A stretch of 64,000 nucleotides of DNA from Pezicula radicicola (lineage: Eukaryota; Ascomycota; Leotiomycetes; Helotiales; Dermateaceae): NCBI GenBank assembly GCA_003008705.1, contig PDUO01000014.1:346696-410695 (forward strand). Reading direction: 5' to 3'. The first letter of the stretch is position 1, and each line of letters opens with the position of its first letter. The notes under the pieces are model-generated. The model saw only the letters and a program-made list of their open reading frames with translations. It ran no database searches and was not told where the DNA came from. This document shows positions 1 through 64,000 of this stretch, one piece after another. A program made the translations under genes and the position numbers.

Positions 1-1841
1 CCAGTAAATCCAGTAAACCCAGTAAATCCAGTAAATCCAGTAAACCCAGTAAACCCAGTAAATCCAGTAAATCCAGTAGGTCTACAGGAACAGTGCAGTA
101 TTTGTGGAGAAGGGTTAGAAGATACAGACAGAATTTTATTGCAGCCATGCGAGCATAACGTATTTCATATTAGATGTTTTTCTGGGTGGCTTTCGGAGGT
201 ATTCTGGGAAACTCAGAGGGAACAAAGGAGGATACCCAGATGTCCTTTTTGTAGAACACCAGTTCTAAGTGTATCACATGGAGGTTCTACAGAACCAATA
301 ATTCCTTTTAGGGACAGAGCCGTTGATGGTACAAATGTACCAGAAACATCAGAAACGGCAGATATATCAGATTTAGTAGAAGTTCTAGCAGCACAACTAG
401 CAGATGCACGTCGAGCAGCAAGAGCGAATCCAGCAAATCCAGCAGGTCCAGCAGATCCAGTAAATCCAGCAGATCCAGTAAATCCAGTAAATCCAGTAAA
501 TCCAGTAAATCCAGTAAATCCAGTAAATCCAGTAAACCCAGTAAATCCAGTAAATCCAGTAAATCCAGTAAACCCAGTAAACCCAGTAAACCCAGTAAAT
601 CCAGTAAATCCAGGGCTAGGTCAGCAAGCCCCGCCTCCACGGCCTCCCTCAGATATTATTATGGCAGATGCTCCACGCCAAAGAGTTTGGGTACATGATC
701 AGAATCGAGCAAATCCGTCACAAATAATCTGGAAGGAAGTTATTGCAGTCTTTAGAGCACGAAATGGACATCGTCTTTGCTTACGATCTCCAAGTAACAA
801 TCTCCCTGACCACGATATCCTTGATCTAGAGCCCCAATCTAGATGGCGAGGAAAGATGCAGGAATTCCTGGGCCTTGGAAATGAGATCACGGAGGCGGCC
901 CCTATATCAAGGTTGGAAAATGTTCCCTGGAGCCGACTCCAAATAACAGGAGTGGCTTGCGTACGTCAGAACCTTATGGTACTCGAAACTGACCCGCCCA
1001 TTCAACAAAGACCTTTGCGTGAAGCTGAGACATTGATAAGATTAAAAGACAGAATTGGAGAATACGGGGAGAATTATTATTATTACTGGTATGTGAAGGA
1101 GAAATATGGCCACCCCGAGATTAGTGAGGAGGTTTTGGGCTATAGGCGTGATGCTGGCCAAGCACAACCGATCTCTCCAAACAGAGGACCTCGCCCACGA
1201 CCCGTAGGCCCTATATTAGAAAATCATATCGCGCCATCTGGGGGGCCACCGAGTACTTTCCCATTAGATCCTCAGCCTACGCCAGATACTCAGCCTACGC
1301 CAGGTGCTCAGCCTACGCCAGGTACTCGGCCTTCGCCAGATACTACTACGACAGGTACTCGAACTACGCAAGAGGGTACACCAGGGACTGAGGGTACACC
1401 AGGGACTCGTGATACCACAGTAGATACTGATCAAGCATTTACTACAATGACAGTTCCCACCGATGAAAATGAGCTGATACGCGTACTTCAACAAATGTTG
1501 AACAATGCTATAGCTTCCCGGTAAGTACGGATAACCAAAATATACCCAGTTTAAGACTTCCTTATAAGGAAGCTGATCTCGTTTGAAGCAGAGGATAATT
1601 TCGTACTAGCGAACCAACTGATTTCCGCACTATGTTACGACTACAGAATGACCATGACGAGGGTAGGGAACTCCAGGGAAATCTTGACGCTATCTTAGAA
1701 CTACTTAGTGAATATGCCCAGCTGTTGGGCAATGCACCACTTCCACCTCGTTTGAATCAAATTTTTAACCGTCTCAGAGACCTTCAGATTCGCAGGAGTC
1801 GAGTTGAAAGAGGGCAACCGCCCTCAGATTCAACACTGTGA
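1..1841 (+). CDS. RING-H2 finger protein with Pro-Val-Asn repeat tracts (5' end outside window)
   Basis: The frame is open from base 1, so the start codon lies upstream. A RING-H2 zinc-binding domain is encoded at 94-252: CSIC, then a Cys-Glu-His, a His, an IRC cysteine and a final CPFC. This fold normally serves E3 ubiquitin ligases. It lies between two tracts of Pro-Val-Asn repeats (1-87 and about 424-611). The C-terminal half has a Pro-Thr-Pro-Gly-Thr rich segment (about 1270-1420). The exon reaches a stop at 1522-1524, but that stop lies inside a GTAAGT donor at 1521. An 89-bp intron (1521-1609, ending CTAG) joins in frame to an exon at 1610-1841 with a Leu-rich, probably helical end. The N-terminal part is missing, so targeting is unknown. 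The RING assignment is firm; substrate and role are not known. Confidence 0.72.
424..611 (+). repeat. 9-bp coding minisatellite (Pro-Val-Asn)n
   Basis: Tandem 9-bp units (CCA GTA AAY) with early variants carrying GCA, GGT or GAT codons. A second tract of the same unit occupies 1-87, on the other side of the RING domain. The unit length keeps the frame, so copy number can change without breaking the protein. The near identity of the units implies recent expansion. Confidence 0.9.
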
Positions 1842-2805
1842 ACTTCCGCTCGTTGACTTGTAATTTTGAATACATAGAATGTTACTAACGTCTATCCCTG
1901 CGTGCCGAAAAAACCGGTGTGCCGAAAAAAATGATAGGTACTTTGACTTAAAGCATCTTAAAATCTGTGCACACCTTAATATCTCCTATAATTTTTTATA
2001 AGTTATGTTCCGTGGCTGCTCCCACACACCCTAAACCCCTCCCACTAGAAAATCACGTTCGCATCGTCGCCCTCACGCCTGATTTGTATAGAGTCTCCTC
2101 TTATAGCATAACAGACTTCCTCCACCACAGCTCCACCATCGAGCTCTTACTATCCCCAATACTTGTAAAGCGGTCTTATCTGACCTCTAAAGCCTCACAC
2201 CTATACAGGAAATCGTTATCAGCCTTGTGGCTGCTGTGGCGCGCAGATTCATGCATGATTGCCACGCGGATCAGTACCTCCAGTTATATCAACTAACTGC
2301 TTTTAGTTTAGCTTCAAGCGAGATCAAAACAACCCCGCATCTCCCGTAATTAGGTTACTTGTATTTTCACTTATGTAATCACATGCCAAGCTTCACCACT
2401 TCAGGACTGTGGCTGACGCAAGTAATGTTGTTGCCTCAGACATCAAGGCTACATCGGTCACTACCAAATCTGGATGACCTAGAGCAGTTTCTGGGTCCTA
2501 GGTGTTCGCTATCAACTGCAGTATCAACAAGATATCGCAACGCGACTGAGCTTTACCTCCACCTTGTATACCTAAAAGTTTAGTGTTTTGACTATAGATT
2601 TCTCCAGCAGGCTTCTCCGATTGGTAGGTCTAGCGCCCTTGTCGTGATGTATAACGCAGCCCACCGCGAGGCTACCACTGCTCAAGACTCGACCCAACAT
2701 CCTCTTCCAACTCTGCCTCCAGCCCTACATACATAACGACTCGAACCCTCGGGGACTATCGAAAACCCCTCCGCTTCCCTTGAACTCCTCGAATCTCCTC
2801 GAATA

Positions 2806-5800
2806 ATGCGCCTCCTAGAATACACAGACGATGGCGACCTCACCGTGTCCGAGTTCTTTGAGAACGCCGTACCCAAGTATACTATACTTTCACACAGGTG
2901 GGGAGCAGGGGAGGTTACCCTCAAGGATCTGCTAGACGGTACGAGCAAGGGCAAGGTTGGCTATAGCAAGATACAGTTCTGCGGAGAACAAACGAGGCGC
3001 GATGATTTGCAATACTTTTGGGTGGACACTTGTTGTATCGATAAAACAAATGCCGTCGAGCTTCAGGAAGCTATCAACTCTATGTTTCGCTGGTACCAGG
3101 ATGCGACAAAGTGTTACGTTTACCTACCAGATGTTTCGCGAGCTCACTCCGACTTAGTCGACAATTCCAACGAAGCCTGGGAATTAACATTTCGGAAAAG
3201 CAAATGGTTCACTCGAGGCTGGACTCTACAAGAGCTTATTGCGCCGACATCTGTCGACTTCTTCTCAAAAGAGGGAGAGCTACTAGGCAATAAGGCCTCC
3301 CTAGAACGACATATCTGCGAGATAACAGGAATACCAGTCAATGCCCTTCGAGGGAGCCCGTTGTCTGATTTCAGCGTCACTGAGCGAATGTCGTGGGCGG
3401 CAAGTCGTGAAACTTTTCGCCAAGAAGACAAGGCATACTCACTACTAGGCATTTTCGACGTCAATATGCCGCTCATCTATAGCGAGGGAAAGGATAAGGC
3501 GTTGCAGCGACTGCGAGAAGAGATTGATAAGGCTTCAAAAGGTAGGTCCTTACTGTTTTGCCATTACTACTCATCAGGAAAAGACCTACATCTAGGTATT
3601 AGGAAGCTGCTGACTTCATCAGGGTTCAAGCGAAAGGACTTTTCAGTCGCCTTCAGCCTCTCTAATGTTTCCGACGTCGAACACTTCGTGGCAAGGAAGA
3701 CAGAGCTCGTAGAGATACACAAGGCACTTAGTGGCGATGGCTCCCGCAAAGCGGTTGTTCTTCACGGTCTCGGCGGAATTGGCAAGACACAGCTTAGCAT
3801 TGCATATGCGAAGCGGTACAAGGACAGCTACTCGGCAATATTCTGGCTGAACATTAAGGACGAGGATTCTCTAAAACAGAGCTTTGCTAAGATAGCCAAG
3901 CAGATATCAAGAGAACACCCGTTGGCTATCCGGCTTCGCAACGTGGATATGAATCAAAACCTCGACGAGGTAGTAGATGCTGTTAAGGCATGGCTGAGTC
4001 TACCGAATAATACGCGATGGCTAATAATATACGACAATTACGACAATCCTAGATTACCTGGATACACAGATCCTACGACTATAGATATCCGAGACTTCCT
4101 CCCCGAATCATATCAAGGCTCGATTATCATCACAACGCGGTTATCACAAGTCAGAAATGGCCATTCCATTCATATTCGTAAGCTCGAGGATGTGTACGAT
4201 AGTCTTGAGATTTTGTCACACGTTTCAAGACGGGAAGGACTAAGTAATGGTAAGAACGTCCTATATTTCGGTGATGTGGATCTGATCTTAATACTAGATC
4301 CGAATGCGATCATGCTTGCTAGAGAATTAGATGGACTGCCTCTTGCACTTGCTACTGCCGGAGCGTATCTCGATCAAGTAGCAGTAAGTCTTTCAGACTA
4401 TTTACGTCTATACAAACAGTCATGGATACAACTCCAAGAATCTAGTCCAGAACTAGACTCGTACGAAGACCGAACACTTTACTCTACATGGCAGATATCA
4501 TTCGATCACGTCAAACAGCAAAACGAACTCTCCGCTAAGCTTCTTTGTTTCTGGGCGTACTTCGATAGCCAGGATCTCTGGTTAGAGCTTCTCCAGTACA
4601 GTGACTCGAACGACCCAGACTGGGTACGAGAACTGACGAAGGACGAAGTAAGCTTCCATCAAGCAGTACGGGTATTAAGTAGCCACGGGCTAGTGGAGGT
4701 AGATATGTCTTCGCAAGGTTTGATCGAGTCACGAGGGTATAGCATTCATGGATGCGTTCACTCGTGGACAATTCATGTTCTTAACCAAGCGTGGGATCAC
4801 AGACTCGCTAGGCTAGCTATAAAGTTTATTGGATCACATATCCCGGCAAAGCATACTTTTCGGCCGTGGCTGACACAACGACGGCTTCTCCAGCATGCAA
4901 TGAGGTGTTCATATATGGTGCTTAATAGCTTAATTCCGGATGATGACATCGGATGGGAATGTCATAGACTAGGGATCCTCTATACCAACCAGGACAAGCG
5001 AGTCGAGGCCGAGCAAATGTACCAGTGGGCGCTACAAGGCTACGAGAAGGCATGGGGTCCAGAGCATACGTCAACGCTCAATACAGTCAATAATCTGGGG
5101 ATCCTCTATGCCGACCAGGACAAGCTAGTCGAGGCCGAGCAGATGTACCAGCGGGCGCTACAAGGCTACGAGAAAGCATTAGGTCCAGAACACACGTCAA
5201 CACTTAATACGGTCAACAACTTGGGGATCCTCTATAAATACCAGGGCAAGCTGGTCGAGGCGGAGCAGATGTACCAGCGGGCGCTACAAGGCAAAGAGAA
5301 GACATGGGGTCTAGAGCACATGTCGACGCTCGACACAGTCAACAACCTAGGGATCCTTTACGCTAACCAGGGCAAGCTGGTCGAGGCCGAGCAAATGTTC
5401 CAGCGGGCACTGCAAGGTAGAGAGAAGGCAAGGGGTCCAGATCACACGTTGACGCTCGAAGTGGTCGGTAACCTCGGGAACCTGTATAAAAACCAGGGCA
5501 AGCTAGCCGAAGCCGAGCAGATATACCAGCGGGCGCTGCAAGGCAAAGAGAATACATGGGGTCCAGAACACACGTCAACGCTTGACACGGTTTATAACAT
5601 AGGGCTCCTCTACAAGAATCAGGGCAAGCTAGTCAAGGCCGAGCAGATGTACCAGCGGGCGCTTCAAGGCTACGAGAAGGCATGGGGTCTAGAGCACACG
5701 TCGACGCTCGAGACAGTCAATAGCCTAGGGCTCCTTTATGCTGACTGGGGCAAGCTGGTCGAGGCCGAGCAGATGTACCAGCGGGCGCTGCGAGGCAAAG

Positions 5801-5985
5801 AGACGGCGCTCGGCCCAGAGCACACGTCGACGCTCCGGACATTGAACAACCTAGGGAACCTCTACACCGACCAGGGCAAGCTCGCTTTGGCCGAGCAGAT
5901 GTATAAGCGGGCGCAACAAGGCAAGAAGACGGCGCTCGGTGCAGATAATATTACGACTTATATCCCTGCGCTTAACACGTTGTAG
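2806..5985 (+). CDS. HET - NB-ARC - TPR NLR-like protein (cargo of element A)
   Basis: The start is MRLLEYTDDGDL, typical for HET proteins. The HET domain covers about residues 1-235, with LSHRWG, the FWVDTCCID block, MFRWYQ and WFTRGWTLQELIAP. An NB-ARC ATPase follows (P-loop GLGGIGKT near residue 325, GSIIITTR, GLPLAL). Eight very similar 42-residue TPR units (LGxLYxxQGKLVEAEQMYQ type) fill 4970-5950. HET domains execute cell death in fungal heterokaryon incompatibility, and NB-ARC plus repeats form the sensor. The continuous frame hides a likely 48-bp intron (4250-4297, GTAAGA...ACTAG, a multiple of three) that interrupts the segment before GLPLAL. The stop TAG at 5983-5985 replaces a Trp found at the same place in the element D gene (ALNTIWGSGSLF); cap-like sequence follows it, so the protein may lack its C-terminal cap. 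Confidence 0.88.
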   Translation: MRLLEYTDDGDLTVSEFFENAVPKYTILSHRWGAGEVTLKDLLDGTSKGKVGYSKIQFCGEQTRRDDLQYFWVDTCCIDKTNAVELQEAINSMFRWYQDATKCYVYLPDVSRAHSDLVDNSNEAWELTFRKSKWFTRGWTLQELIAPTSVDFFSKEGELLGNKASLERHICEITGIPVNALRGSPLSDFSVTERMSWAASRETFRQEDKAYSLLGIFDVNMPLIYSEGKDKALQRLREEIDKASKGRSLLFCHYYSSGKDLHLGIRKLLTSSGFKRKDFSVAFSLSNVSDVEHFVARKTELVEIHKALSGDGSRKAVVLHGLGGIGKTQLSIAYAKRYKDSYSAIFWLNIKDEDSLKQSFAKIAKQISREHPLAIRLRNVDMNQNLDEVVDAVKAWLSLPNNTRWLIIYDNYDNPRLPGYTDPTTIDIRDFLPESYQGSIIITTRLSQVRNGHSIHIRKLEDVYDSLEILSHVSRREGLSNGKNVLYFGDVDLILILDPNAIMLARELDGLPLALATAGAYLDQVAVSLSDYLRLYKQSWIQLQESSPELDSYEDRTLYSTWQISFDHVKQQNELSAKLLCFWAYFDSQDLWLELLQYSDSNDPDWVRELTKDEVSFHQAVRVLSSHGLVEVDMSSQGLIESRGYSIHGCVHSWTIHVLNQAWDHRLARLAIKFIGSHIPAKHTFRPWLTQRRLLQHAMRCSYMVLNSLIPDDDIGWECHRLGILYTNQDKRVEAEQMYQWALQGYEKAWGPEHTSTLNTVNNLGILYADQDKLVEAEQMYQRALQGYEKALGPEHTSTLNTVNNLGILYKYQGKLVEAEQMYQRALQGKEKTWGLEHMSTLDTVNNLGILYANQGKLVEAEQMFQRALQGREKARGPDHTLTLEVVGNLGNLYKNQGKLAEAEQIYQRALQGKENTWGPEHTSTLDTVYNIGLLYKNQGKLVKAEQMYQRALQGYEKAWGLEHTSTLETVNSLGLLYADWGKLVEAEQMYQRALRGKETALGPEHTSTLRTLNNLGNLYTDQGKLALAEQMYKRAQQGKKTALGADNITTYIPALNTL

Positions 5986-6269
5986 GGTCTCGGCTCTCTC
6001 TTCAAGTGCAAGGGACGGCCCGAGTAGAATCATCAGAAGGGAAATGGAGTCACAGATATAGAATCAATATAACCAGTGGCATCGAAGGCAATTACGATTA
6101 TAATATTGAAACCCTAACAAGCGGTGATTCATCCCTTCTATTTGCGCCCATAATACAATGACTGACTCTAATACAGTAATTAGTTGCGAGGCCTGCGCAA
6201 GCCTGCCTCAAGAAACCTATCTCGAATTCTATTCTTCTTCCAGCGATCCAGTTCTCCGCGATCTGCGCT

Positions 6270-8069
6270 TTAATACATACGTGCTACTGGTGCCCTCCAT
6301 GGCACTGGCGCATCGATCATCCGCGCCACTTCTGGCTGTGGCTCCGGCTCTGGCTCGTCTACCTCTTGTGCGGCACTTTTGCGCTTCCGAACATGTTTTC
6401 TACTGCCCTTTACGACCTCTTCCTCAGCGCTCGCCACTTCTGGCTCTGCCTCTGTGTCTGGCACATCTGCCTCTAACGCAGCACTCTTACGCTTCCGACC
6501 ACGTTTCCCCTTGCCCTTGATAACCTCCTTCGCAGCACGCGCGGCTCGTGCCACCTCGATGTCCTCAAAGCTCATCACCTTCGCCTTCCCTAGTACAATC
6601 GACCTGGTTGACCGGCGGACTTTGGCTTCGTTGTTCATGCTAATCAATGTCTGATTTTGATTATGGAGGAGGGCACGTTCGGCATCGAGGATGTCACGTT
6701 CGGCAAAGGATGCTTGGGCGGCATTGGCAAGCTTCTGTATATGCCTCTCTAGGCGCTGTATACTTGTCCCATCAAGCGTATGAGCATCCTGTTTGATCAG
6801 ATTATGCAGTGACGCAAGACCCTCTGCTGACACTGGCGTCACAGGCGTTTGTGGTACTTCGTCTTGATGACAAGAACCTACCTTTATCTCGTCGGCCCTC
6901 GGGACTATTGACTGGGTGGGGGGCTTTGGTGTCACCCTGAGGACTCTGTCTGGGTTAAACGGAAATAGACCACAGGCCGCCCATGCGGCCCTAATATTTC
7001 TCTTCGTGAACGCCTTTTCCCTTGCAGGGCTATACAGGGAGGTGAAATATTGCTTGCCAACTGTGTTCGCACCTCCTCGACACAGCCTATCAGCCTCGTC
7101 GCGGTAGGCTGCCTTCAAGGGTGCAAACACTCCGACGTCACAGGGCTGCAGCTTGTGGGAGGTATGAGAGGGGAGGCGGTACAGGATGATGTTGTTTTCG
7201 AAACAAAACTCTAAGGCTTCGAGGGTCTCGTGCGTCCCGAAGCCGTCACAAATCAGCACCCGGGGCTTCTGGTTAGCCTCTACTCTAGTTTGGGGATCAA
7301 ACACGCGCTTGAGCCACTCCAAGCTAATCTTAGAGTCGGTGTACCCAGAATCGGAGCATGCATAGTGCCATCCAGGGGTGGGGAACGTGGTCCAGTTGCT
7401 TCGATGGGTAGTAGCTGGCCAGATAATCATTGGTAGCAAAGACCTACCGCTTACACTAATGTACTCGATGGCAGTAACCATTGTACGCTTGACGCCCGCG
7501 CCTCTATAGTCTCGCGGATCGTCCTTACTTACTAGGACTGTGATAGAGCCAAGCATACATAACATTACTCCCGTCTCGTCCATGTTATAGACGTTCTCTG
7601 GGAGGATGACCGGATCTTCCAATACCTTTCCGATCACTTCAAACCAATGTATTATTTTATCATAGATATTGTTCTCGTGGCGTTCCCAGGCCATCGCCCT
7701 TACTCGTTGTGATTTGAGTGCTGGATGACGCTTCTGGAAGGCTTGAGCCTAGTTCTTATTCGGAGGCTTGGTCGCTTTCTTCGTCGTAGAACGCTGGCGG
7801 GCGATAATAAAGGCGAGGGACGGTAGGCACTTGATTCGCACAGGATTCCCGAGGTCAGCCATTAGTTTCAAATATTTTTCGAGGGCTTTCTCCTCCGATG
7901 GAGTAAGATACTATTGGCCTTGGGCCTTCTCTTCTTTCGAGCGCCGCCCATGATCGCGATGGTACAGGGTAGTCAAAGGGACTCCACTGTGTTTTGATCT
8001 GGCATCGTATGTTCGAGGCTCTCCCGGTAGGGAGGCCTCTGCAAGGGCTTTACTGGCGCGGTTGCTCAT
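6270..8069 (-). pseudogene. Fot1/pogo-type (DDE_1, CENP-B-like) transposase of element A, two nonsense codons
   Basis: A 600-codon frame starts at ATG 8069-8067. It shows an N-terminal helix-turn-helix region with the NKN(W)AQAFQKRHP motif, and a catalytic core with NMDETGV, VLICDGFGTHE and LPSHTSHKLQPCDVG, giving an Asp-Asp-Asp triad as in Fot1/pogo. The C-terminus is very basic (GKRGRKRKSAA). Two in-frame TAG codons break it, at 7913-7911 (a Gln position) and 7751-7749 (the conserved Trp before AQAFQKRHP). Both fit C-to-T or G-to-A change at CpA/TpG, as in RIP. From 7694 down to 6270 the frame is intact. TA target sites agree with this superfamily. It is probably the source type for the non-autonomous relatives D, E and F. 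Confidence 0.88.
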
Positions 8070-9770
8070 AAGGTATTACCTCACCGTACCTTACATGGAG
8101 ATGGGGATAGGGATGGGGATGGGGATTGGAACGACTGAGTGGCAACTTCTCCAGAACTAGAAACGTGGCAGCCTGTGGAAACTTCTAGAAGCACGCCACA
8201 CTGCGCTACATTTCAACGTGATATCTATAAAATGCGTAATTAAAAATACGACTCGCGTGGCTGTGAATACAATATTAGGTAAGGGCGATAAATTCTTCCT
8301 CGCTTATTAAGATGCGGCATTTTATGTACTACCCACTTTTGTCCGGATAAATCCGGTAGGTAGGTTTCCTTGTACTCTATGTCTTTAAACTTTAGAGTTA
8401 GATTTGAACTTAATAGAAGCTCTATACCACGGCCCCGAATTCTGGGGATAGGTTGATAGTCATAATAGAGTAAGGGGTAATAGCTATAGCAGCTTTTGAC
8501 ACTCTCAATAGGACGATCGATAGTATAGCCAAACTATAGTATTTTTCTGACTACAAGTCGAGCCCTTGTAGAGAAATAGCCAAGGAACAATAGCAAACAG
8601 ATTATAGCTTTATATATTTATATAGTAGAGATTTAAGAACCCTAAACTAGAAAGTTTTTTCGGTACACCGGTTTTTTCGGCACGCAGGGATGGACGTTAG
8701 GCAAGCAGAGCTAACTCAGCTCTGGGACTAGTATTAGTTTGTCTTATAGCACTCGTAGCGCCAGCAATCCATTGATTAAGAAATTCAAAAGTGCTAACGT
8801 CCCTCCCTGCGTGCCGAGAAACCCTGCGTGCCGAGAAAAACATGAGGTAAAGTTACTTTGACTTTACGCATTCTCAACTCTACACTAGCTTAACGTCCCT
8901 CCCTTCGTAGCGAGACACCCTGTGTGCCGAGACAGACCAATCAAATCGCAAGGATTCCGATTTTTTCTTCGTAATATCTCTTTTAAACCAACTAACGTCT
9001 GTCCCTGCGTCGAGAGACGCACCCCATGACGAGACAGACCATCAGTACTTTGAATTCAATTGATTCTAAATTTGTGAATCCACTGAAAATTCCTATATTT
9101 TTATGTCAGTCATATTGTATGACCACTCCTGAATAGTCTCAACCCCGGCTACTCTGAAAATTATGATTGCGTCGTCGCCGTCGCGCCTAATTGCGGAGGG
9201 CGTCAATTCGGAGTAAAATAGGACCCCTCGACCTACAACACCACCACGAGCTCTTTGTGCCTTTCAAACTCATAGAACAGTTTGATTTGGGTTTCCGAGC
9301 CTCGCCATGATGATGAAAAATCATGGTCAGCCTTGTGGTGACCAGGGAGTACTGTATCATGCGACGTCGCCACAAGGGCTAATACTTCCAACCAAGGGTC
9401 CCTGGTCATGGTTACGGTAATTATAGCGTATTTATAGTCGCTACTGTAATAAAATCGAGCTTTCCCTTAAAACTCATTGTGAATATTTCAACCCCTAGTT
9501 CGCTAGACAGGGATTACAAGGTACCTTACCAGAGGAAGCTAGATGAGCTTCGAGCTCTGGCCCCGCTTATCTCGCCAATGATGTGTATATATTATTAAGT
9601 AGATCATTGATGAAGGTCTAACTCAGTTAAGATATTCGAACGAGGCTGAGCATTGTGGTAAGTAGCTGATCGTGGTAAGTGTGTAACTTCATCAACCATA
9701 CTCTATAGTAAACCATTTACACGTATAGGACTGTATTACATTATATATTCCTTGAATTTTCATCCCAGCC

Positions 9771-12700
9771 ATGAGTCTACGTAAATTCTTTAGGAAGAAG
9801 GCTGATAGTACGGACGGCGGCGAGGCTGCGACAACCAAAAACATGAATATCATAGCTGATAAGGCTCCCGACATCCTACTTGGCTTAGATGTGTGGGTCG
9901 AAGGAGTCGATCCGGTAGTGGAGTATATCTCGCGGGAAGACTTTCATTCGTTGATAGCTAATTCTCGTCCTGGGATATAGTATCGTCGCAATACACAGCC
10001 TCAATAGTCACCGAGAAAAGACCTGGACGGCGGGGAACCAAGTGAACTGGTTACGAGATACGAACATACTATCGAGCATCATACCGAATACTAGAATAAT
10101 AAGCTAGGGCTACGATGCCAACACACACAGCACAAAGGAATTATCGGCGATGTATCTCTATGATCATACACAGAATCTGGTATCAGATCTAAGCCTTTAT
10201 AGAAGAAGTAACGAGGTAAAGAAGTCAATTATCGACTCTTAGGCTTCGGGCGGTTAACAACTATGATAGACGAATACACGGCCCATTGTTTTCGTTGCCC
10301 ACAGTCTCGGGGGGATAGTTCTCAAGAGTGTAAGGATTATTTTTCCAACCCTACTTATAGGCCTAACAAGAACAGGCGCTCATACACTCCGACTCTACGC
10401 GGTCCGGTCATCTGCATCATCACAGATCTATTAAGACGTCTATATATGGTATCATGTTTATGGGTACTCCTCACCAAGGAGGCGAGGGAGTAGTATGGGG
10501 CAAGAGACTCGTCGATGTAGCCTCGATTTTTATCAAAACAAACGATAAGCTTCTTAATATTCTTGAAAAAGACTCGGAGATTCTACAGCAGCAACTTGGT
10601 CAGTACAACTCTATCAGCGGCGATTTCAAGACGAAGTTTGCATACGAGACCAAAGCTATACCACTAGCTTTGGGTAAGGCCATGATCGTTGTTCCAAAGT
10701 CCTCTGCTGTAGTTCCAGGCCAAGTGGATGCCGAGCCGATTGCCATTATAGATGATCATATCAATATGGTCAAGTTTGCCAGGCAAAGCAACGAATTCAA
10801 GAAGGTAGCCAGTCATCTGAAGCTAATGGTGGATAAGGCACCTGAAAAGGTACAGAAAAACTGGTTGACTGAGAGTGGTGTCGAAGCTGGTAAGTGACAT
10901 ATAGACAGTTTAGGTGTATTCTGTGACTATCAAGGTATATATCGTGTCAAGGGCTTTTGTGTAGTCTACCTCCTTTTATAGAAGAGATAATATCATGTTT
11001 GAACGCGCTAAAAGCTGATTATACCGTAGCTCGGGCTGGCAGTCTCAAACCATCCTTCGATGTTGACTTTGATCTGACGGGTATTCCAAAGACAAGTGCC
11101 TTTATTGGACGTAGGTCAGACTTGGACTCGGTAGAAAGGCAGTTGGCCCCTAGAGAAGTACGGGACCGCCGTAAGATATGTGTGATTCATGGACTTGGGG
11201 GCATGGGCAAGACTCAGCTAGCTATCGAATACGCAAGGCTGCACAAAGATCTATATACATCGTTCTTCTGGATAGACGGGAAAACAGAGGAATCCCTAAT
11301 TCAGAGCCTGCTACGTATAGCTTTACGTCTTTCCAAGAGCCAGATAGCTGATATAGATGTGCAGAAAATACAAGGCCTAGAGGAGCCTAGGAAGGCAGCG
11401 CAAGAAGTCTTGAAATGGTTTGCTCTCAAGGGCAACACGCAGTGGCTTTTGGTTTTTGACAACATCGACAAGACGTCCTATGAAGAAGAGCCTGATCAGC
11501 ATACCGGAATGTCATCATATGATATCACACAATACTTCCCAGGAGGCGATACTGGATCCATCATCGTCACAACTCGGCTTCAGCGCCTTGTTTCGCTTGG
11601 AAGCCCAGTCTACTTGCAGAAACTTGGCATTGTCGACGGTTTGTTACTCCTCGAGAACCACACGAGGCGCAGTTTGAGGCTCGGCAGTAGACAAGCGACT
11701 TCGGAGAATTCATCAGGGATTGAGGATTGGGATACAGGTTAGTCCCTCACTCTATGCTATTTGCCAAAAGTGCAGCGAGAAGTGTGATCCAATAAGTTAC
11801 CTCTTTTCTTTTCAGCTAATACCTCTTAGATGCAGTTAATCTTGTCAAACGACTGGGTTGTCTCCCGCTGGCTTTAGTCTTTGCTGGCTCCTATGTCTCG
11901 AAGACAACTATCGTCAAGTATCTTGAGCTGTACAGCAAATCATGGCACGAGCTCCATGGACAAATGAAGAGGCGGGATGATTATCCTGAGCGGACAATTA
12001 TCACGACATGGCAAATCTCGTTTGATGAGGTAGAGCGTCGAGATACAAGAGCGGCAAAGCTGTTACAACTATGGGGTTATCTGAACAATCAAGAGCTTTG
12101 GTATCAATTACTCAAGTGGCCAGGATGGGAGAATGATCGGCCGGACTGGCTGCAACAGATCGCAGGTACTGAGATCAGCTTTTTAGCAGCAGTGGACATT
12201 CTTTTGGATTTCTCGCTTGTGGAACAGAATGACAACAGTGACAGCTATTCAATGCATGCGGTGGTCCATGATTGGATCCAAGCGTCAGTCAACCCAAGGA
12301 CCGACGATGACTTTTTACAGACAGCAATGACAACTATTGGCCTTGCGGTTCCACAAGAGAAGACAAGAGACTTTGCAACTATACAGCGACGACTTTTACC
12401 GCATGTTGCCCAATTACTACAGTATTGGAAATTTGTTACTGCGACTCCGGACTTTACAGACACTGCTGTATATCTAAGTAGTCTTCACATGTTAGGATAT
12501 CTATGTGCAGATCAGGACAAGCTCGTCGAGGCCGAGCAGATGTACCAGCGGGCGCTGCGAGGCAAGGAGAAGGCCTGGGGTCCCGAGTACACGTCGACGC
12601 TCGACACGGTCAACAACCTCGGGAGCCTCTACGCTAACCAGGGTAAGCTCGTCGAGGCCGAGCAGATGTACCAGCGGGCGCTGNNNNNNNNNNNNNNNNN

Positions 12701-13190
12701 NNNNNNNNNNNNNNNNNNNNNNNNNNNNNNNNNNNNNNNNNNNNNNNNNNNNNNNNNNNNNNNNNNNNNNNNNNNNNNNNNNNNNNNNNNNNNNNNNNNN
12801 NNNNNNNNNNNNNNNNNNNNNNNNNNNNNNNNNNNNNNNNNNNNNNNNNNNNNNNNNNNNNNNNNNNNNNNNNCGACGCTCGACACGGTCAACAACCTCG
12901 GGAGCCTCTACGCTAACCAGGGTAAGCTCGTCGAGGCCGAGCAGATGTACCAGCGGGCGCTGCAAGGCTACAAGAAGGCGCTTGGTGTAGATAACATTAT
13001 TACTTATATTCCAGCACTAAACACAATCTGGGGATCTGGCTCCCTCTTCGAACTGCAAGGCAACCAGACAGAGGCTAGGATTATGTATTCAAAGGCCTTT
13101 GTAGGATATGAGAAAATTGTCGGACTTGACCATCCAGACTCTCGGTATTTACAGGAAAAACTTCGTACTTTGGATACTATAAGAAAGTAA
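9771..13190 (+). CDS. alpha/beta-hydrolase (lipase-like) - NB-ARC - TPR NLR-like protein (cargo of element D)
   Basis: Six exons can be assembled: 9771-9922, 9981-10215, 10270-10329, 10376-10889, 10982-11737 and 11830-13190. All five introns (46-92 bp) have GT...AG ends and keep the frame. The N-terminal domain is a serine-hydrolase fold: HREKTWT, GYDANTHS, nucleophile elbow AHSLGG, then FMGTPHQG. NB-ARC follows (HGLGGMGKTQLAIEYA, GSIIVTTR, LPLALVFAG), then 42-residue TPRs and a Trp-containing cap (NTIWGSGSLFELQG). One in-frame TAG (10105-10107) replaces the expected Trp before GYDANTH; otherwise the hydrolase exons are intact. A run of 190 Ns inside the TPR region hides an unknown number of units. 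Such proteins are predicted immune or incompatibility receptors with an enzymatic effector domain; the ligand is unknown. Confidence 0.8.
12684..12873. other. Assembly gap (190 N) inside TPR array
   Basis: The sequence on each side is the same TPR unit (CTCGACACGGTCAACAACCT... to the GCGGGCGCTG block), so the assembler could not cross near-identical 126-bp repeats. True length and repeat number are unknown. Confidence 0.97.
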
Positions 13191-14629
13191 GGCCTTGGTA
13201 GACGTGAGGTAGCTAGTGAACAACTTTAAGAAGATGCGTCGCATCGTCAAGGAGGGCTATCGAACTACTCGAACAGGTGGTTAAGATTAAACGATTCAAG
13301 CTTTATAAGGGCTATCTTAGCCTTGCAATAGTAGAACGCACTTTATACTTTCTCACAACAGATCTAATTCTACAGTCGCATCAAAGCAACATTCTCTTTG
13401 ACTTGTACGTTATTGAGGTAAAGGTAATGTTTAAGGAATCTAAATATAAGACCTATATACACTCAAATAGCTACCTTTATAGATTTTCTATTATTTTAAT
13501 AACTTTGATAGAGAGGGGCTTGGGGGAGGTAAACTTTTTATATTTAGCCTGAGATATTAGACAAGCTAGTCTAGAACATTCCCTAAGCTTCTACTTCTAT
13601 TCTTTTAGCCACCTAGAGTAATTTAGTATTTATAATACTAAAGCACCTATTATAATGTATATCTAAATCGGCTGACTTCTCTTTCGGCTGTCGCAACGAA
13701 CTTTAACAGAACGACCAACCTCTACGGTTGTCAGCCCTAGTATCCATAGGGAACCAGCTCCTTTATCGCCGCCGCCGCCACCATGAACTCCTACATTGCT
13801 TCTTTCGACGAGATAAGGGTCCTCAAGTTTCCAGTAGCAACGACTACGAACACGACGGTATACACAACAATACACGACGATAGAGAGCGACCACCAGAAC
13901 ATATGACAAGGTATAATAGTGGGCATGACGATAACGAGTACAACAGCGGGCATCACGATGGCGGCAACGATTATCGCAGGGCATATCAATTACGGGCATG
14001 ACAAGCACGGCAGAGGGATACCAAAGGCTGGCCTCTATCTCTATTTTACCTGTCTGTACGACTATTACTATTACTGTACCAATTACACGCCACACGCTTG
14101 ACCATATTTGGAATAGAGTAAAATATAGCGAGTCCAGGTTTTAATACGGTAAAATGTAAATTTAATCAGGACTAATGCACGCTACTTAACACTAAATCCT
14201 GAAGCTAAAATATGTGGCGTTTTGTGCCACTCTCCTCGTACGGCGTAACTCCCGGACTCATGAACTTTCCTCTCTGAGTATCTTCAAAATTTAGAACCAT
14301 ATTCTTTCTTTATAGAACGTTTCCCAAAGTACTCCGAAATTCGAACAAACTCTGACGGTCGCGACTAAGTAGGGGGGAATAGCTAGAGTAGCGATCGACG
14401 GCATTAACGAAACGATCGACAGCATGATCAACCACTATAATTTTCTCGTTGTATATTAGTTTCCTAGGGTAGAAATAGCTAAAGAATAGTGACATACTAA
14501 TAAAAACCCCGTAGATTTGCGAAGGAGAGACTTGAGATACTTAAACCGTAGATTCGTCTCGCGACGGGGTGCGTCTCTCGACACAGGGATAGACGTTACA
14601 ATAGAAAGTATTTATATTCAGGATTAGTA

Positions 14630-17600
14630 ACGTCTATCCCTGCGTGCCGAAAAAACCGGTATACCGAAAAAACTTTACAATTTGGGGATCTTAAATCTCC
14701 ACCATATAAATATATAAAGCTATAATCTATTTACTATTGTTCTTTAGCTATTTCTCTATAAGGGATTGACTTACAATCAGAAAAATACTATAGTTTAGCT
14801 AAGCTATCGATCGTCCTATTGAGAGTATCAAAAGCTACTATAGCTATTACCCCCTACTCTATTATAACTATTAACCTGTCCCCGGAAACCGGGGCCGTGG
14901 CATAGAGCTTCTATTAGGTTCAAATATAGCCCCAAGGTTTGAAGACACAAAGTATAAGGAAACCTGCCTGCCGGATTTATCCGGACCAACGTAGGAGGTA
15001 CACAAATGCCAAGCATCTTAATAAGCGAAGAAGGATTTATCGCCCTTACCAAATACTGTATTCACGGCCACGCTAGTCGTATTTTATTATGGCATTATAC
15101 AGATGTCACGTGAAATATAGCGTTTCTCTGCAAGGTTCGTGTCTGCTTTGGCACGGAGCTCAATCCCCATCCCATTTCCATGTCGATAATAAGGTGATGC
15201 TTTATGAGCGATCCCAAGTCGGATAACTATGGCCATATTCTTGTCTCCTTGATATATCGCCCAATTGGTGCAGACAGCCGCCATCATCTTCTGCAGTGGC
15301 TGGCCTTGATCGGCTGTTCTGGCGCGCTCGAAGCGCTGATGCACCACGCCATGCCGCGAGGCTGTCGTCGAGCTGAGCCGTACGAGAACAACCTCGACCC
15401 AACCTGTACTCCTATCTCAACAAATGCATGCATATCGACCCTGCGAGAACTATTCACCGGCATCTTTCGTTCAGACATTCTTTCAGATCCTGTCTGAGTA
15501 ATGCGCCTACTGCACTACAACAACGATGGCGAGTTCAGCCTGACACAATTCTTCGACAAGATCCCCCGATATGCGATACTCTCACACGCATGGGGACCGG
15601 AGGAGGTTACCTTCAAGGATATAATAGAGGGGAATGGAACAAGCAAGGCGGGGTTTGACAAGATCCGATTCTGCGGAGAACAGGCTAAACGTGATGGTTG
15701 GCAATACTTTTGGGTAGACACCTGCTGTATCGACAAATCCAATGCCGTCGAGCTTCAGGAGGCTATCAACTCGATGTTTCGCTGGTACCAAAATGCTGTC
15801 AAATGCTATGTCTATCTCTCGGATGTGTCGACAAAGAAACGGAAAGCGAGCGATTTGTCTACCGAGTATACTTGGGAACCAGCATTTCGGTCAAGTAAAT
15901 GGTTTACTCGAGGCTGGACCCTTCAAGAGCTGATTGCTCCGACATCAGTTGAGTTCTTCTCAAAGGACCAGGAGCTTTTAGGCGACAAGAGGAGGTTAGA
16001 GCGACAAATCCATGAGATAACAGGAATCCCTCTCTCAGCGCTTCGTGGAACGCCTTTGTCTCATTTCAACATCGAGGACCGATTGATATGGGCGGGAACC
16101 CGTCAGACTACGCGCGAGGAAGACAGGGCGTACTCGATGTTGGGCATCTGTAACATCTATATGCCGCTCATCTATGGTGAAGGGGAAAAGAACGCATTCA
16201 GACGGCTCCGGAAGGAGCTCGGTAAGCATATCATTTAAATTGCTACCTGATCCTAGTCGGCTAGACTAGAGCTAATTAATGTAAGGACTTGACAACGATC
16301 TACTCGACTTTTTACCGAATGCCATTGAAGCGCCTTTCAACTCGGTCAATCGTCAAGATGAACCTAGTTGCCTTCCTAACACTCGAGTTGACCTGCTACA
16401 AGAGATATGCGACTGGGCTGATGGACAGGATGGGCGGTGTATATTCTGGCTCAATGGCTTAGCCGGCACAGGGAAATCGACAATTGCACGGACCATTGCC
16501 CAGCGATACTGTAAGGAAGAACGTCTTGGGGCCAGCTTCTTTTTCTCAAGAGGTGGCGGAGATGTGAGCCATGCCGGCAAGTTCTTTACAAGTATTGCCG
16601 TGCAGCTCGCAAACAACATACCGTCTCTCCGATACTACATTTATGATGCTATTTCTAACCGCAAAGATATTGCAAGCCAGTCCTTCCGTGACCAGTGGAG
16701 CCAGCTTATCCTCTTCCCATTGTCAAAGCTTGGCAGCAGCTCGTCTCCGCCCTCTTACGCGTTAGTAATCGATGCCCTGGATGAGTGCAACAGAGATGAG
16801 CATATTCGGATGATCCTGCTGCTCTTAGCTGAAGCCCGAACACTGAAAACTGCCAGACTTCGGGTCTTGTTGACAAGTAGACCTGAGATCCCGATACACC
16901 ACGGCTTTTACCAGATCCCCGACGCCCAACACCAGGACTTTGTACTTCACAACGTAGTGCCTACAATTATCAACCATGATATCTCTCTATTCCTGGAATA
17001 CAATCTAGGGATAATCAGGCAAGAGTGGACTCTTGGCGTAGACTGGCCAGGCGAAGGTGTTCTCAGACAGCTGGTTCTACATGCTTGTGGCCTCTTCATT
17101 TGGGCGGCAACGGCATGTCGGTTTATCCGTGAAGGGAAGCGATTCGCACGCAAAAGGCTAGATAGAATTCTCAAAGGTAGTAGCAGCGCTATTACTGCAC
17201 CAGACAAGCACCTCGACGAGATCTACCTTACTGTCCTCAAGCATTCAATCTCCTCGGGGTATTCGGACGAAGAGATAGAAGAGGTATGCGATACGTTAAG
17301 GTATACGCTTGGAAGTATAGTAGTACTACTCTCACCTCTCTCTGCCTCTTCATTAAGCAGGTTATTACACCTTCCAAGAGAAGATATCAACCGGACATTT
17401 GAGGACCTTCATGCGATCCTTGACATTCCAAAGGACCTGACTCGACCGCTCCGCCTACACCACCCTTTATTTCACGACTTCCTGCTTAATAAAGATCGAT
17501 GTGGGGATTTCTGGGTAGATGAGAAGAAGGCACACCAGATATTAGCTGCTGGCTGTATACAGCTAATGTCACAGATACTAAAGAAGGATATTTGCGAAAT

Positions 17601-20274
17601 GCATGCTCCTGGCAGTCAAACCAGCCATGTTGAGAGTAGTCGGTTGGAGAAATGCCTTCCACCCGAGGTACAATACGCATACCTTTACTGGGTCCAGCAT
17701 CTGCAAAGGAGTGGTTCTCAGGTTCGCGATAGCGAGGAAGCACACCAGTTTTTGCAGGCTCATCTACTCCACTGGCTTGAGGCGCTTGGGTGGATGGGCA
17801 AGGTATCAGAAGGGATTCAAGTAATATTGTCCTTAGAGGCTCACGTTTTGGTCATCTATCTGTCTATTATTTATTGGAGTCTAATTAACTTATCTCTAGG
17901 TTAATAAAAGCCCCAATTTATACGCATTTATCCATGATACAAAGCGGTTTGCCTTATATAATCGATTAGTAATTGGACAAGCTCCTCTTCAATTATACTG
18001 TTCGGCTCTTGTCTTCGCCCCAGAGAATAGCATTGTTCGAAGGCAGTTCAAGGATTGTGTCCCAGATTGGATTCAGCTGAAATCAATAGTGCGAGCATAC
18101 TGGAGTTCCGCGCTACTGACGCTTGAGGGCCACTCGAGCGGCGTCAATTCAGTCGCCTTCTCACCGGACGGCCAGCAGGTCGTGTCTGGTTCTTGGGATC
18201 AGACAGTGCGGCTCTGGAACGCTGCAACAGGAGCCGTGCTGCAGACGCTTGAGGGCCACTCGAGCGGCGTTAATTCAGTTGCCTTCTCACCAGACAGTAA
18301 GCAAGTCGTGTCTGGGTCTCAAGATGGGACAGTGCGGCTCTGGGATGCCGTGACAGGAGCCGCGCTGCAGACACTCGAGGGCCACTCAGGCCGCGTTACC
18401 TCTATTGCCTTCTCACCAGATGGTAAGCAAGTTCTATCTAGGTCTAGTGATCAGACGGTACAACTCTGGGACACCGCGACCGGAGCCGCGCTACAGACGC
18501 TGAAGGGCTGCTCGTGCCGCGTCTACTCAGTCGCCTTTTCACCGGATGCCACACAGATCGTGTCTGGATCTCGGGATCGGATGGTGCAGACGCTCGAGGG
18601 CCACTCGGAGGGCGTCAGCTCAGTCACCTTCTCACCGGACGGCCAGCAGGTCGTGTCTGGGTTTGATGATGGGATGGTAGAGCTCTGGGATGCCGCGACA
18701 GGAGCCGCGCTACAGACGCTCGAGGGCCACTCGGACGGCGTGAGCCCAGTCGCCTTCTCACCGGACAGCAAGCGGGTTGTGTCTGGGTCTCAGGATGGGA
18801 CGTTGCGGCTCTGGGATGCCGCGACAGGAGCCGCGCTGCAGACGCTCGAGGGCCACTCGGACAGTATCAGCTCTGTCGTATTTTTACTAGACGGCACCCA
18901 GGTCGTGTCTGGGTCTTGGGATCAGACAGTACGGCTCTGGGACACTGCGACAGGAGCCGCACTACAAACGCTTGAGGGCCACACGAGTGGCGTCACTTCT
19001 ATCGCCTTCTCACCGGATAGTAAACAAGTTATTTCTGGGTCTCAAGATCAAACAGTACGACTCTGGGACGTTGCAACAGGAGCTGCGCTACAGACGCTCG
19101 AGGGCCACTCGGGCCGTATTACCTCTATTGCCTTCTCACCAGATGGTAAGCAAGTTGTATCTGTGTCTTGGGATCAGACGGTACAGCTCTGGGATATTGC
19201 GACAGGAGCTGCGTAACAGACGCTCAGGGGCCATTCGGACGACGTTAGCTCAGTCACCTTCTCACCGGACGGCAATCTACTACCTAATTTATATATATCT
19301 AACTATTGGGTAGTAGAAAATAACACGAATATTCTCTGGCTACCTCCCGATTACCGACCTAACTATGAACCAATTTGGGATGAAACTATTATTATAGGAT
19401 ATTCAGGGAGACTTTCATTCCTTCGGTTAAAACAAGGGCCAAAACATGTAATATAGTAGTAGTATACTATATAATAAACTTTTTATTATAGTTTTAATAA
19501 TTTAACTTTTTTTTATCTCTATTTCGTAGAAGGTTCAAGGGCAGCGTGTAGCTTTATAGTAGTTGATAATACCTACTTGGTTTCTAGATTGGTTGGATGG
19601 GAAAGGCCTTAGAGGGGATGTAAGTAATATTGTCCTTAGATGCTCATATTTCGGTGAGCTATCTGTCTATCATTATATGACTTTGGACACTAGAGTCTGT
19701 TATATTTACTATAAGATATTGTTTGCGATTTTCGTGCCTGGACTAACTACGCTGGATGTGGTGCACCAGGCCACAGTACCTCAAGTTAGCCTTTATGCCT
19801 AAGGCTTAATAAATATAATTACAGTATAAAATATCATGGGACGTACGGGGCTGTTTCGCACTAAACCAAAATTGTCAACCGAGGTATTGATCCGCGTGAT
19901 ACCTTTATTTGAATTTACTCGCCACAATAGCCACAAGGCTAATAACGATTTTCTGTATACTATTAAGGCCTTAGGGGCTCGGATAAGACTCCTTTAAAAA
20001 GATTAGGGATAGTATAACCTCGGTGGTGGAGCTGTAGTAGAGGAATACTATTATACTATAAAATGAGACCCTTTGTAAATCATGCATGAGGGCGACGGTA
20101 TAAATACGTTTTTTCTAGTAAAAGGGGTTAGGGTGTCTGGGAATGGCTACGGAACATAACTTATAAAAAATTAAAGGAGATATTAAGGTATACACAGATT
20201 TTAAGATACTTTAAGTCAAAGTACCTAATATTTTTTTCGGCACACTGGTTTTTTCGGCACGCCGGGATAGACGT
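14630..20274 (+). mobile_element. Element E: TIR element carrying a HET-NACHT-WD40 gene
   Basis: The left end begins ACGTCTATCCCTGCGTGCCG; the right end at 20274 is its inverse. TA flanks are at 14628-14629 and 20275-20276. The 5' subterminal DNA (14630-15203) aligns with the inverted right end of A up to the position of A's transposase start codon. The 3' subterminal DNA (about 19790-20274) aligns with the inverted left end of A and directly with the right end of F. The transposase is absent and a HET-NACHT-WD40 gene takes its place, reading 5' to 3' in the element. It lies inside MITE C. Confidence 0.85.
15501..19216 (+). CDS. HET - NACHT - WD40 NLR-like protein (cargo of element E)
   Basis: Exon 1 (15501-16221) encodes a full HET domain (MRLLHYNNDGEFSL, LSHAWG, FWVDTCCID, WFTRGWTLQELIAP). 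A 64-bp intron (16222-16285) leads to exon 2 (16286-17850) with a NACHT P-loop GLAGTGKST, the VIDALDECN Walker B, and the LLTSRPE sensor. A 49-bp intron (17851-17899) leads to the WD40 exon. Its donor is GTCATC, whereas the homologous intron in element F has GTAAGC, so splicing may be weak; read-through stops at 17902-17904. Nine WD40 units of 42 residues follow, one shortened (18490-18590). A TAA at 19214-19216 ends the frame in the place of a Leu codon; the conserved tail (GNLLPNLYISNYWVVE) continues in frame to 19456. Predicted role is cell-death receptor; the recognised ligand is unknown. Confidence 0.85.
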
Positions 20275-21003
20275 TAATATATTCGTCACACTATTCCTCT
20301 GAATATAGTGATCTATTAATCTCGAAATTCATCCAATTTCATTGGTCTGTCTCGGTACACAGGGTGTCTCGCTACGCAGGGAGGGACGTTATAAGTTTAT
20401 AAAAATAAAAGATTAGTAGCATTACACAGCTACAGCAATTTGACCCCTTCCGAAGAAATTTTTATGTTCGCATCGTCGCTATTTCGCCTGATTTATAAAA
20501 AGCCTCTATTTAGTCTTTAGTACAAGTCCTTCGCCACAGTTAAATTAACGAGCTCTTATTATCTCTTATACATTTTAAAAGTCCTTGTCTGAGCTTCAGA
20601 TTATATTCTTTTTATCCGAGACGATCATAAGCTTTAACGTCCGTCCCTACGTGCCGAGAAACCTGGTGTGCCGAGAATACTTTATAGTCTAGAGGCCCCA
20701 AAACCTCACCACACAAATGAATAATACTTTAGTCTGTTCTCTATATTTCTTTAGCTATTTCTCTACAAGAATCCAGCTTATATATCCAGAAAATTATAGT
20801 TTGATGGCGATGTCGATCGTCCTACTAAGAGTATCGAAACCTACAATGCCTAATACCCCCTGCTTTATAATAACAATCAACCTATCTATATCTCTCGGGG
20901 CGGTGTTATAAAGCTTCTATTATATTTAAAGCTGAACCCCAAATTTGAAGGCACAGAGTGTATAAAAACCTGGCTGCCGAATTTATCCGGACAACGTGGG
21001 TGG

Positions 21004-22443
21004 CTCTACGTGTCCGAAAAAAACGTCCGAAATTGGCACAGACCACATCCCCTACTAAATCTCTATATAACTAACTAGACAATTTATAATTAAATAACTA
21101 ACAAATCTAACTAACTAATACTTTGTCATTTGCCCATCTGCTCTTCTACAATCATGAAACCTTTTTGTATAGCTCTTATATAAATTCTGAATCATCTCCT
21201 GGTCTAATTCTTGCTCAAATATACGAGTAAACCTTGCTAAACTACCTGCCTCTGTAGTACAACGTTTAGAATGAAATAACCTCTTAATTGGATGTGCAAG
21301 TGTCTCTAAAATAGAGAAATCTGGAGATACACCAGGTAGTGTAAGGAGAGGTAAACCATGTACCTTTGCCCAAGTAAGTGTAGTCCTACTATTATGTACT
21401 GAGTCTGCATCTTGAACAAGGGTTAAACCCTTATCCTTAAAGTCTTCAAGAAGCTGAGGAAGAATAACCTCTGTATAGACCTTTGTAGTCATCTTTCCAA
21501 CATTATTTGGTACCTTATAGGGAATAACCTTCCGGTAGTTATACCCTACAACTACAAAGACATTTAAGAGCTTAAGGTGGTTCTCTTCTCGAGCCTTAGC
21601 TTTTGTGTCCTTTGTAGTAACCTTCTTCCGGTGTATATTCTGTGGTTTATATCGATAGGTAGGCCCTGCCTTTCTCTTTATATGCTTTGTAACTTGAGGA
21701 CCAATTCCAAAGTGAAATTCGTCACAATATACAGTATCAAACCAATCCTCTGAATGTGGCCTTTCTAGTAGGTTTATATCAATCCAATCCTTTCGTCCAT
21801 CTGCCTGTTCCCTTGTAAGCTCCTTCTCCTCCTCACAGACAGCAGTTATAAGGCCCTCGTCTTGTTTACAGGCTATTCGAATCGGTTTTTGGTTGATAGT
21901 ACGAAGACCAGGAGGCTTGAAATAAGTCGTCTTTGGGAGCTCTACACCTGCAGCTTCTGCAATATCAAGCCAGGACTCGCCCTTATTATCAAGGGGGACT
22001 GAAGAGTCGTCGAGGTAGTCGCTAATTGCAGCTGTTTCAGCTCGTGTAACCCCTCTCTTCCTCCCTCGGGGATCAGGACCAGAATCAGGTTGATTATGAA
22101 GTGTCCTGCCTTGTTTTGAAGCTAGGATTCGGCTCTGTACTCGTGGATCAAGTCCTGTAACTTCCTGAACAATTGATTGTGGAATTGGGATCCCAAGCCT
22201 TTGAGAGAATAATTTGGCATAGAGAACCCCACATCGATGAGGTGTTTTAGCGTGTCCTTCTTCTGGTAGATGGATAAGATCAGGTGGAGGTGTAAAATAG
22301 CGTGCGCGAGATTTACGAGTTCGAATTGGAGGCATATTGATTTGTAGTTGAATTAATACTGAATTGTTGAATGATTTCAGAAAGGAGGTGGTTTAGGGAT
22401 GTGGTCTGTGCCAATTTCGGACGTTTTTTTCGGACACGTAGAG
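21004..22443 (-). mobile_element. Element G: IS630/Tc1-like element with perfect 48-bp TIRs
   Basis: Identical inverted ends of 48 bp start CTCTACGTGTCCGAAAAAAA. They enclose one intact transposase gene (22335-21115). The flanks are GGTGG on both sides (20999-21003 and 22444-22448). Homologous leader DNA in elements A and E has a single copy of this motif (GTGGGTAGTAC, GTAGGAGGTAC), which supports a 5-bp target duplication, not TA. Perfect TIRs and an intact frame imply a recent insertion. Confidence 0.88.
21115..22335 (-). CDS. IS630/Tc1-like DDE transposase of element G
   Basis: A complete 406-codon frame starting MPPIRTRKSRARYF. The catalytic core has the first Asp in YCDEFHFG, the second in LVQDADSVHNS and the Glu in SPDFSILETLAHPIKR, with 34 residues between the last two, the DD34E spacing of Tc1/IS630 enzymes. 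The N-terminal half has a winged-helix-like arrangement (HRCGVLYAKLFSQRLGIP) and a basic GRKRGVTRAE stretch, fit for TIR binding. The gene nearly fills the element, 111 bp from one end and 108 bp from the other. No stop or frameshift is seen, so it is potentially active. DEFHFG and SPDFS differ from canonical Tc1 (SPDLNPIE), so this is a divergent branch. Confidence 0.85.
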   Translation of the reverse strand: MPPIRTRKSRARYFTPPPDLIHLPEEGHAKTPHRCGVLYAKLFSQRLGIPIPQSIVQEVTGLDPRVQSRILASKQGRTLHNQPDSGPDPRGRKRGVTRAETAAISDYLDDSSVPLDNKGESWLDIAEAAGVELPKTTYFKPPGLRTINQKPIRIACKQDEGLITAVCEEEKELTREQADGRKDWIDINLLERPHSEDWFDTVYCDEFHFGIGPQVTKHIKRKAGPTYRYKPQNIHRKKVTTKDTKAKAREENHLKLLNVFVVVGYNYRKVIPYKVPNNVGKMTTKVYTEVILPQLLEDFKDKGLTLVQDADSVHNSRTTLTWAKVHGLPLLTLPGVSPDFSILETLAHPIKRLFHSKRCTTEAGSLARFTRIFEQELDQEMIQNLYKSYTKRFHDCRRADGQMTKY

Positions 22444-22450
22444 GGTGGTA

Positions 22451-23299
22451 CGAAAGGGGGTGGAAGGGTTAGATGCCCACCCCCCCTGTCAGACTACAAT
22501 TCTGCCACTACTTATAGGGTAATAGATTAGTGCTGCTTTATAAAATAGAAGTATATCTTCATTAATATGGAGTCTGGGCTCCCTTCCTAAGTCTAACCTT
22601 CTCAAGTCTTTCAGGAATCGAATCTATATACTTATTAATATAATCAACAGTTATTTCCTTCTCCCAAATATCAAGAAGAGCCTCTTTTAGTTGCTCTATT
22701 GACCAACCCCCATGTGGCCTCCTATTTCGTAAAAGCTGCTTTAAAATCCTCCAAATATTCTCTATTGGATTAAGATCTGGAGAGCAAGGTGGCCAATCCC
22801 TAATAGTTACAATAAAACACTCAACTCGCGCCTTATTACAAAGGCCCTTGTTTCTCTTTGTATCCTTTAATCCGTGTGCTTTATTCCCGTCTTCTACACA
22901 AAAGAAACCTAAGCCCTTCTTATCCTTAAAGATCTCTGCTAAAGGCCCTCGAAGAATCTCTGCCTCATATTTTTGTTGTGTAAGGCCTCCGTCTTCTGCA
23001 ATAAAGTAAAGCTTACTCTTGTAGTTATACCCTATTGCTGCCCAACAAGAGACTGAATCCCGGCCACTTCGGAAGGTAAATTGTACACAATCAAGTCTTC
23101 TTCTCTCTCCTCGTTTTCGTAAGACCTTCTGCCTTCGAAGCATTGCAGTAGAGACTGTTGTTTCATCTGTATAGAAACCCTTGCGCCAATACTCCTTAGG
23201 CCTATCCCAATTAGCCCAAGAAAAGATCCATCTCTTATGTTTATTTATAGCTGAAAGTACAGGCTTGCAATCAGGAAGATGGTAATGATATCCCTTTCG
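22451..23299 (-). mobile_element. Element H: truncated Tc1-like element
   Basis: Ends CGAAAGGG and CCCTTTCG are inverse of each other over 8 bp and are flanked by TA (22449-22450, 23300-23301). The flanks join to sequence collinear with element A's leader (GTGGTAC | CAATCGCCGCAT). Only the C-terminal part of a Tc1 transposase is inside. The short TIR match could be chance, so the right boundary is less sure. Confidence 0.55.
22562..23297 (-). pseudogene. Tc1-like transposase, N-terminal half missing
   Basis: The open frame encodes the catalytic part of a Tc1/mariner enzyme: FYTDETTV with the first Asp, FFCVEDGNKAHGLKD at the second position, and the classic WPPCSPDLNPIENIWRILKQ with the third acidic residue. 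The second catalytic position reads Glu-Asp-Gly-Asn. The DNA-binding N-terminus is absent because the element ends right after codons for VRKGYHYHLPDC. The first Met (23143) lies inside the catalytic domain, so no functional start remains. It differs in sequence from the neighbouring G enzyme, so it is a separate family. Confidence 0.8.
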
Positions 23300-23869
23300 T
23301 ACAACAATCGCCGCATTATAATAAGCGAGGAAATATTTTTACGCCCGTAAATAATGCCGTAATCACAGCCACGCGACTGACGTGAAAGTGTGGCGGAGTG
23401 TGGCGTACTTCTGGAAGTTTCCACACGCAGCCACGTTTCTAATTCTGGACAAGTTGCAACTTCGTCGTTCCAATCCTCATCCCATTTCTATGTAAGGTAC
23501 AAAGGTAATGATTGCTGCGGTCACTAACAAGCTGACAGGCTCACTTATAAGCACACTGATTGAGCAGCTGGTCTGCCGCATCGACAGTGGCCTGCCAGCC
23601 CTGCCGTAGGCCGAGCGTTGTCCTTCATGATACTCTCGAAATCTGACACAATTGAGTAGCCCTTGAGCTTCCCAGGATTCCTTTGGTTTCGATTTATATG
23701 AGGAACAAGATCCACTCGAGCTATCACAGACACAGGGGGGAGAGGTAGGCCATGGGCTAGTGACTTTAGACGAGTTTGTGGCACAGAGTTCTGAGATCAA
23801 TGGCCCAATTGCTGTGACTGAATGTCAAGAACAGTTCCATCAGCAGTATAGTTATTATTGCAAACGTGC

Positions 23870-24712
23870 TCAATCGTCAAAGAAGTCTTTCCCGCCATAC
23901 TTGTTCCCTAGTAGACCCTTTCCACCCTCTTCCACTTTAATAACATTATACTTGTGAGACGCCCCTATCGTACCGCCCTTCCAATTACTACTATACGCAT
24001 CACCGGCTAGACCCTTACCACCGAATGTGATATTCGAGTACTGGTGACCTGCGATTACTTCATTTATCGTTTTTTGAAGCAGGCTATCGACACCTGTGGC
24101 TGCATTCTCGATCAGCTCAAGAGACTGCTTGTCGCCAAACTCTGCTGCTTCTTGTTGGACAAGCGTGGTTTGGGCCTGAGGTGCGGGGAATAGTTTTCCG
24201 ATCTCGTCGATGAGTGAGACGATCTGTTCGAGAAGGTCTTTCAGAGTGGACCTGTGGTAGAGAGCCCAGCTAGCAAGGTTCAAGAATCGACCCTTCTTTT
24301 GACGCTGTATAGCCAAGCCTTTCATCTTGTTATCCAGCACGACCATCTTCAGATCCATATCGCCTGTCGAATACGCTGAGAGATCCTCACCAGCCTTCGC
24401 AGTCAACTTGTACTTCTTGGAGATGCTCTCGGTGTCTGCGAAGAGCACAATGATTTGGAGCAACGCATCCTTTGCAAGTTGGATCTCGGTCGTAGTAGCA
24501 TCTTGCCTGCCTAGTTTAGGATCGTCGTAGATTTTGACAGACTCGCCCCATCGTGTAAGACGGAGTCTCGCGCAGTTGAGAGCAAGCTGACTGGTCTGGA
24601 AATCTCGACCGAAGTGGCGGCCAAACTGGACGTACTCGAAGCAGTCAACACAAGCAGTAAAAGCAGATGCAATGCCGATGGCACCAGCGACAATGCCGAA
24701 CGGCTCCGCCAT
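23870..24712 (-). CDS. HET-S-like protein: HeLo domain plus two HET-s-type amyloid motifs
   Basis: The start is set at 24712 because the protein then begins MAEPFGIVAGAIGIASAF and runs FEYVQFGRHFGRDF...RWGESVKI, the opening of HeLo domains of the HET-S family; the upstream in-frame extension has no such match. Length is 280 residues, close to the 289 of Podospora HET-s. Residues about 1-225 form the HeLo domain, which in HET-S becomes membrane-toxic on activation. The C-terminus carries two amyloid motifs in tandem: one around NITFGGKGLAGDAYSS and one ending LLGNKYGGKDFFDD, very near the HET-s prion domain end. The gene is divergent from an NWD2-like receptor 259 bp away, the same arrangement as het-S/NWD2. 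No stop or frameshift is seen. Predicted role is the executor of amyloid-triggered cell death. Confidence 0.9.
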   Translation of the reverse strand: MAEPFGIVAGAIGIASAFTACVDCFEYVQFGRHFGRDFQTSQLALNCARLRLTRWGESVKIYDDPKLGRQDATTTEIQLAKDALLQIIVLFADTESISKKYKLTAKAGEDLSAYSTGDMDLKMVVLDNKMKGLAIQRQKKGRFLNLASWALYHRSTLKDLLEQIVSLIDEIGKLFPAPQAQTTLVQQEAAEFGDKQSLELIENAATGVDSLLQKTINEVIAGHQYSNITFGGKGLAGDAYSSNWKGGTIGASHKYNVIKVEEGGKGLLGNKYGGKDFFDD

Positions 24713-24971
24713 TGTCAAGGCAATGCGTTGCGAGAGAGAGATTGGATATAGGTAGTTCGTCATTGGAACCTTCAGCTGAGCCTCACAACCCAATGTGCAT
24801 GGTCCGGTTCCTGACCCCGCCAAAACGATCAGCACAATCGATTGTAATGCCGACCGACAACAGCTTTGGCTTCTTACTTCTTGTCCCACCAGCGATAGCG
24901 GCCCCAGTCTGTGCGTTTATCCACTCTTACCGCGCCTGCTACAGTGATATGCGCGGGTGATCTCCTTCTCC
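24713..24971. promoter_or_regulatory. Shared divergent promoter of the HET-S-like and NWD2-like genes
   Basis: 259 bp lie between the two start codons. I see no clear core element, so the assignment rests only on the divergent layout, which would allow co-expression of effector and receptor. Confidence 0.45.
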
Positions 24972-27900
24972 ATGTCAGTTCACGATCTGACCCGCTGGCG
25001 TCAATCGTCGCGTGGCCATGATTACAACAATATTCAAATCAACGAAAAGGCCCACCTCGGAGACACATACAACATCAGTCAGTTGATCATAGATTACTAG
25101 CATTACAGAAAGTTAACAATATTACAGGTCAAGAAAACCCGCTTAGCCTTCTACCGTTCGCAGCAAATGCACTCTTCAATTCGTCCGCCCGCCAACACAA
25201 ATCTCCCTGCCTCCTCAATACACGAGTCGACGTCCTACAAAAGATATCACAATGGGCGGATAGCGAAGACCAGCAATGTCTTTTCTGGTTGAGCGGTATG
25301 GCCGGCACAGGAAAGTCGACGATTGCACACACAGTCGCACGCGAGTGCTTCGAGCAAGGCCGGCTTGCAGCCAGTTTCTTCTTCTCGCGAGGCGGTGGTG
25401 ATGCCGGCAATGCTAGCAAGTTTGTCACGACTGTTGCTATACAGCTTGCGATACACATTCCGCCAGTTGAGCGGCACATTTGGGACACTATCAAAGCTTG
25501 TAGCATAATCGCAAGCCAGTCTCTCGCAGATCAGTGGCGCCAGCTCGTGCTTAGGCCGCTTTTAAAGCTGGAGGGGAATGACACATACCCATCATATGTC
25601 ATGATTATAGATGCCTTGGATGAATGTGAAGATGAAAACGACATACGAGTCATTCTACGACTATTGGCTGAAGCTCGATCGCTGAAGAAAGTCCGGCTGC
25701 GGGTGCTGATCACAAGCAGACCAGAGGTTCCAATCCGAAACGGGTTCTGTAACATATCAGCTAGTGAGCACCATGACTTCATCCTTCACGACATGGAAGC
25801 GGCCATTGTGAACCGTGACATCTTCATCTTTCTAGAGCACCAGATGGGATTAATTGGTCAAGAATGGCGTCTTGGAGCTAGCTGGCCGGGCGAGCAAGCT
25901 CTTAGACGGCTGGTTATAAATGCTAGTGGTCTCTTTATCTGGGCTGCAACAGCGTGTCGGTTTATCCATGAGGGAAGACATCGCGCAGCGAGGAGATTGT
26001 CGATGATGCTCGAGGGCAGCACATTGACTCGAACACCAGAACACCATTTGGACGACGTCTATATAAAAGTCCTCAAAAGCACGATTCACAAAGAGGACCT
26101 GGAGGAAGACAAGGAAGATACCTACTCAATGCTAAAGCTAGTTCTCGGGACCATTGTACTCTTATACTCACCGCTATCTATCAAATCATTATCTGAGCTA
26201 CTCTCACTTCCTGCAGGGGCTATAGAAGGCGGACTTACGGATCTTCATGCCATCCTCAATATTCCACTCAATATTCCAAAGGATACAAGCGGGGCGCTTC
26301 GTTTACATCATCCTTCATTCCGCGACTTCTTGCTCAACAAATATAGGTGCAGTGATTCAAACTTCTGGGTAGATAAGAAGCAAGCGCATCAGGCATTAGC
26401 TGATTGCTGTATACAGCTAATGTCCCAGACACTGAAGAAGGATGTTTGTGAATTATATGCTCCTGGTTATCAAGCCGCCCAAGTTGAGAGCAGTCGTATT
26501 CAGAAATGCCTTCCGCCCGAAGTTCAATATTCATGCCTTTACTGGGTTCAGTATCTGCACAAGAGTGGTTCTTATACTTACGATAACGAGAAAGTTTACC
26601 AGTTTCTGCAGGCTCATTTACTACACTGGCTTGAGGTACTTGGGTGGATGGGCAAGACGTCAGAAGGGATTCAGGCAATATTATCCTTAGAGGCTCACAT
26701 TCCGGTAAGCTATCTGTCTACTATTTGTAGAAGTCTAACTAACTTATTCTTAGGTTAATGAAAGCCCTAATTTGCACGCATTTATCCACGATGCAAAGCT
26801 ATTTACGTTATATAATCGTTCAGCGATTGAACAGGCACCCCTCCAACTGTATTACTCTACTCTTGTCTTTGCGCCAGGAAATAGCATTGTTCGAGGGAAT
26901 TTTAAGGGCTGCATCCCAGATTGGATTCAACTAGAACCAAAAGTGCAAGTACACAGGAACGCGGCATTACTGACGCTCGAGGGCCACACCGGCTGGGTCA
27001 GATCAGTAGCCTTCTCACCCGACGGCAAGCAGGTCGTGTCTGGCTCGGACGATCAGACGGTGCGGCTCTGGGACACGGCCACGGGAGCGGCGCTGCAGAC
27101 GCTCGAGGGCCATACAGACCTAGTCAGGTCCGTCGCCTTCTCCCCCGACGGCAAGCAGGTCGTGTCTGGCTCGGACGATCAGACGGTGCGGCTCTGGGAC
27201 ACGGCCATAGGAGCCGCAGGAGCGGCGCTGCAGACGCTCGAGGGCCACACCGGCTGGGTCAGTTCAGTAGCCTTCTCACCCGACGGCAAGCAGGTCGTGT
27301 CTAGCTCGGACGATCAGACGGTGCGGCTCTGGGACGCGGCCACGGGAGCGGCGCTGCAGACGCTCGAGGGTCACACTGACCTAGTCAGGTCCGTCGCCTT
27401 CTCCCCCGACGGCAAGCAAATCGTGTCTGGCTCTAACGACGGGACGGTCCGACTGTGGGACACTGGTACAAAAGTGGTGCTACAAAAATCGCTCAAGCGC
27501 CGCCCAGCCTCGGTCTATTCAGTGGCCTTCTCGCCCGACGGCAAACAAGTCGTATCTGGCTCAGGAGACAGGAAAATCCGGCTCTGGGAGGTAGTCACGA
27601 AAGCAATACTACAGACTTTCGAGGGCCACTCGGGAACTATCTACTCAGTAGCCTTCTCGCCTAACGGCAAGCAGGTCGTGTCTAGCTCATATGATAAGAC
27701 AATCCGCCTCTGGGATGCCGTCAAAGGAGCAGAGCTACAGAAGCTCGAGGGCCACTCGGAACCAGTTTACTCAGTGGTATTCTCGCTTAATGGCGAGCAG
27801 GTAGTCTCCGGCTCAAAAGACAAGACGATCCGGCTCTGGGACGCCATCACAAGAGCAGCGCTACAAATGTCTGAAAGCCACATAGACTCGGTTCACTCAG

Positions 27901-28742
27901 TGGCCTTCTCGCCTAATGGCAGGCAGGTCGTGTCCGGCTCAGAGGATAAGACGGTCCGGCTCTGGGATGCCGACACAGGAGTAGCGTTCCAAATTCTCGA
28001 GGGCCACTCGGGAACTATCTACTCAGTAGCCTTCTCGCCCAACGGCAAACAAATTGTATCCGGCTCAGGAGATTGGACAATCCGCGTCTGGGATATTGTC
28101 ACAAGAGTCGAGCGACAGCCGCTCAAAGGCCATTTAAGTTCGGTTAGGTCAGTAGCCTTCTCTCCTGACGGCAAGCAAGTTGTCTCCGGATCTGTAGATA
28201 AGACGGTGCGGCTCTGGGATACGGCCACGGGAGCCGCGCTGCGGACGCTCGAGGACCACGCGGATTAGGTCACATCAGTCGCCTTCTCACCCGATAGCAA
28301 GCAAGTCGTCTCCGGATCTCGGGATAGGACGGTGCGGCTCTGGGACGCGGCCACGGGAGCAGTACTACAGACGCTCGAGGGCTACACGGATTGGGTCACA
28401 TCAGTCGCCTTCTTACCCAACAGCAAGCAAGTCGTCTCTGGGTCTCAGGATAAGACGATGCGGCTCTGGGACGCCGTCACGGGCGCGGCACTGTAGACGC
28501 TCGAGGGCCATTCTTCCACGGTCGACTCTGTGGCCTTCTCACCTAACGGCAATCTACTACCTACTTTACGTATATCTGATTATTGGGTAGTAGAAGGTAA
28601 AGCGAATATTCTCTGGCTGTCTCCCGATTACCGATCTACGTGTAAAGCTTTCTGGAATCAAACTGTCGTTTTAGGATATTCATCAGGGAGACTTTCATTT
28701 CTTCAGTTTAGACAAGGGCCGAAGCTTGTAGTACAGAACTAG
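24972..28742 (+). CDS. NWD2-like receptor: amyloid motif - NACHT - WD40 (cargo of element F)
   Basis: The true start is upstream of the long frame. Exon 1 (24972-25077) codes for 35 residues containing HDYNNIQINEKAHLGDTYN, an amyloid-type motif of the kind found at the head of NLRs. A 50-bp intron (25078-25127, GTCAGT...TTACAG, branch TTAAC) joins in frame to exon 2 (25128-26704), with NACHT P-loop GMAGTGKST, IIDALDECE and ITSRPE. A 49-bp intron (26705-26753) leads to the WD40 exon with 12 units plus a partial one, mostly 42 residues each. TAG at 28266-28268 replaces Trp in unit 11 and TAG at 28494-28496 replaces Gln; the conserved tail runs on in frame to 28742. In the known system the receptor's amyloid motif templates the HET-S prion domain; its partner lies next door. 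Confidence 0.88.
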
Positions 28743-29802
28743 TACATAATAGACTTTGTATTGTCTTCGTTATATAATATCTCTTTTTCTTCTTATTGCT
28801 ATTTCATAGAGGGTTCTAGGGGAGTATGTAAGTTTATAAAGTAGACGTTGATAATTGCCAATTAGTTTCTAGAATCTTCTAGATCGTTTTATTCAAGATT
28901 TTGTGTACGATTTTCGTGCCTAGATCGACCACGTCAGGTATTGAAGTCATTACTAAGCTGAATGTGGTATATTGGGCGCCACAGAACCTCCAGCCACTGT
29001 GTAGCCTTTATGCCTAAGGCTTCATAAATGAAATTACAGCGTAAATAATATAGGATATACGGGGCTGTTTCGTACTAACCAAAATTGTCAGCCGAGGTAC
29101 TAATCCGTGTACGAACCTTACCTAAATCTACGCGCCAAAGCAGCTACAAAGCTAATAACAATTTCCTATAAAGAAATAAGGCCTTAGAGCTCGGATAAGA
29201 TCCCTTTATAAAGTATTAGGATAGTATAAGCTTGGTGGTGGAGCTATGGTAAAGGAACTCTATTATACTATAAAAGAGACTCTTTGTAAATCAGGCGTGA
29301 GGGTGACGACGAGAATATAATTTTCTAGGTAGGAGGGATTCACGGTATCTGAGAGTGGCTATGGAACATAACTTATGAAAATTATAGGAGACATTAAAGT
29401 ATGCATAGATTTTAAGATACCTCAAGTCAAAGTACCTATTTTTTTTTCGGCACACCGGTTTTTTCGGCACGCAGGGATGGACGTTATAGCTACTATGGCG
29501 AGCAAACAGTTCTAGGGCCGCCATGCGGTTCGGTACTTCTGATCGACGGAACTAACGATTCTCGGCTAGAAGGGATTGACCCTGCACCTCCGGCGAAGCT
29601 TTGGTAATTTCGCCACCATAATTCCGCTTATATATTCAACAGGCAAGCCTACAGTAGCTTATAGCCCAGCCACGAGGCTACCGCCCAGCTAAGTATACCA
29701 GCCTCAACCCGACATGAAGTATTCACTCTTCGCATCTATACCAACTCGACGGCTCAACTACCGAGAACCCTTCCTCCCGCGATCCTCGAATCTAGTCGAA
29801 CA

Positions 29803-32800
29803 ATGCGTCTACTACAGTACAACGACGATAGCGATTTCAGCCTGACCGAGTTCGATGAGAGCAATATACCTAAGTATACTATACTATCGCATATATAGGA
29901 ACAGGATAATTGTAAGGAAGTTATATATACGGAAGTGATAAGCGGGACTGGCCAGGACAAGGAGGGTTTCAAGAAGATTAGGTTCTGTGGAGAACAGGCT
30001 CGACAAGATGGTCTACCATACTTTTAGGTTGATACCTACTGTATCAACAAGTAAAATAAGGCTGAACTCAGGTACTCCATCAACTCTATGTTCCGTTGGT
30101 ATCGCAATATAAGTCGATGTTATATCTATTTGTCGGATGTTTCGATAAGGATACGAGAAGTAAGTGATCAGTCGTTAGAGTATACTTGGGAATTGAGTTT
30201 TCGGGAGAGTAGATGGTTCACTCGAGGCTGGACACTCCAAGAGCTCCTTACCCCAGCTTCGGTAGAGTTTTTCTCCCTCGAGGGTAAGCAACTTAGTAAC
30301 AAGAGCTCTCTCCAGAAGCAAATCTGTAAAGCAATAAACATTTCCCCCTTTACGCTCCAAGCCAAATCGTTATCTCAGTTTCATATCAATGAGTGAATAT
30401 AGTGGATTGAACATCGAGAAACGGGTCAAGAGGAGGATAAAGTATACTCATTGCTGGGTATCTTCGGTGTCTCTATGGTCCCTACCTATGGTGAAGGAGT
30501 CGCGAAAGTATTCGATCGGCTGTGGGGTAGATTTCACGAAATACAGAAATATATGTAAGACTTACGGCCCACCGATCCCCGTCTAAATAAGGAACGTATC
30601 GAGGCTACCAAAGGAGGGTTACTACAAGAGGCTTACCGATGGGTGATAGAAACCTCCGACTTTCAACAATGGTGTACCAATCAACACAATCGGTTACTAT
30701 GGATCAAGGGCGACCCTGGGAAGGGTAAGACAATATTACTTTGTGGTATTACCGATGAACTATAGAATTCGTTGGCCAAGTCTATACTTCTGTCGTACTT
30801 CTTTTACCAGGCCACAGATTCCCGGATCAACCGTACTATAGCTATACTACGAGGTCTGATTTATCTACTTGTCGACCAACAGCCATCTCTTGTCTCGTAT
30901 ATATAAACGAGTTATAATATAGCTGGCAAGGCGCTCTTTGAAGATACGAATACCTAGGTTGCTTTGACCAAGATTTTCTCTAGTATTCTATACGATCCAA
31001 ATCTACCTAATACTTATTTGATTGTCGATACGCTCGATGAATGTGTAGTCGACTTACCAAGATTGTTAGGTTTCATCGCGCAGACTTCGTCTGTATCCAC
31101 TCGTGTTAAATGGGTAGTCTCTAGCCGCAACTAGCTAGAAATCGAGAAGATACTTGATACCGCAATATAGAAGTAAAGGCTGTGTCTCGAGCTGAATGTA
31201 GATTCCGTCTCCTCTGCCGTTGTGACTTTTATTGAGGCTAAAGTTCACGATCTAAGTATATACAATAAATATAAGAGCGAGACACGGGACGTTGTTCTGC
31301 AATACCTTTCACTAAACGTAAATGGTACCTTTCTCTGGGTGGCGTTGGTTGGCCAGGAGTTGTCGACTCTTTCAGGGTGGAAAGCCGTCCAGAAGTTGGA
31401 CGCCTTACCGCCTGGACTTGATGTACTCTACCAACGGATACTGGATTAAATCATGGTATCAGAGGATTCTGAACTCTGTATGAGTATACTGGCCGTCGTA
31501 TCGACTGTGTACCAGCCTATCATAGTCGACGAGCTAGTGACTTTGGTGAAGTTACCCAATGGAGTTGATGGTGAATATAAAGCTCTAACAGAGATCATTG
31601 GTTACTGTAGATCCTTTCTCGTAATCCGAGAGCGTATAATTTTTTTCGTACACCAGTCAGTAAAGGACTTTCTGATTGGAAAGGTACCTCAAGAACCACT
31701 TCTCCTCAGAGTATAAGATGTGTATAACAGTATCTTCTCTCGATCACTGTAAGTAATGTCTATGACACTACAGCGTGATATCTATAATCTAAGGGCTCCC
31801 GGAATTGACATTAACTAAGTTAAGCAGCCCGATCCTGATCTACTCACGGCGGTACGGTACTCCTGTCTTTACTGGGTTGATTATCTCCTCCAATGTCAAA
31901 TGAGAGAAGAAACAATTGAGGACCTCAAGGATAGTGGCCTGGCTTATAGTTTCCTCCGTCAATACTTCTTGTATTAGCTTGAGGCGCTGAGCCTGTTGAA
32001 AAGTATGTCAGAAGGTGTAGTTATGATTCGGAAGCTCGAGAATCTTTAGGTATATCTTTTATGTAGTCTCATCTATCGGATTATCCTAATATAAACAAAG
32101 TTTGATGAAAGTCCTGATTTATATACGTTTATACAAGATACAACACGATTTACTATAACCAACCGATCAATTATTGAACAGGTACCTCTACAAGTATATT
32201 ATTCAGCTCTCGTCTTTGCCCCAGAGAAGAGCATTGTTCGAGAAACGTTCGAGGGATATATTCCGTCTTGGATCCAGAGAAAACCTAGAGTAGAAGTACA
32301 TTGGACTACGATACTTCAAACACTGGAGGGTCATTCTGGCGGGGCTACATCCATGGCCTTTTCTCCCGACGGCAAGCAGGTCGTGTCGGGGTCTTACGAC
32401 GAGACGGTACAGCTCTGGGACGCAGCAACAGGAGCCTTGCAGTAGACGCTCAAGGGCTATTCTAACTTGGTCACGTCTGTAGCCTTCTCTCCCGACGGTA
32501 AGCAGGTCGTATCGGGGTCTTACGACAAGACGGTGCAGCTCTGGGACACAGCGACAGGAGCCTTGTAGTAGACACTCAAGGGCCATTCTAACTCGGTCAG
32601 GTCCGTGGCCTTCTCTCCCGACGGTAAGTAGGTCGTGTCAGGGTCTTACGACAAGACGGTGCGGCTCTGGGACACAGCGACAGGAGCCTTGCAGTAGACG
32701 CTCAAGGGCTATTCTGACTCGGTCACGTCCGTGGCCTTCTCTCCCGACGGTAAGTAGGTCGTATCGGGCTCTTACGACAAGACAGTACGGCTCTGGGACA

Positions 32801-33070
32801 CAGCGGCAGGAGCCTTGTAGTAGACGCTCAAGGGCCATTCTAGCTGGGTCACGTCCGTCGCCTTCTCTCCCGATAGCAAACACATTCCGACCTTACACGT
32901 AACTAGTGAATGGCTAGTAGAAGGTACTACTAGGTATCTCTGGCTACCTACTAATTATCAACCTACTTGTGAAGCTATATAGGACAGGATTGTAGTTTTA
33001 GGGTATTCGTCAGGGAGATTATTATTTCTTCAGATTCGACCAGGGCTGAACCAACTAATATGAATGTAGG
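29803..33070 (+). pseudogene. Decayed HET - NACHT - WD40 gene (cargo of element B)
   Basis: The start MRLLQYNDDSDFSLTEFDE is followed by a HET domain (MFRWYRN, WFTRGWTLQELL). A NACHT region has P-loop WIKGDPGKGKT (about 30700) and VDTLDECV. A link (PDLYTFIQDTTRF, SALVFAPEKSIV) leads to five WD40 units (about 32320-32880) and a tail (RYLWLPTNYQPTCEAI). There are many in-frame stops, nearly all TAG or TAA where relatives have Trp (TGG) or Gln (CAG/CAA). Examples are the HET FWVDTCC Trp and the LQQTL position repeated in each WD40 unit. This is the pattern of RIP-type C-to-T change at CpA. No product is expected. Confidence 0.85.
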
Positions 33071-33371
33071 AAGATACTTACCTATACATGGTATATGAAG
33101 CTTTGAATATGATATCTCTTTTACTTTTATCTCTATTTCATAGAGGGTTCTAGGGGAGCTTAAGACTTTGTAGCATTTTAATGACTACTTACTTCTGGAA
33201 TCTTCTAGAACAAGCTAACGGAATTATATGACTTTCTAACAATATCGCCTATATAAGTAAAAAGGTACACGACGTCTAAGGACAATATAATTAGTTTTCC
33301 ATCTCATACTTACAGTACAAAATAGTCAGATGTCTCGTAGTAACTATTTACTGAACATACGAAGTAAAGCT

Positions 33372-33804
33372 TTATAGAAGGTACAGGGTCAGTCCCTGCT
33401 AGCTGAGAATCATTAGGTCTGTCGATCAGAAGTACCGAACCGCGTAGCGGCCCTATAATTATTTACGCACTACAGTAACCATAAAGCTTATAAAAGTCTC
33501 GGACTAAAAAATATAGATCTGAAGCTTAGATAAGAACTTTTAAGATATATAAGGGATAATAAGAGCTTACTAGTATAGCTGTGGTAGAGGGCTCGTACAA
33601 AAGCCTAAATAGAGGCTTCTTATCAATCAGGCGAAAAAGCGACGATGCGAATATAAAATTTTCTTTGGAAGGGGTCACATTACTAATAAATAGTTGTATA
33701 ATGCTACTGACCTTTTATTTTTATAGAATGATAAGCTGGTGTGGAATTTGAGATACTGAAAGTCAAAGTACCGTATGGTTTTCTCGGCACGCAGGGAGGG
33801 ACGT
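33372..33804. repeat. Right long inverted arm of element B
   Basis: Read in reverse complement, this arm aligns through its length with 8797-8892 + 20392-20636 + 29487-29612. Shared blocks include CTTTGACTTT near the tip, CATCGTCGCTWTTTCGCCTG, and GGTTCGGTACTTCTGATCGA near the inner border. Similarity stops just after an AAGCTTT block. Confidence 0.8.
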
Positions 33805-33806
33805 TA

Positions 33807-35004
33807 GTGCTATTGTGAAATATGAACGGGCACTTGCCTCTACAATGATTCTAATTTCTTTTCTGGAAGCTTATAGTGTTATCCATCTGCGTCAACCAAA
33901 GTATTTCATGCAACAACCTTGGAATTATCGTCATTCTTTCGTGCCTATCAAATCTCCATTTCTGGAATTTTGTCGCGGAAACAGGTACCAGTATGCAGAC
34001 GTTATCTGAAACCGAGTCAGTCCGCCTTATTCCATTGAGCTCACAATGCTGGTGAGGAGAAAATTTGGCTTACTGGGAGCATTATTATAACTGCTTTCGA
34101 TTGATATGCGACCGTAGTTGGAAATTGGGATGGGAGGGGCAAATCATTATTCCGCGCACTAAATTTTGCTGGGCCAATGAGAGTCTCTGTTGCATTTGAC
34201 ACAATTACTCGCTCGCATCTGATCCCCATTGGATGAGAAATCGAAATCAGGACGACGATGCACGGATGCACAACCAACCCCTCATGCACGTGGCACGGAA
34301 CTTGATCGGAGGCTGCCTGATTTTATCTTATAAATCAGACTCCATTTCGATAATTCCACTTTATCGCTTATTATAACCAACCAATTAGAGCGCGATAAAG
34401 TGAATTCTCAATATAGAGAGAGTCTAAGGAATTATATTCTATAGAAATTTATTTATGTGTTTAGCCGGAGTGGTCCCGACAAATTTGTAGTCTCATAACC
34501 CGGCCCAACGCAATTGATAGGTCCAGATGTTCTGCTTGTAATTGGTACATCAGTCTCTAAGGACGTGTATGGTATTGTTTGAATTAGGTAGCTGTATTTC
34601 CATTCGTAGTAGTATCAAAGCTCTCTTCATTTTGCATTATATTTGCACTCAGATTCTACGTCTCTGCCCGGGTTGGGGAAGTAATTGATCACATGATGTA
34701 TAAGGCAGTGAATTTTCATGAATTTACCTCAAGCGCCGAAGTAAGCGAGTAAATTGCAGTATAATGTGCCCATATTCAGAGCCTCTCATTGGGGACTAGC
34801 TCGTAATTCTTAGCATATTACTTCAAAAGACTTAGCACTAGTTTTTGACCACTATTTTGAGCGCTCTGATTGGTGTGAAAAAAATGGTCGGTAAATTTTT
34901 AGATAAAATTGGGAGTCTGATTTACTATGAGATAAGAATGTTGTCGTGTCGACAATAGTTGCGCTGATTCAAATTAAATCGACTGCTATCGTTTTTGAAC
35001 ATCG
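33807..35004. other. AT-rich stretch without recognisable gene
   Basis: No coding region is supported here. An 11-bp perfect inverted repeat (CACTTTATCGC and its complement, 34357-34367 and 34392-34402) brackets 24 bp and may be a tiny foldback repeat. Short open frames lack similarity to anything I know. Confidence 0.5.
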
Positions 35005-35061
35005 TAAGTAAGCCTCTTTCATCCGAAATGACCCTGGCCTGTGCTAACCGATATCACTGAG

Positions 35062-35717
35062 TACTCATTTCACGCCATCAAACTCCGCGCCGACTTGAAT
35101 AGATACATCCTTAATCCCCGTCAAACTCCAGTAGACGATTTCCCAGGAAAGATAGCTGTGGTTGTAACAGGCGTGGAGATGATAGAATTCGGCCCGGGAG
35201 TTGCAGAATCTGTTGCAGACGCTGCTCGAGCAAGCCTTGATGAGCAGGTCCGTAAGCTGCGAGAACAAGGGAAGTTGGAGGCAGGGAAATCGACCTTAGA
35301 GAGATTAGATTGGACGCCTGAGACAGCCCAAGCAGGGCAAGAGTTTAAGAAAGTATAGTCTTGCACTAACCTTAATCGAGCTGTATTGTTGACTAACTAG
35401 TACAGCATGTCGACCTTACTTTCCTCAGAAACCTTGGAGTCGCGGACCGAACGAGCGACGACATCAAATGGACAGGACCCATAATTTATTCGGATGTCTT
35501 AGCTCAACCGAAGAAATATTCAAGTCCGGCTGAAAAATATGGCGTCCTTGGAATAATGGCACTAGGCAAACTTCAACTGCCTGAAATTGGCGACAGCGGA
35601 AGTATAGAGATCAAAAGTGGCGAAGTCGCGTACATTGGTGGATCTGATTCCATTGTCTATCGTGCATGTGGAGGAGGACGAGCTATCTTATTCTACATTA
35701 GCAAGAGCGATTCATAA
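35062..35717 (+). CDS. Hypothetical protein, at least two exons (5' end uncertain)
   Basis: Two exons, 35062-35352 and 35406-35717, join in frame over a 53-bp intron (GTATAG...GTACAG, branch GACTAAC). A further intron upstream is likely: GTAAGT at 35005, GCTAAC branch near 35040 and CTGAG acceptor before 35062; the first coding exon was not found. The protein has a helical middle (VAESVADAARASLDEQVRKLREQGK) and a Gly-rich C-terminal part (VYRACGGGRAILFYIS). No family recognised. It is the first gene right of the transposon nest. Confidence 0.55.
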
Positions 35718-35755
35718 GGAGATATCTAGCACCAACGGACATTCATCTAGTTTAT

Positions 35756-37708
35756 TCAACGAGTAATTCCTAGATTGTTTACCCTCGAAGTTTGTGCACA
35801 TGCAGGCCGCCTTTGTAAGATTTGAGGGGCCCATTGACTTGGCCTTATGCTCAAGGGATCTGGAAGTTCGCCTGATTCATCCAAGTATCGCGTTAAGTCC
35901 TGGTCGATGGTCTCCCCACTCAAGCCCTGCCCTAAGTTTGGTAGCTGTCCTGACGCATCCAGAGAACGTATCAAGTCTTGGTCGACCAACGCTGCCATTT
36001 CTTGACCTGGGCTTGATATGTGCATACTTGTCAGGTAATTTATGGTAGGAAATACGGGAATGTGTCCAGCAGATGGCTCAGTCATGGCAGGTTGTCTGGG
36101 GCCTGATATAATCTGAGATACATAGTTTAAGTCGGGAAGAATCGAACTGCGTATTGGATACCAATGGTCAGCGTTATTATCAACTGGAGTATACGTCTGC
36201 TGGCTGCCAAAATCAGAAGAAGGTTGCCTAGAATCCGCGAATGTGCAAGCCTGGTGAGTTTTCCGTCTGCACTTTGCTTGATCAATCCGTCGCTTTATCA
36301 AGTTCTTGGACATGCCATAGTACTCCTTAAGTTCTCGTACGAATTTCGTTTTGCTCAAAAGGATCTCAGATTCAGTCCAGCCAAGGGATGAAAGGTCCTC
36401 TAAAATGACTTTCTTTGTCAAATCCTGAGACTTGCCATAGTATCTGGTAACTCCTTGTATGAGATTCGTGTTGCTAGAAAGGATTCCAGACTCGGTCCAG
36501 CCAATGGCCACAAGGCCGTTTATAATGACTTTTGCAGCGATTCCATTCAACAATTTAGCGCGTAGTTGGAGCTGACGAAGACGCTCTGCCCTATACCGAA
36601 CGACATCTATTATATTTTGCTTGGTCAGTTTTTTCTCCCACCTAAGGAATGTCAGTTATCTCTGGAGTAGTATTAGCTTGATGATAACTCACATTGAAGT
36701 CATTTTAGAACCAAGTTCAAGGAGAGATCCAGGACCTTCCGAAGCCAGTAGTCGGAAGTAGTTCTTACTATTCTTGTAGTCGTTTTTTACATCATCCACC
36801 GGAGTATTAGAATCATCAGAAAACTTCTGGAAGGCAGCAGTCAGTCGGTTTTGACCCGTGCTCATTATGAGGGAGGTATTGCTGGCTATGTAGTCGACCT
36901 CGTGAGCCATGAACATCAATGCGAGGCGACCGGCGCAATCATATTTGGATATGCCCTTTTCTATCCTCTCGCGGCCTCGTTGCAGCCTAAACAATCTCCC
37001 AGTCATTCCACAACCAGGCTTATCAAACACTGTCTCCTTGACACTAGACCATAGTGTTTCGTAAGACTCCAAAGGAAGATGCGGGGCAGCAATGAAGCCT
37101 TGAATCGTTTTTTCCAGACGGAGAACATCTATCTTAATATTCTTCGGAATATGAGTAGGCAACTCGGGAACACCGGCAGTTGTCTTCAGTGCGAGGACGA
37201 AAGATAACGGCGCTGAGGGAGCTGGCACATAAGCAGTGAAGATGAACTCTTCCAGTGGAGCAAGACCTGTGGCAAAAGCTGATGATGAGGCTTCCTCTGA
37301 GGCTTTACGGCCTTCTGATGAAGATATATTGGTGGAAGTTGATGTTGTAGTTGCTGCCACGATCCTCGATTCGTGGCCATTTTGCGACCGTATACGACCT
37401 TCTGATGAAGAGACATTTGTGGAAGTCGATGTTGTAGGTTTTGATGCCACGATCCTCGATTCGAGGCCATTTTGCGACTGTATATGACCTTCTGATGAAG
37501 AGACATTAGTGGAAGTCGATGTTGTAAGTGTTGATGCCACGATCCTCGATTCGAGGCCATTTTGCGACTGTACTCTCAGGAAAACATCTTTCAGACTCTG
37601 TGGGACAAGCAACCAACAATGTTCTGCCGTGCCTCGCTCAAAAAACTGTCTGAAGGCATTCACCAATACCTGCTTTTGGTTTAGTATCTGTACGAAATAA
37701 TGAGCCAT
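35756..37708 (-). CDS. Hypothetical protein with N-terminal 30-residue tandem repeats
   Basis: Two exons, 37708-36693 and 36641-35756, are joined by a 51-bp intron (GTGAGT...CCTTAG) and keep the frame for 633 residues. An upstream start at 37809 (MEYSSDVNNHDKYLAG) followed by a GTAAGT donor suggests an extra first exon, but that intron would be only 32 bp, so I leave it open. Near the N-terminus are three copies of a 29-30 residue Ser/Thr-rich repeat (SQNGLESRIVAS...SSSEG). The C-terminal part has a doubled motif (IGWTESGIL / LGWTESEIL) and a basic CRRKTHQ stretch. Function unknown. Confidence 0.6.
37312..37572 (-). repeat. Three tandem 87-90 bp coding repeats
   Basis: Each unit encodes QSQNGxESRIVA followed by a TSTSTNVSSSEG stretch. 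The copies differ at few positions, and unit length is a multiple of three, so copy number can change without a frameshift. Boundaries are approximate. Confidence 0.8.
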
Positions 37709-37918
37709 AGCAGACTTACGTCTGACTCGATAATATCCGCAGGCGACAGCCTGCTCAAGGTCCCAGCGAGATACTTGTCATGGTTGTTCACGTCGGAAGA
37801 GTACTCCATCTCGTATCAAGTGCGCAGCCTAGGAGAGTGAGATAGATGGGTTGGTGAAAGGCAGCGAAAGGCAGATGGTGGATTCCCAAATTTGGCCTCG
37901 CTCAAAGAAATCGGCAGG

Positions 37919-37950
37919 GGGTTTCGAGTCCACTGGTGGACTCGAAACCC
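37919..37950. repeat. Perfect 32-bp palindrome (15-bp arms, 2-bp spacer)
   Basis: Arms GGGTTTCGAGTCCAC and GTGGACTCGAAACCC are separated by TG. It lies upstream of the divergent genes near 37.8 and 38.2 kb. It could be a protein-binding site or cruciform-prone DNA; no coding explanation is seen. Confidence 0.85.
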
Positions 37951-38231
37951 TGGTAGGTGCGCCGCCCACTGCTGCATGCGCTTGGGACTTGTCACTAATT
38001 TTGATCACCAGCCTGGCTGCCCAATTATGACAGCTGAAGGTTGGACCTGATTTCAGAAGACTGAATGAGCGCCTGGTGCGGATACCTTCCGATAGGTATT
38101 TACCTATCCCGTGGCCTGATTCTATAAGAAGTAGCTGCAGATGAGAGCAGGTGCCCTCTCGCACAGTCTGACATTTTGTCATCTCACCCGCTCACATATT
38201 CATTCCTTCCCTCCCCGCTGAAAATTGAGCT

Positions 38232-38411
38232 ATGCCTTTTGCTGTTCTTACTTCCGGCCCCGTCACTATCAGCACCGGCCGGTCAATCCCTTCCAAGAAC
38301 CAGGTGACTCACGAGGCCATAGTGACCAATGGTTCGACAGTAATTAGCAACATTGAAGATTCTTCAAAGCGATGCACGTCCTTGGGGGACCTTTGGCATG
38401 AGATTGACTAA
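38232..38411 (+). CDS. Possible small protein or first exon (59 codons)
   Basis: A complete short frame, starting MPFAVLTSGPVTISTG and ending SLGDLWHEID, lies about 420 bp from the divergent gene at 37809. Composition is compatible with coding, but there is no known family. A later frame (38504-38806) could be a further exon or chance. Confidence 0.25.
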   Translation: MPFAVLTSGPVTISTGRSIPSKNQVTHEAIVTNGSTVISNIEDSSKRCTSLGDLWHEID

Positions 38412-39132
38412 CAGAATTTCTTGAGATTGCCGACGGCCAAGCATTGAAGTTTCTTCAATGGCGCAAGACGCCATCACGAATTACAGGCGGAAGAAGATAT
38501 TGATTGCCGACGGGTTCTACAGGTGCCCCTGGAAAGCAAATATCTCCCTATACTAACCTCGAACCGGCATTTACCTTATCGCCATGCGCTGCTACCTTTA
38601 TCCTCGGGATGACCGTCAACCTTGATGAACTCGAATACGTTCAGGAATACTTCGCATCTACCCAATTCGAAGCATCTTTGGAAACTTTCGCTTTCGAGAT
38701 GGCAGGCAATGAAATTGTTCGAAGTCAAGACCTTGGACTCAGCTGCACGCACCTTAAGCAAGAAATACTCCTTTTCAGAGAGTTGCCCATTAACTGGGTT
38801 ATGTAATATGTAGACACAAATTGTGGTATGTCATGTATCCATAGACAGATGATTCATACTTTGAAAAAGCTCGATAGCACTACTTCAATGGTCCAAGAAG
38901 ATGGAAGGAAAACCAAGGGGGGAAGGTGTTGGGTTGACAAGGCGATGTTTATTCCTTTTTTTTACCAAGAAAAACCTAAGGTTGCCTCGCACTGTTAGGA
39001 AATGCAAATTCATGAAGTTTTCCAAGTAATTTAACGTATAATTTGTCCTTTTCGCTGTTAAACCCACATAATTCAGTGATGGCAGCAAGTTCCAAGTACC
39101 TAAGCGAGAATACTAACTACTTCGCTTAATCT

Positions 39133-39384
39133 TCACGAAAAACAACGTGGATCTTGTCCACGAAGAAGCATATCTTTTTCCCACAATTTTTGACGTCTTC
39201 GCTGCATAGCTAGTTCTGCTACTAACGCCCAAGATTCCTCACACTTGTCTCCAGCCTTACTCTTGTCCACGTGAGGTACTTCTCTTAACTCGTCTTCGAG
39301 CTCTTTCAACTCGTCTTCGAGCTTTTTCAACCGATGTGTTTTATAATGTTCGACTACAAATGTAAACATCAAGCTGCATCTCAC
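39133..39384 (-). CDS. Possible coiled-coil small protein or exon
   Basis: An 83-codon frame has a heptad-like repeat KKLEDELKELEDELREV, a predicted short coiled coil, and a charged C-terminal half. No family recognised. It could be an exon of a larger gene, or chance. Confidence 0.3.
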   Translation of the reverse strand: MRCSLMFTFVVEHYKTHRLKKLEDELKELEDELREVPHVDKSKAGDKCEESWALVAELAMQRRRQKLWEKDMLLRGQDPRCFS

Positions 39385-39436
39385 AGTTATATGCTTCTAC
39401 GTACAACACTCAGAAGCAATTCCACTAGGACTGAAT

Positions 39437-39733
39437 GTGCAATTAGTCTTCGGAGTAAGTGAGAAGACTCATGACCACTTACCCATTGAAACACAAAGTG
39501 GTATTTCGTTCGGTGGGGGAGCACTTCTTGCCACATCTTCTAACAAATTTGATGTCGCTGATGTGATTGCATCCGTAAGCTGTGCCATAATGCCAGGTTG
39601 CTGTGAAGCGACACATCTTGTCAATAAACTCATACCTTTGATTCAAGTAATGATTAAGGTGAGCAAGCGTATATATGAAGATTCATTATCTGCGGAAACT
39701 GTGACATGGAAAAAGCATAGCAATAATCGATAG
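39437..39733 (+). CDS. Possible exon of unknown protein
   Basis: A 98-codon frame has a Gly-rich ISFGGGALLATSSNKFDVADV start and a helical second half (LVNKLIPLIQVMIKVSKRIYEDSL). The first codon given is arbitrary; splice joins were not resolved. Function unknown. Confidence 0.25.
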   Translation: MQLVFGVSEKTHDHLPIETQSGISFGGGALLATSSNKFDVADVIASVSCAIMPGCCEATHLVNKLIPLIQVMIKVSKRIYEDSLSAETVTWKKHSNNR

Positions 39734-40241
39734 ATCATATTCAACAGAGTAACTGTGACATTTTGTAGACCCTCCTCACCTCGTTTATACACGACAAAGT
39801 TTCGCAAGCTTGAATGTATTCGCAGGGTCTAGCCTCCAGTAGCCATGCCTCAAAGCAGATCAATTTGCATATTCTCGTCTCCTAGCCAGCATTCCCCGAA
39901 CCTAATTGGGTGTTTAGGAGTTCCTCTCGGTTCCCAAATTTCGGGGGCGCATTTTCCTTCGGTCTGTGCTTTTCAAGCCCCACCAGGTACCAGTCCTTGG
40001 GGACCGATAAAGCCAAGGTTTTCTACAGGTTTCTCGACGTTTAGGCCAGGGAGTTTTACGCAGTGCCGCGTTGGCTCCAATCCACAGGCTTATCGGGTCC
40101 AATTTCTTGCAGCCTATAGCCTTCGCGACCACTTTCACGGCTACTTTCTCACGGCAACACTCCTCGTCACCAACCCCACGACACAGTCTTTGCATCAGCC
40201 TTTCAACCTTTCCCTTCACAATAATTCAGATTTTACATGAA

Positions 40242-40742
40242 ATGGTTGAGTGGTCTGAAGCCGAGGTCAAAGAGTACATTGGAGTTTTGGATCCGGAAAC
40301 TATTGTAGCTCGCGAAGCTAAGTTGGCCGCATCCAAGTGGTTCAATAAGTTTTTAAAGAAAATCACCACAGATCAGGAGAAATTCAAGGATCGAGCAAGT
40401 TTTATGGCGAACTCTCATAAGAAACTGCTTTTCGAAGTCATGTTACAGAAGGTCTTTTCGGGTTATGATTGGGAGAAAGATATTCTACGAGGTCTGCGCA
40501 TTGAAGTTAGAATTTCCCTTTGTATAGCGGTAGGTCCGAATCAGCTCCAAGAGATTTGTAAACATAAATTGGAAGAGTTCATTTCGGAGCGACTCAATGC
40601 GCTTGTACCTCTGAATGTTCCTCTGTGGGCTGTCGAGAGGGCCATATCAGTTTTGATTCTTTGTAATGATACTAAAGCGCTGAGCTTCCTAGAAGGTTCG
40701 TTCTTGAGTGTAGTTGGTGGATCACAGCTAATAAAACGCTAG
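40242..40742 (+). CDS. Hypothetical helical protein
   Basis: The start is taken at MVEWSEAEVKEYIGVLD; upstream in-frame sequence is Pro/Ser-rich and looks like leader. 166 residues, rich in Lys/Glu and Leu, largely helical (REAKLAASKWFNKFLKKI, ELEEFISERLN-like segments). The frame ends at 40740-40742, and the next frame (40745-41239) starts almost at once in another phase, so the two may be exons of one gene or parts split by a frameshift. No family recognised. Confidence 0.45.
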   Translation: MVEWSEAEVKEYIGVLDPETIVAREAKLAASKWFNKFLKKITTDQEKFKDRASFMANSHKKLLFEVMLQKVFSGYDWEKDILRGLRIEVRISLCIAVGPNQLQEICKHKLEEFISERLNALVPLNVPLWAVERAISVLILCNDTKALSFLEGSFLSVVGGSQLIKR

Positions 40743-40744
40743 AG

Positions 40745-41239
40745 TTGGGGACATTAAAAAGGGCATTGAAAGGTAGCAAGGAAGACCCGAGGTCTCCTAA
40801 TGCATTGGATTCATGGACAACAAGCAGTAACATGAATTCCCGAACATTTGAATCCCAAGGACTACGGCATCAGCTATCTAAGTCTCAAGAATCGAGTCCT
40901 GAACTTCTACAAGGACTTCAACACACTTTCAACGCCTCTCCAGAATCCAGTTGCACTACCAGTCCTCAGCTTAAACGACGACCACCATACCCTCCTTATA
41001 ATGACATAAACACATCCAATGAACACGAATTCACGCGCTGTAACGAGTCGACTACAGCACAAAATATACCGTTGGCTTATCAAGACTGGGGCTCATATCA
41101 GCCGTCCAAAAGGCAGAGGCACGACCATGTGCCAGAAGAGCCTACAACAACAGATTCATCAACATCTCCGTCTGGGCCACCATCTGTACTTCAAGAAGCT
41201 ACCACTTCCCAAACCGCACTGTACTTGTTAGGTATGTAA
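40745..41239 (+). CDS. Low-complexity Ser/Thr/Pro-rich frame, likely 3' part of the preceding gene
   Basis: 164 codons, polar and disordered in character, with a basic patch (PSKRQRHDHVPEE) that could serve as a nuclear signal. It lacks a good ATG at its start, so it is more likely an exon or frameshifted continuation of 40242-40742 than an independent gene. The end is at 41237-41239. I could not find a convincing splice pair. Confidence 0.35.
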   Translation: MGTLKRALKGSKEDPRSPNALDSWTTSSNMNSRTFESQGLRHQLSKSQESSPELLQGLQHTFNASPESSCTTSPQLKRRPPYPPYNDINTSNEHEFTRCNESTTAQNIPLAYQDWGSYQPSKRQRHDHVPEEPTTTDSSTSPSGPPSVLQEATTSQTALYLLGM

Positions 41240-41311
41240 GCTGATTATGAGATCTACCTAGGAGTTTGCTGATCAGCTTAGATAACAATTCCAGTTATGC
41301 AGATGTGGTAC

Positions 41312-41746
41312 CTAACAGAATCTATTGGAGGTCATACTAGAAAAGAGGTTCGGCCGTATGTTACATCCAGGTATATACGCTACCAAAGCAGGACCCTCCT
41401 CCTTTCCACCGAACTCTTTATTTGTCAAGTAAAAAACACCGATGTCCATCGTTCCATCAAGTCCCGGTGGCACTCCCATCATTATAAGTTTTGTTTTTCG
41501 GTATTGGTAGTTCCACGACGATGAATCTATGCTTCTCCGATAAATGCTGCCCCGTTGAATCAGCGCATGAAGTGACGAAGGATTGAACGAGGGCTTACAA
41601 CGCCTAAGTCGGCAGCAGGAAGCTTTTTTGATTGCGGATTTGACAGTATCGTTGGCTTGTAAATCCTGTGGCCCTTGAACGATGGTACGTGGCTTTGGCG
41701 ATTCGAGTATTTGATTGTCTGGATTCGTGAGACAAGACCTGGGCAC
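41312..41746 (-). CDS. Possible hypothetical protein
   Basis: A 144-codon frame with a plausible coding appearance in its second half (MMGVPPGLDGTMDIGVFYL, GKEEGPALVAYIPGC). No family recognised and no splice evidence. It may be a gene remnant. Confidence 0.22.
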   Translation of the reverse strand: MPRSCLTNPDNQILESPKPRTIVQGPQDLQANDTVKSAIKKASCCRLRRCKPSFNPSSLHALIQRGSIYRRSIDSSSWNYQYRKTKLIMMGVPPGLDGTMDIGVFYLTNKEFGGKEEGPALVAYIPGCNIRPNLFSSMTSNRFC

Positions 41747-41772
41747 ACCTTGTTAGCAGATTTATTTGACAT

Positions 41773-43337
41773 TAGAGAGCAAGTCTTGAGTGTCGTGCCG
41801 TAGATGGGGCGACATGGTGACAGCTTACTCTTGGGCAGTAATAGTATATGTTATCCGAATCGTGTTGGATTGCTGGTGCATAGTGTAATTTTCCAGATAA
41901 AACTGTACATATGACATGTGCACCATGGTAATTATTTACTGTAAAGCAACCAAGCTTAAGAGGCGCGGCTCTGTAGCGGAACTTTGTTGTGTCAATAGCC
42001 TTTTACAAACAGCACAGAAAAGAATACAATGACCGACGATGGGCGGAACAGCGTGACTTTTAATCTCGAGGACATGCACTAATGTTAGGCATCAACTAAA
42101 TTTGTAACGTTATCAGTATGCCTGACTTGTTTGCCTTGAGCGTTCGCATGCGAACAGCCTCTTCGGTGTACATCTCTTTGTCAAATCCATGCTAATGAAG
42201 GACAGGCCCTACAGTTGACAGGCTCTGGCTTTCGAAAATCTACCATTGCTGGAAGCAGCCATCACAATCCTGCACATAAAGATCCGACGTGAACCTAAAC
42301 ATATGTAGATGCACCCTTTATTTAAACTGTCAGGTCTATCTGAATTCGTTGCCAGATGGGTGGTGTAGGCTGAATCAATCCCGATGCTTTGCAGATAGAA
42401 TTTGCTGTCTTTGTACTTCTGCTAGTAGGCATGACTTAATGAACCTGGAACATTGCAGGGCATGGTGTGTGTATCAATAAGGACGATTGGGGGTGGTCGC
42501 AAGCTTTCAATTGCTCCCAAACTAGTTTTACCCGACCCTTAACATGTTCTTTATGGTCACCAAATTCAAACGGTTGAAATGCTTTTACTTTTTCAAGAAT
42601 GATAATTCGAGAATTCAACTTATCCTCCTACAGTAGTTGGCAGGGGTCGGGAAACCCTTTCCGGAACAGGACCTTGTCCCGAAGGACTGAGTAGAAAAAC
42701 AAAACACCGAAGTGGTTGCCACCGAAGCCACGAACCCAAAATCGACAACTTCTCGCGTAGGATGATTGGTCCAGTTAAAACGCCTGATATATTATTTAGA
42801 CCAACATTTCGAAAAGTATTAATCGAACCCTGGTAACTTGGCTACGATTACTCGTACTACGGATGAATAAACGTTAATTATTAGGTGACGAGCTACGTTA
42901 AATTTAGTTGGTGGCGGGATTCTGACCTGACGAGTCACTTGGATACCGACTTTGCTGAGGAGCTAATCAGTTCCATTTAGTATCGCCCTGCCACCATGGC
43001 AGGTTTAACAGTATGCAGGGCCGTTCCAACAGCGAATATGCCGAATTTCCCAGGCCCAGTTTGTAGCCCGAGTCCGGCCTAATATATATCGATTATTGTA
43101 CGTTTCTACACAACGCAAAGGCAACGTCCGCGAAATAAAACTTCCCTACTCGTCGGACTCACTACTCGCGTCCAAAACATTCTTACCGAGGGTTGATCCC
43201 ATATATACTTCGTACATATCCAACTGTCAATTCCCACTGGTCTTTCATTGGTCGCCACATGTATGGTGGCCTAAAAGACAGACTCAAAAGGGCTCCGTGG
43301 CTCAAGGTCACATTCAAGATAGCGGAGAAGCATTGAG
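41773..43337. other. About 1.5 kb without supported gene
   Basis: Only short frames are present in all readings. No RNA gene, transposon end or strong repeat was recognised. Confidence 0.4.
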
Positions 43338-43850
43338 ATGGCAGGGCAGACGAGCAGGAAAGGAGGTGGGAGTTGTGCGACTTGGCAAGAGAAGCAAGCT
43401 GCGATGATAGGCAAGAATGTAGGGAGTGTAATAAGGGAGATGAGTATACAAGTACCTGACGGCGGACTCAGCGATCTTGTAAAAGACGCGCTGAAGATGA
43501 TGAACCAGTGGGGGGAGACAGCAGGAGCTGTCGACGAAGAGTACGAAGCGCTCGGTCGAGCGTCGCAGAACCTGGAGGCCTTACGGGAAGCGACCGTAGC
43601 TGCGGGAGTAGATGCGTGGTGGGAGCTGTATAGGCTAGAGATATCTGCACAATTGCTGCGTACTTTTTGGAAGAAACCTGGATCCATGTTTTCGGAGGGC
43701 GAGAAATATAGTTTTATGGAAAAGTTCGTGGACTTTGAGGCGGCAATTACTTGGGCTCAAGGGAGAGCGGATGCGTTTTTGTCGGCAGCGGAGGCGGAGC
43801 GCCGGTGGTGGGTGGAAAAATTCGCTCAGGGAAGGCGTTTTGCAGAGTGA
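43338..43850 (+). CDS. Hypothetical helical protein
   Basis: A 170-residue frame starts at a good ATG (MAGQTSRKGGGSC). It is Ala/Glu/Trp-rich and mostly helical (SDLVKDALKMMNQWGE, EEYEALGRASQNLEALREA, AAEAERRWWVEKFAQG), and ends soon after. No family recognised. Downstream to 44371 I see no gene; the only longer frame (43942-44283) has hydrophobic character but no support. Confidence 0.42.
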   Translation: MAGQTSRKGGGSCATWQEKQAAMIGKNVGSVIREMSIQVPDGGLSDLVKDALKMMNQWGETAGAVDEEYEALGRASQNLEALREATVAAGVDAWWELYRLEISAQLLRTFWKKPGSMFSEGEKYSFMEKFVDFEAAITWAQGRADAFLSAAEAERRWWVEKFAQGRRFAE

Positions 43851-44371
43851 AATTATACAGAGGGGCAAGCAGGTGGGAGACAAGCTCGTGAAGGGAGAAA
43901 TAAAGATTGTCGCAACGGACTAATTATTTTGGGGCTAGAAAATGTGGCAGAGTAGCTTTACTTGTGACCTACTTTCCTATCGCGATTCTTTCCTTGCCTT
44001 TCTTTTGATTTTTGAAGGACAGCAGCAGGCTGTAGAAGAGTTGGGAGGAACTTTTCTTATAGTATTTACTTTTATTGGTTTTGGAAGTAGGCTTGTCTGT
44101 GTGATGGCGATGATTTTTCTTGTTTTTAACTTTATACATTGCAATCTGGATTTGTTGGTTCTTCCTCTCATCTCCTGGCCCGTTCTATGTATAAGAACGT
44201 CAACAATATACAACATTCATCTGCAATTCCGCATTTTCCTCGAGCCCTTAGTACGACGATTCTTCCTAGGAATGATCCGGTAGTTTCGCTGCATTATTTC
44301 TGAAGCCTTAGTGTTCTTACAATAGCTATATTTAATTAGAGACATTTTCTTTTTATTTTACTTCGAGGACC

Positions 44372-46223
44372 TTACTCTATTACTAATACTGTGCGAAGAT
44401 GAAAGGCATTCTTCCAAACCGCTTGAAGTTCTGCCTTCGTTTCGCCCCTCAGAGTAGCAATAGCTCCTTCAAGAACAACAATCCGGCGGCCTTGGAGGAT
44501 GATTTTTGCGAGCATTAGTCTCCTTTTCTCTTCAATAGCCCAACCAAACGTTTCCGCCACTGGAGCATCGTAACCACCAGAGAGAGCCAGAATCATATCA
44601 TGGATGTTGACGACTTTGCAAGTAGCACCCACAGTGCTTTTGATATTTTCGAGATTTTTCAAGCCGTGTGTAAGGTATTTTATTACTGTGTCACCCTTGA
44701 GGTTTGTTTCTTGTGGGACAAATCCGACGTTGCGACGTAGCGATTCGGTTGAGTACTCTCGAATATCCCTTCCCCCAATCTTGATACACCCCTTCTTGAC
44801 CTCTAGAACGCGCAGGAGAAGCTTTACAATCGTTTTAATATCGTACTCAACACGGATAGTAGTTGTAGTAGTTTCTGGGCAGCGAAAGGTCAGGCGCCGG
44901 AATGATTCGCTAGCTACTGACTCGAACTCGATGTCTGCCGCAACTGCTGCCATTTCTGTGCCTTTGGTCGGCGGGTGATTCATCACACTATAGATCCGCT
45001 CGGAATTCACCTTTGCTTCAAGGAAGGTCTGTACTGAGGTCTGTAGAGATTTCAATTCCTGTAAAAGCTGGGCCATATATGTGCAATTGGCCACGAAGTG
45101 TTGTACTGTGCGTGTCCCATTGGCAATTTGCCAAATAGTACAACCAGACATAATAAAAAATCCTATACGGAATGTAGCGTTTGGAAACATGCATTGGAAA
45201 GTGAGAATAGAGGAAGTTGCTTGTTTTTGATTGAAGAAGTCATCCTGTGCCATCTTGAAACGGGCAGCTTCAACTTCAGTGCTATTTTGCAGGAAAATAT
45301 CAGGCACTGAGCGGAGGATTGGTGTACTAAGATGCAGTCAGAAGAGGTTTGAATTGGTTTATTCTCAAAAGCAACACTTACGCAATCGCATCTCTATTTC
45401 GTTTTGTCTCGACAACTTTTCTCTGGAGGTTAATAGAACGTTGAGCGTTGCGGATAATGCAGTATAAATACCAGAGTCCTAACAGAGTGACCAGGACTCC
45501 TAGCGTCTTTCCAAGCAGCATCCACATATACATTGATGTCATCAACAAGTCGAAGGTAATTGGGAGCCAGGAAAAGAGAGGCTCCTCAATGCAGACGTTC
45601 AGCGATCCACCCTTATTGAAATCAGACTGGAAACCTCCTGCCGCCCATCTTTCGTGATATTCTGGTAGTTGAAAAACTCTGTGGAGTGTTTTCTCTGAGA
45701 TAATCCCCTGAGATCTTAACGCAACTGCTAACCAGAGCCAGGATCGTAAACTTTCACACAAGTCTTCCTTGAGAAAGAGGCATGCAAGATAGCCGAACAG
45801 GAGAAGCCAGACCTTAGGACCTTGTAGCATCTGTATATCTGATGGTGACAAAATTTCAACAAGTCTACCCAAAAAGTGCGGCAATGAAAAGTACAGCAAT
45901 CGTTGAAGAATGAAGAGTACGCCACAAATGTACGGCCGGTAGTAGAGGTCGCTATGCTTATCAGGCAATACTAGGGGCCATATTTCCCATAGAACGTCAA
46001 GATGACTCGACAGATCTATCGAGGAAGGAATTTGACATTTTATGTACGTCCACGTGGATGTTGAACTCCGGGAGCTCGAAGTGCTGGGCTTAGCTGATTC
46101 CAACAAAGGCGATCTTTCGTAGGAATCATAGTCATTTGATGTAACCATACTTTCGTCCAGGTCAAAGTACAGTATTTGGAACAGCGCAAGATAGGATAAG
46201 ATCAAAGTACCATTTAAGATCAT
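44372..46223 (-). CDS. ABC half-transporter (HMT1/ATM-like) with degenerate ATP-binding motifs, 5' truncated
   Basis: Two exons, 46223-45382 and 45326-44372, join over a 55-bp intron (GTAAGT...TCTTAG) for 598 residues. The first exon carries transmembrane helices of an ABC-B type exporter (YYRPYICGVLFILQRLLYF, SLPHFLGRLVEILSP, LGVLVTLLGLWYLYC). The second resembles the end of the membrane domain (FIMSGCTIWQIANGTRTV) and an ATPase domain (GCIKIGGRDIREYSTESLRRN, VGFVPQET). But Walker A is missing (EYDIKTIVKLLLRVLE where GESGSGKST belongs), the signature is FGWAIEEKRR instead of LSGGEKQR, and Walker B reads RIVVLEGAIATL. The usual N-terminal helices are absent. It is either a pseudogene with a surviving frame or an ATP-independent relic. 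Confidence 0.65.
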
Positions 46224-47704
46224 TTTAACAAAGTCTGGTAGTAGCCGTAGTTATACGTATCCATTGTAGGGGTTTGTAAGTATGCCTCACGCAGGATTGA
46301 TATTCTTTCTTCTTGAAATTGACACATCGAATACATTGGAATCACAGGCGCATGGCCCGTGTTTGAATTACCAACCGTTCGTGTGGCCTTCGCGGCAGCC
46401 CTCACGGCGGCCTTCACGGTGACGGACCCGTTTCATGCGGGAACATAGCTGGCGAATAAAATAGGCTAATCTTACTACCAATGTACTGCTACGCTCGGCT
46501 CAGATGCCCCTTCTGGGCCAAGATAAAATTGAACACACTATCATACCCAGAAGAGACTAATCCAAAGATTCAACCTCCTTAAAGAGAACTTATCTCCTCT
46601 TTAAGAGAAGCTACGTCCATGTGGACCTTGCAAAAAGTATAGTACAAAATGCATTCCGGGCAACTCTAAAAAGCAAAATCTTCTGCAAAAGGAAGCTCAC
46701 GTAACCTATGGTACGTTCCCCCCTAAAACTACATTTCCAAGAAGCAATTTTTCAATTGGTTCTCATTTGGCCTATTTCCCTCTCTTGCTACTGCTTACTC
46801 TTTGATAGACGAGGATCGTTATGTTCTTGCGAAGACAGCACGCAAATGAGTGCACAAAGCCTTCCAACTACGATCGATATTTCAACAGCATGAACGGCAA
46901 CTCTGCTTCTGGTTCTCTGCTGCCCGAATATAACGCATTTCAACTTACATTCGTACAGTTTAGAGTTCTCTTCTCCTTCGTTTCTGCATAGTTGCTTAAT
47001 TGATAATTTATCTGTCGATACTGCTGCTAGAGACGATGAAGATTGAGGTAGAGATGCAGGGTAATCTCCCTGTTGTGGTGTTGGTGGCAGAGGAGGATAA
47101 TAGTGTAGCAGTGCAGTTCGAACGCATTTTCGAGGAGACAGGCGAGTTTTGTCTGCTGGAGGCGTAAGACCTTGTTGGTTATGTTGTTCTAGAGAAGGTT
47201 GATTTCTCAGGCGCAAAGATCAACTTCTTTGCTAATAGAATGCCGCTAGCTGAAGACTGTATTTACTAGCTCAAGAGTTCTATCTAACCTAAAGTTCAAT
47301 CTACAAATTCATATATTTGTTTCCCTTCTCACTCAAGCTAGCTTAACCCGGTAGCCTTCTGTACTCGACATTGGTACTCTAGTGCAGACAACTCAGCAAC
47401 CCACCAGTAAGTAGCGTACCAAACCGGCATCCTTTGATTCATACCAGACAATAGCAACAATAAAAAGAAGGAACAATAGACCACTTGTAGAATGTATAAA
47501 ATGTTCACCCGGCTGTGCATAGCGACTTTGGTAATGACTATGATTCTCCAATGACCTACTAAAATTATACGCCTACTCAGGCCAGCCCGTGACCTGAGTC
47601 ACCTTATAGTACGCCCACTCCTTCATTGTTGCACCCAACTAGGACTACAAGGACTGGACAAGAGCGTTTGATGCTGTGGAGACAGGCTTGGGCGATGTTC
47701 CTTA
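46224..47704. other. About 1.5 kb without firm gene
   Basis: A frame at 47216-46788 (-) has a Pro/Ser-rich start (RLSPRKCVRTALLHYYPP) and could be an exon, but nothing supports it. 46417-46220 (-) overlaps the 5' end of the transporter and may be its eroded N-terminal exon. Confidence 0.35.
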
Positions 47705-48392
47705 CTATTGACAATAAGGATATTCCTGAGGAAGCTCACAGCTTTCAAGACCTTCGAAAGTATGATCGGGTTGTACGTCTGTAGAGTTTATTGCTTGTTT
47801 GTCAGGCTCTTGGTGAAAAGTATCATATAGCGTTGGTGATGTGTTTGTCAAGCTAGGTGCCGATACTGCAAGATCAAAGGGTAACACGATATTCCAGCTT
47901 CGCTCAAAATATATCGGTGCCAATGTAGGTTGTAGACTGGTAGTTGTCGTACTAGAAGACAGTGACATTGGAAAATCATCCCAGGTTTGCTTCGAGTCTA
48001 TCTTTTGGATAGAATAGCCATACATCGGTTGTCTTGGCGCCGAAATTTTGGGATTGTCGTCGAAGCGGTGTAGAGATTCTTTAGGATATTCACGAGCTGT
48101 ATGTCGACTTGGTTTGGCAATTAATCGTTGCGTCTGTACAGGGATATCTTGACAAGAGTCTGCAAAGCCATGGTGGGTGCATCTATTACACGGACGTTCG
48201 ACTCCTGTTGAAGGGAATTAGCTGGTAGTAAGACGGAATGGAATAAATAAGGATGTAGCATGTAAAGAAATTGATAATTGTTTCCCGACATTTTACTTGA
48301 ATAGAGAAAAACATACCGCATCTTACGTGTCTTTCTCTACATTTTGTGCAAGCTTTTGACACTCTTCCATGCTTCTGTCGAGTCTTTGCCAT
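47705..48392 (-). CDS. Small Zn(II)2Cys6 transcription factor
   Basis: Exon 1 (48392-48317) starts MAKTRQKHGRVSKACTKC. A 112-bp intron (48316-48205) interrupts the zinc cluster; exon 2 (48204-47705) supplies its second half. The spliced cluster has Cys spacing 2-6-5-2-8 (ACTKC...RC...PCNRC...SC), the binuclear cluster of fungal DNA-binding regulators. Total length is 191 residues, so the usual middle regulatory domain is absent; the rest is polar, with an acidic end (HTFEGLESCELPQEYP). The intron within the cluster is common in this family. Target genes unknown. Confidence 0.82.
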
Positions 48393-48995
48393 TGTCGGTC
48401 GATTAGGCCTTTGGGGATTTGTGTATTGGCGTATGGTGGGCAGGCGAGGTTCGCGACTACGAGAATATGAGGTGGATACCGTAAGTCTTTTACAGCCAAA
48501 ATTACAACTATCCCTGGCCTTAATCTCGCCCATAGCAGAAGCCACTTGATAGGTCATTTGCTGGCTTCTCGTAGCTAATCAGATGCAAGTAGTAACAAAA
48601 AATGGTAGCCAACCAAGGCTCTCACATTCAAGATCTCTGAGACGTATACGTAGAGTGCGTTTGCAAGGAGACTTGCATGTACATGTGCTATGTTGGTCGA
48701 TAATATGGTCTATTTCAAGCGAGGAGGTTGCAAGCGTTGAATCTCCACCAAACAGTTATTCCATTGTAGGCTTTTGTCCGTAAGTGGAGGACGTTTCGGG
48801 ACTTTCTGGACTTTGCCCCTAACTTCTCACTGATCTGCTTGAGGATTTTAGGGGGCGGGTTCCAACCTACGACTTGTTCCAATGAGAGCTAATCCAACCA
48901 CATAGGTGTGAACACCGCGAGCATACTTTATTGGCCTTAGGCCCGATCAAACAATTTGTGTGTGCTGCAGGATAAAGAGCAGCAAAGTGAGGCGA

Positions 48996-49040
48996 GGCGA
49001 TGGCGAAGTGATGCGAAGTGATGCGAAGTGATGCGAAGTT
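48996..49040. repeat. 10-bp tandem repeat (GATGCGAAGT)
   Basis: About four near-perfect copies of GATGCGAAGT, preceded by GAGGCGAGGC variants. A related, more diverged array lies at 49549-49622 (GCGAAGTAGT, GCAAAGTAGT). Confidence 0.8.
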
Positions 49041-49288
49041 TTACAGACGACAAGGGGCTTGGAAGAATCCCACAAAGATGCTTGCTTCTGTAAGGTAAGT
49101 CCCGCTACCACCTTAACAATATTTGGCATTAGATTACGCGAGGAAGGAAAGAGAAAAAGGCTCCCCTGTAATTTGGGGTTCATCGGCATGCGCTCGTCAA
49201 CTCATTAGCAGCTACTAGCACCACGTTTATAGAATTCGAAATTTCTTGCAGTTTCTCGTGCTCTGCGTCCCTCCAAGCGTTAAGGATA

Positions 49289-49420
49289 ATACTAAGATTC
49301 CTTTACTAATTTTCAGTCCATGCCAAATAGTATGCTCACTCAAACGACTAGGGGCTACTGTTACGAGTAAACCTCCGTGGCCGGTGGGTTAGGGGAACGA
49401 GGAGCGTATTTGAACTCTTT
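49289..49420 (+). repeat. Dispersed repeat, copy 1
   Basis: Shares blocks with 62392-62573: AATACTAAGATTCCT, ATGCTCACTCAAAC, CTGTTACGAGTAAACCTCC and TTTGAACTCTTT, in the same order and orientation. The other copy has extra bases in the middle. Non-coding, possibly an old transposon fragment. Confidence 0.75.
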
Positions 49421-49831
49421 CCCGAAATTCAGTCCAAAACAAACCGTCTTTGAGCCAGTCCAAAAGTAGCAGTAACAACACTTCAAAACAATATAGGGTC
49501 GCCTCCCGTGTGTGCAGCTGCCGATACTTAGGTAAAGTTACGCAAGGCCATGTAAAGTAGCGCGAAATAACACGAAGTAGTGCAAATTAATGCGAAGTAG
49601 TGCGAAGCAATGCAAAGTAGTAGGACTAATGTTCGCCTCCAATACATTGGCCATTAGAGCGGGCTAGGGTTGATCATCTCAAACGGCACAGGATGTGGAG
49701 GGCTCCACATCCCACAGCCTTCTTCTGCGGGATAAAGACGGCATTGCAGATAGATCCCCGTCGAGCGTGACGAAGGTGAGGTAGAGCCATTCGCTAGGGA
49801 TAAAAGTCCCCAGGTGAGTGGTCCACCACCA

Positions 49832-50421
49832 GGAAATGATGGAGCGCATAATGAAGTAAGTGTGCGATATGCTGTGAAGTGGTTTGCTGAAACGGCCACG
49901 GAGAACCAAAAGTACGTTATGATGTATAGCCCATAAAATGTAGACTGCATATTGACCTTCTCTAGTAATTTCACTTCTACACGCATTCTTATATTTAGTC
50001 AATTTTCAACCCGAGATGGCACGGCACTTCTGCGTAGCATTGCAGAATCTCTACGAGATAATAACATTCAAATGCAATATATCATTTTAACTACATATGA
50101 TGAAAGGCGAGATGGCGAAACTAGGATTGGTATTTGCTAATATACCAAAGGATAGAACGCGAGCTAATTCCATTTGAAGACAGAAATCTGAAAAACCGCT
50201 TCTCGGCAGAGGTCCAAGAGCGTTATGCCAAGACTTGGGAGAATCTTGATCCTACGGCTTCGATGGTTCGCGAACGAACGATTGAGGGTGCTTTAGATCG
50301 GGCTAGAGCAATCGGTGATCAGAACAACGGCATGCAAGCATTAGTAACAGGGAGTCTCCACCTAGTCAGCGGTGTGCTCTATCTTTTAGAGTCTGATTAT
50401 TTGACACAACGCCTCTATTAA
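49832..50421 (+). pseudogene. Folylpolyglutamate synthase C-terminal fragment
   Basis: Three exons (about 49832-49911, 49966-50129, 50180-50421) join in frame over introns of 54 and 50 bp. They encode DGAHNEVSVRYAVKWFAETA, then RILIFSQFSTRDGTALL, QMQYIILTTYDERRDG, and finally EGALDRARAIGDQNNGMQ plus ALVTGSLHLVSGVLYLLES, which are C-terminal domain motifs of folylpolyglutamate synthase (polyglutamylation of folates). The whole N-terminal Mur-ligase ATPase domain is missing, and upstream sequence shows no continuation without stops. Splice sites are intact, so it is a recent partial duplicate. Activity is not expected. Confidence 0.75.
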
Positions 50422-50637
50422 TAAAGATATTATCCTTTCTCACTGAGCTCTTAGTAAGTCTTTCCACGCACAAGTCATCCCTAGTTGGTTGTTACGAGTG
50501 GGCTATGGAGCCATACCCGCACTAGTTTGCCGCACCACCTGTGCCCGGTCGGGCTGCTGTTCGCTTACGGCCCGTCCCCGTCCCGTGAAATTAGATCTGT
50601 GACCTCTACAAGTCCTAAAAGCCGAGCGCCAACAGGA

Positions 50638-51464
50638 TTATACAAGTGACTGGCTGTCCCAAAGAAGCTCCAAAAGTTGAAGCTGCCATAGCATAGACCG
50701 TACATCTATTAAAGATGAAAAGATGAAAGAAGCCAAGAAAGTCATTATAATCGTGCAACAGAGCGCTGCAAGACAGAGAGTCCCAATAAGCCCCCGGTCG
50801 ACTTTAACATTAAGCGATTGTATCCTCCACAGTTTGAAATATATAACAAAAATTGGAAAAGAGATCGTGAAGAGGCAAGATAAGCTAAATAAAACAATAA
50901 GGCCCCTTAACAGCGCTTTCGACCAAATTCGATATTGAAACTCAAAGTTAAATAACTCCATCCGAAGAGCCATTACAAAAGTGAGCCCTAGTAGCACCGA
51001 AAACACAATTCCTGCAACTAAGCAAGCTTCAACTCTGCTAGTTCCTTCTAACGAATTGCTGAAAGATTTGAAAGTGTCTCTTAGGTTTGGTTCGAGTATT
51101 GGTGGTAGTGAGAGAATCTTAAGTGGCATTCTGTAGCATATAACATAACCTGTAGAACTACAGCAGAATTCTTTCGTTCCAATCGTGATATTCATAAGGA
51201 AGCTAGCCGCTGGAGAGGCTGTCGAATTGTTCTCGGAGCTTAGTAATGCGGCGCTACCGTGTTGTCCATCAACGTCAAACTACTACCAATTAGATAAAAA
51301 AGCTAGAAAAATTGAGCTTTAGTTCTTACGGTTACGGTAGCGATACCTGCTGTTGACATTCCTTCACCTAATAATGCCCCTGCTAATAGTGCTATACACA
51401 TTACAGCTAATAAAACGAAAGCCACAATAGCACATACATAGCTAAATAGCAGCTTGTTCTGCAT
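50638..51464 (-). CDS. SUR7/PalI-like (claudin-type) four-helix membrane protein
   Basis: Exon 1 (51464-51330) encodes a cytosolic start MQNKLLFSY and transmembrane helix 1. A 50-bp intron (51329-51280, GTAAGA...TAGTAG) joins in frame to exon 2 (51279-50638). A loop follows with GTKEFCCSSTGYVICY, the Cys-containing extracellular signature of SUR7/PalI proteins, then helices around VAGIVFSVLLGLTFVMAL, LLRGLIVLFSLSCLFTI and LCLAALCCTIIMTFLASF. Total 258 residues, near the family's usual size. Relatives act at plasma-membrane eisosomes or in pH signalling. Assignment rests on topology and the Cys motif, so the subfamily is open. Confidence 0.62.
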
Positions 51465-51968
51465 TTGAACAGGGAATCCTTGAAGTTGTTAAAAAGACTG
51501 TTTGTAAAGAAGTTGTACAGGAGCTTGTAGGAGTAGAGCCTGAAATTATTGGTAGTAGCAGTGTTGTACGCTTTTGAGAGTTTTGTTAAGTAAGTGGGTC
51601 ATCTTGGCAGCGGCTGCGCCCGGAGCTAAATTTAGACCGAGTGATGAATTTATTTTTTAAATTTTAAAAGTTTTGTAACCCAACAAAGAGCGCTAGTGCG
51701 TCCGACGTTTTCTTCCCGTGTAATAGGTTGGAGACGTCGAAATCAAAATTAAAAACCAAAAATCAAAAATCGCAAGATGCACCCAGCTGGTGAAATAATC
51801 AAAAAGAAAAAAAAGTTGTAATGGAAATGAGAACTTAAAAGTTGAAATTAGGATATTGGTAAGGATGGCGCTTGTAGCAGACTCCCGGACGAGGTTATAA
51901 ACCAAAGCTTCAGACGTTGTGAATAAAAAATCTTCATATCAATCTAGCACTCGGAACACTCTCGCAAA

Positions 51969-53063
51969 ATGTCTAACATCACCTGCCAAATAATTGACAC
52001 ACACAATGATTGTCCTGCAGTTGGCATGCAGGTCATGTTGAGAGCATGGAACGGCCGAGGCGATGGCTACACCGCAACTGCTTTTGAAGCACGAACTGAT
52101 CTTGATGGTCAAGTTCATAAATGGATTCCGGCTACAACCCAACCACCCTCCGATCAATCCGCTCAAACAATAGCTGCCGAACAAGGCTCACTATGGCAAA
52201 TGGGATTTGACACGGCGGAGTACTTCGGAACAGAAAATAGGTGTTGGTCGGTGGTAGATGTCAATTTCGCGGTAAAGCAAACTGGCCACTATCATATAGC
52301 CGTATATGTCGGCCTATGGGATTATAGGGCGGACTTGACGCGATGTAACATTCTAGCTGAGGATCTGTCCGGCACAGCTCCTGGAACCAAGAAATACCTC
52401 TCAAAGGCCCAGAAACTAGTTTTGAAGAAGCACTACGACCAGGATCCATACCCTAAACAAGGAGCATATGATAGTCTTGCAAGAGAACTCGGCGCAGAAA
52501 AAAAGAAGATTCGAGCTTGGTTTAGCAATGAACGAATAAAGGCAAAACGACAAAAGGATCCCCGAGAGATTGTGGACCAGACAGAGGTCGACAGAAACGA
52601 GCTTGCAGCAGATGGTCCTAGGCCATCTACTTCCGAATATTCCCCAACGTTGACCGAGATGATACTGAAAGATGGAGACATTGCCGAGCCAGTCGAAAAA
52701 CCTTCGACAGTCAACCCAATGGTACCTCCAGATGACTATCCGAGTGATGTTGGTTCTGCAGACCATTATGGAGATGCAGCACCGGTGTACCTTTCGCTTG
52801 AATGTGGTGCTGCTGGAATTCTCAGCCCAGTGACCAGCCAGTACTTGATGAATAAGGATACTACTAACAGTGAAGAAGCTACTGGATTGCTCGAACGCCA
52901 GATCCACAGCGCTGAGGTCCAACCTCATTTCGAGCAACTTGACGGACTTGAGGCATTTGAGTCGGATATGACAGAATATCCTAAGGTACGGGACATGAAA
53001 AGAAAGGAGGGGACAAAGGCGGAAGGACGTGGAAAGAAGGCTTCAAAGCGTCGTAGGCTCTGA
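51969..53063 (+). CDS. Transthyretin/HIUase-like domain fused to a homeodomain
   Basis: A single 364-residue frame. Residues 1-118 resemble the transthyretin/5-hydroxyisourate hydrolase fold: ITCQIIDTHNDCPAVGMQV, ARTDLDGQV, FDTAEYFGT and a conserved HYH. Of the catalytic residues known for HIUase, the N-terminal His and the Arg after DG are replaced (Gln in both places) and the C-terminal YRGS is YRAD, so activity is doubtful. Residues about 141-196 form a homeodomain with recognition helix KKKIRAWFSNERIKAKR. The tail is acidic, ending in a basic nuclear signal (KKASKRRRL). A DNA-binding nuclear protein is likely; whether the first domain binds a ligand is inference. I know of no standard family with this order. 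Confidence 0.72.
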   Translation: MSNITCQIIDTHNDCPAVGMQVMLRAWNGRGDGYTATAFEARTDLDGQVHKWIPATTQPPSDQSAQTIAAEQGSLWQMGFDTAEYFGTENRCWSVVDVNFAVKQTGHYHIAVYVGLWDYRADLTRCNILAEDLSGTAPGTKKYLSKAQKLVLKKHYDQDPYPKQGAYDSLARELGAEKKKIRAWFSNERIKAKRQKDPREIVDQTEVDRNELAADGPRPSTSEYSPTLTEMILKDGDIAEPVEKPSTVNPMVPPDDYPSDVGSADHYGDAAPVYLSLECGAAGILSPVTSQYLMNKDTTNSEEATGLLERQIHSAEVQPHFEQLDGLEAFESDMTEYPKVRDMKRKEGTKAEGRGKKASKRRRL

Positions 53064-53137
53064 GTGGGCATGTATTTAGAAACTGTTCCCTTTTATGATT
53101 GATTTCTGTAGAAACATTGAAGATGTGGAAAGAAAGA

Positions 53138-53523
53138 TCATCTCCGACACTGCTTGTATCGCCGGCGCGCACGATCCAGCAAATTTCTATGTCCCTGGAC
53201 GTGTGAAGTGGATCGGTCGAGGAAAGCTATGGTCTCCCCAACCCACTCAGATTCTTCCTCGATATTGACACCCATATCGTCACGCCCGCTGAGGAAATAT
53301 ATGAAAGATCGCTTTTTACTAACACCTTGCACATCGCCAACGCCTCCTCGCGCCTGGTCAAGATCATCAAGAGTAGACTTGTATTCCTTCCTCATTTCAT
53401 TATTCCATTGTATCTCCGGCGTCTCTTTCTTCTTGCCCTTTTTGCTTCCCCGCTTTGTCGATGTGGAAGTTGTATCTGAATCAGGGCTCAGGTAGGTCTG
53501 AATCGAGGCGTAATCGTATTCCG
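53138..53523 (-). CDS. Hypothetical protein, last exon
   Basis: The open frame starts just after a possible TAG acceptor (53524) and encodes a Lys-rich stretch (STKRGSKKGKKKETPE), then YKSTLDDLDQARGGVGDVQ and a basic end (DRARRRYKQCRR). Codon usage looks real, but upstream exons were not found. Function unknown. Confidence 0.38.
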
Positions 53524-53613
53524 TCTATTCGAGAACGAAAGAGAGACCTTCTCCGATAAAGTAAAGCATAAGTAGTTGAAACCATTGTTGCCTGTGGCTT
53601 AGCTAATGTAAGC

Positions 53614-53938
53614 ATGGTCCAAAGTGTTCGCCGGTTGATTAAGGAACAACATCCAGGACCTGCGGAGCAGCCGGACTGGCCCTGTTACAACCTTCTTGAC
53701 AACATCCAATACCCAAATTCCGCAGCGTGTGGGATCTTTATCCTAAGCTTTGCTTCTCTTTATGGACACGGACGACCTTCCAGACGATCTCGCCCCGCGA
53801 GCCGGGCACATGCCATATACCATTCTCGACCTAAAATACCGCCCAGGTGTTGAGAGGAAATCCGAGAGAACCTTTGGTAACAAGAGACTTCGAGTCGTGG
53901 CAGAACTCCTGACTAGCAAGATCTCTTCGCACACTTAG
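53614..53938 (+). pseudogene. Possible C48/Ulp1-type peptidase C-terminal fragment, frameshifted
   Basis: The first frame has NSAACGIFILSFASL, similar to the Asn/Gln-x-x-Asp-Cys-Gly-x-Phe active-site region of SUMO-type proteases, with Ala in place of Asp before the Cys. Near 53740 the reading continues in another phase (MDTDDLPDDLAPRAG ... RLRVVAELL), typical of the following helix. The next frame (53942-54208) is acidic and may be further tail. No upstream catalytic His region was found. The match is short, so confidence is limited. Confidence 0.33.
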
Positions 53939-54208
53939 GGTATGCGCCGTGCCACAAGAGGACCGAAGGGGATGCTGGTCGAGATAGTCGATCTGACTTT
54001 AGATGGAGACTCGCCTGCAGCTGAAGAACCTACTGAACTCGGCGACAACTTCTCGTCCATTGACTCGACTGCCTATAGTGATGAAGAAGGAGAAGAGGAG
54101 AAACAGGTGATTCCAACTCTGGAGGCTGGAATTAGAGCGAATGGCGTTAGGGCTGTTCTAGCAAATATGTCAGAATTCCAACGCCGACGAGCTCCTAGAG
54201 TACGTTAA

Positions 54209-54847
54209 GAAGAACCCGGCTCGTTTCCCTGGGTTTGAAACCAAGTTTGGTATGACGACGATAATATAGGGACAGGACCTTAAACGTTGGGCCATCCTGG
54301 AACTGCAAGCTTGCGAGGGAATGGATGCGTGGGTCTTGGCAAACAGGGTCGCGATTTAAGATTGGCGGCAAGAAGATCGCGGGTGTTGGTTGGGATTCGG
54401 GAATGCTCATAGAAGGGATCCGGATCAGCGTACGTAATTCAATTGCCACGGCTTTATCTCATTCATTGATACAAATAACAGGAGAGCGCTTAATATATTT
54501 TATTCAATTCTACGACATACAAACTTGTAACAGTTGGGGCAGATACCAGCATCCAACACATACAGTTATAACAAGACGTAAATCGTAGTAAGTGCTACAA
54601 GTCAGAGGTCATAAGAAACTGTTTTATTCAATAATAATATACACTAACAGATGTTGTGCCTGTTTGCATTCAGACTCTGCTCCAACCAATCCAAAAGCAG
54701 CCATTTCCGAGTATATGTATGTCGGTACTGATGTGTGGGAGCTGGATTGCTTTTACTGCAGCGGTAATCGCAAGTGTATATGTGATAGCAATTTGGTCAT
54801 CGGATATGGGTGTTGGCGTAAATGTAGGAGTATTGCATATAACGACG
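54209..54847. other. No supported gene
   Basis: Only short frames on both strands; those on opposite strands at 54592-54955 and 54670-54927 mirror each other and show no domain. Confidence 0.4.
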
Positions 54848-55715
54848 TTATTGTTTGGTTGGTGTGTCCATTTTGCTTCGTGCGGCGAGATCTGGACTGA
54901 GGAATTTGGTGTAGTTGTAGCAGGCAAAGATGGCTATTATCATCCTTCCCAGTGAATCGATGTCTCCCTGCAGCTGATCCCTCCCGCCTGCTAATTCAAC
55001 TAGCTGCACCTGCATTCCTTGCAAGATCTCGGAATCATCCACGAAAGTTGACGTACTTGACGATGCGCCCGATGGGGACGCATCGTCAAATTGGTTGTTT
55101 TCAATGGCAGATACCCAGCGGCCGTAAGTCCATGACCAGCCTTGCATAGGCCACTAGGACCTGAACCACAGGCTCGAATGTAATCACTGAGCACCCATTG
55201 CGCATAGGCCTCCATCGCAGGTGTTATTACATTATCGACTGTAGTCGCCTCGTCCTCCATTGCGAGTTTCATATGTGTGTCTGCTTCATGCTCCGACTGA
55301 ATTTTGTATTTTGCGAGCTCGTCTAGTGTTTTCCGTTGGTAGTGTGTTTATCTGCTGTTATCTCGAGCATGTCTGCCGTATAATTCTCGACGTTGGTAGC
55401 GTGTTCGTCTGCTGTAGCCCCCTGGAGTGTCCCAGAAACTCCTTGAAGTACAGATGGGGGCTCTATAGATGTTGATGAATCTGTCGTTGCATGCTTTTTT
55501 GGTACCGTATAATTCTCTCCGCTGTGTTCGTCTACCGTAGCTGCCTCGAATCTGTCTGCCGTATAATTCTCTCCGCTGTGTTCGTCTGTCGTAGCTGCCT
55601 CGAATCTGTCTACCGTATCTCCACCCTCTGCGACCACGAGGGTATGAGCAAACGTTGCTTCTTCCACGCGCGGTACGCCTACAGGACTAGCTGTTCGGGA
55701 GCTGGGGAAATACAT
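54848..55715 (-). CDS. Hypothetical repeat protein, exon structure unresolved
   Basis: The first part (55715-55323) starts MYFPSSRTASPVGVPRVEEA and contains two exact-type repeats DRFEAATxDEHSGENYT plus two looser copies (DEHATNVENYTAD). Two further frames downstream (55272-55000, with MEDEATTVDNVITPAMEAY, and 55147-54848, with SGASSSTSTFVDDSEILQG and a final hydrophobic helix MIIAIFACYNY) are probably exons of the same gene, but no splice pair fits cleanly. A C-terminal membrane segment is possible. No family recognised. Confidence 0.35.
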
Positions 55716-56011
55716 GAGTGAAATCGTTGAATAAAACAAAGGTAAAGTTTGTGTTGGAAATTAAGCGTCGAAATTGGAAGAGAAGCTTCGAGGGGAAACT
55801 TATTCTCCTAACTCACTTGCGTGGCAGGTGCTGGATACCCAAGAGGTCTGGTCATCACCCCATAAATTACACCCTCAGGGCATCCGGTAGCTTCCAAATT
55901 TGTCTCTAGTGGCTCGTGTGATGAGCAAATAGGTCCGGTAAGGAGAAATCGGTAGGACATGGTGTCCCTCGAATGGTCGGGTAACGCTGATGGATGTTTA
56001 GATTTTCTGCT

Positions 56012-56357
56012 AGCCAATAACAGGTGCCGACATTCCGCAGAGCAAGAAAATTGTCATGGCTTGCAGCACAATATGGATTGCTGGATTCAAAGTAGCCAAT
56101 AACGCAAGTGCCGTCCCCTCCATTGTTGCTGGAGCAGCAGCAGGATTGCACGTCTTGCGGCACAGCGCTGTTGGATTTTGAGTAGCCAATAACGAATATC
56201 CCCTCCATTGTTGCTGGAACAGCAGTAGGCTTGTCACATCTTGCGGCACGGGTGCTGTTGATGTAATTGTTGGATTTTTGTAGCCAATAACGCAAGTGCC
56301 GTCCCTCCATTGTTGCTGGAATAGCACAGGATTGCACGTCTTGCGGCACAACGCTGA
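56012..56357. repeat. Imperfect tandem repeat, about four units of 80-98 bp
   Basis: Units start at about 56012, 56094, 56184 and 56282 with AGCCAATAACG and contain CCTCCATTGTTGCTGGA and TCTTGCGGCAC blocks. Unit length varies by small indels that are not multiples of three, so a coding role is unlikely although long frames cross it. Confidence 0.8.
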
Positions 56358-56984
56358 TGATTGGGCTTTGAGCTAGCCCCGGCGCCTTGTCGGTGATGCA
56401 GGAGATCAGTTTTCTTGGAGATAGCCGTCAGTTACCTGGTCTGGTGATGTTGCACCCCACACAATATCGCACGATGAGCGCAGGAAGGTCGCAGCGTGGA
56501 ATACAACAGCCAACATTGAGGCCTGACGCAGTGCAATCGCCGAGGGGCGCTCCCAAAATTGCGAGCCTGATCTCCGCAGAAAACGCCAGCATATGCAGGG
56601 CAGAGCTGAACAGCACGTAGGTGTGGCAAGAACCTGGCCGTTGAAGGCTACTAAAATCGAGGATGAGAAACCGTTAACCGGAAAGTAAAGCATCCAAGTT
56701 AAAGGAATGCAAAAGCTGGATCTTACAGATTTGTGACGTGATATCTGGCGAGATGCGTGTCTCAATATTGGAGGGGTTCAAAAGAAGTTGTATTTTAGAA
56801 AATCGTTTCCTGAAAACGAGAATGGGTGCTAGTTTTATACCTAGGTTGTTGCAAAAGACGCTAAGAGTACAGGGTGGCACTACACTAGCCGCATGTAGAA
56901 ATATCACATGACTTCCCAATCCAGAACATATATGCTCAATTTCCCACTCGCATCATATCAAAAAACATCCACCATTAGTATCCT

Positions 56985-57451
56985 ATGATCATGAAGCTTC
57001 GTCCAAGGCAGAACGCAAGGCGTCAATCACAACGTATCACAAAACCTAGCAAAGTCCCGGCTAAGTTCAAAACTCCAAGTAAGAAAACGGGATGTTATAA
57101 TGAACTCGCCAATACTAATATAATTGAACAGCGCGATCTAAACCTACCAAATCCGCTCTATCCTCTCCTCAAGTCCTAGTATCGCCAACCACCCAACTCC
57201 CTCCAGCAACCGACACTAAGAAATCTATCACCGGATATTTCTGGAATCCTACAAATGTAGGGGAAATCATCGACGTAGTTGGCTGGGAGCGCATTGATGG
57301 AAATCTATGTTATTGGGTGGCATGGGCTCCTACCTTGATGGCTGCTGAACAAGTTGAGGCGGCTGGTGCACAGCATTTGATTCAAGAATTCGAGAATAGG
57401 CTAGGTGATAGCCTTCAGCAAGCGACTAGAAGAGCGCTTTCTGTACTATAG
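56985..57451 (+). CDS. Small chromodomain-like protein
   Basis: Exon 1 (56985-57078) encodes a very basic start (MIMKLRPRQNARRQSQRITK). A 53-bp intron (57079-57131, GTAAGA...GAACAG, branch ACTAAT) joins in frame to exon 2 (57132-57451). The spliced product is 137 residues. Its middle, VGEIIDVVGWERIDGNLCYW and VAWAPTLMAA...AQHLIQEFENR, matches the layout of a chromodomain (three strands with conserved aromatic residues, then the LIxEFExR helix). The cage Trp of VKWKGY is present as WVAWAP. It may bind modified histone tails, or derive from a retroelement integrase tail. Confidence 0.55.
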
Positions 57452-57807
57452 TTGTGTCCCTATTTTGCTGGACTTGTTTGTAAGGAATGGAAGACGTTCA
57501 TCCTCTGGGCATATCCTTCTTCAATTCACAGTTTACCTTCAAAGAACAAAGCACATTACTCAATCTATTACGCCTAAAAAAAACTTTTGGTCTTATATTC
57601 TGCAAAGGGTACGGGAAACAATATAGGGAGTAGTACTTAGTGGTGGGCAAAGACGTTATATTCTGTATTTCTGTGTAGTGCTATGAAAATTAGAGAGACA
57701 GCTTTGAGAAGAGCTGTCAGTAACTAAATGAAACCAAACAATACAAACATGGTCACATGATTATTTCCACTCCACACATACTCCCAGTCCCCGCGCACTA
57801 ATACCAC

Positions 57808-59028
57808 CTAGTAAGAAACACGGGGTAATCCGCACTCTATAGCAACCTCTTCAACTAACCCGAGCAGGTCTAGGTCCTTCCATTCTTTTCCAACAACCTC
57901 AAAATACATAGGCTCAGCTCCTCGTATTCCTTCTAGGGCAAAAAGACAGTCTGCCCATCCATTGTAGGTGTTCTCTCCCCCGAAACATGCGTCCGTTGGT
58001 TCATCCCATTCTACATTCTGAAGCTCCGATTCTCTGTCTGCTTCGCGGTCACGCGAGACATTAAGAGGCGCGTGAGATCCGGGTAGTACTTCCCATGGAG
58101 AAACTTTAGCAGCAGAGGCTACAATTTCTGATTTCCTAACAAGCATCGCAAAGAAATTAGAAGATAGGCCATTATAGCCTGGCATAACAAAATTGACCGT
58201 TGGTCTTTGTTGTTTCTGGAGCCACCGTTCCTGAAAGGGCACAGATGTATCTTCATATGGCTGGCTCCCGATTGTTAACAATTGAAACTCGTGTAATCTT
58301 AGCAGAGAAGATACAAGGGGATTTGTCTCTGGATGAAGAGGTCCATTGTCATAGGGCGTTGATTGGGTCTGACCTTGGAGGAATTTTCGATTGAGGAGGC
58401 ATAAAGCGGAAAAGTCTTTAGCATGTGTCCACTCGTCATTTGTTTCTAGTCAAGGTTAACTTTTAACAAGTTGAAACCCACCAGGAGAATTACCATTAAT
58501 AGTCTCCATAACCTCTAACTCTTGAATCCGGGCTTGCCGCGAAATTCCCTGAGATTGTAAAAATTGTTTGAATATTGAGGGCTGACCCGCTTGCTCGTCT
58601 GGTGTAGAGCGTCTATCTGGCGGAGTTATACTTCGTGCTGACTCTGAAGTACTAAGGTCTCGAAGCTGTGAGTTAGGGATATACCTAGATGTTGAGGTTT
58701 GATCGGGCTCTCTAGTTTCAAGGCATTAGATTCTTCCCTCTTTAAAACACTTTACTAACCTTAAATTCATCTCAAGATCCGGAGACAAGTTTTGCCACCT
58801 TTCCTCCTCTCCCTTTTTGAAGCCTAAATTCCAATTTCTAACGAAGGCCAAATCTTCTTCTAATACAGAAATAAGTCTTAGTGTAATTTTTTCAACAATA
58901 CTCGGAGTACTATCAATAATAAATGATCTATACAGATCTAAGATTATCCCAGAAGATCTAGTAATCTGTTGCCTGTGTTCAACCATCTTAGCTAAATATT
59001 GAGCTTTGTTTTTGTTTTCTTCTGCCAT
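57808..59028 (-). CDS. Hypothetical protein, three exons
   Basis: Exons 59028-58760, 58711-58494 and 58445-57808 join over two introns of 48 bp each (GTTAGT...ACTAG and GTAATT...ACTAG) and keep one frame for 374 residues. The N-terminal part is helical (MAEENKNKAQYLAKMVEHRQ); the middle is polar with SARSITPPDRRSTPDEQ. The C-terminal part is compact, with NGWADCLFALEGIRGAEPMY and DLDLLGLVEEVAIECGL. No domain recognised. Regular splice sites and a clean long frame suggest a live gene. Confidence 0.62.
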
Positions 59029-59242
59029 AGTTACTAGAATTCAAGTTGTAATGTAGGAAACTTCCCTTAGACAGAAGGCGCCGTTTTGATTTATACGTTT
59101 ACGCGGTCGATATATGAATTTAAGTATTTCCTAAAATTGACAACTCGCTTTTCAATAATCTGCTCGCTTAAAAAATCCGAAATTCTAATATCATTTCCAA
59201 GAATTGAAATCACCTTGTACACTCGAATTCTCCTTTCGCTCG

Positions 59243-61408
59243 TTAGAAGTACCTATGTCGCTTACTACGAACCCTTGTCACGCTATCGTTCCAGCTTTTG
59301 ATTTTCTCGTGAGGCGTAAGTTGTCCAACGGCAAGCCATGGAGGTTGTGGTATAACGGGTACTGTATTTCTCTTTCTCTTATTTGGCCTGAACCTAGTTT
59401 CGTCGCTACTATAAAACGAATTATGGTCTGTTGCTTCCGAGGGACATTCCGACTCGTCGAAAAGCCACAAAACTTTTGTCTCGTCATAAAAAGACATCCA
59501 GTTCTGGGCTAAAGGAAATGCGAGTTGGCGAAGAGTACTCTGCGCAATAAACAAGCCGTGATCTCCACAGACTCCGATAGTAGCGTCGATTGTTTGTGTT
59601 TTGTTGTTCCACCTTGTTGTAGTACCATCCCGATTAACAAAGATTGTACCCACTATCTCATGCGTAGCAACAATAATAAAGCGATCCGCATCATTGTCAA
59701 AGAAATTGCATGCTTTCTCTGAGACTTGAGCACCTATGTCTAAGTGTATCGCAAGTCGTCCTAGAATCTTATCTAAGCTTTCTCTGTCGATGTAGTAGCC
59801 CTCTAACCTAGATGAGCCGCGTACTTCTTGGACCTTCGGGTTGATGTCTTCAAAGCAACTCCGAGCTATTTTATTATCGAAAAGATTAAGAATCTGGGTT
59901 ATGTTAACCATTTCAGATGGTTCATGGTAACTGATAGAGACCGATATCTCGTGTTTCGTTTCGTACCAACAGGCATCCCTATGTTGAGGTGGGGATAGAT
60001 CTAGAAGAAGCCTAAAGCCCTTACTGTCGAGATGGTGCAGAAGCTTATTTGCGTCGTGTAGATAGCAATATATATCAGTGCCATCGAGTTGGAACAGTCT
60101 CTCCTTACGTAGAACCTTTTTGACTGCGAATTCTATGGCCTTTCGGTGCTCTGGATTGTGATGCAGAACTATTCTAAGGAAATCTAGCAGCCGAATAGCT
60201 TCGACGTTATGTTGATCAACGATGCGCTTAATAGACATAACTATATTCATATGTGAAGTCTTGAATGGACAAGAGTTATAGCTAGGCGCAATGATATGTA
60301 GCCTACGGCAGATCTCAGTTGCTGAGAGCTCTGTCCGACGTGCTTTAGAGATAAGCGATCTTAGATCTGGGTCGCAACACTTCTGCCCGTTATGCGTCGG
60401 GAGTGTCCTATCGACAACATCGGTAAGGCTGGTAACATCGCCGACAAAGCCTTCCTTGGAAACCGCTGTCGCTACTCTGAACTCGGAAAAGCCTGTAAGG
60501 TATGTAGTATATTGGCTCGATGCATATCTGATCAAGATGGTATTCTTGTTGATGTTGTTATGTACAATCCCATTTTCCTTGAGTCTGCATAAAACGCCTG
60601 CTATATGCTTGTATACCATAAAGCTCAGGTCGATCTTAGGGGTTTGATGTTCAAGAAAGCTCGCGAGAGGCTCGGCATCAAGGTATGGGGTAATAATCCG
60701 GAAAGTTTCTTCGGTCTGAACAAAATCGTTGTACGGGACGATATTTTGAGTATCCTATTAGTGTAAGTAAGGCTATGATATTCTGTAATAGGACTTTACC
60801 TTTAGGAGTAGCAACATTTGATACTGTAGGCGAGCGTTCTCTTCTTGAGTTATACTATAGCTTTTGGCGACAACAAAAATGCCTGTTTGCTTATGTATTG
60901 CCATGAAAACGCTTGACCTGCCCTGAACCTCAATTTGTCGAGTTGGGAGATAATAATAAGCTTTTCTTTGGGCCACTGATACCTGGAGGGGCAAGTCCGA
61001 ATATCTAATAGTAGTCGCTTGGCTTGTTTGGCTCTCTAGTTCTAAACTCGAGACATTCGGCCAGCATACAAAGTCTGTGGAAGATGGAGCCAGGTGTGGT
61101 ATAGAATGTAATATGAGCTCAAAACTTCCTACGCGGGCTGTATTTGGTGCATCTGGATTTAAGGCCTGTTGTGCCTGTGGTTCTAGGGGGTCCCCATTCA
61201 GCACCGTGCCAAACTGAGAGAAATTCTTCAACATCCAGTTGCCATGCTCTCCGAGGTATAGGCCAAAATGCTTCCTGCTCACATACCTCTCGTGTGGCAG
61301 AATAACATCGGATCTACGATAAGTTCCAAAGACATACCAGTCTTTCCCGGATTTCCATTCTAGAAAGAGCCATGTACTCGGCTTATCGTCAATACAGGGC
61401 GTCCCCAT
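59243..61408 (-). CDS. FHA domain - pseudokinase protein
   Basis: Exon 1 (61408-60800; a start at 61423 is also possible) and exon 2 (60754-59243) join over a 45-bp intron, giving about 706 residues. The N-terminus is an FHA phosphothreonine-binding domain: FGTYRRSDVIL, YVSRKHFGLYL, SQFGTVLNG. A protein-kinase-like fold follows (VVAKSYS with the ATP-site Lys, VQTEETFRIITPYLDAEPL). The catalytic HRD reads VHNNINKNTIL and DFG reads TGFSEF, so both catalytic Asp residues are lost and it should be inactive. A C-terminal region of about 300 residues has no known domain; it contains a basic RPNKRKRN patch. FHA-kinase order recalls Rad53/Chk2-type proteins. Start codon lies 55 bp from the divergent gene at 61464. 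Confidence 0.72.
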
Positions 61409-61463
61409 AGTCGCAAACAACATATATTTGAAAGCTGTACTGTCACTGTCACCAATTACTGCT

Positions 61464-62279
61464 ATGTCGCCTCCTACTTTCAAAGACTGGTACTTCAGAG
61501 AACTAGCTCGACTAAGAGATCTCGAGCGTGATGGGCATAATGGAGACCAAGACTGGCCGTTGCAATCCCTTCCGCCTGACAGCTTTGCGACTGTAATACA
61601 CACCACCTTTCATGAGTATCATCTCCAGGCAGAACATTTCATATCCAGTCGTATTAAAGATGGCGACGCGAAAACGGCGTACTCGTTCTTAGAAGCTCAC
61701 TATGATATTATGGAGAGATTCGAATTCGCACCGTCTTCCAACTACTATCTGAATATGGCAAGAATAATCAGCAATCATATCCTGCGTACAAAGGAGCCAG
61801 CCCATAACGCCAGCGAATACTGCACGCAACTCGCGCCCCATTCACCGACGTTTTCGCTTTGTTCAGCTCCGCCGACACCTTGCTCTACTCGGTCGTGGGT
61901 AGACGATGTCGTAGCAAAGAGAGAGGATCTCGACCAAGAGCTTGAATCTCGACCTCAGGCTGGAGAAATCAGCAGTCCTCTAACATTATCGCAGGAGCAG
62001 ACTGCAAAACTTCCAGAAAAGCACAAACCGACGACCCCTTCACGCATCGGTATAAATCCAACATCTGCTTCATCAGACCGCTTGGGTCGAGTTTCTCAGA
62101 GACAGTGGTATTCTAGGAAAGCAAAGACAAGGACAGGGAAAGAGATGATAGGCAGTGGTATGTGTGAAGGGCCTGTAATACCGCCTGCAGACCAAAGAGG
62201 GCGCAAGAGACGGGCCTTTCCCAACAAAGACAACAACCCTACGACGTCCAAACGGAGAAAGGTTGCCGATCATACATAA
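61464..62279 (+). CDS. Hypothetical protein with C-terminal nuclear signals
   Basis: A single frame of 271 residues from MSPPTFKDWYFRELARLRD (a Met at 61428 is also in frame but overlaps the divergent gene's leader). The N-terminal half is helical (ATVIHTTFHEYHLQAEHFIS, YDIMERFEFAPSSNYYLN); the C-terminal half is polar and ends with basic clusters (RGRKRRAFP, TSKRRKVADH). It shares a very short divergent promoter with the FHA-pseudokinase, so co-expression is plausible. No family recognised. Confidence 0.55.
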   Translation: MSPPTFKDWYFRELARLRDLERDGHNGDQDWPLQSLPPDSFATVIHTTFHEYHLQAEHFISSRIKDGDAKTAYSFLEAHYDIMERFEFAPSSNYYLNMARIISNHILRTKEPAHNASEYCTQLAPHSPTFSLCSAPPTPCSTRSWVDDVVAKREDLDQELESRPQAGEISSPLTLSQEQTAKLPEKHKPTTPSRIGINPTSASSDRLGRVSQRQWYSRKAKTRTGKEMIGSGMCEGPVIPPADQRGRKRRAFPNKDNNPTTSKRRKVADHT

Positions 62280-62391
62280 ACATACATGGCTGGAAGCTGT
62301 CATGGGATAAATGTTATGGCATGCTATTTTTGGTTTGGGCAGGGGGAGGGGGAGGCTTTGTTCATTCAGCTTTTGGCCTTCCTCTTGTGAC

Positions 62392-62573
62392 AATACTAAG
62401 ATTCCTCCACAATTTTTCAGTACATGCCAAATGGCATGCTCACTCAAACTACTAGGGTGGGGAAAGAAGGGAAGCGTGATAGGTTACTGTTACGAGTAAA
62501 CCTCCAGTGGCCGTCATTCCTCCAAAGTGATGGGGGGATGGGGGAACGACGAGTGTGACATTTGAACTCTTTT
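62392..62573 (+). repeat. Dispersed repeat, copy 2
   Basis: Same order of blocks as 49289-49420 with about 50 extra bases. It lies between genes, in a stretch (62280-62789) without any other recognised feature. Confidence 0.75.
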
Positions 62574-62789
62574 AATATCCTTAGAATGATTGACTTGATC
62601 ATTTGTTTTTGATCATCTGGAATATATTAGTACAATCACTGGAGGTTCTGCGAGGAGCGTGTAATTGATGCCATGGAATTTATCGGTGTGGAACAATTGA
62701 GAATTGAGAATTGAGAGCCTTAGCCAGGATAGTAGTACCTAAGTCAACATAAGGAAATAATCTCGGACTAAAAGGTAGCGGTCGGAGGC

Positions 62790-63867
62790 CTATTTGACTA
62801 TCTCTTCCTTTTTATTCGTGTCCCCTAAAATTACAAATCCTGCGTCTGGTTCCGCACACGTAGAGCCTTCTTTTGCCTTTGTCTTTTTCTTGCCGTGGGT
62901 CTTCACTGTATCCTTACCTTGCAAACGTCTGATTGTAGCCTTTTGATTATAACCAACGACATCTGCCGAGGAGGCAGGCCGAGATTGGGTGTTAGGAGAG
63001 AGGGCGATCTCGTTTGCTGAATATTCAAGTCTGTAGCTTTGAGATCCATCCGGGAAGAATCTCCACCAGTCGATGTCAGGACCAAGCATGATCTTCTGTT
63101 TGAAGCGTATAGCCATAATTGACTGGCATTTCAAGAATTGTATAATATCGTGGTCATAAGCAACAATTGTTGCCTGAATTGGATTCAGTAAGAAATGAAG
63201 GGCATCGCAAGGATCTGATGAGATGTCTTGACAAGTGGCAGTGCAAACCGCCCAATAAGCCAAAGGATGTCGAAACTGCAACACCTTTTTCATATGTTAG
63301 TGAGCCATCAATTTCACTAGGACCTTAAACACTTACCTTTATCAGATTATTCCATGTTTCTGGAGTTCCCCACTGGGAGGAAAATTGAGTGACTTTATTG
63401 CGAAAAGTGATTATGGCGTTAAGGAAGGTTGAAATGCCATTTTCTGGGTACCCAAGCTTCCACGATACCCAGGCATTGTATGTAAACCTGCAAAACTCTG
63501 AATAGATGCTGTTGTGGAGCTTCTGGGCGATTTCGGTAACTGGCTGTGAATACTTCATCTCTGGAAAAATCCAGCTCCCACGCCAACGTGAAGCGGAGGA
63601 TTTTCTCTGTCTTAGAATCTGTACAATATCCTCGGCTTTGGAAAAGGACGATTCGAAGTGTTTCCTTTTCTGTCCCCCGTAAAGACAGCTCAGAAATGTA
63701 TCAAGCCAAGGTATCTCTCTTCTGGATAGTACATCAATAGCAATGTAAGGGTCTGAAAATGGAATGAACTCGAGGACAAGTCCAATAATTGTGAAATCCT
63801 GGGAGGTCCTTAGTAGCTCATGTGCTGCTTCTTCCAAAAATTCTCGTTGGCCGGCGTTGAGCTGCAT
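62790..63867 (-). CDS. Hypothetical protein, two exons
   Basis: Exons 63867-63337 and 63284-62790 join over a 52-bp intron (GTAAGT...AAAAAG, branch CTAAC) in phase 0 for 341 residues. The start MQLNAGQREFLEEAAHELL has the only good upstream ATG. The body is Trp- and aromatic-rich (EFCRFTYNAWVSWKLGY, IMLGPDIDWWRFFPDG) and the tail is Lys-rich (KTHGKKKTKAKEG). No domain recognised. Clean splice sites suggest a real gene. Confidence 0.6.
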
Positions 63868-64000
63868 TGAAGCGGTAACTTAGACGATCTCTTATATATA
63901 ATCGCCGTTGGTGGAACAATCACCTCATGCATTGCAATTGAGACTGGTGGGTGTGCATCGGAGAAGAGAGCGGAGGTAGGTAGGGAGTTCGGCAGGTTAT

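Follow-up and report, generated by a model that had tools for sequence, protein, structure and literature searches.

Small TA-targeting elements, probably of Fot1/pogo type, enclose predicted NLR genes in Pezicula radicicola

In a 64,000-nucleotide stretch of the Pezicula radicicola genome (the window, a portion of contig C36 in an assembly of 61 Mb), we found a nest of elements, B to F, and a neighboring element, A, that are very probably TA-targeting transposons, five of them with one NLR gene, likely moved by cut and paste by a Fot1/pogo-type DD35D transposase. Fungal NLR repertoires are strongly variable. A small TA-targeting family with receptor cargo is a concrete, testable vehicle for receptor movement, and because TA is duplicated at each insertion, the arrival of a single receptor can be scored strain by strain. 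Judged from sequence, such a transposon family enclosing predicted receptor genes is likely a way for NLRs to spread and be reshuffled.

Results

The elements share a terminus pattern (TAACGTC..TCCCT..GT). The window contains it six times as a left end and six times as a right end, and these pair up as nested brackets with none left over, A, D, E, and F in forward orientation: A, 1886 to 8699; B, 8795 to 33806; C, 8891 to 20391; D, 8993 to 14598; E, 14628 to 20276 (one mismatch in the right terminus); and F, 20635 to 29486. Genome-wide, the 23-base pattern (≤3 mismatches) matched 81 times, compared with once for a reversed control, so the termini are not due to chance. A, B, D, E, and F, the five elements of the original prediction, are thereby confirmed as sharing one terminus type. 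A sixth, C, had been missed, and the five do not form one nest as proposed: B, C, D, E, and F are nested, but A lies outside, 95 bp from B.

Over 45 bp, identities of the terminal inverted repeats (TIRs) are 43 in A, 41 in E, 38 in F, 38 in D, 31 in B, and 44 in the related element on contig C25. Elements enclosing an NLR gene measure 4.7 to 8.9 kb and have two distinct subterminal end types, a and b, of ~400 bp each. A is bounded a...b, B a...a, and E and F both b...a, while D has ends of another subfamily, common to D and C25. The ends of A recur in E, F, and the C12 element, and the shared homology stops at the terminus. Relative to the a and b ends, the NLR genes of A and D point one way and those of E and F the other, so cargo and ends were not passed down as one fixed block.

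Removal of inner elements in silico restored uninterrupted relatives with a single TA at every junction. Once C and F are removed, the left repeat of B aligns with its right repeat at 368/442 positions, gap-free at both junctions. The MITE C, rejoined after removal of D and E, matches the uninterrupted copies on C104 (230/249, in reverse complement) and C90 (220/250). C12, another NLR element, sits inside a D-type end that rejoins gap-free at 276/316. These rejoined sites, all within one genome and covering C, D, E, F, and C12 (A and B are outside this set), establish that C and F inserted into B, D and E into C, and C12 into a D-type end; they also establish the element boundaries and TA duplications.

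Homology is likewise limited by the ends. In 49 terminal alignments, extensions past a query terminus never exceed 13 bp; two rows for the right end of D are the left end of E, 30 bp away. As the filter applied could hide long overruns, the comparison was rerun without it, with the same result: all six alignments that run more than 20 bp beyond a terminus represent the same DNA common to window neighbors. F and C142a, on different contigs, share cargo and adjoining end as one aligned block of 1,249 bp. Rejoined empty sites, end-limited homology, and recurrence on other contigs identify the elements as discrete units and support the proposal that Fot1/pogo-type TIR elements are NLR carriers.

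Each of the five brackets contains a single NLR gene, as predicted, but F also has a HeLo-domain gene and the NLR of B is a pseudogene. The predicted architectures stand by Pfam for A (HET-NB-ARC-TPR), E (HET-NACHT-WD40), and F (NACHT and WD40). Element A, with TA at both borders, encloses on the forward strand an NLR at 2737 to 5985, a single open frame of 1,082 amino acids stop to stop. The NLR of D (9756 to 13190, forward), interrupted by a 190-bp run of N at 12684 to 12873, combines TPRs with an NB-ARC-like region whose Pfam score of 21.2 is below the cut-off of 23.5; its N-terminal part, previously called a hydrolase, matched no Pfam family and is hydrolase-like by eye only. The NLR of E (15498 to 19216, forward) spans three open frames, between which introns are inferred.

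Element F, inserted in the left repeat of B, contains two host-type genes and two foreign DDE_3 transposases. Two in-frame stops interrupt the WD40 array of its NLR (25022 to 28742, forward), and the HeLo gene (23870 to 24916, reverse; PF14479, E = 1e-44) is divergent from this NLR. One foreign DDE_3 transposon (21004 to 22443, reverse) is bounded by a perfect 48-bp TIR; the second DDE_3 transposase lies at 22562 to 23338, reverse. Immediately upstream of the NLR, a possible amyloid-like N-terminal motif was noticed by eye only.

The outermost element, B, has inverted repeats of ~440 bp; C and F interrupt the left copy. Its NLR (29754 to 32902, forward, approximate limits) had been described as HET-NACHT-WD40; HET and WD40 are recovered by tblastn, but the NACHT match has three stops, and RIP-type indices mark a mutated gene. 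C, split by D and E, is a 250-bp MITE without cargo.

The transposase of A (6270 to 7748, reverse) has an open DDE_1 core (PF03184, E = 3.8e-30; 2.6e-30 in C25) with D57, D168, and D204, the last two spaced as DD35D, the Fot1/pogo type. Two in-frame stops interrupt its N-terminal part, which extends upstream to ~8069, and A was therefore dropped as an autonomous element; among the long, close transposase copies, only that of C25 is open throughout. Several close relatives, P0001 among them, have a precomputed match to the CENP-B-type domain PF03221; this domain was not detected in the C25 frame at E = 0.05 and is interrupted in A. Proteins matching the transposase are also known from other fungi, including Lachnellula, Hyphodiscus, and Pseudogymnoascus. 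Matches to the transposase of A are present in A and C25, with none in D, E, C12, C67a, C67b, or C142a. Copies or fragments of the transposase occur within or next to these termini on C36, C25, C100, C102, C142, C145, C151, C90, C83, and C67, and several other matches (such as those on C85 and C128) have no listed terminus. The Fot1/pogo features found are thus DDE_1 with DD35D, a TA target-site duplication (C, D, E, F, and C12), and terminal inverted repeats.

We listed 27 terminus pairs genome-wide, a set that excludes MITE C, pairs of ~1 kb or less (C147, C104, and C90), all single termini, and four pairs longer than 15 kb (two on C79, one each on C104 and C142) and that includes C102:15133 to ~21435 (transposase pieces). 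Twenty were read: 11 contain NLR genes, recurring on other contigs; three contain HET genes in which no receptor core was detected; and six contain F-box-like, DUF7730, or unidentified frames. NLR parts lie inside pairs on C12, C67 (two), C79, and C142, and a NACHT frame lies in a pair on C118; TA sites of the C12 and C142 elements are at C12:33371 and C142:47650. The right end of C142a, at ~52818, was read by eye, having escaped the pattern through mutation. The ends of C79b are extended.

NACHT/NB-ARC loci fall within the pairs far more often than expected: 8 of 27 pairs hold one, versus 0.39 expected (Poisson P = 1e-8), and with the window left out 4 of 22 do, versus 0.31 (P = 3e-4), both calculations being post hoc, with loci treated as evenly spaced and domain lists that are lower bounds. 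Among 152 collapsed loci, 12 lie within 10 kb of a listed terminus, 11 of them inside pairs, and the other 140 do not. This count leaves out later-found ends and seven termini that resembled chance matches or duplicates (two each on C2 and C68 and one each on C14, C120, and C102); two further C102 entries are one site listed twice. No terminus was found within ~1.6 kb of 5' flank for the HET-NACHT genes C36:766684 and C126:35128, so we discarded the idea that all HET-NLRs reside in elements; the same holds for the flank of C121:39111 (HET, receptor core not listed), all three genes lying outside the census. Terminus pairs without NLRs, half of what the original prediction had named as evidence against itself, do exist, since no HET/NLR gene was found in 6 of the 20 read pairs, and the cargo is not always an NLR. 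Taking these pairs, the 140 loci, and the end-less HET genes together, the elements are gene carriers with strong NLR/HET enrichment, not the sole NLR vehicle.

In open cargo copies, pN/pS is 0.20 to 0.38 in HET and NACHT and 0.60 in one NB-ARC comparison. The HET tree is mixed, and because the end-less C36:766684 clusters with element-borne genes (90/89), purifying selection may have acted outside the elements. In a viral_contigs collection, three exact 18-base terminus matches were followed by bases that are not an element end, with no NLR match; one weak transposase-like match (L064, E = 0.005) was taken as chance, and a protein scan gave 38 pattern matches and no relatives of the transposase.

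Discussion

In our proposal, cut-and-paste movement of the elements is likely driven by a DD35D transposase of the Fot1/pogo type, like those in A and C25, which may act in trans, through a repeated TGCCGA-like end motif, on elements without their own. Insertion into the ends of sister elements would stack receptors side by side, where recombination could exchange ends and domains. Sister receptors so placed, with shared ends, are a possible reason for shuffled domain architectures. A bolder reading, rather unlikely on present sequence evidence, is that these are mobile allorecognition loci, a family surviving by its cell-death receptor cargo, whose nests recombine ends, effector domains, and repeat arrays into new receptors; presence or absence of one element would then create a new incompatibility type in a single step.

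That NLR genes and TIR elements simply pile up in the same regions, with termini that merely flank resident NLRs, draws on the abundance of NLRs and on the transposon-rich region, yet it is extremely improbable: removal of D, E, F, and C12 leaves continuous relatives with a single TA, which contradicts it for these four, nearly all loci close to a listed terminus are inside, and homology ends at termini. Scarcely less improbable is that the region is the cargo of a giant Starship with the small elements as incidental passengers. NLRs are known as Starship cargo in the accounts sampled (PMC12506042, PMC9594970), and a DUF3435 match with one stop lies ~60 kb upstream of the window (C36, 285840 to 286724), but there is no such match within it. 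The units, each with a single NLR and its own TA-flanked ends, also occur on other contigs, which an enclosing Starship would not undo.

A Pack-type process, in which the ends repeatedly took up any host genes and NLRs owe their frequency only to their number and to being tolerated, is somewhat unlikely. The varying orientation of NLRs, the mixed HET tree, and the six read pairs with other cargo agree with it, whereas HET/NLR genes in 14 of 20 read pairs and the block joining NLR and end in F and C142a do not. No capture event was observed. Because such blocks align across contigs, several carriers look like carrier copies rather than fresh captures, and we abandoned separate capture as the origin of every element. 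Known Pack-TYPE cases carry mostly gene fragments; they too have transposon ends around host-type genes, but the carriers described here hold NLR frames that are long, open, and present in several copies.

No NLR-carrying Fot1/pogo elements are described in the paper listings consulted. Fungal Fot1/pogo elements (Tc1/mariner) have the same DD35D DDE_1 transposase, TA target, and inverted termini; those described here differ in being 4.7 to 8.9 kb long with an NLR inside, mostly without a transposase match, and in having two subterminal end types. ToxhAT is of the hAT type and is not known to target TA. As portrayed in part in two sources (PMC12506042, PMC9594970), it is a 14-kb element with an effector gene as cargo, nested in another element, and so resembles our elements as a small, nested transposon with an adaptive cargo gene, although here a family of receptor carriers is involved, not one element. 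The Starships in the same extracts (143 kb and 294 kb) have a DUF3435 recombinase. They too are mobile and carry NLR and HET genes; ours are small TIR elements with mostly a single receptor gene and a DDE transposase.

The HeLo gene of F, beside a NACHT-WD40 gene, recalls the HET-S/NWD2 gene pair as outlined in an extract of PMC3321046, with the amyloid-like match by eye only; the pair in F sits within a transposon. The HNWD family of Podospora, in the portion of PMC1805685 consulted, has HET-NACHT-WD40 genes with a repeated WD40 array and a transposon relic before one pseudogene; domain order and repeated array are alike, and carriage by TIR elements, as here, is not described in that portion. 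In E (by Pfam), C12, and C142a, HET, NACHT, and WD40 follow one another on a single strand and are presumably spliced into one gene.

Structure of the nest

We searched an assembly of 61 Mb in 152 contigs, with the window lying within contig C36. In the window, one type of inverted terminus occurs in 12 copies between positions 1886 and 33806, and these copies balance when taken as brackets. The elements so delimited are A (1886-8699), B (8795-33806), C (8891-20391), D (8993-14598), E (14628-20276), and F (20635-29486); B encloses C and F, and C, a MITE free of cargo, encloses D and E. The original prediction had stacked all five NLR-bearing elements in one nest. This holds for B, D, E, and F, which are nested by their brackets, but A lies outside B, 95 bp ahead of it.

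The bracketed units are real insertions. C and F interrupt the left inverted repeat of B and leave it in three pieces. When these pieces are joined with a single TA at each junction, alignment with the right repeat gives 368 identities over 442 positions; both junctions are free of gaps, and some gaps occur elsewhere. Without D and E, which interrupt it, element C closes to a 250-bp MITE and aligns with uninterrupted copies on contigs C104 (230/249, as reverse complement) and C90 (220/250). The same nest-in-end habit was found on another contig (C12:33250-39224), where an NLR element (33371-39031) interrupts the end of a D-type element; the rejoined end matches the right end of D at 276 of 316 positions, gap-free. 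No empty site was found for A or B. When the ends of 13 elements were compared with flanks of 137 to 600 bp, homology extended at most 13 bp beyond the query terminus in 49 alignments, and in an unfiltered repeat the terminus was crossed by more than 20 bp only by the same DNA seen from neighboring window elements (6 of 6 rows). Restored sites with one TA (B repeat, MITE C, and C12) and homology that halts at the termini confirm the observation that NLR genes lie within discrete TIR elements.

Cargo of the window elements

Element A carries a HET-NB-ARC-TPR gene in one open frame, E has HET, NACHT, and WD40 frames in line, and D has an NB-ARC-like/TPR gene. The cargo of F consists of a NACHT frame and a WD40 frame, the latter with two in-frame stops in its array, plus a HeLo gene in divergent orientation; by visual count, a frame preceding the NACHT domain shares 6 of 15 positions with the HeLo protein's repeated C-terminal motif. 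B has HET and WD40 parts with several stops and base changes of the RIP type. The "hydrolase" of D, proposed from the sequence, is a 176-aa frame assigned by eye alone that matched no Pfam family. A DDE_3 transposon nested in F (21004-22443) has a perfect 48-bp inverted repeat and is therefore probably a recent insertion.

Genome-wide census

The terminus pattern had 81 matches genome-wide versus 1 for a control, and a shorter pattern had 96 versus 21. We listed 27 terminus pairs spanning 2.0 to 14.5 kb, B being entered by its 4.3-kb core, and read 20 of them, 18 as complete sequence and the other two (C118 and C143) partially or through domain hits. NLRs are present in 11 of these 20 pairs (A, B, D, E, F, C12, C67a, C67b, C79b, C142a, and C118), with C67b scored from HET and WD40 parts only. 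Three pairs (C25, C132, and C143) hold HET genes in which no receptor core was detected, and six (C64, C76, C90a, C98, C102, and C138), where Pfam was run on one frame each, hold other or unidentified frames. For the remaining seven pairs, at most partly read, the domain listings contain no NACHT, NB-ARC, or HET match. For three more NLRs, one terminus was found (C79, before 566046; C90, before 237070; C92, after 11222).

Seen from the receptors, a listed terminus is present within 10 kb of 12 among the 152 collapsed NACHT/NB-ARC loci, of which 11 are inside and 1 is outside; the other 140 lack one within that distance. A NACHT/NB-ARC locus occurs in 8 of 27 pairs versus 0.39 expected (P = 1e-8) and, with the window excluded, in 4 of 22 versus 0.31 expected (P = 3e-4), both P values being post hoc and calculated as if loci were evenly spaced.

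Transposase and carrier type

The transposase core of A has D57, D168, and D204, i.e., DD35D; two in-frame stops in the N-terminal part make it unlikely that A is autonomous on its own. On C25, one terminus pair encloses both a HET gene and a transposase in a 684-aa open frame, 65% identical to the A copy. Eight more contigs (C100, C102, C142, C145, C151, C90, C83, and C67) have transposase copies or fragments inside or beside termini of this type, and some of the 37 transposase matches in total, e.g., those on C85 and C128, lack a listed terminus. Relatives with a named source, among 120 listed of 1318, include Lachnellula, Hyphodiscus, Pseudogymnoascus, Rutstroemia, and Botrytis, a set that points to a leotiomycete as the probable host. 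A DD35D transposase of the A/C25 kind is the likely mover of the element family. The interpretation of small Fot1/pogo-type TIR elements as NLR carriers is supported by the rejoined empty sites, by homology that ends at the termini, and by the recurrence of such elements on other contigs.

Gene capture is known from Pack-type elements. NLR-carrying Fot1/pogo elements were not described in the titles and abstract openings surveyed, a coverage that lies outside most subscription papers and bioRxiv preprints. In excerpts of published work, NLRs are among the cargo of Starships (PMC12506042, PMC9594970), a 2025 study of NLR organization in Sordariales names transposons just as a genome trait (PMC12258605), the HNWD paper has a transposon relic beside one pseudogene (PMC1805685), a het-s paper has nwd2 interrupted by a transposon (PMC3321046), a 2025 Podospora paper associates NLRs with transposable elements in assemblies (PMC12222747), and NLR terms are absent from a screen of fungal transposon co-option (PMC10799480). 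Transposon terms are absent from a 2014 fungal NLR survey (PMC4986451). The transposons are of a known kind; their repeated cargo is unexpected, and they nest within one another.

Recombination and selection

The ends comprise a 45-bp inverted repeat with a doubled TGCCGA-like motif and then an approximately 400-bp module, which is of kind a or b and falls into A-like and D-like subfamilies. The order is a to b in A and D and b to a in E and F; kind a is at both ends of B, C12, C67a, and, by motif, C67b. In A and D the receptor gene begins next to the a end, in E and F next to the b end; ends and cargo have therefore been recombined. The HET domains of A and C12 are 83% identical and are followed by NB-ARC-TPR in A and NACHT-WD40 in C12. 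In a HET tree of 12 rows (11 element-borne genes and 1 other), A, C12, and C67a form one clade (support 100/99). Other end arrangements include an element with b-type ends at both sides and a HET-ankyrin gene (C132:29756-32979), and a HET-NB-ARC-TPR element whose D-type ends are flanked on the outside by additional repeated terminal sequence (C79:533402-538683).

In open copies, pN/pS was 0.20 to 0.37 for HET and 0.28 to 0.38 for NACHT, and many pairs were close to saturation at synonymous sites. The NB-ARC values were 0.37 for A against C79b (one stop) and 0.60 for A against C79c. The low values in open copies argue that the receptors have long been kept as proteins. Part of that history may lie outside the elements, since a locus whose 5′ flank has no terminus (C36:766684) clusters with two element-borne genes in the HET tree with moderate support (90/89).

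Flanking features

Upstream of A, a 9-bp unit (AATCCAGTA and its variants) forms arrays at window positions 1-640. A match to DUF3435, the Starship captain type, with one stop lies on the same contig (C36:285840-286724), some 60 kb before the window begins. At window positions 51948-53063 (+), a HIUase/transthyretin domain and a homeodomain share a single open frame (Pfam E values, 2e-16 and 2e-11), a combination that looks unusual.
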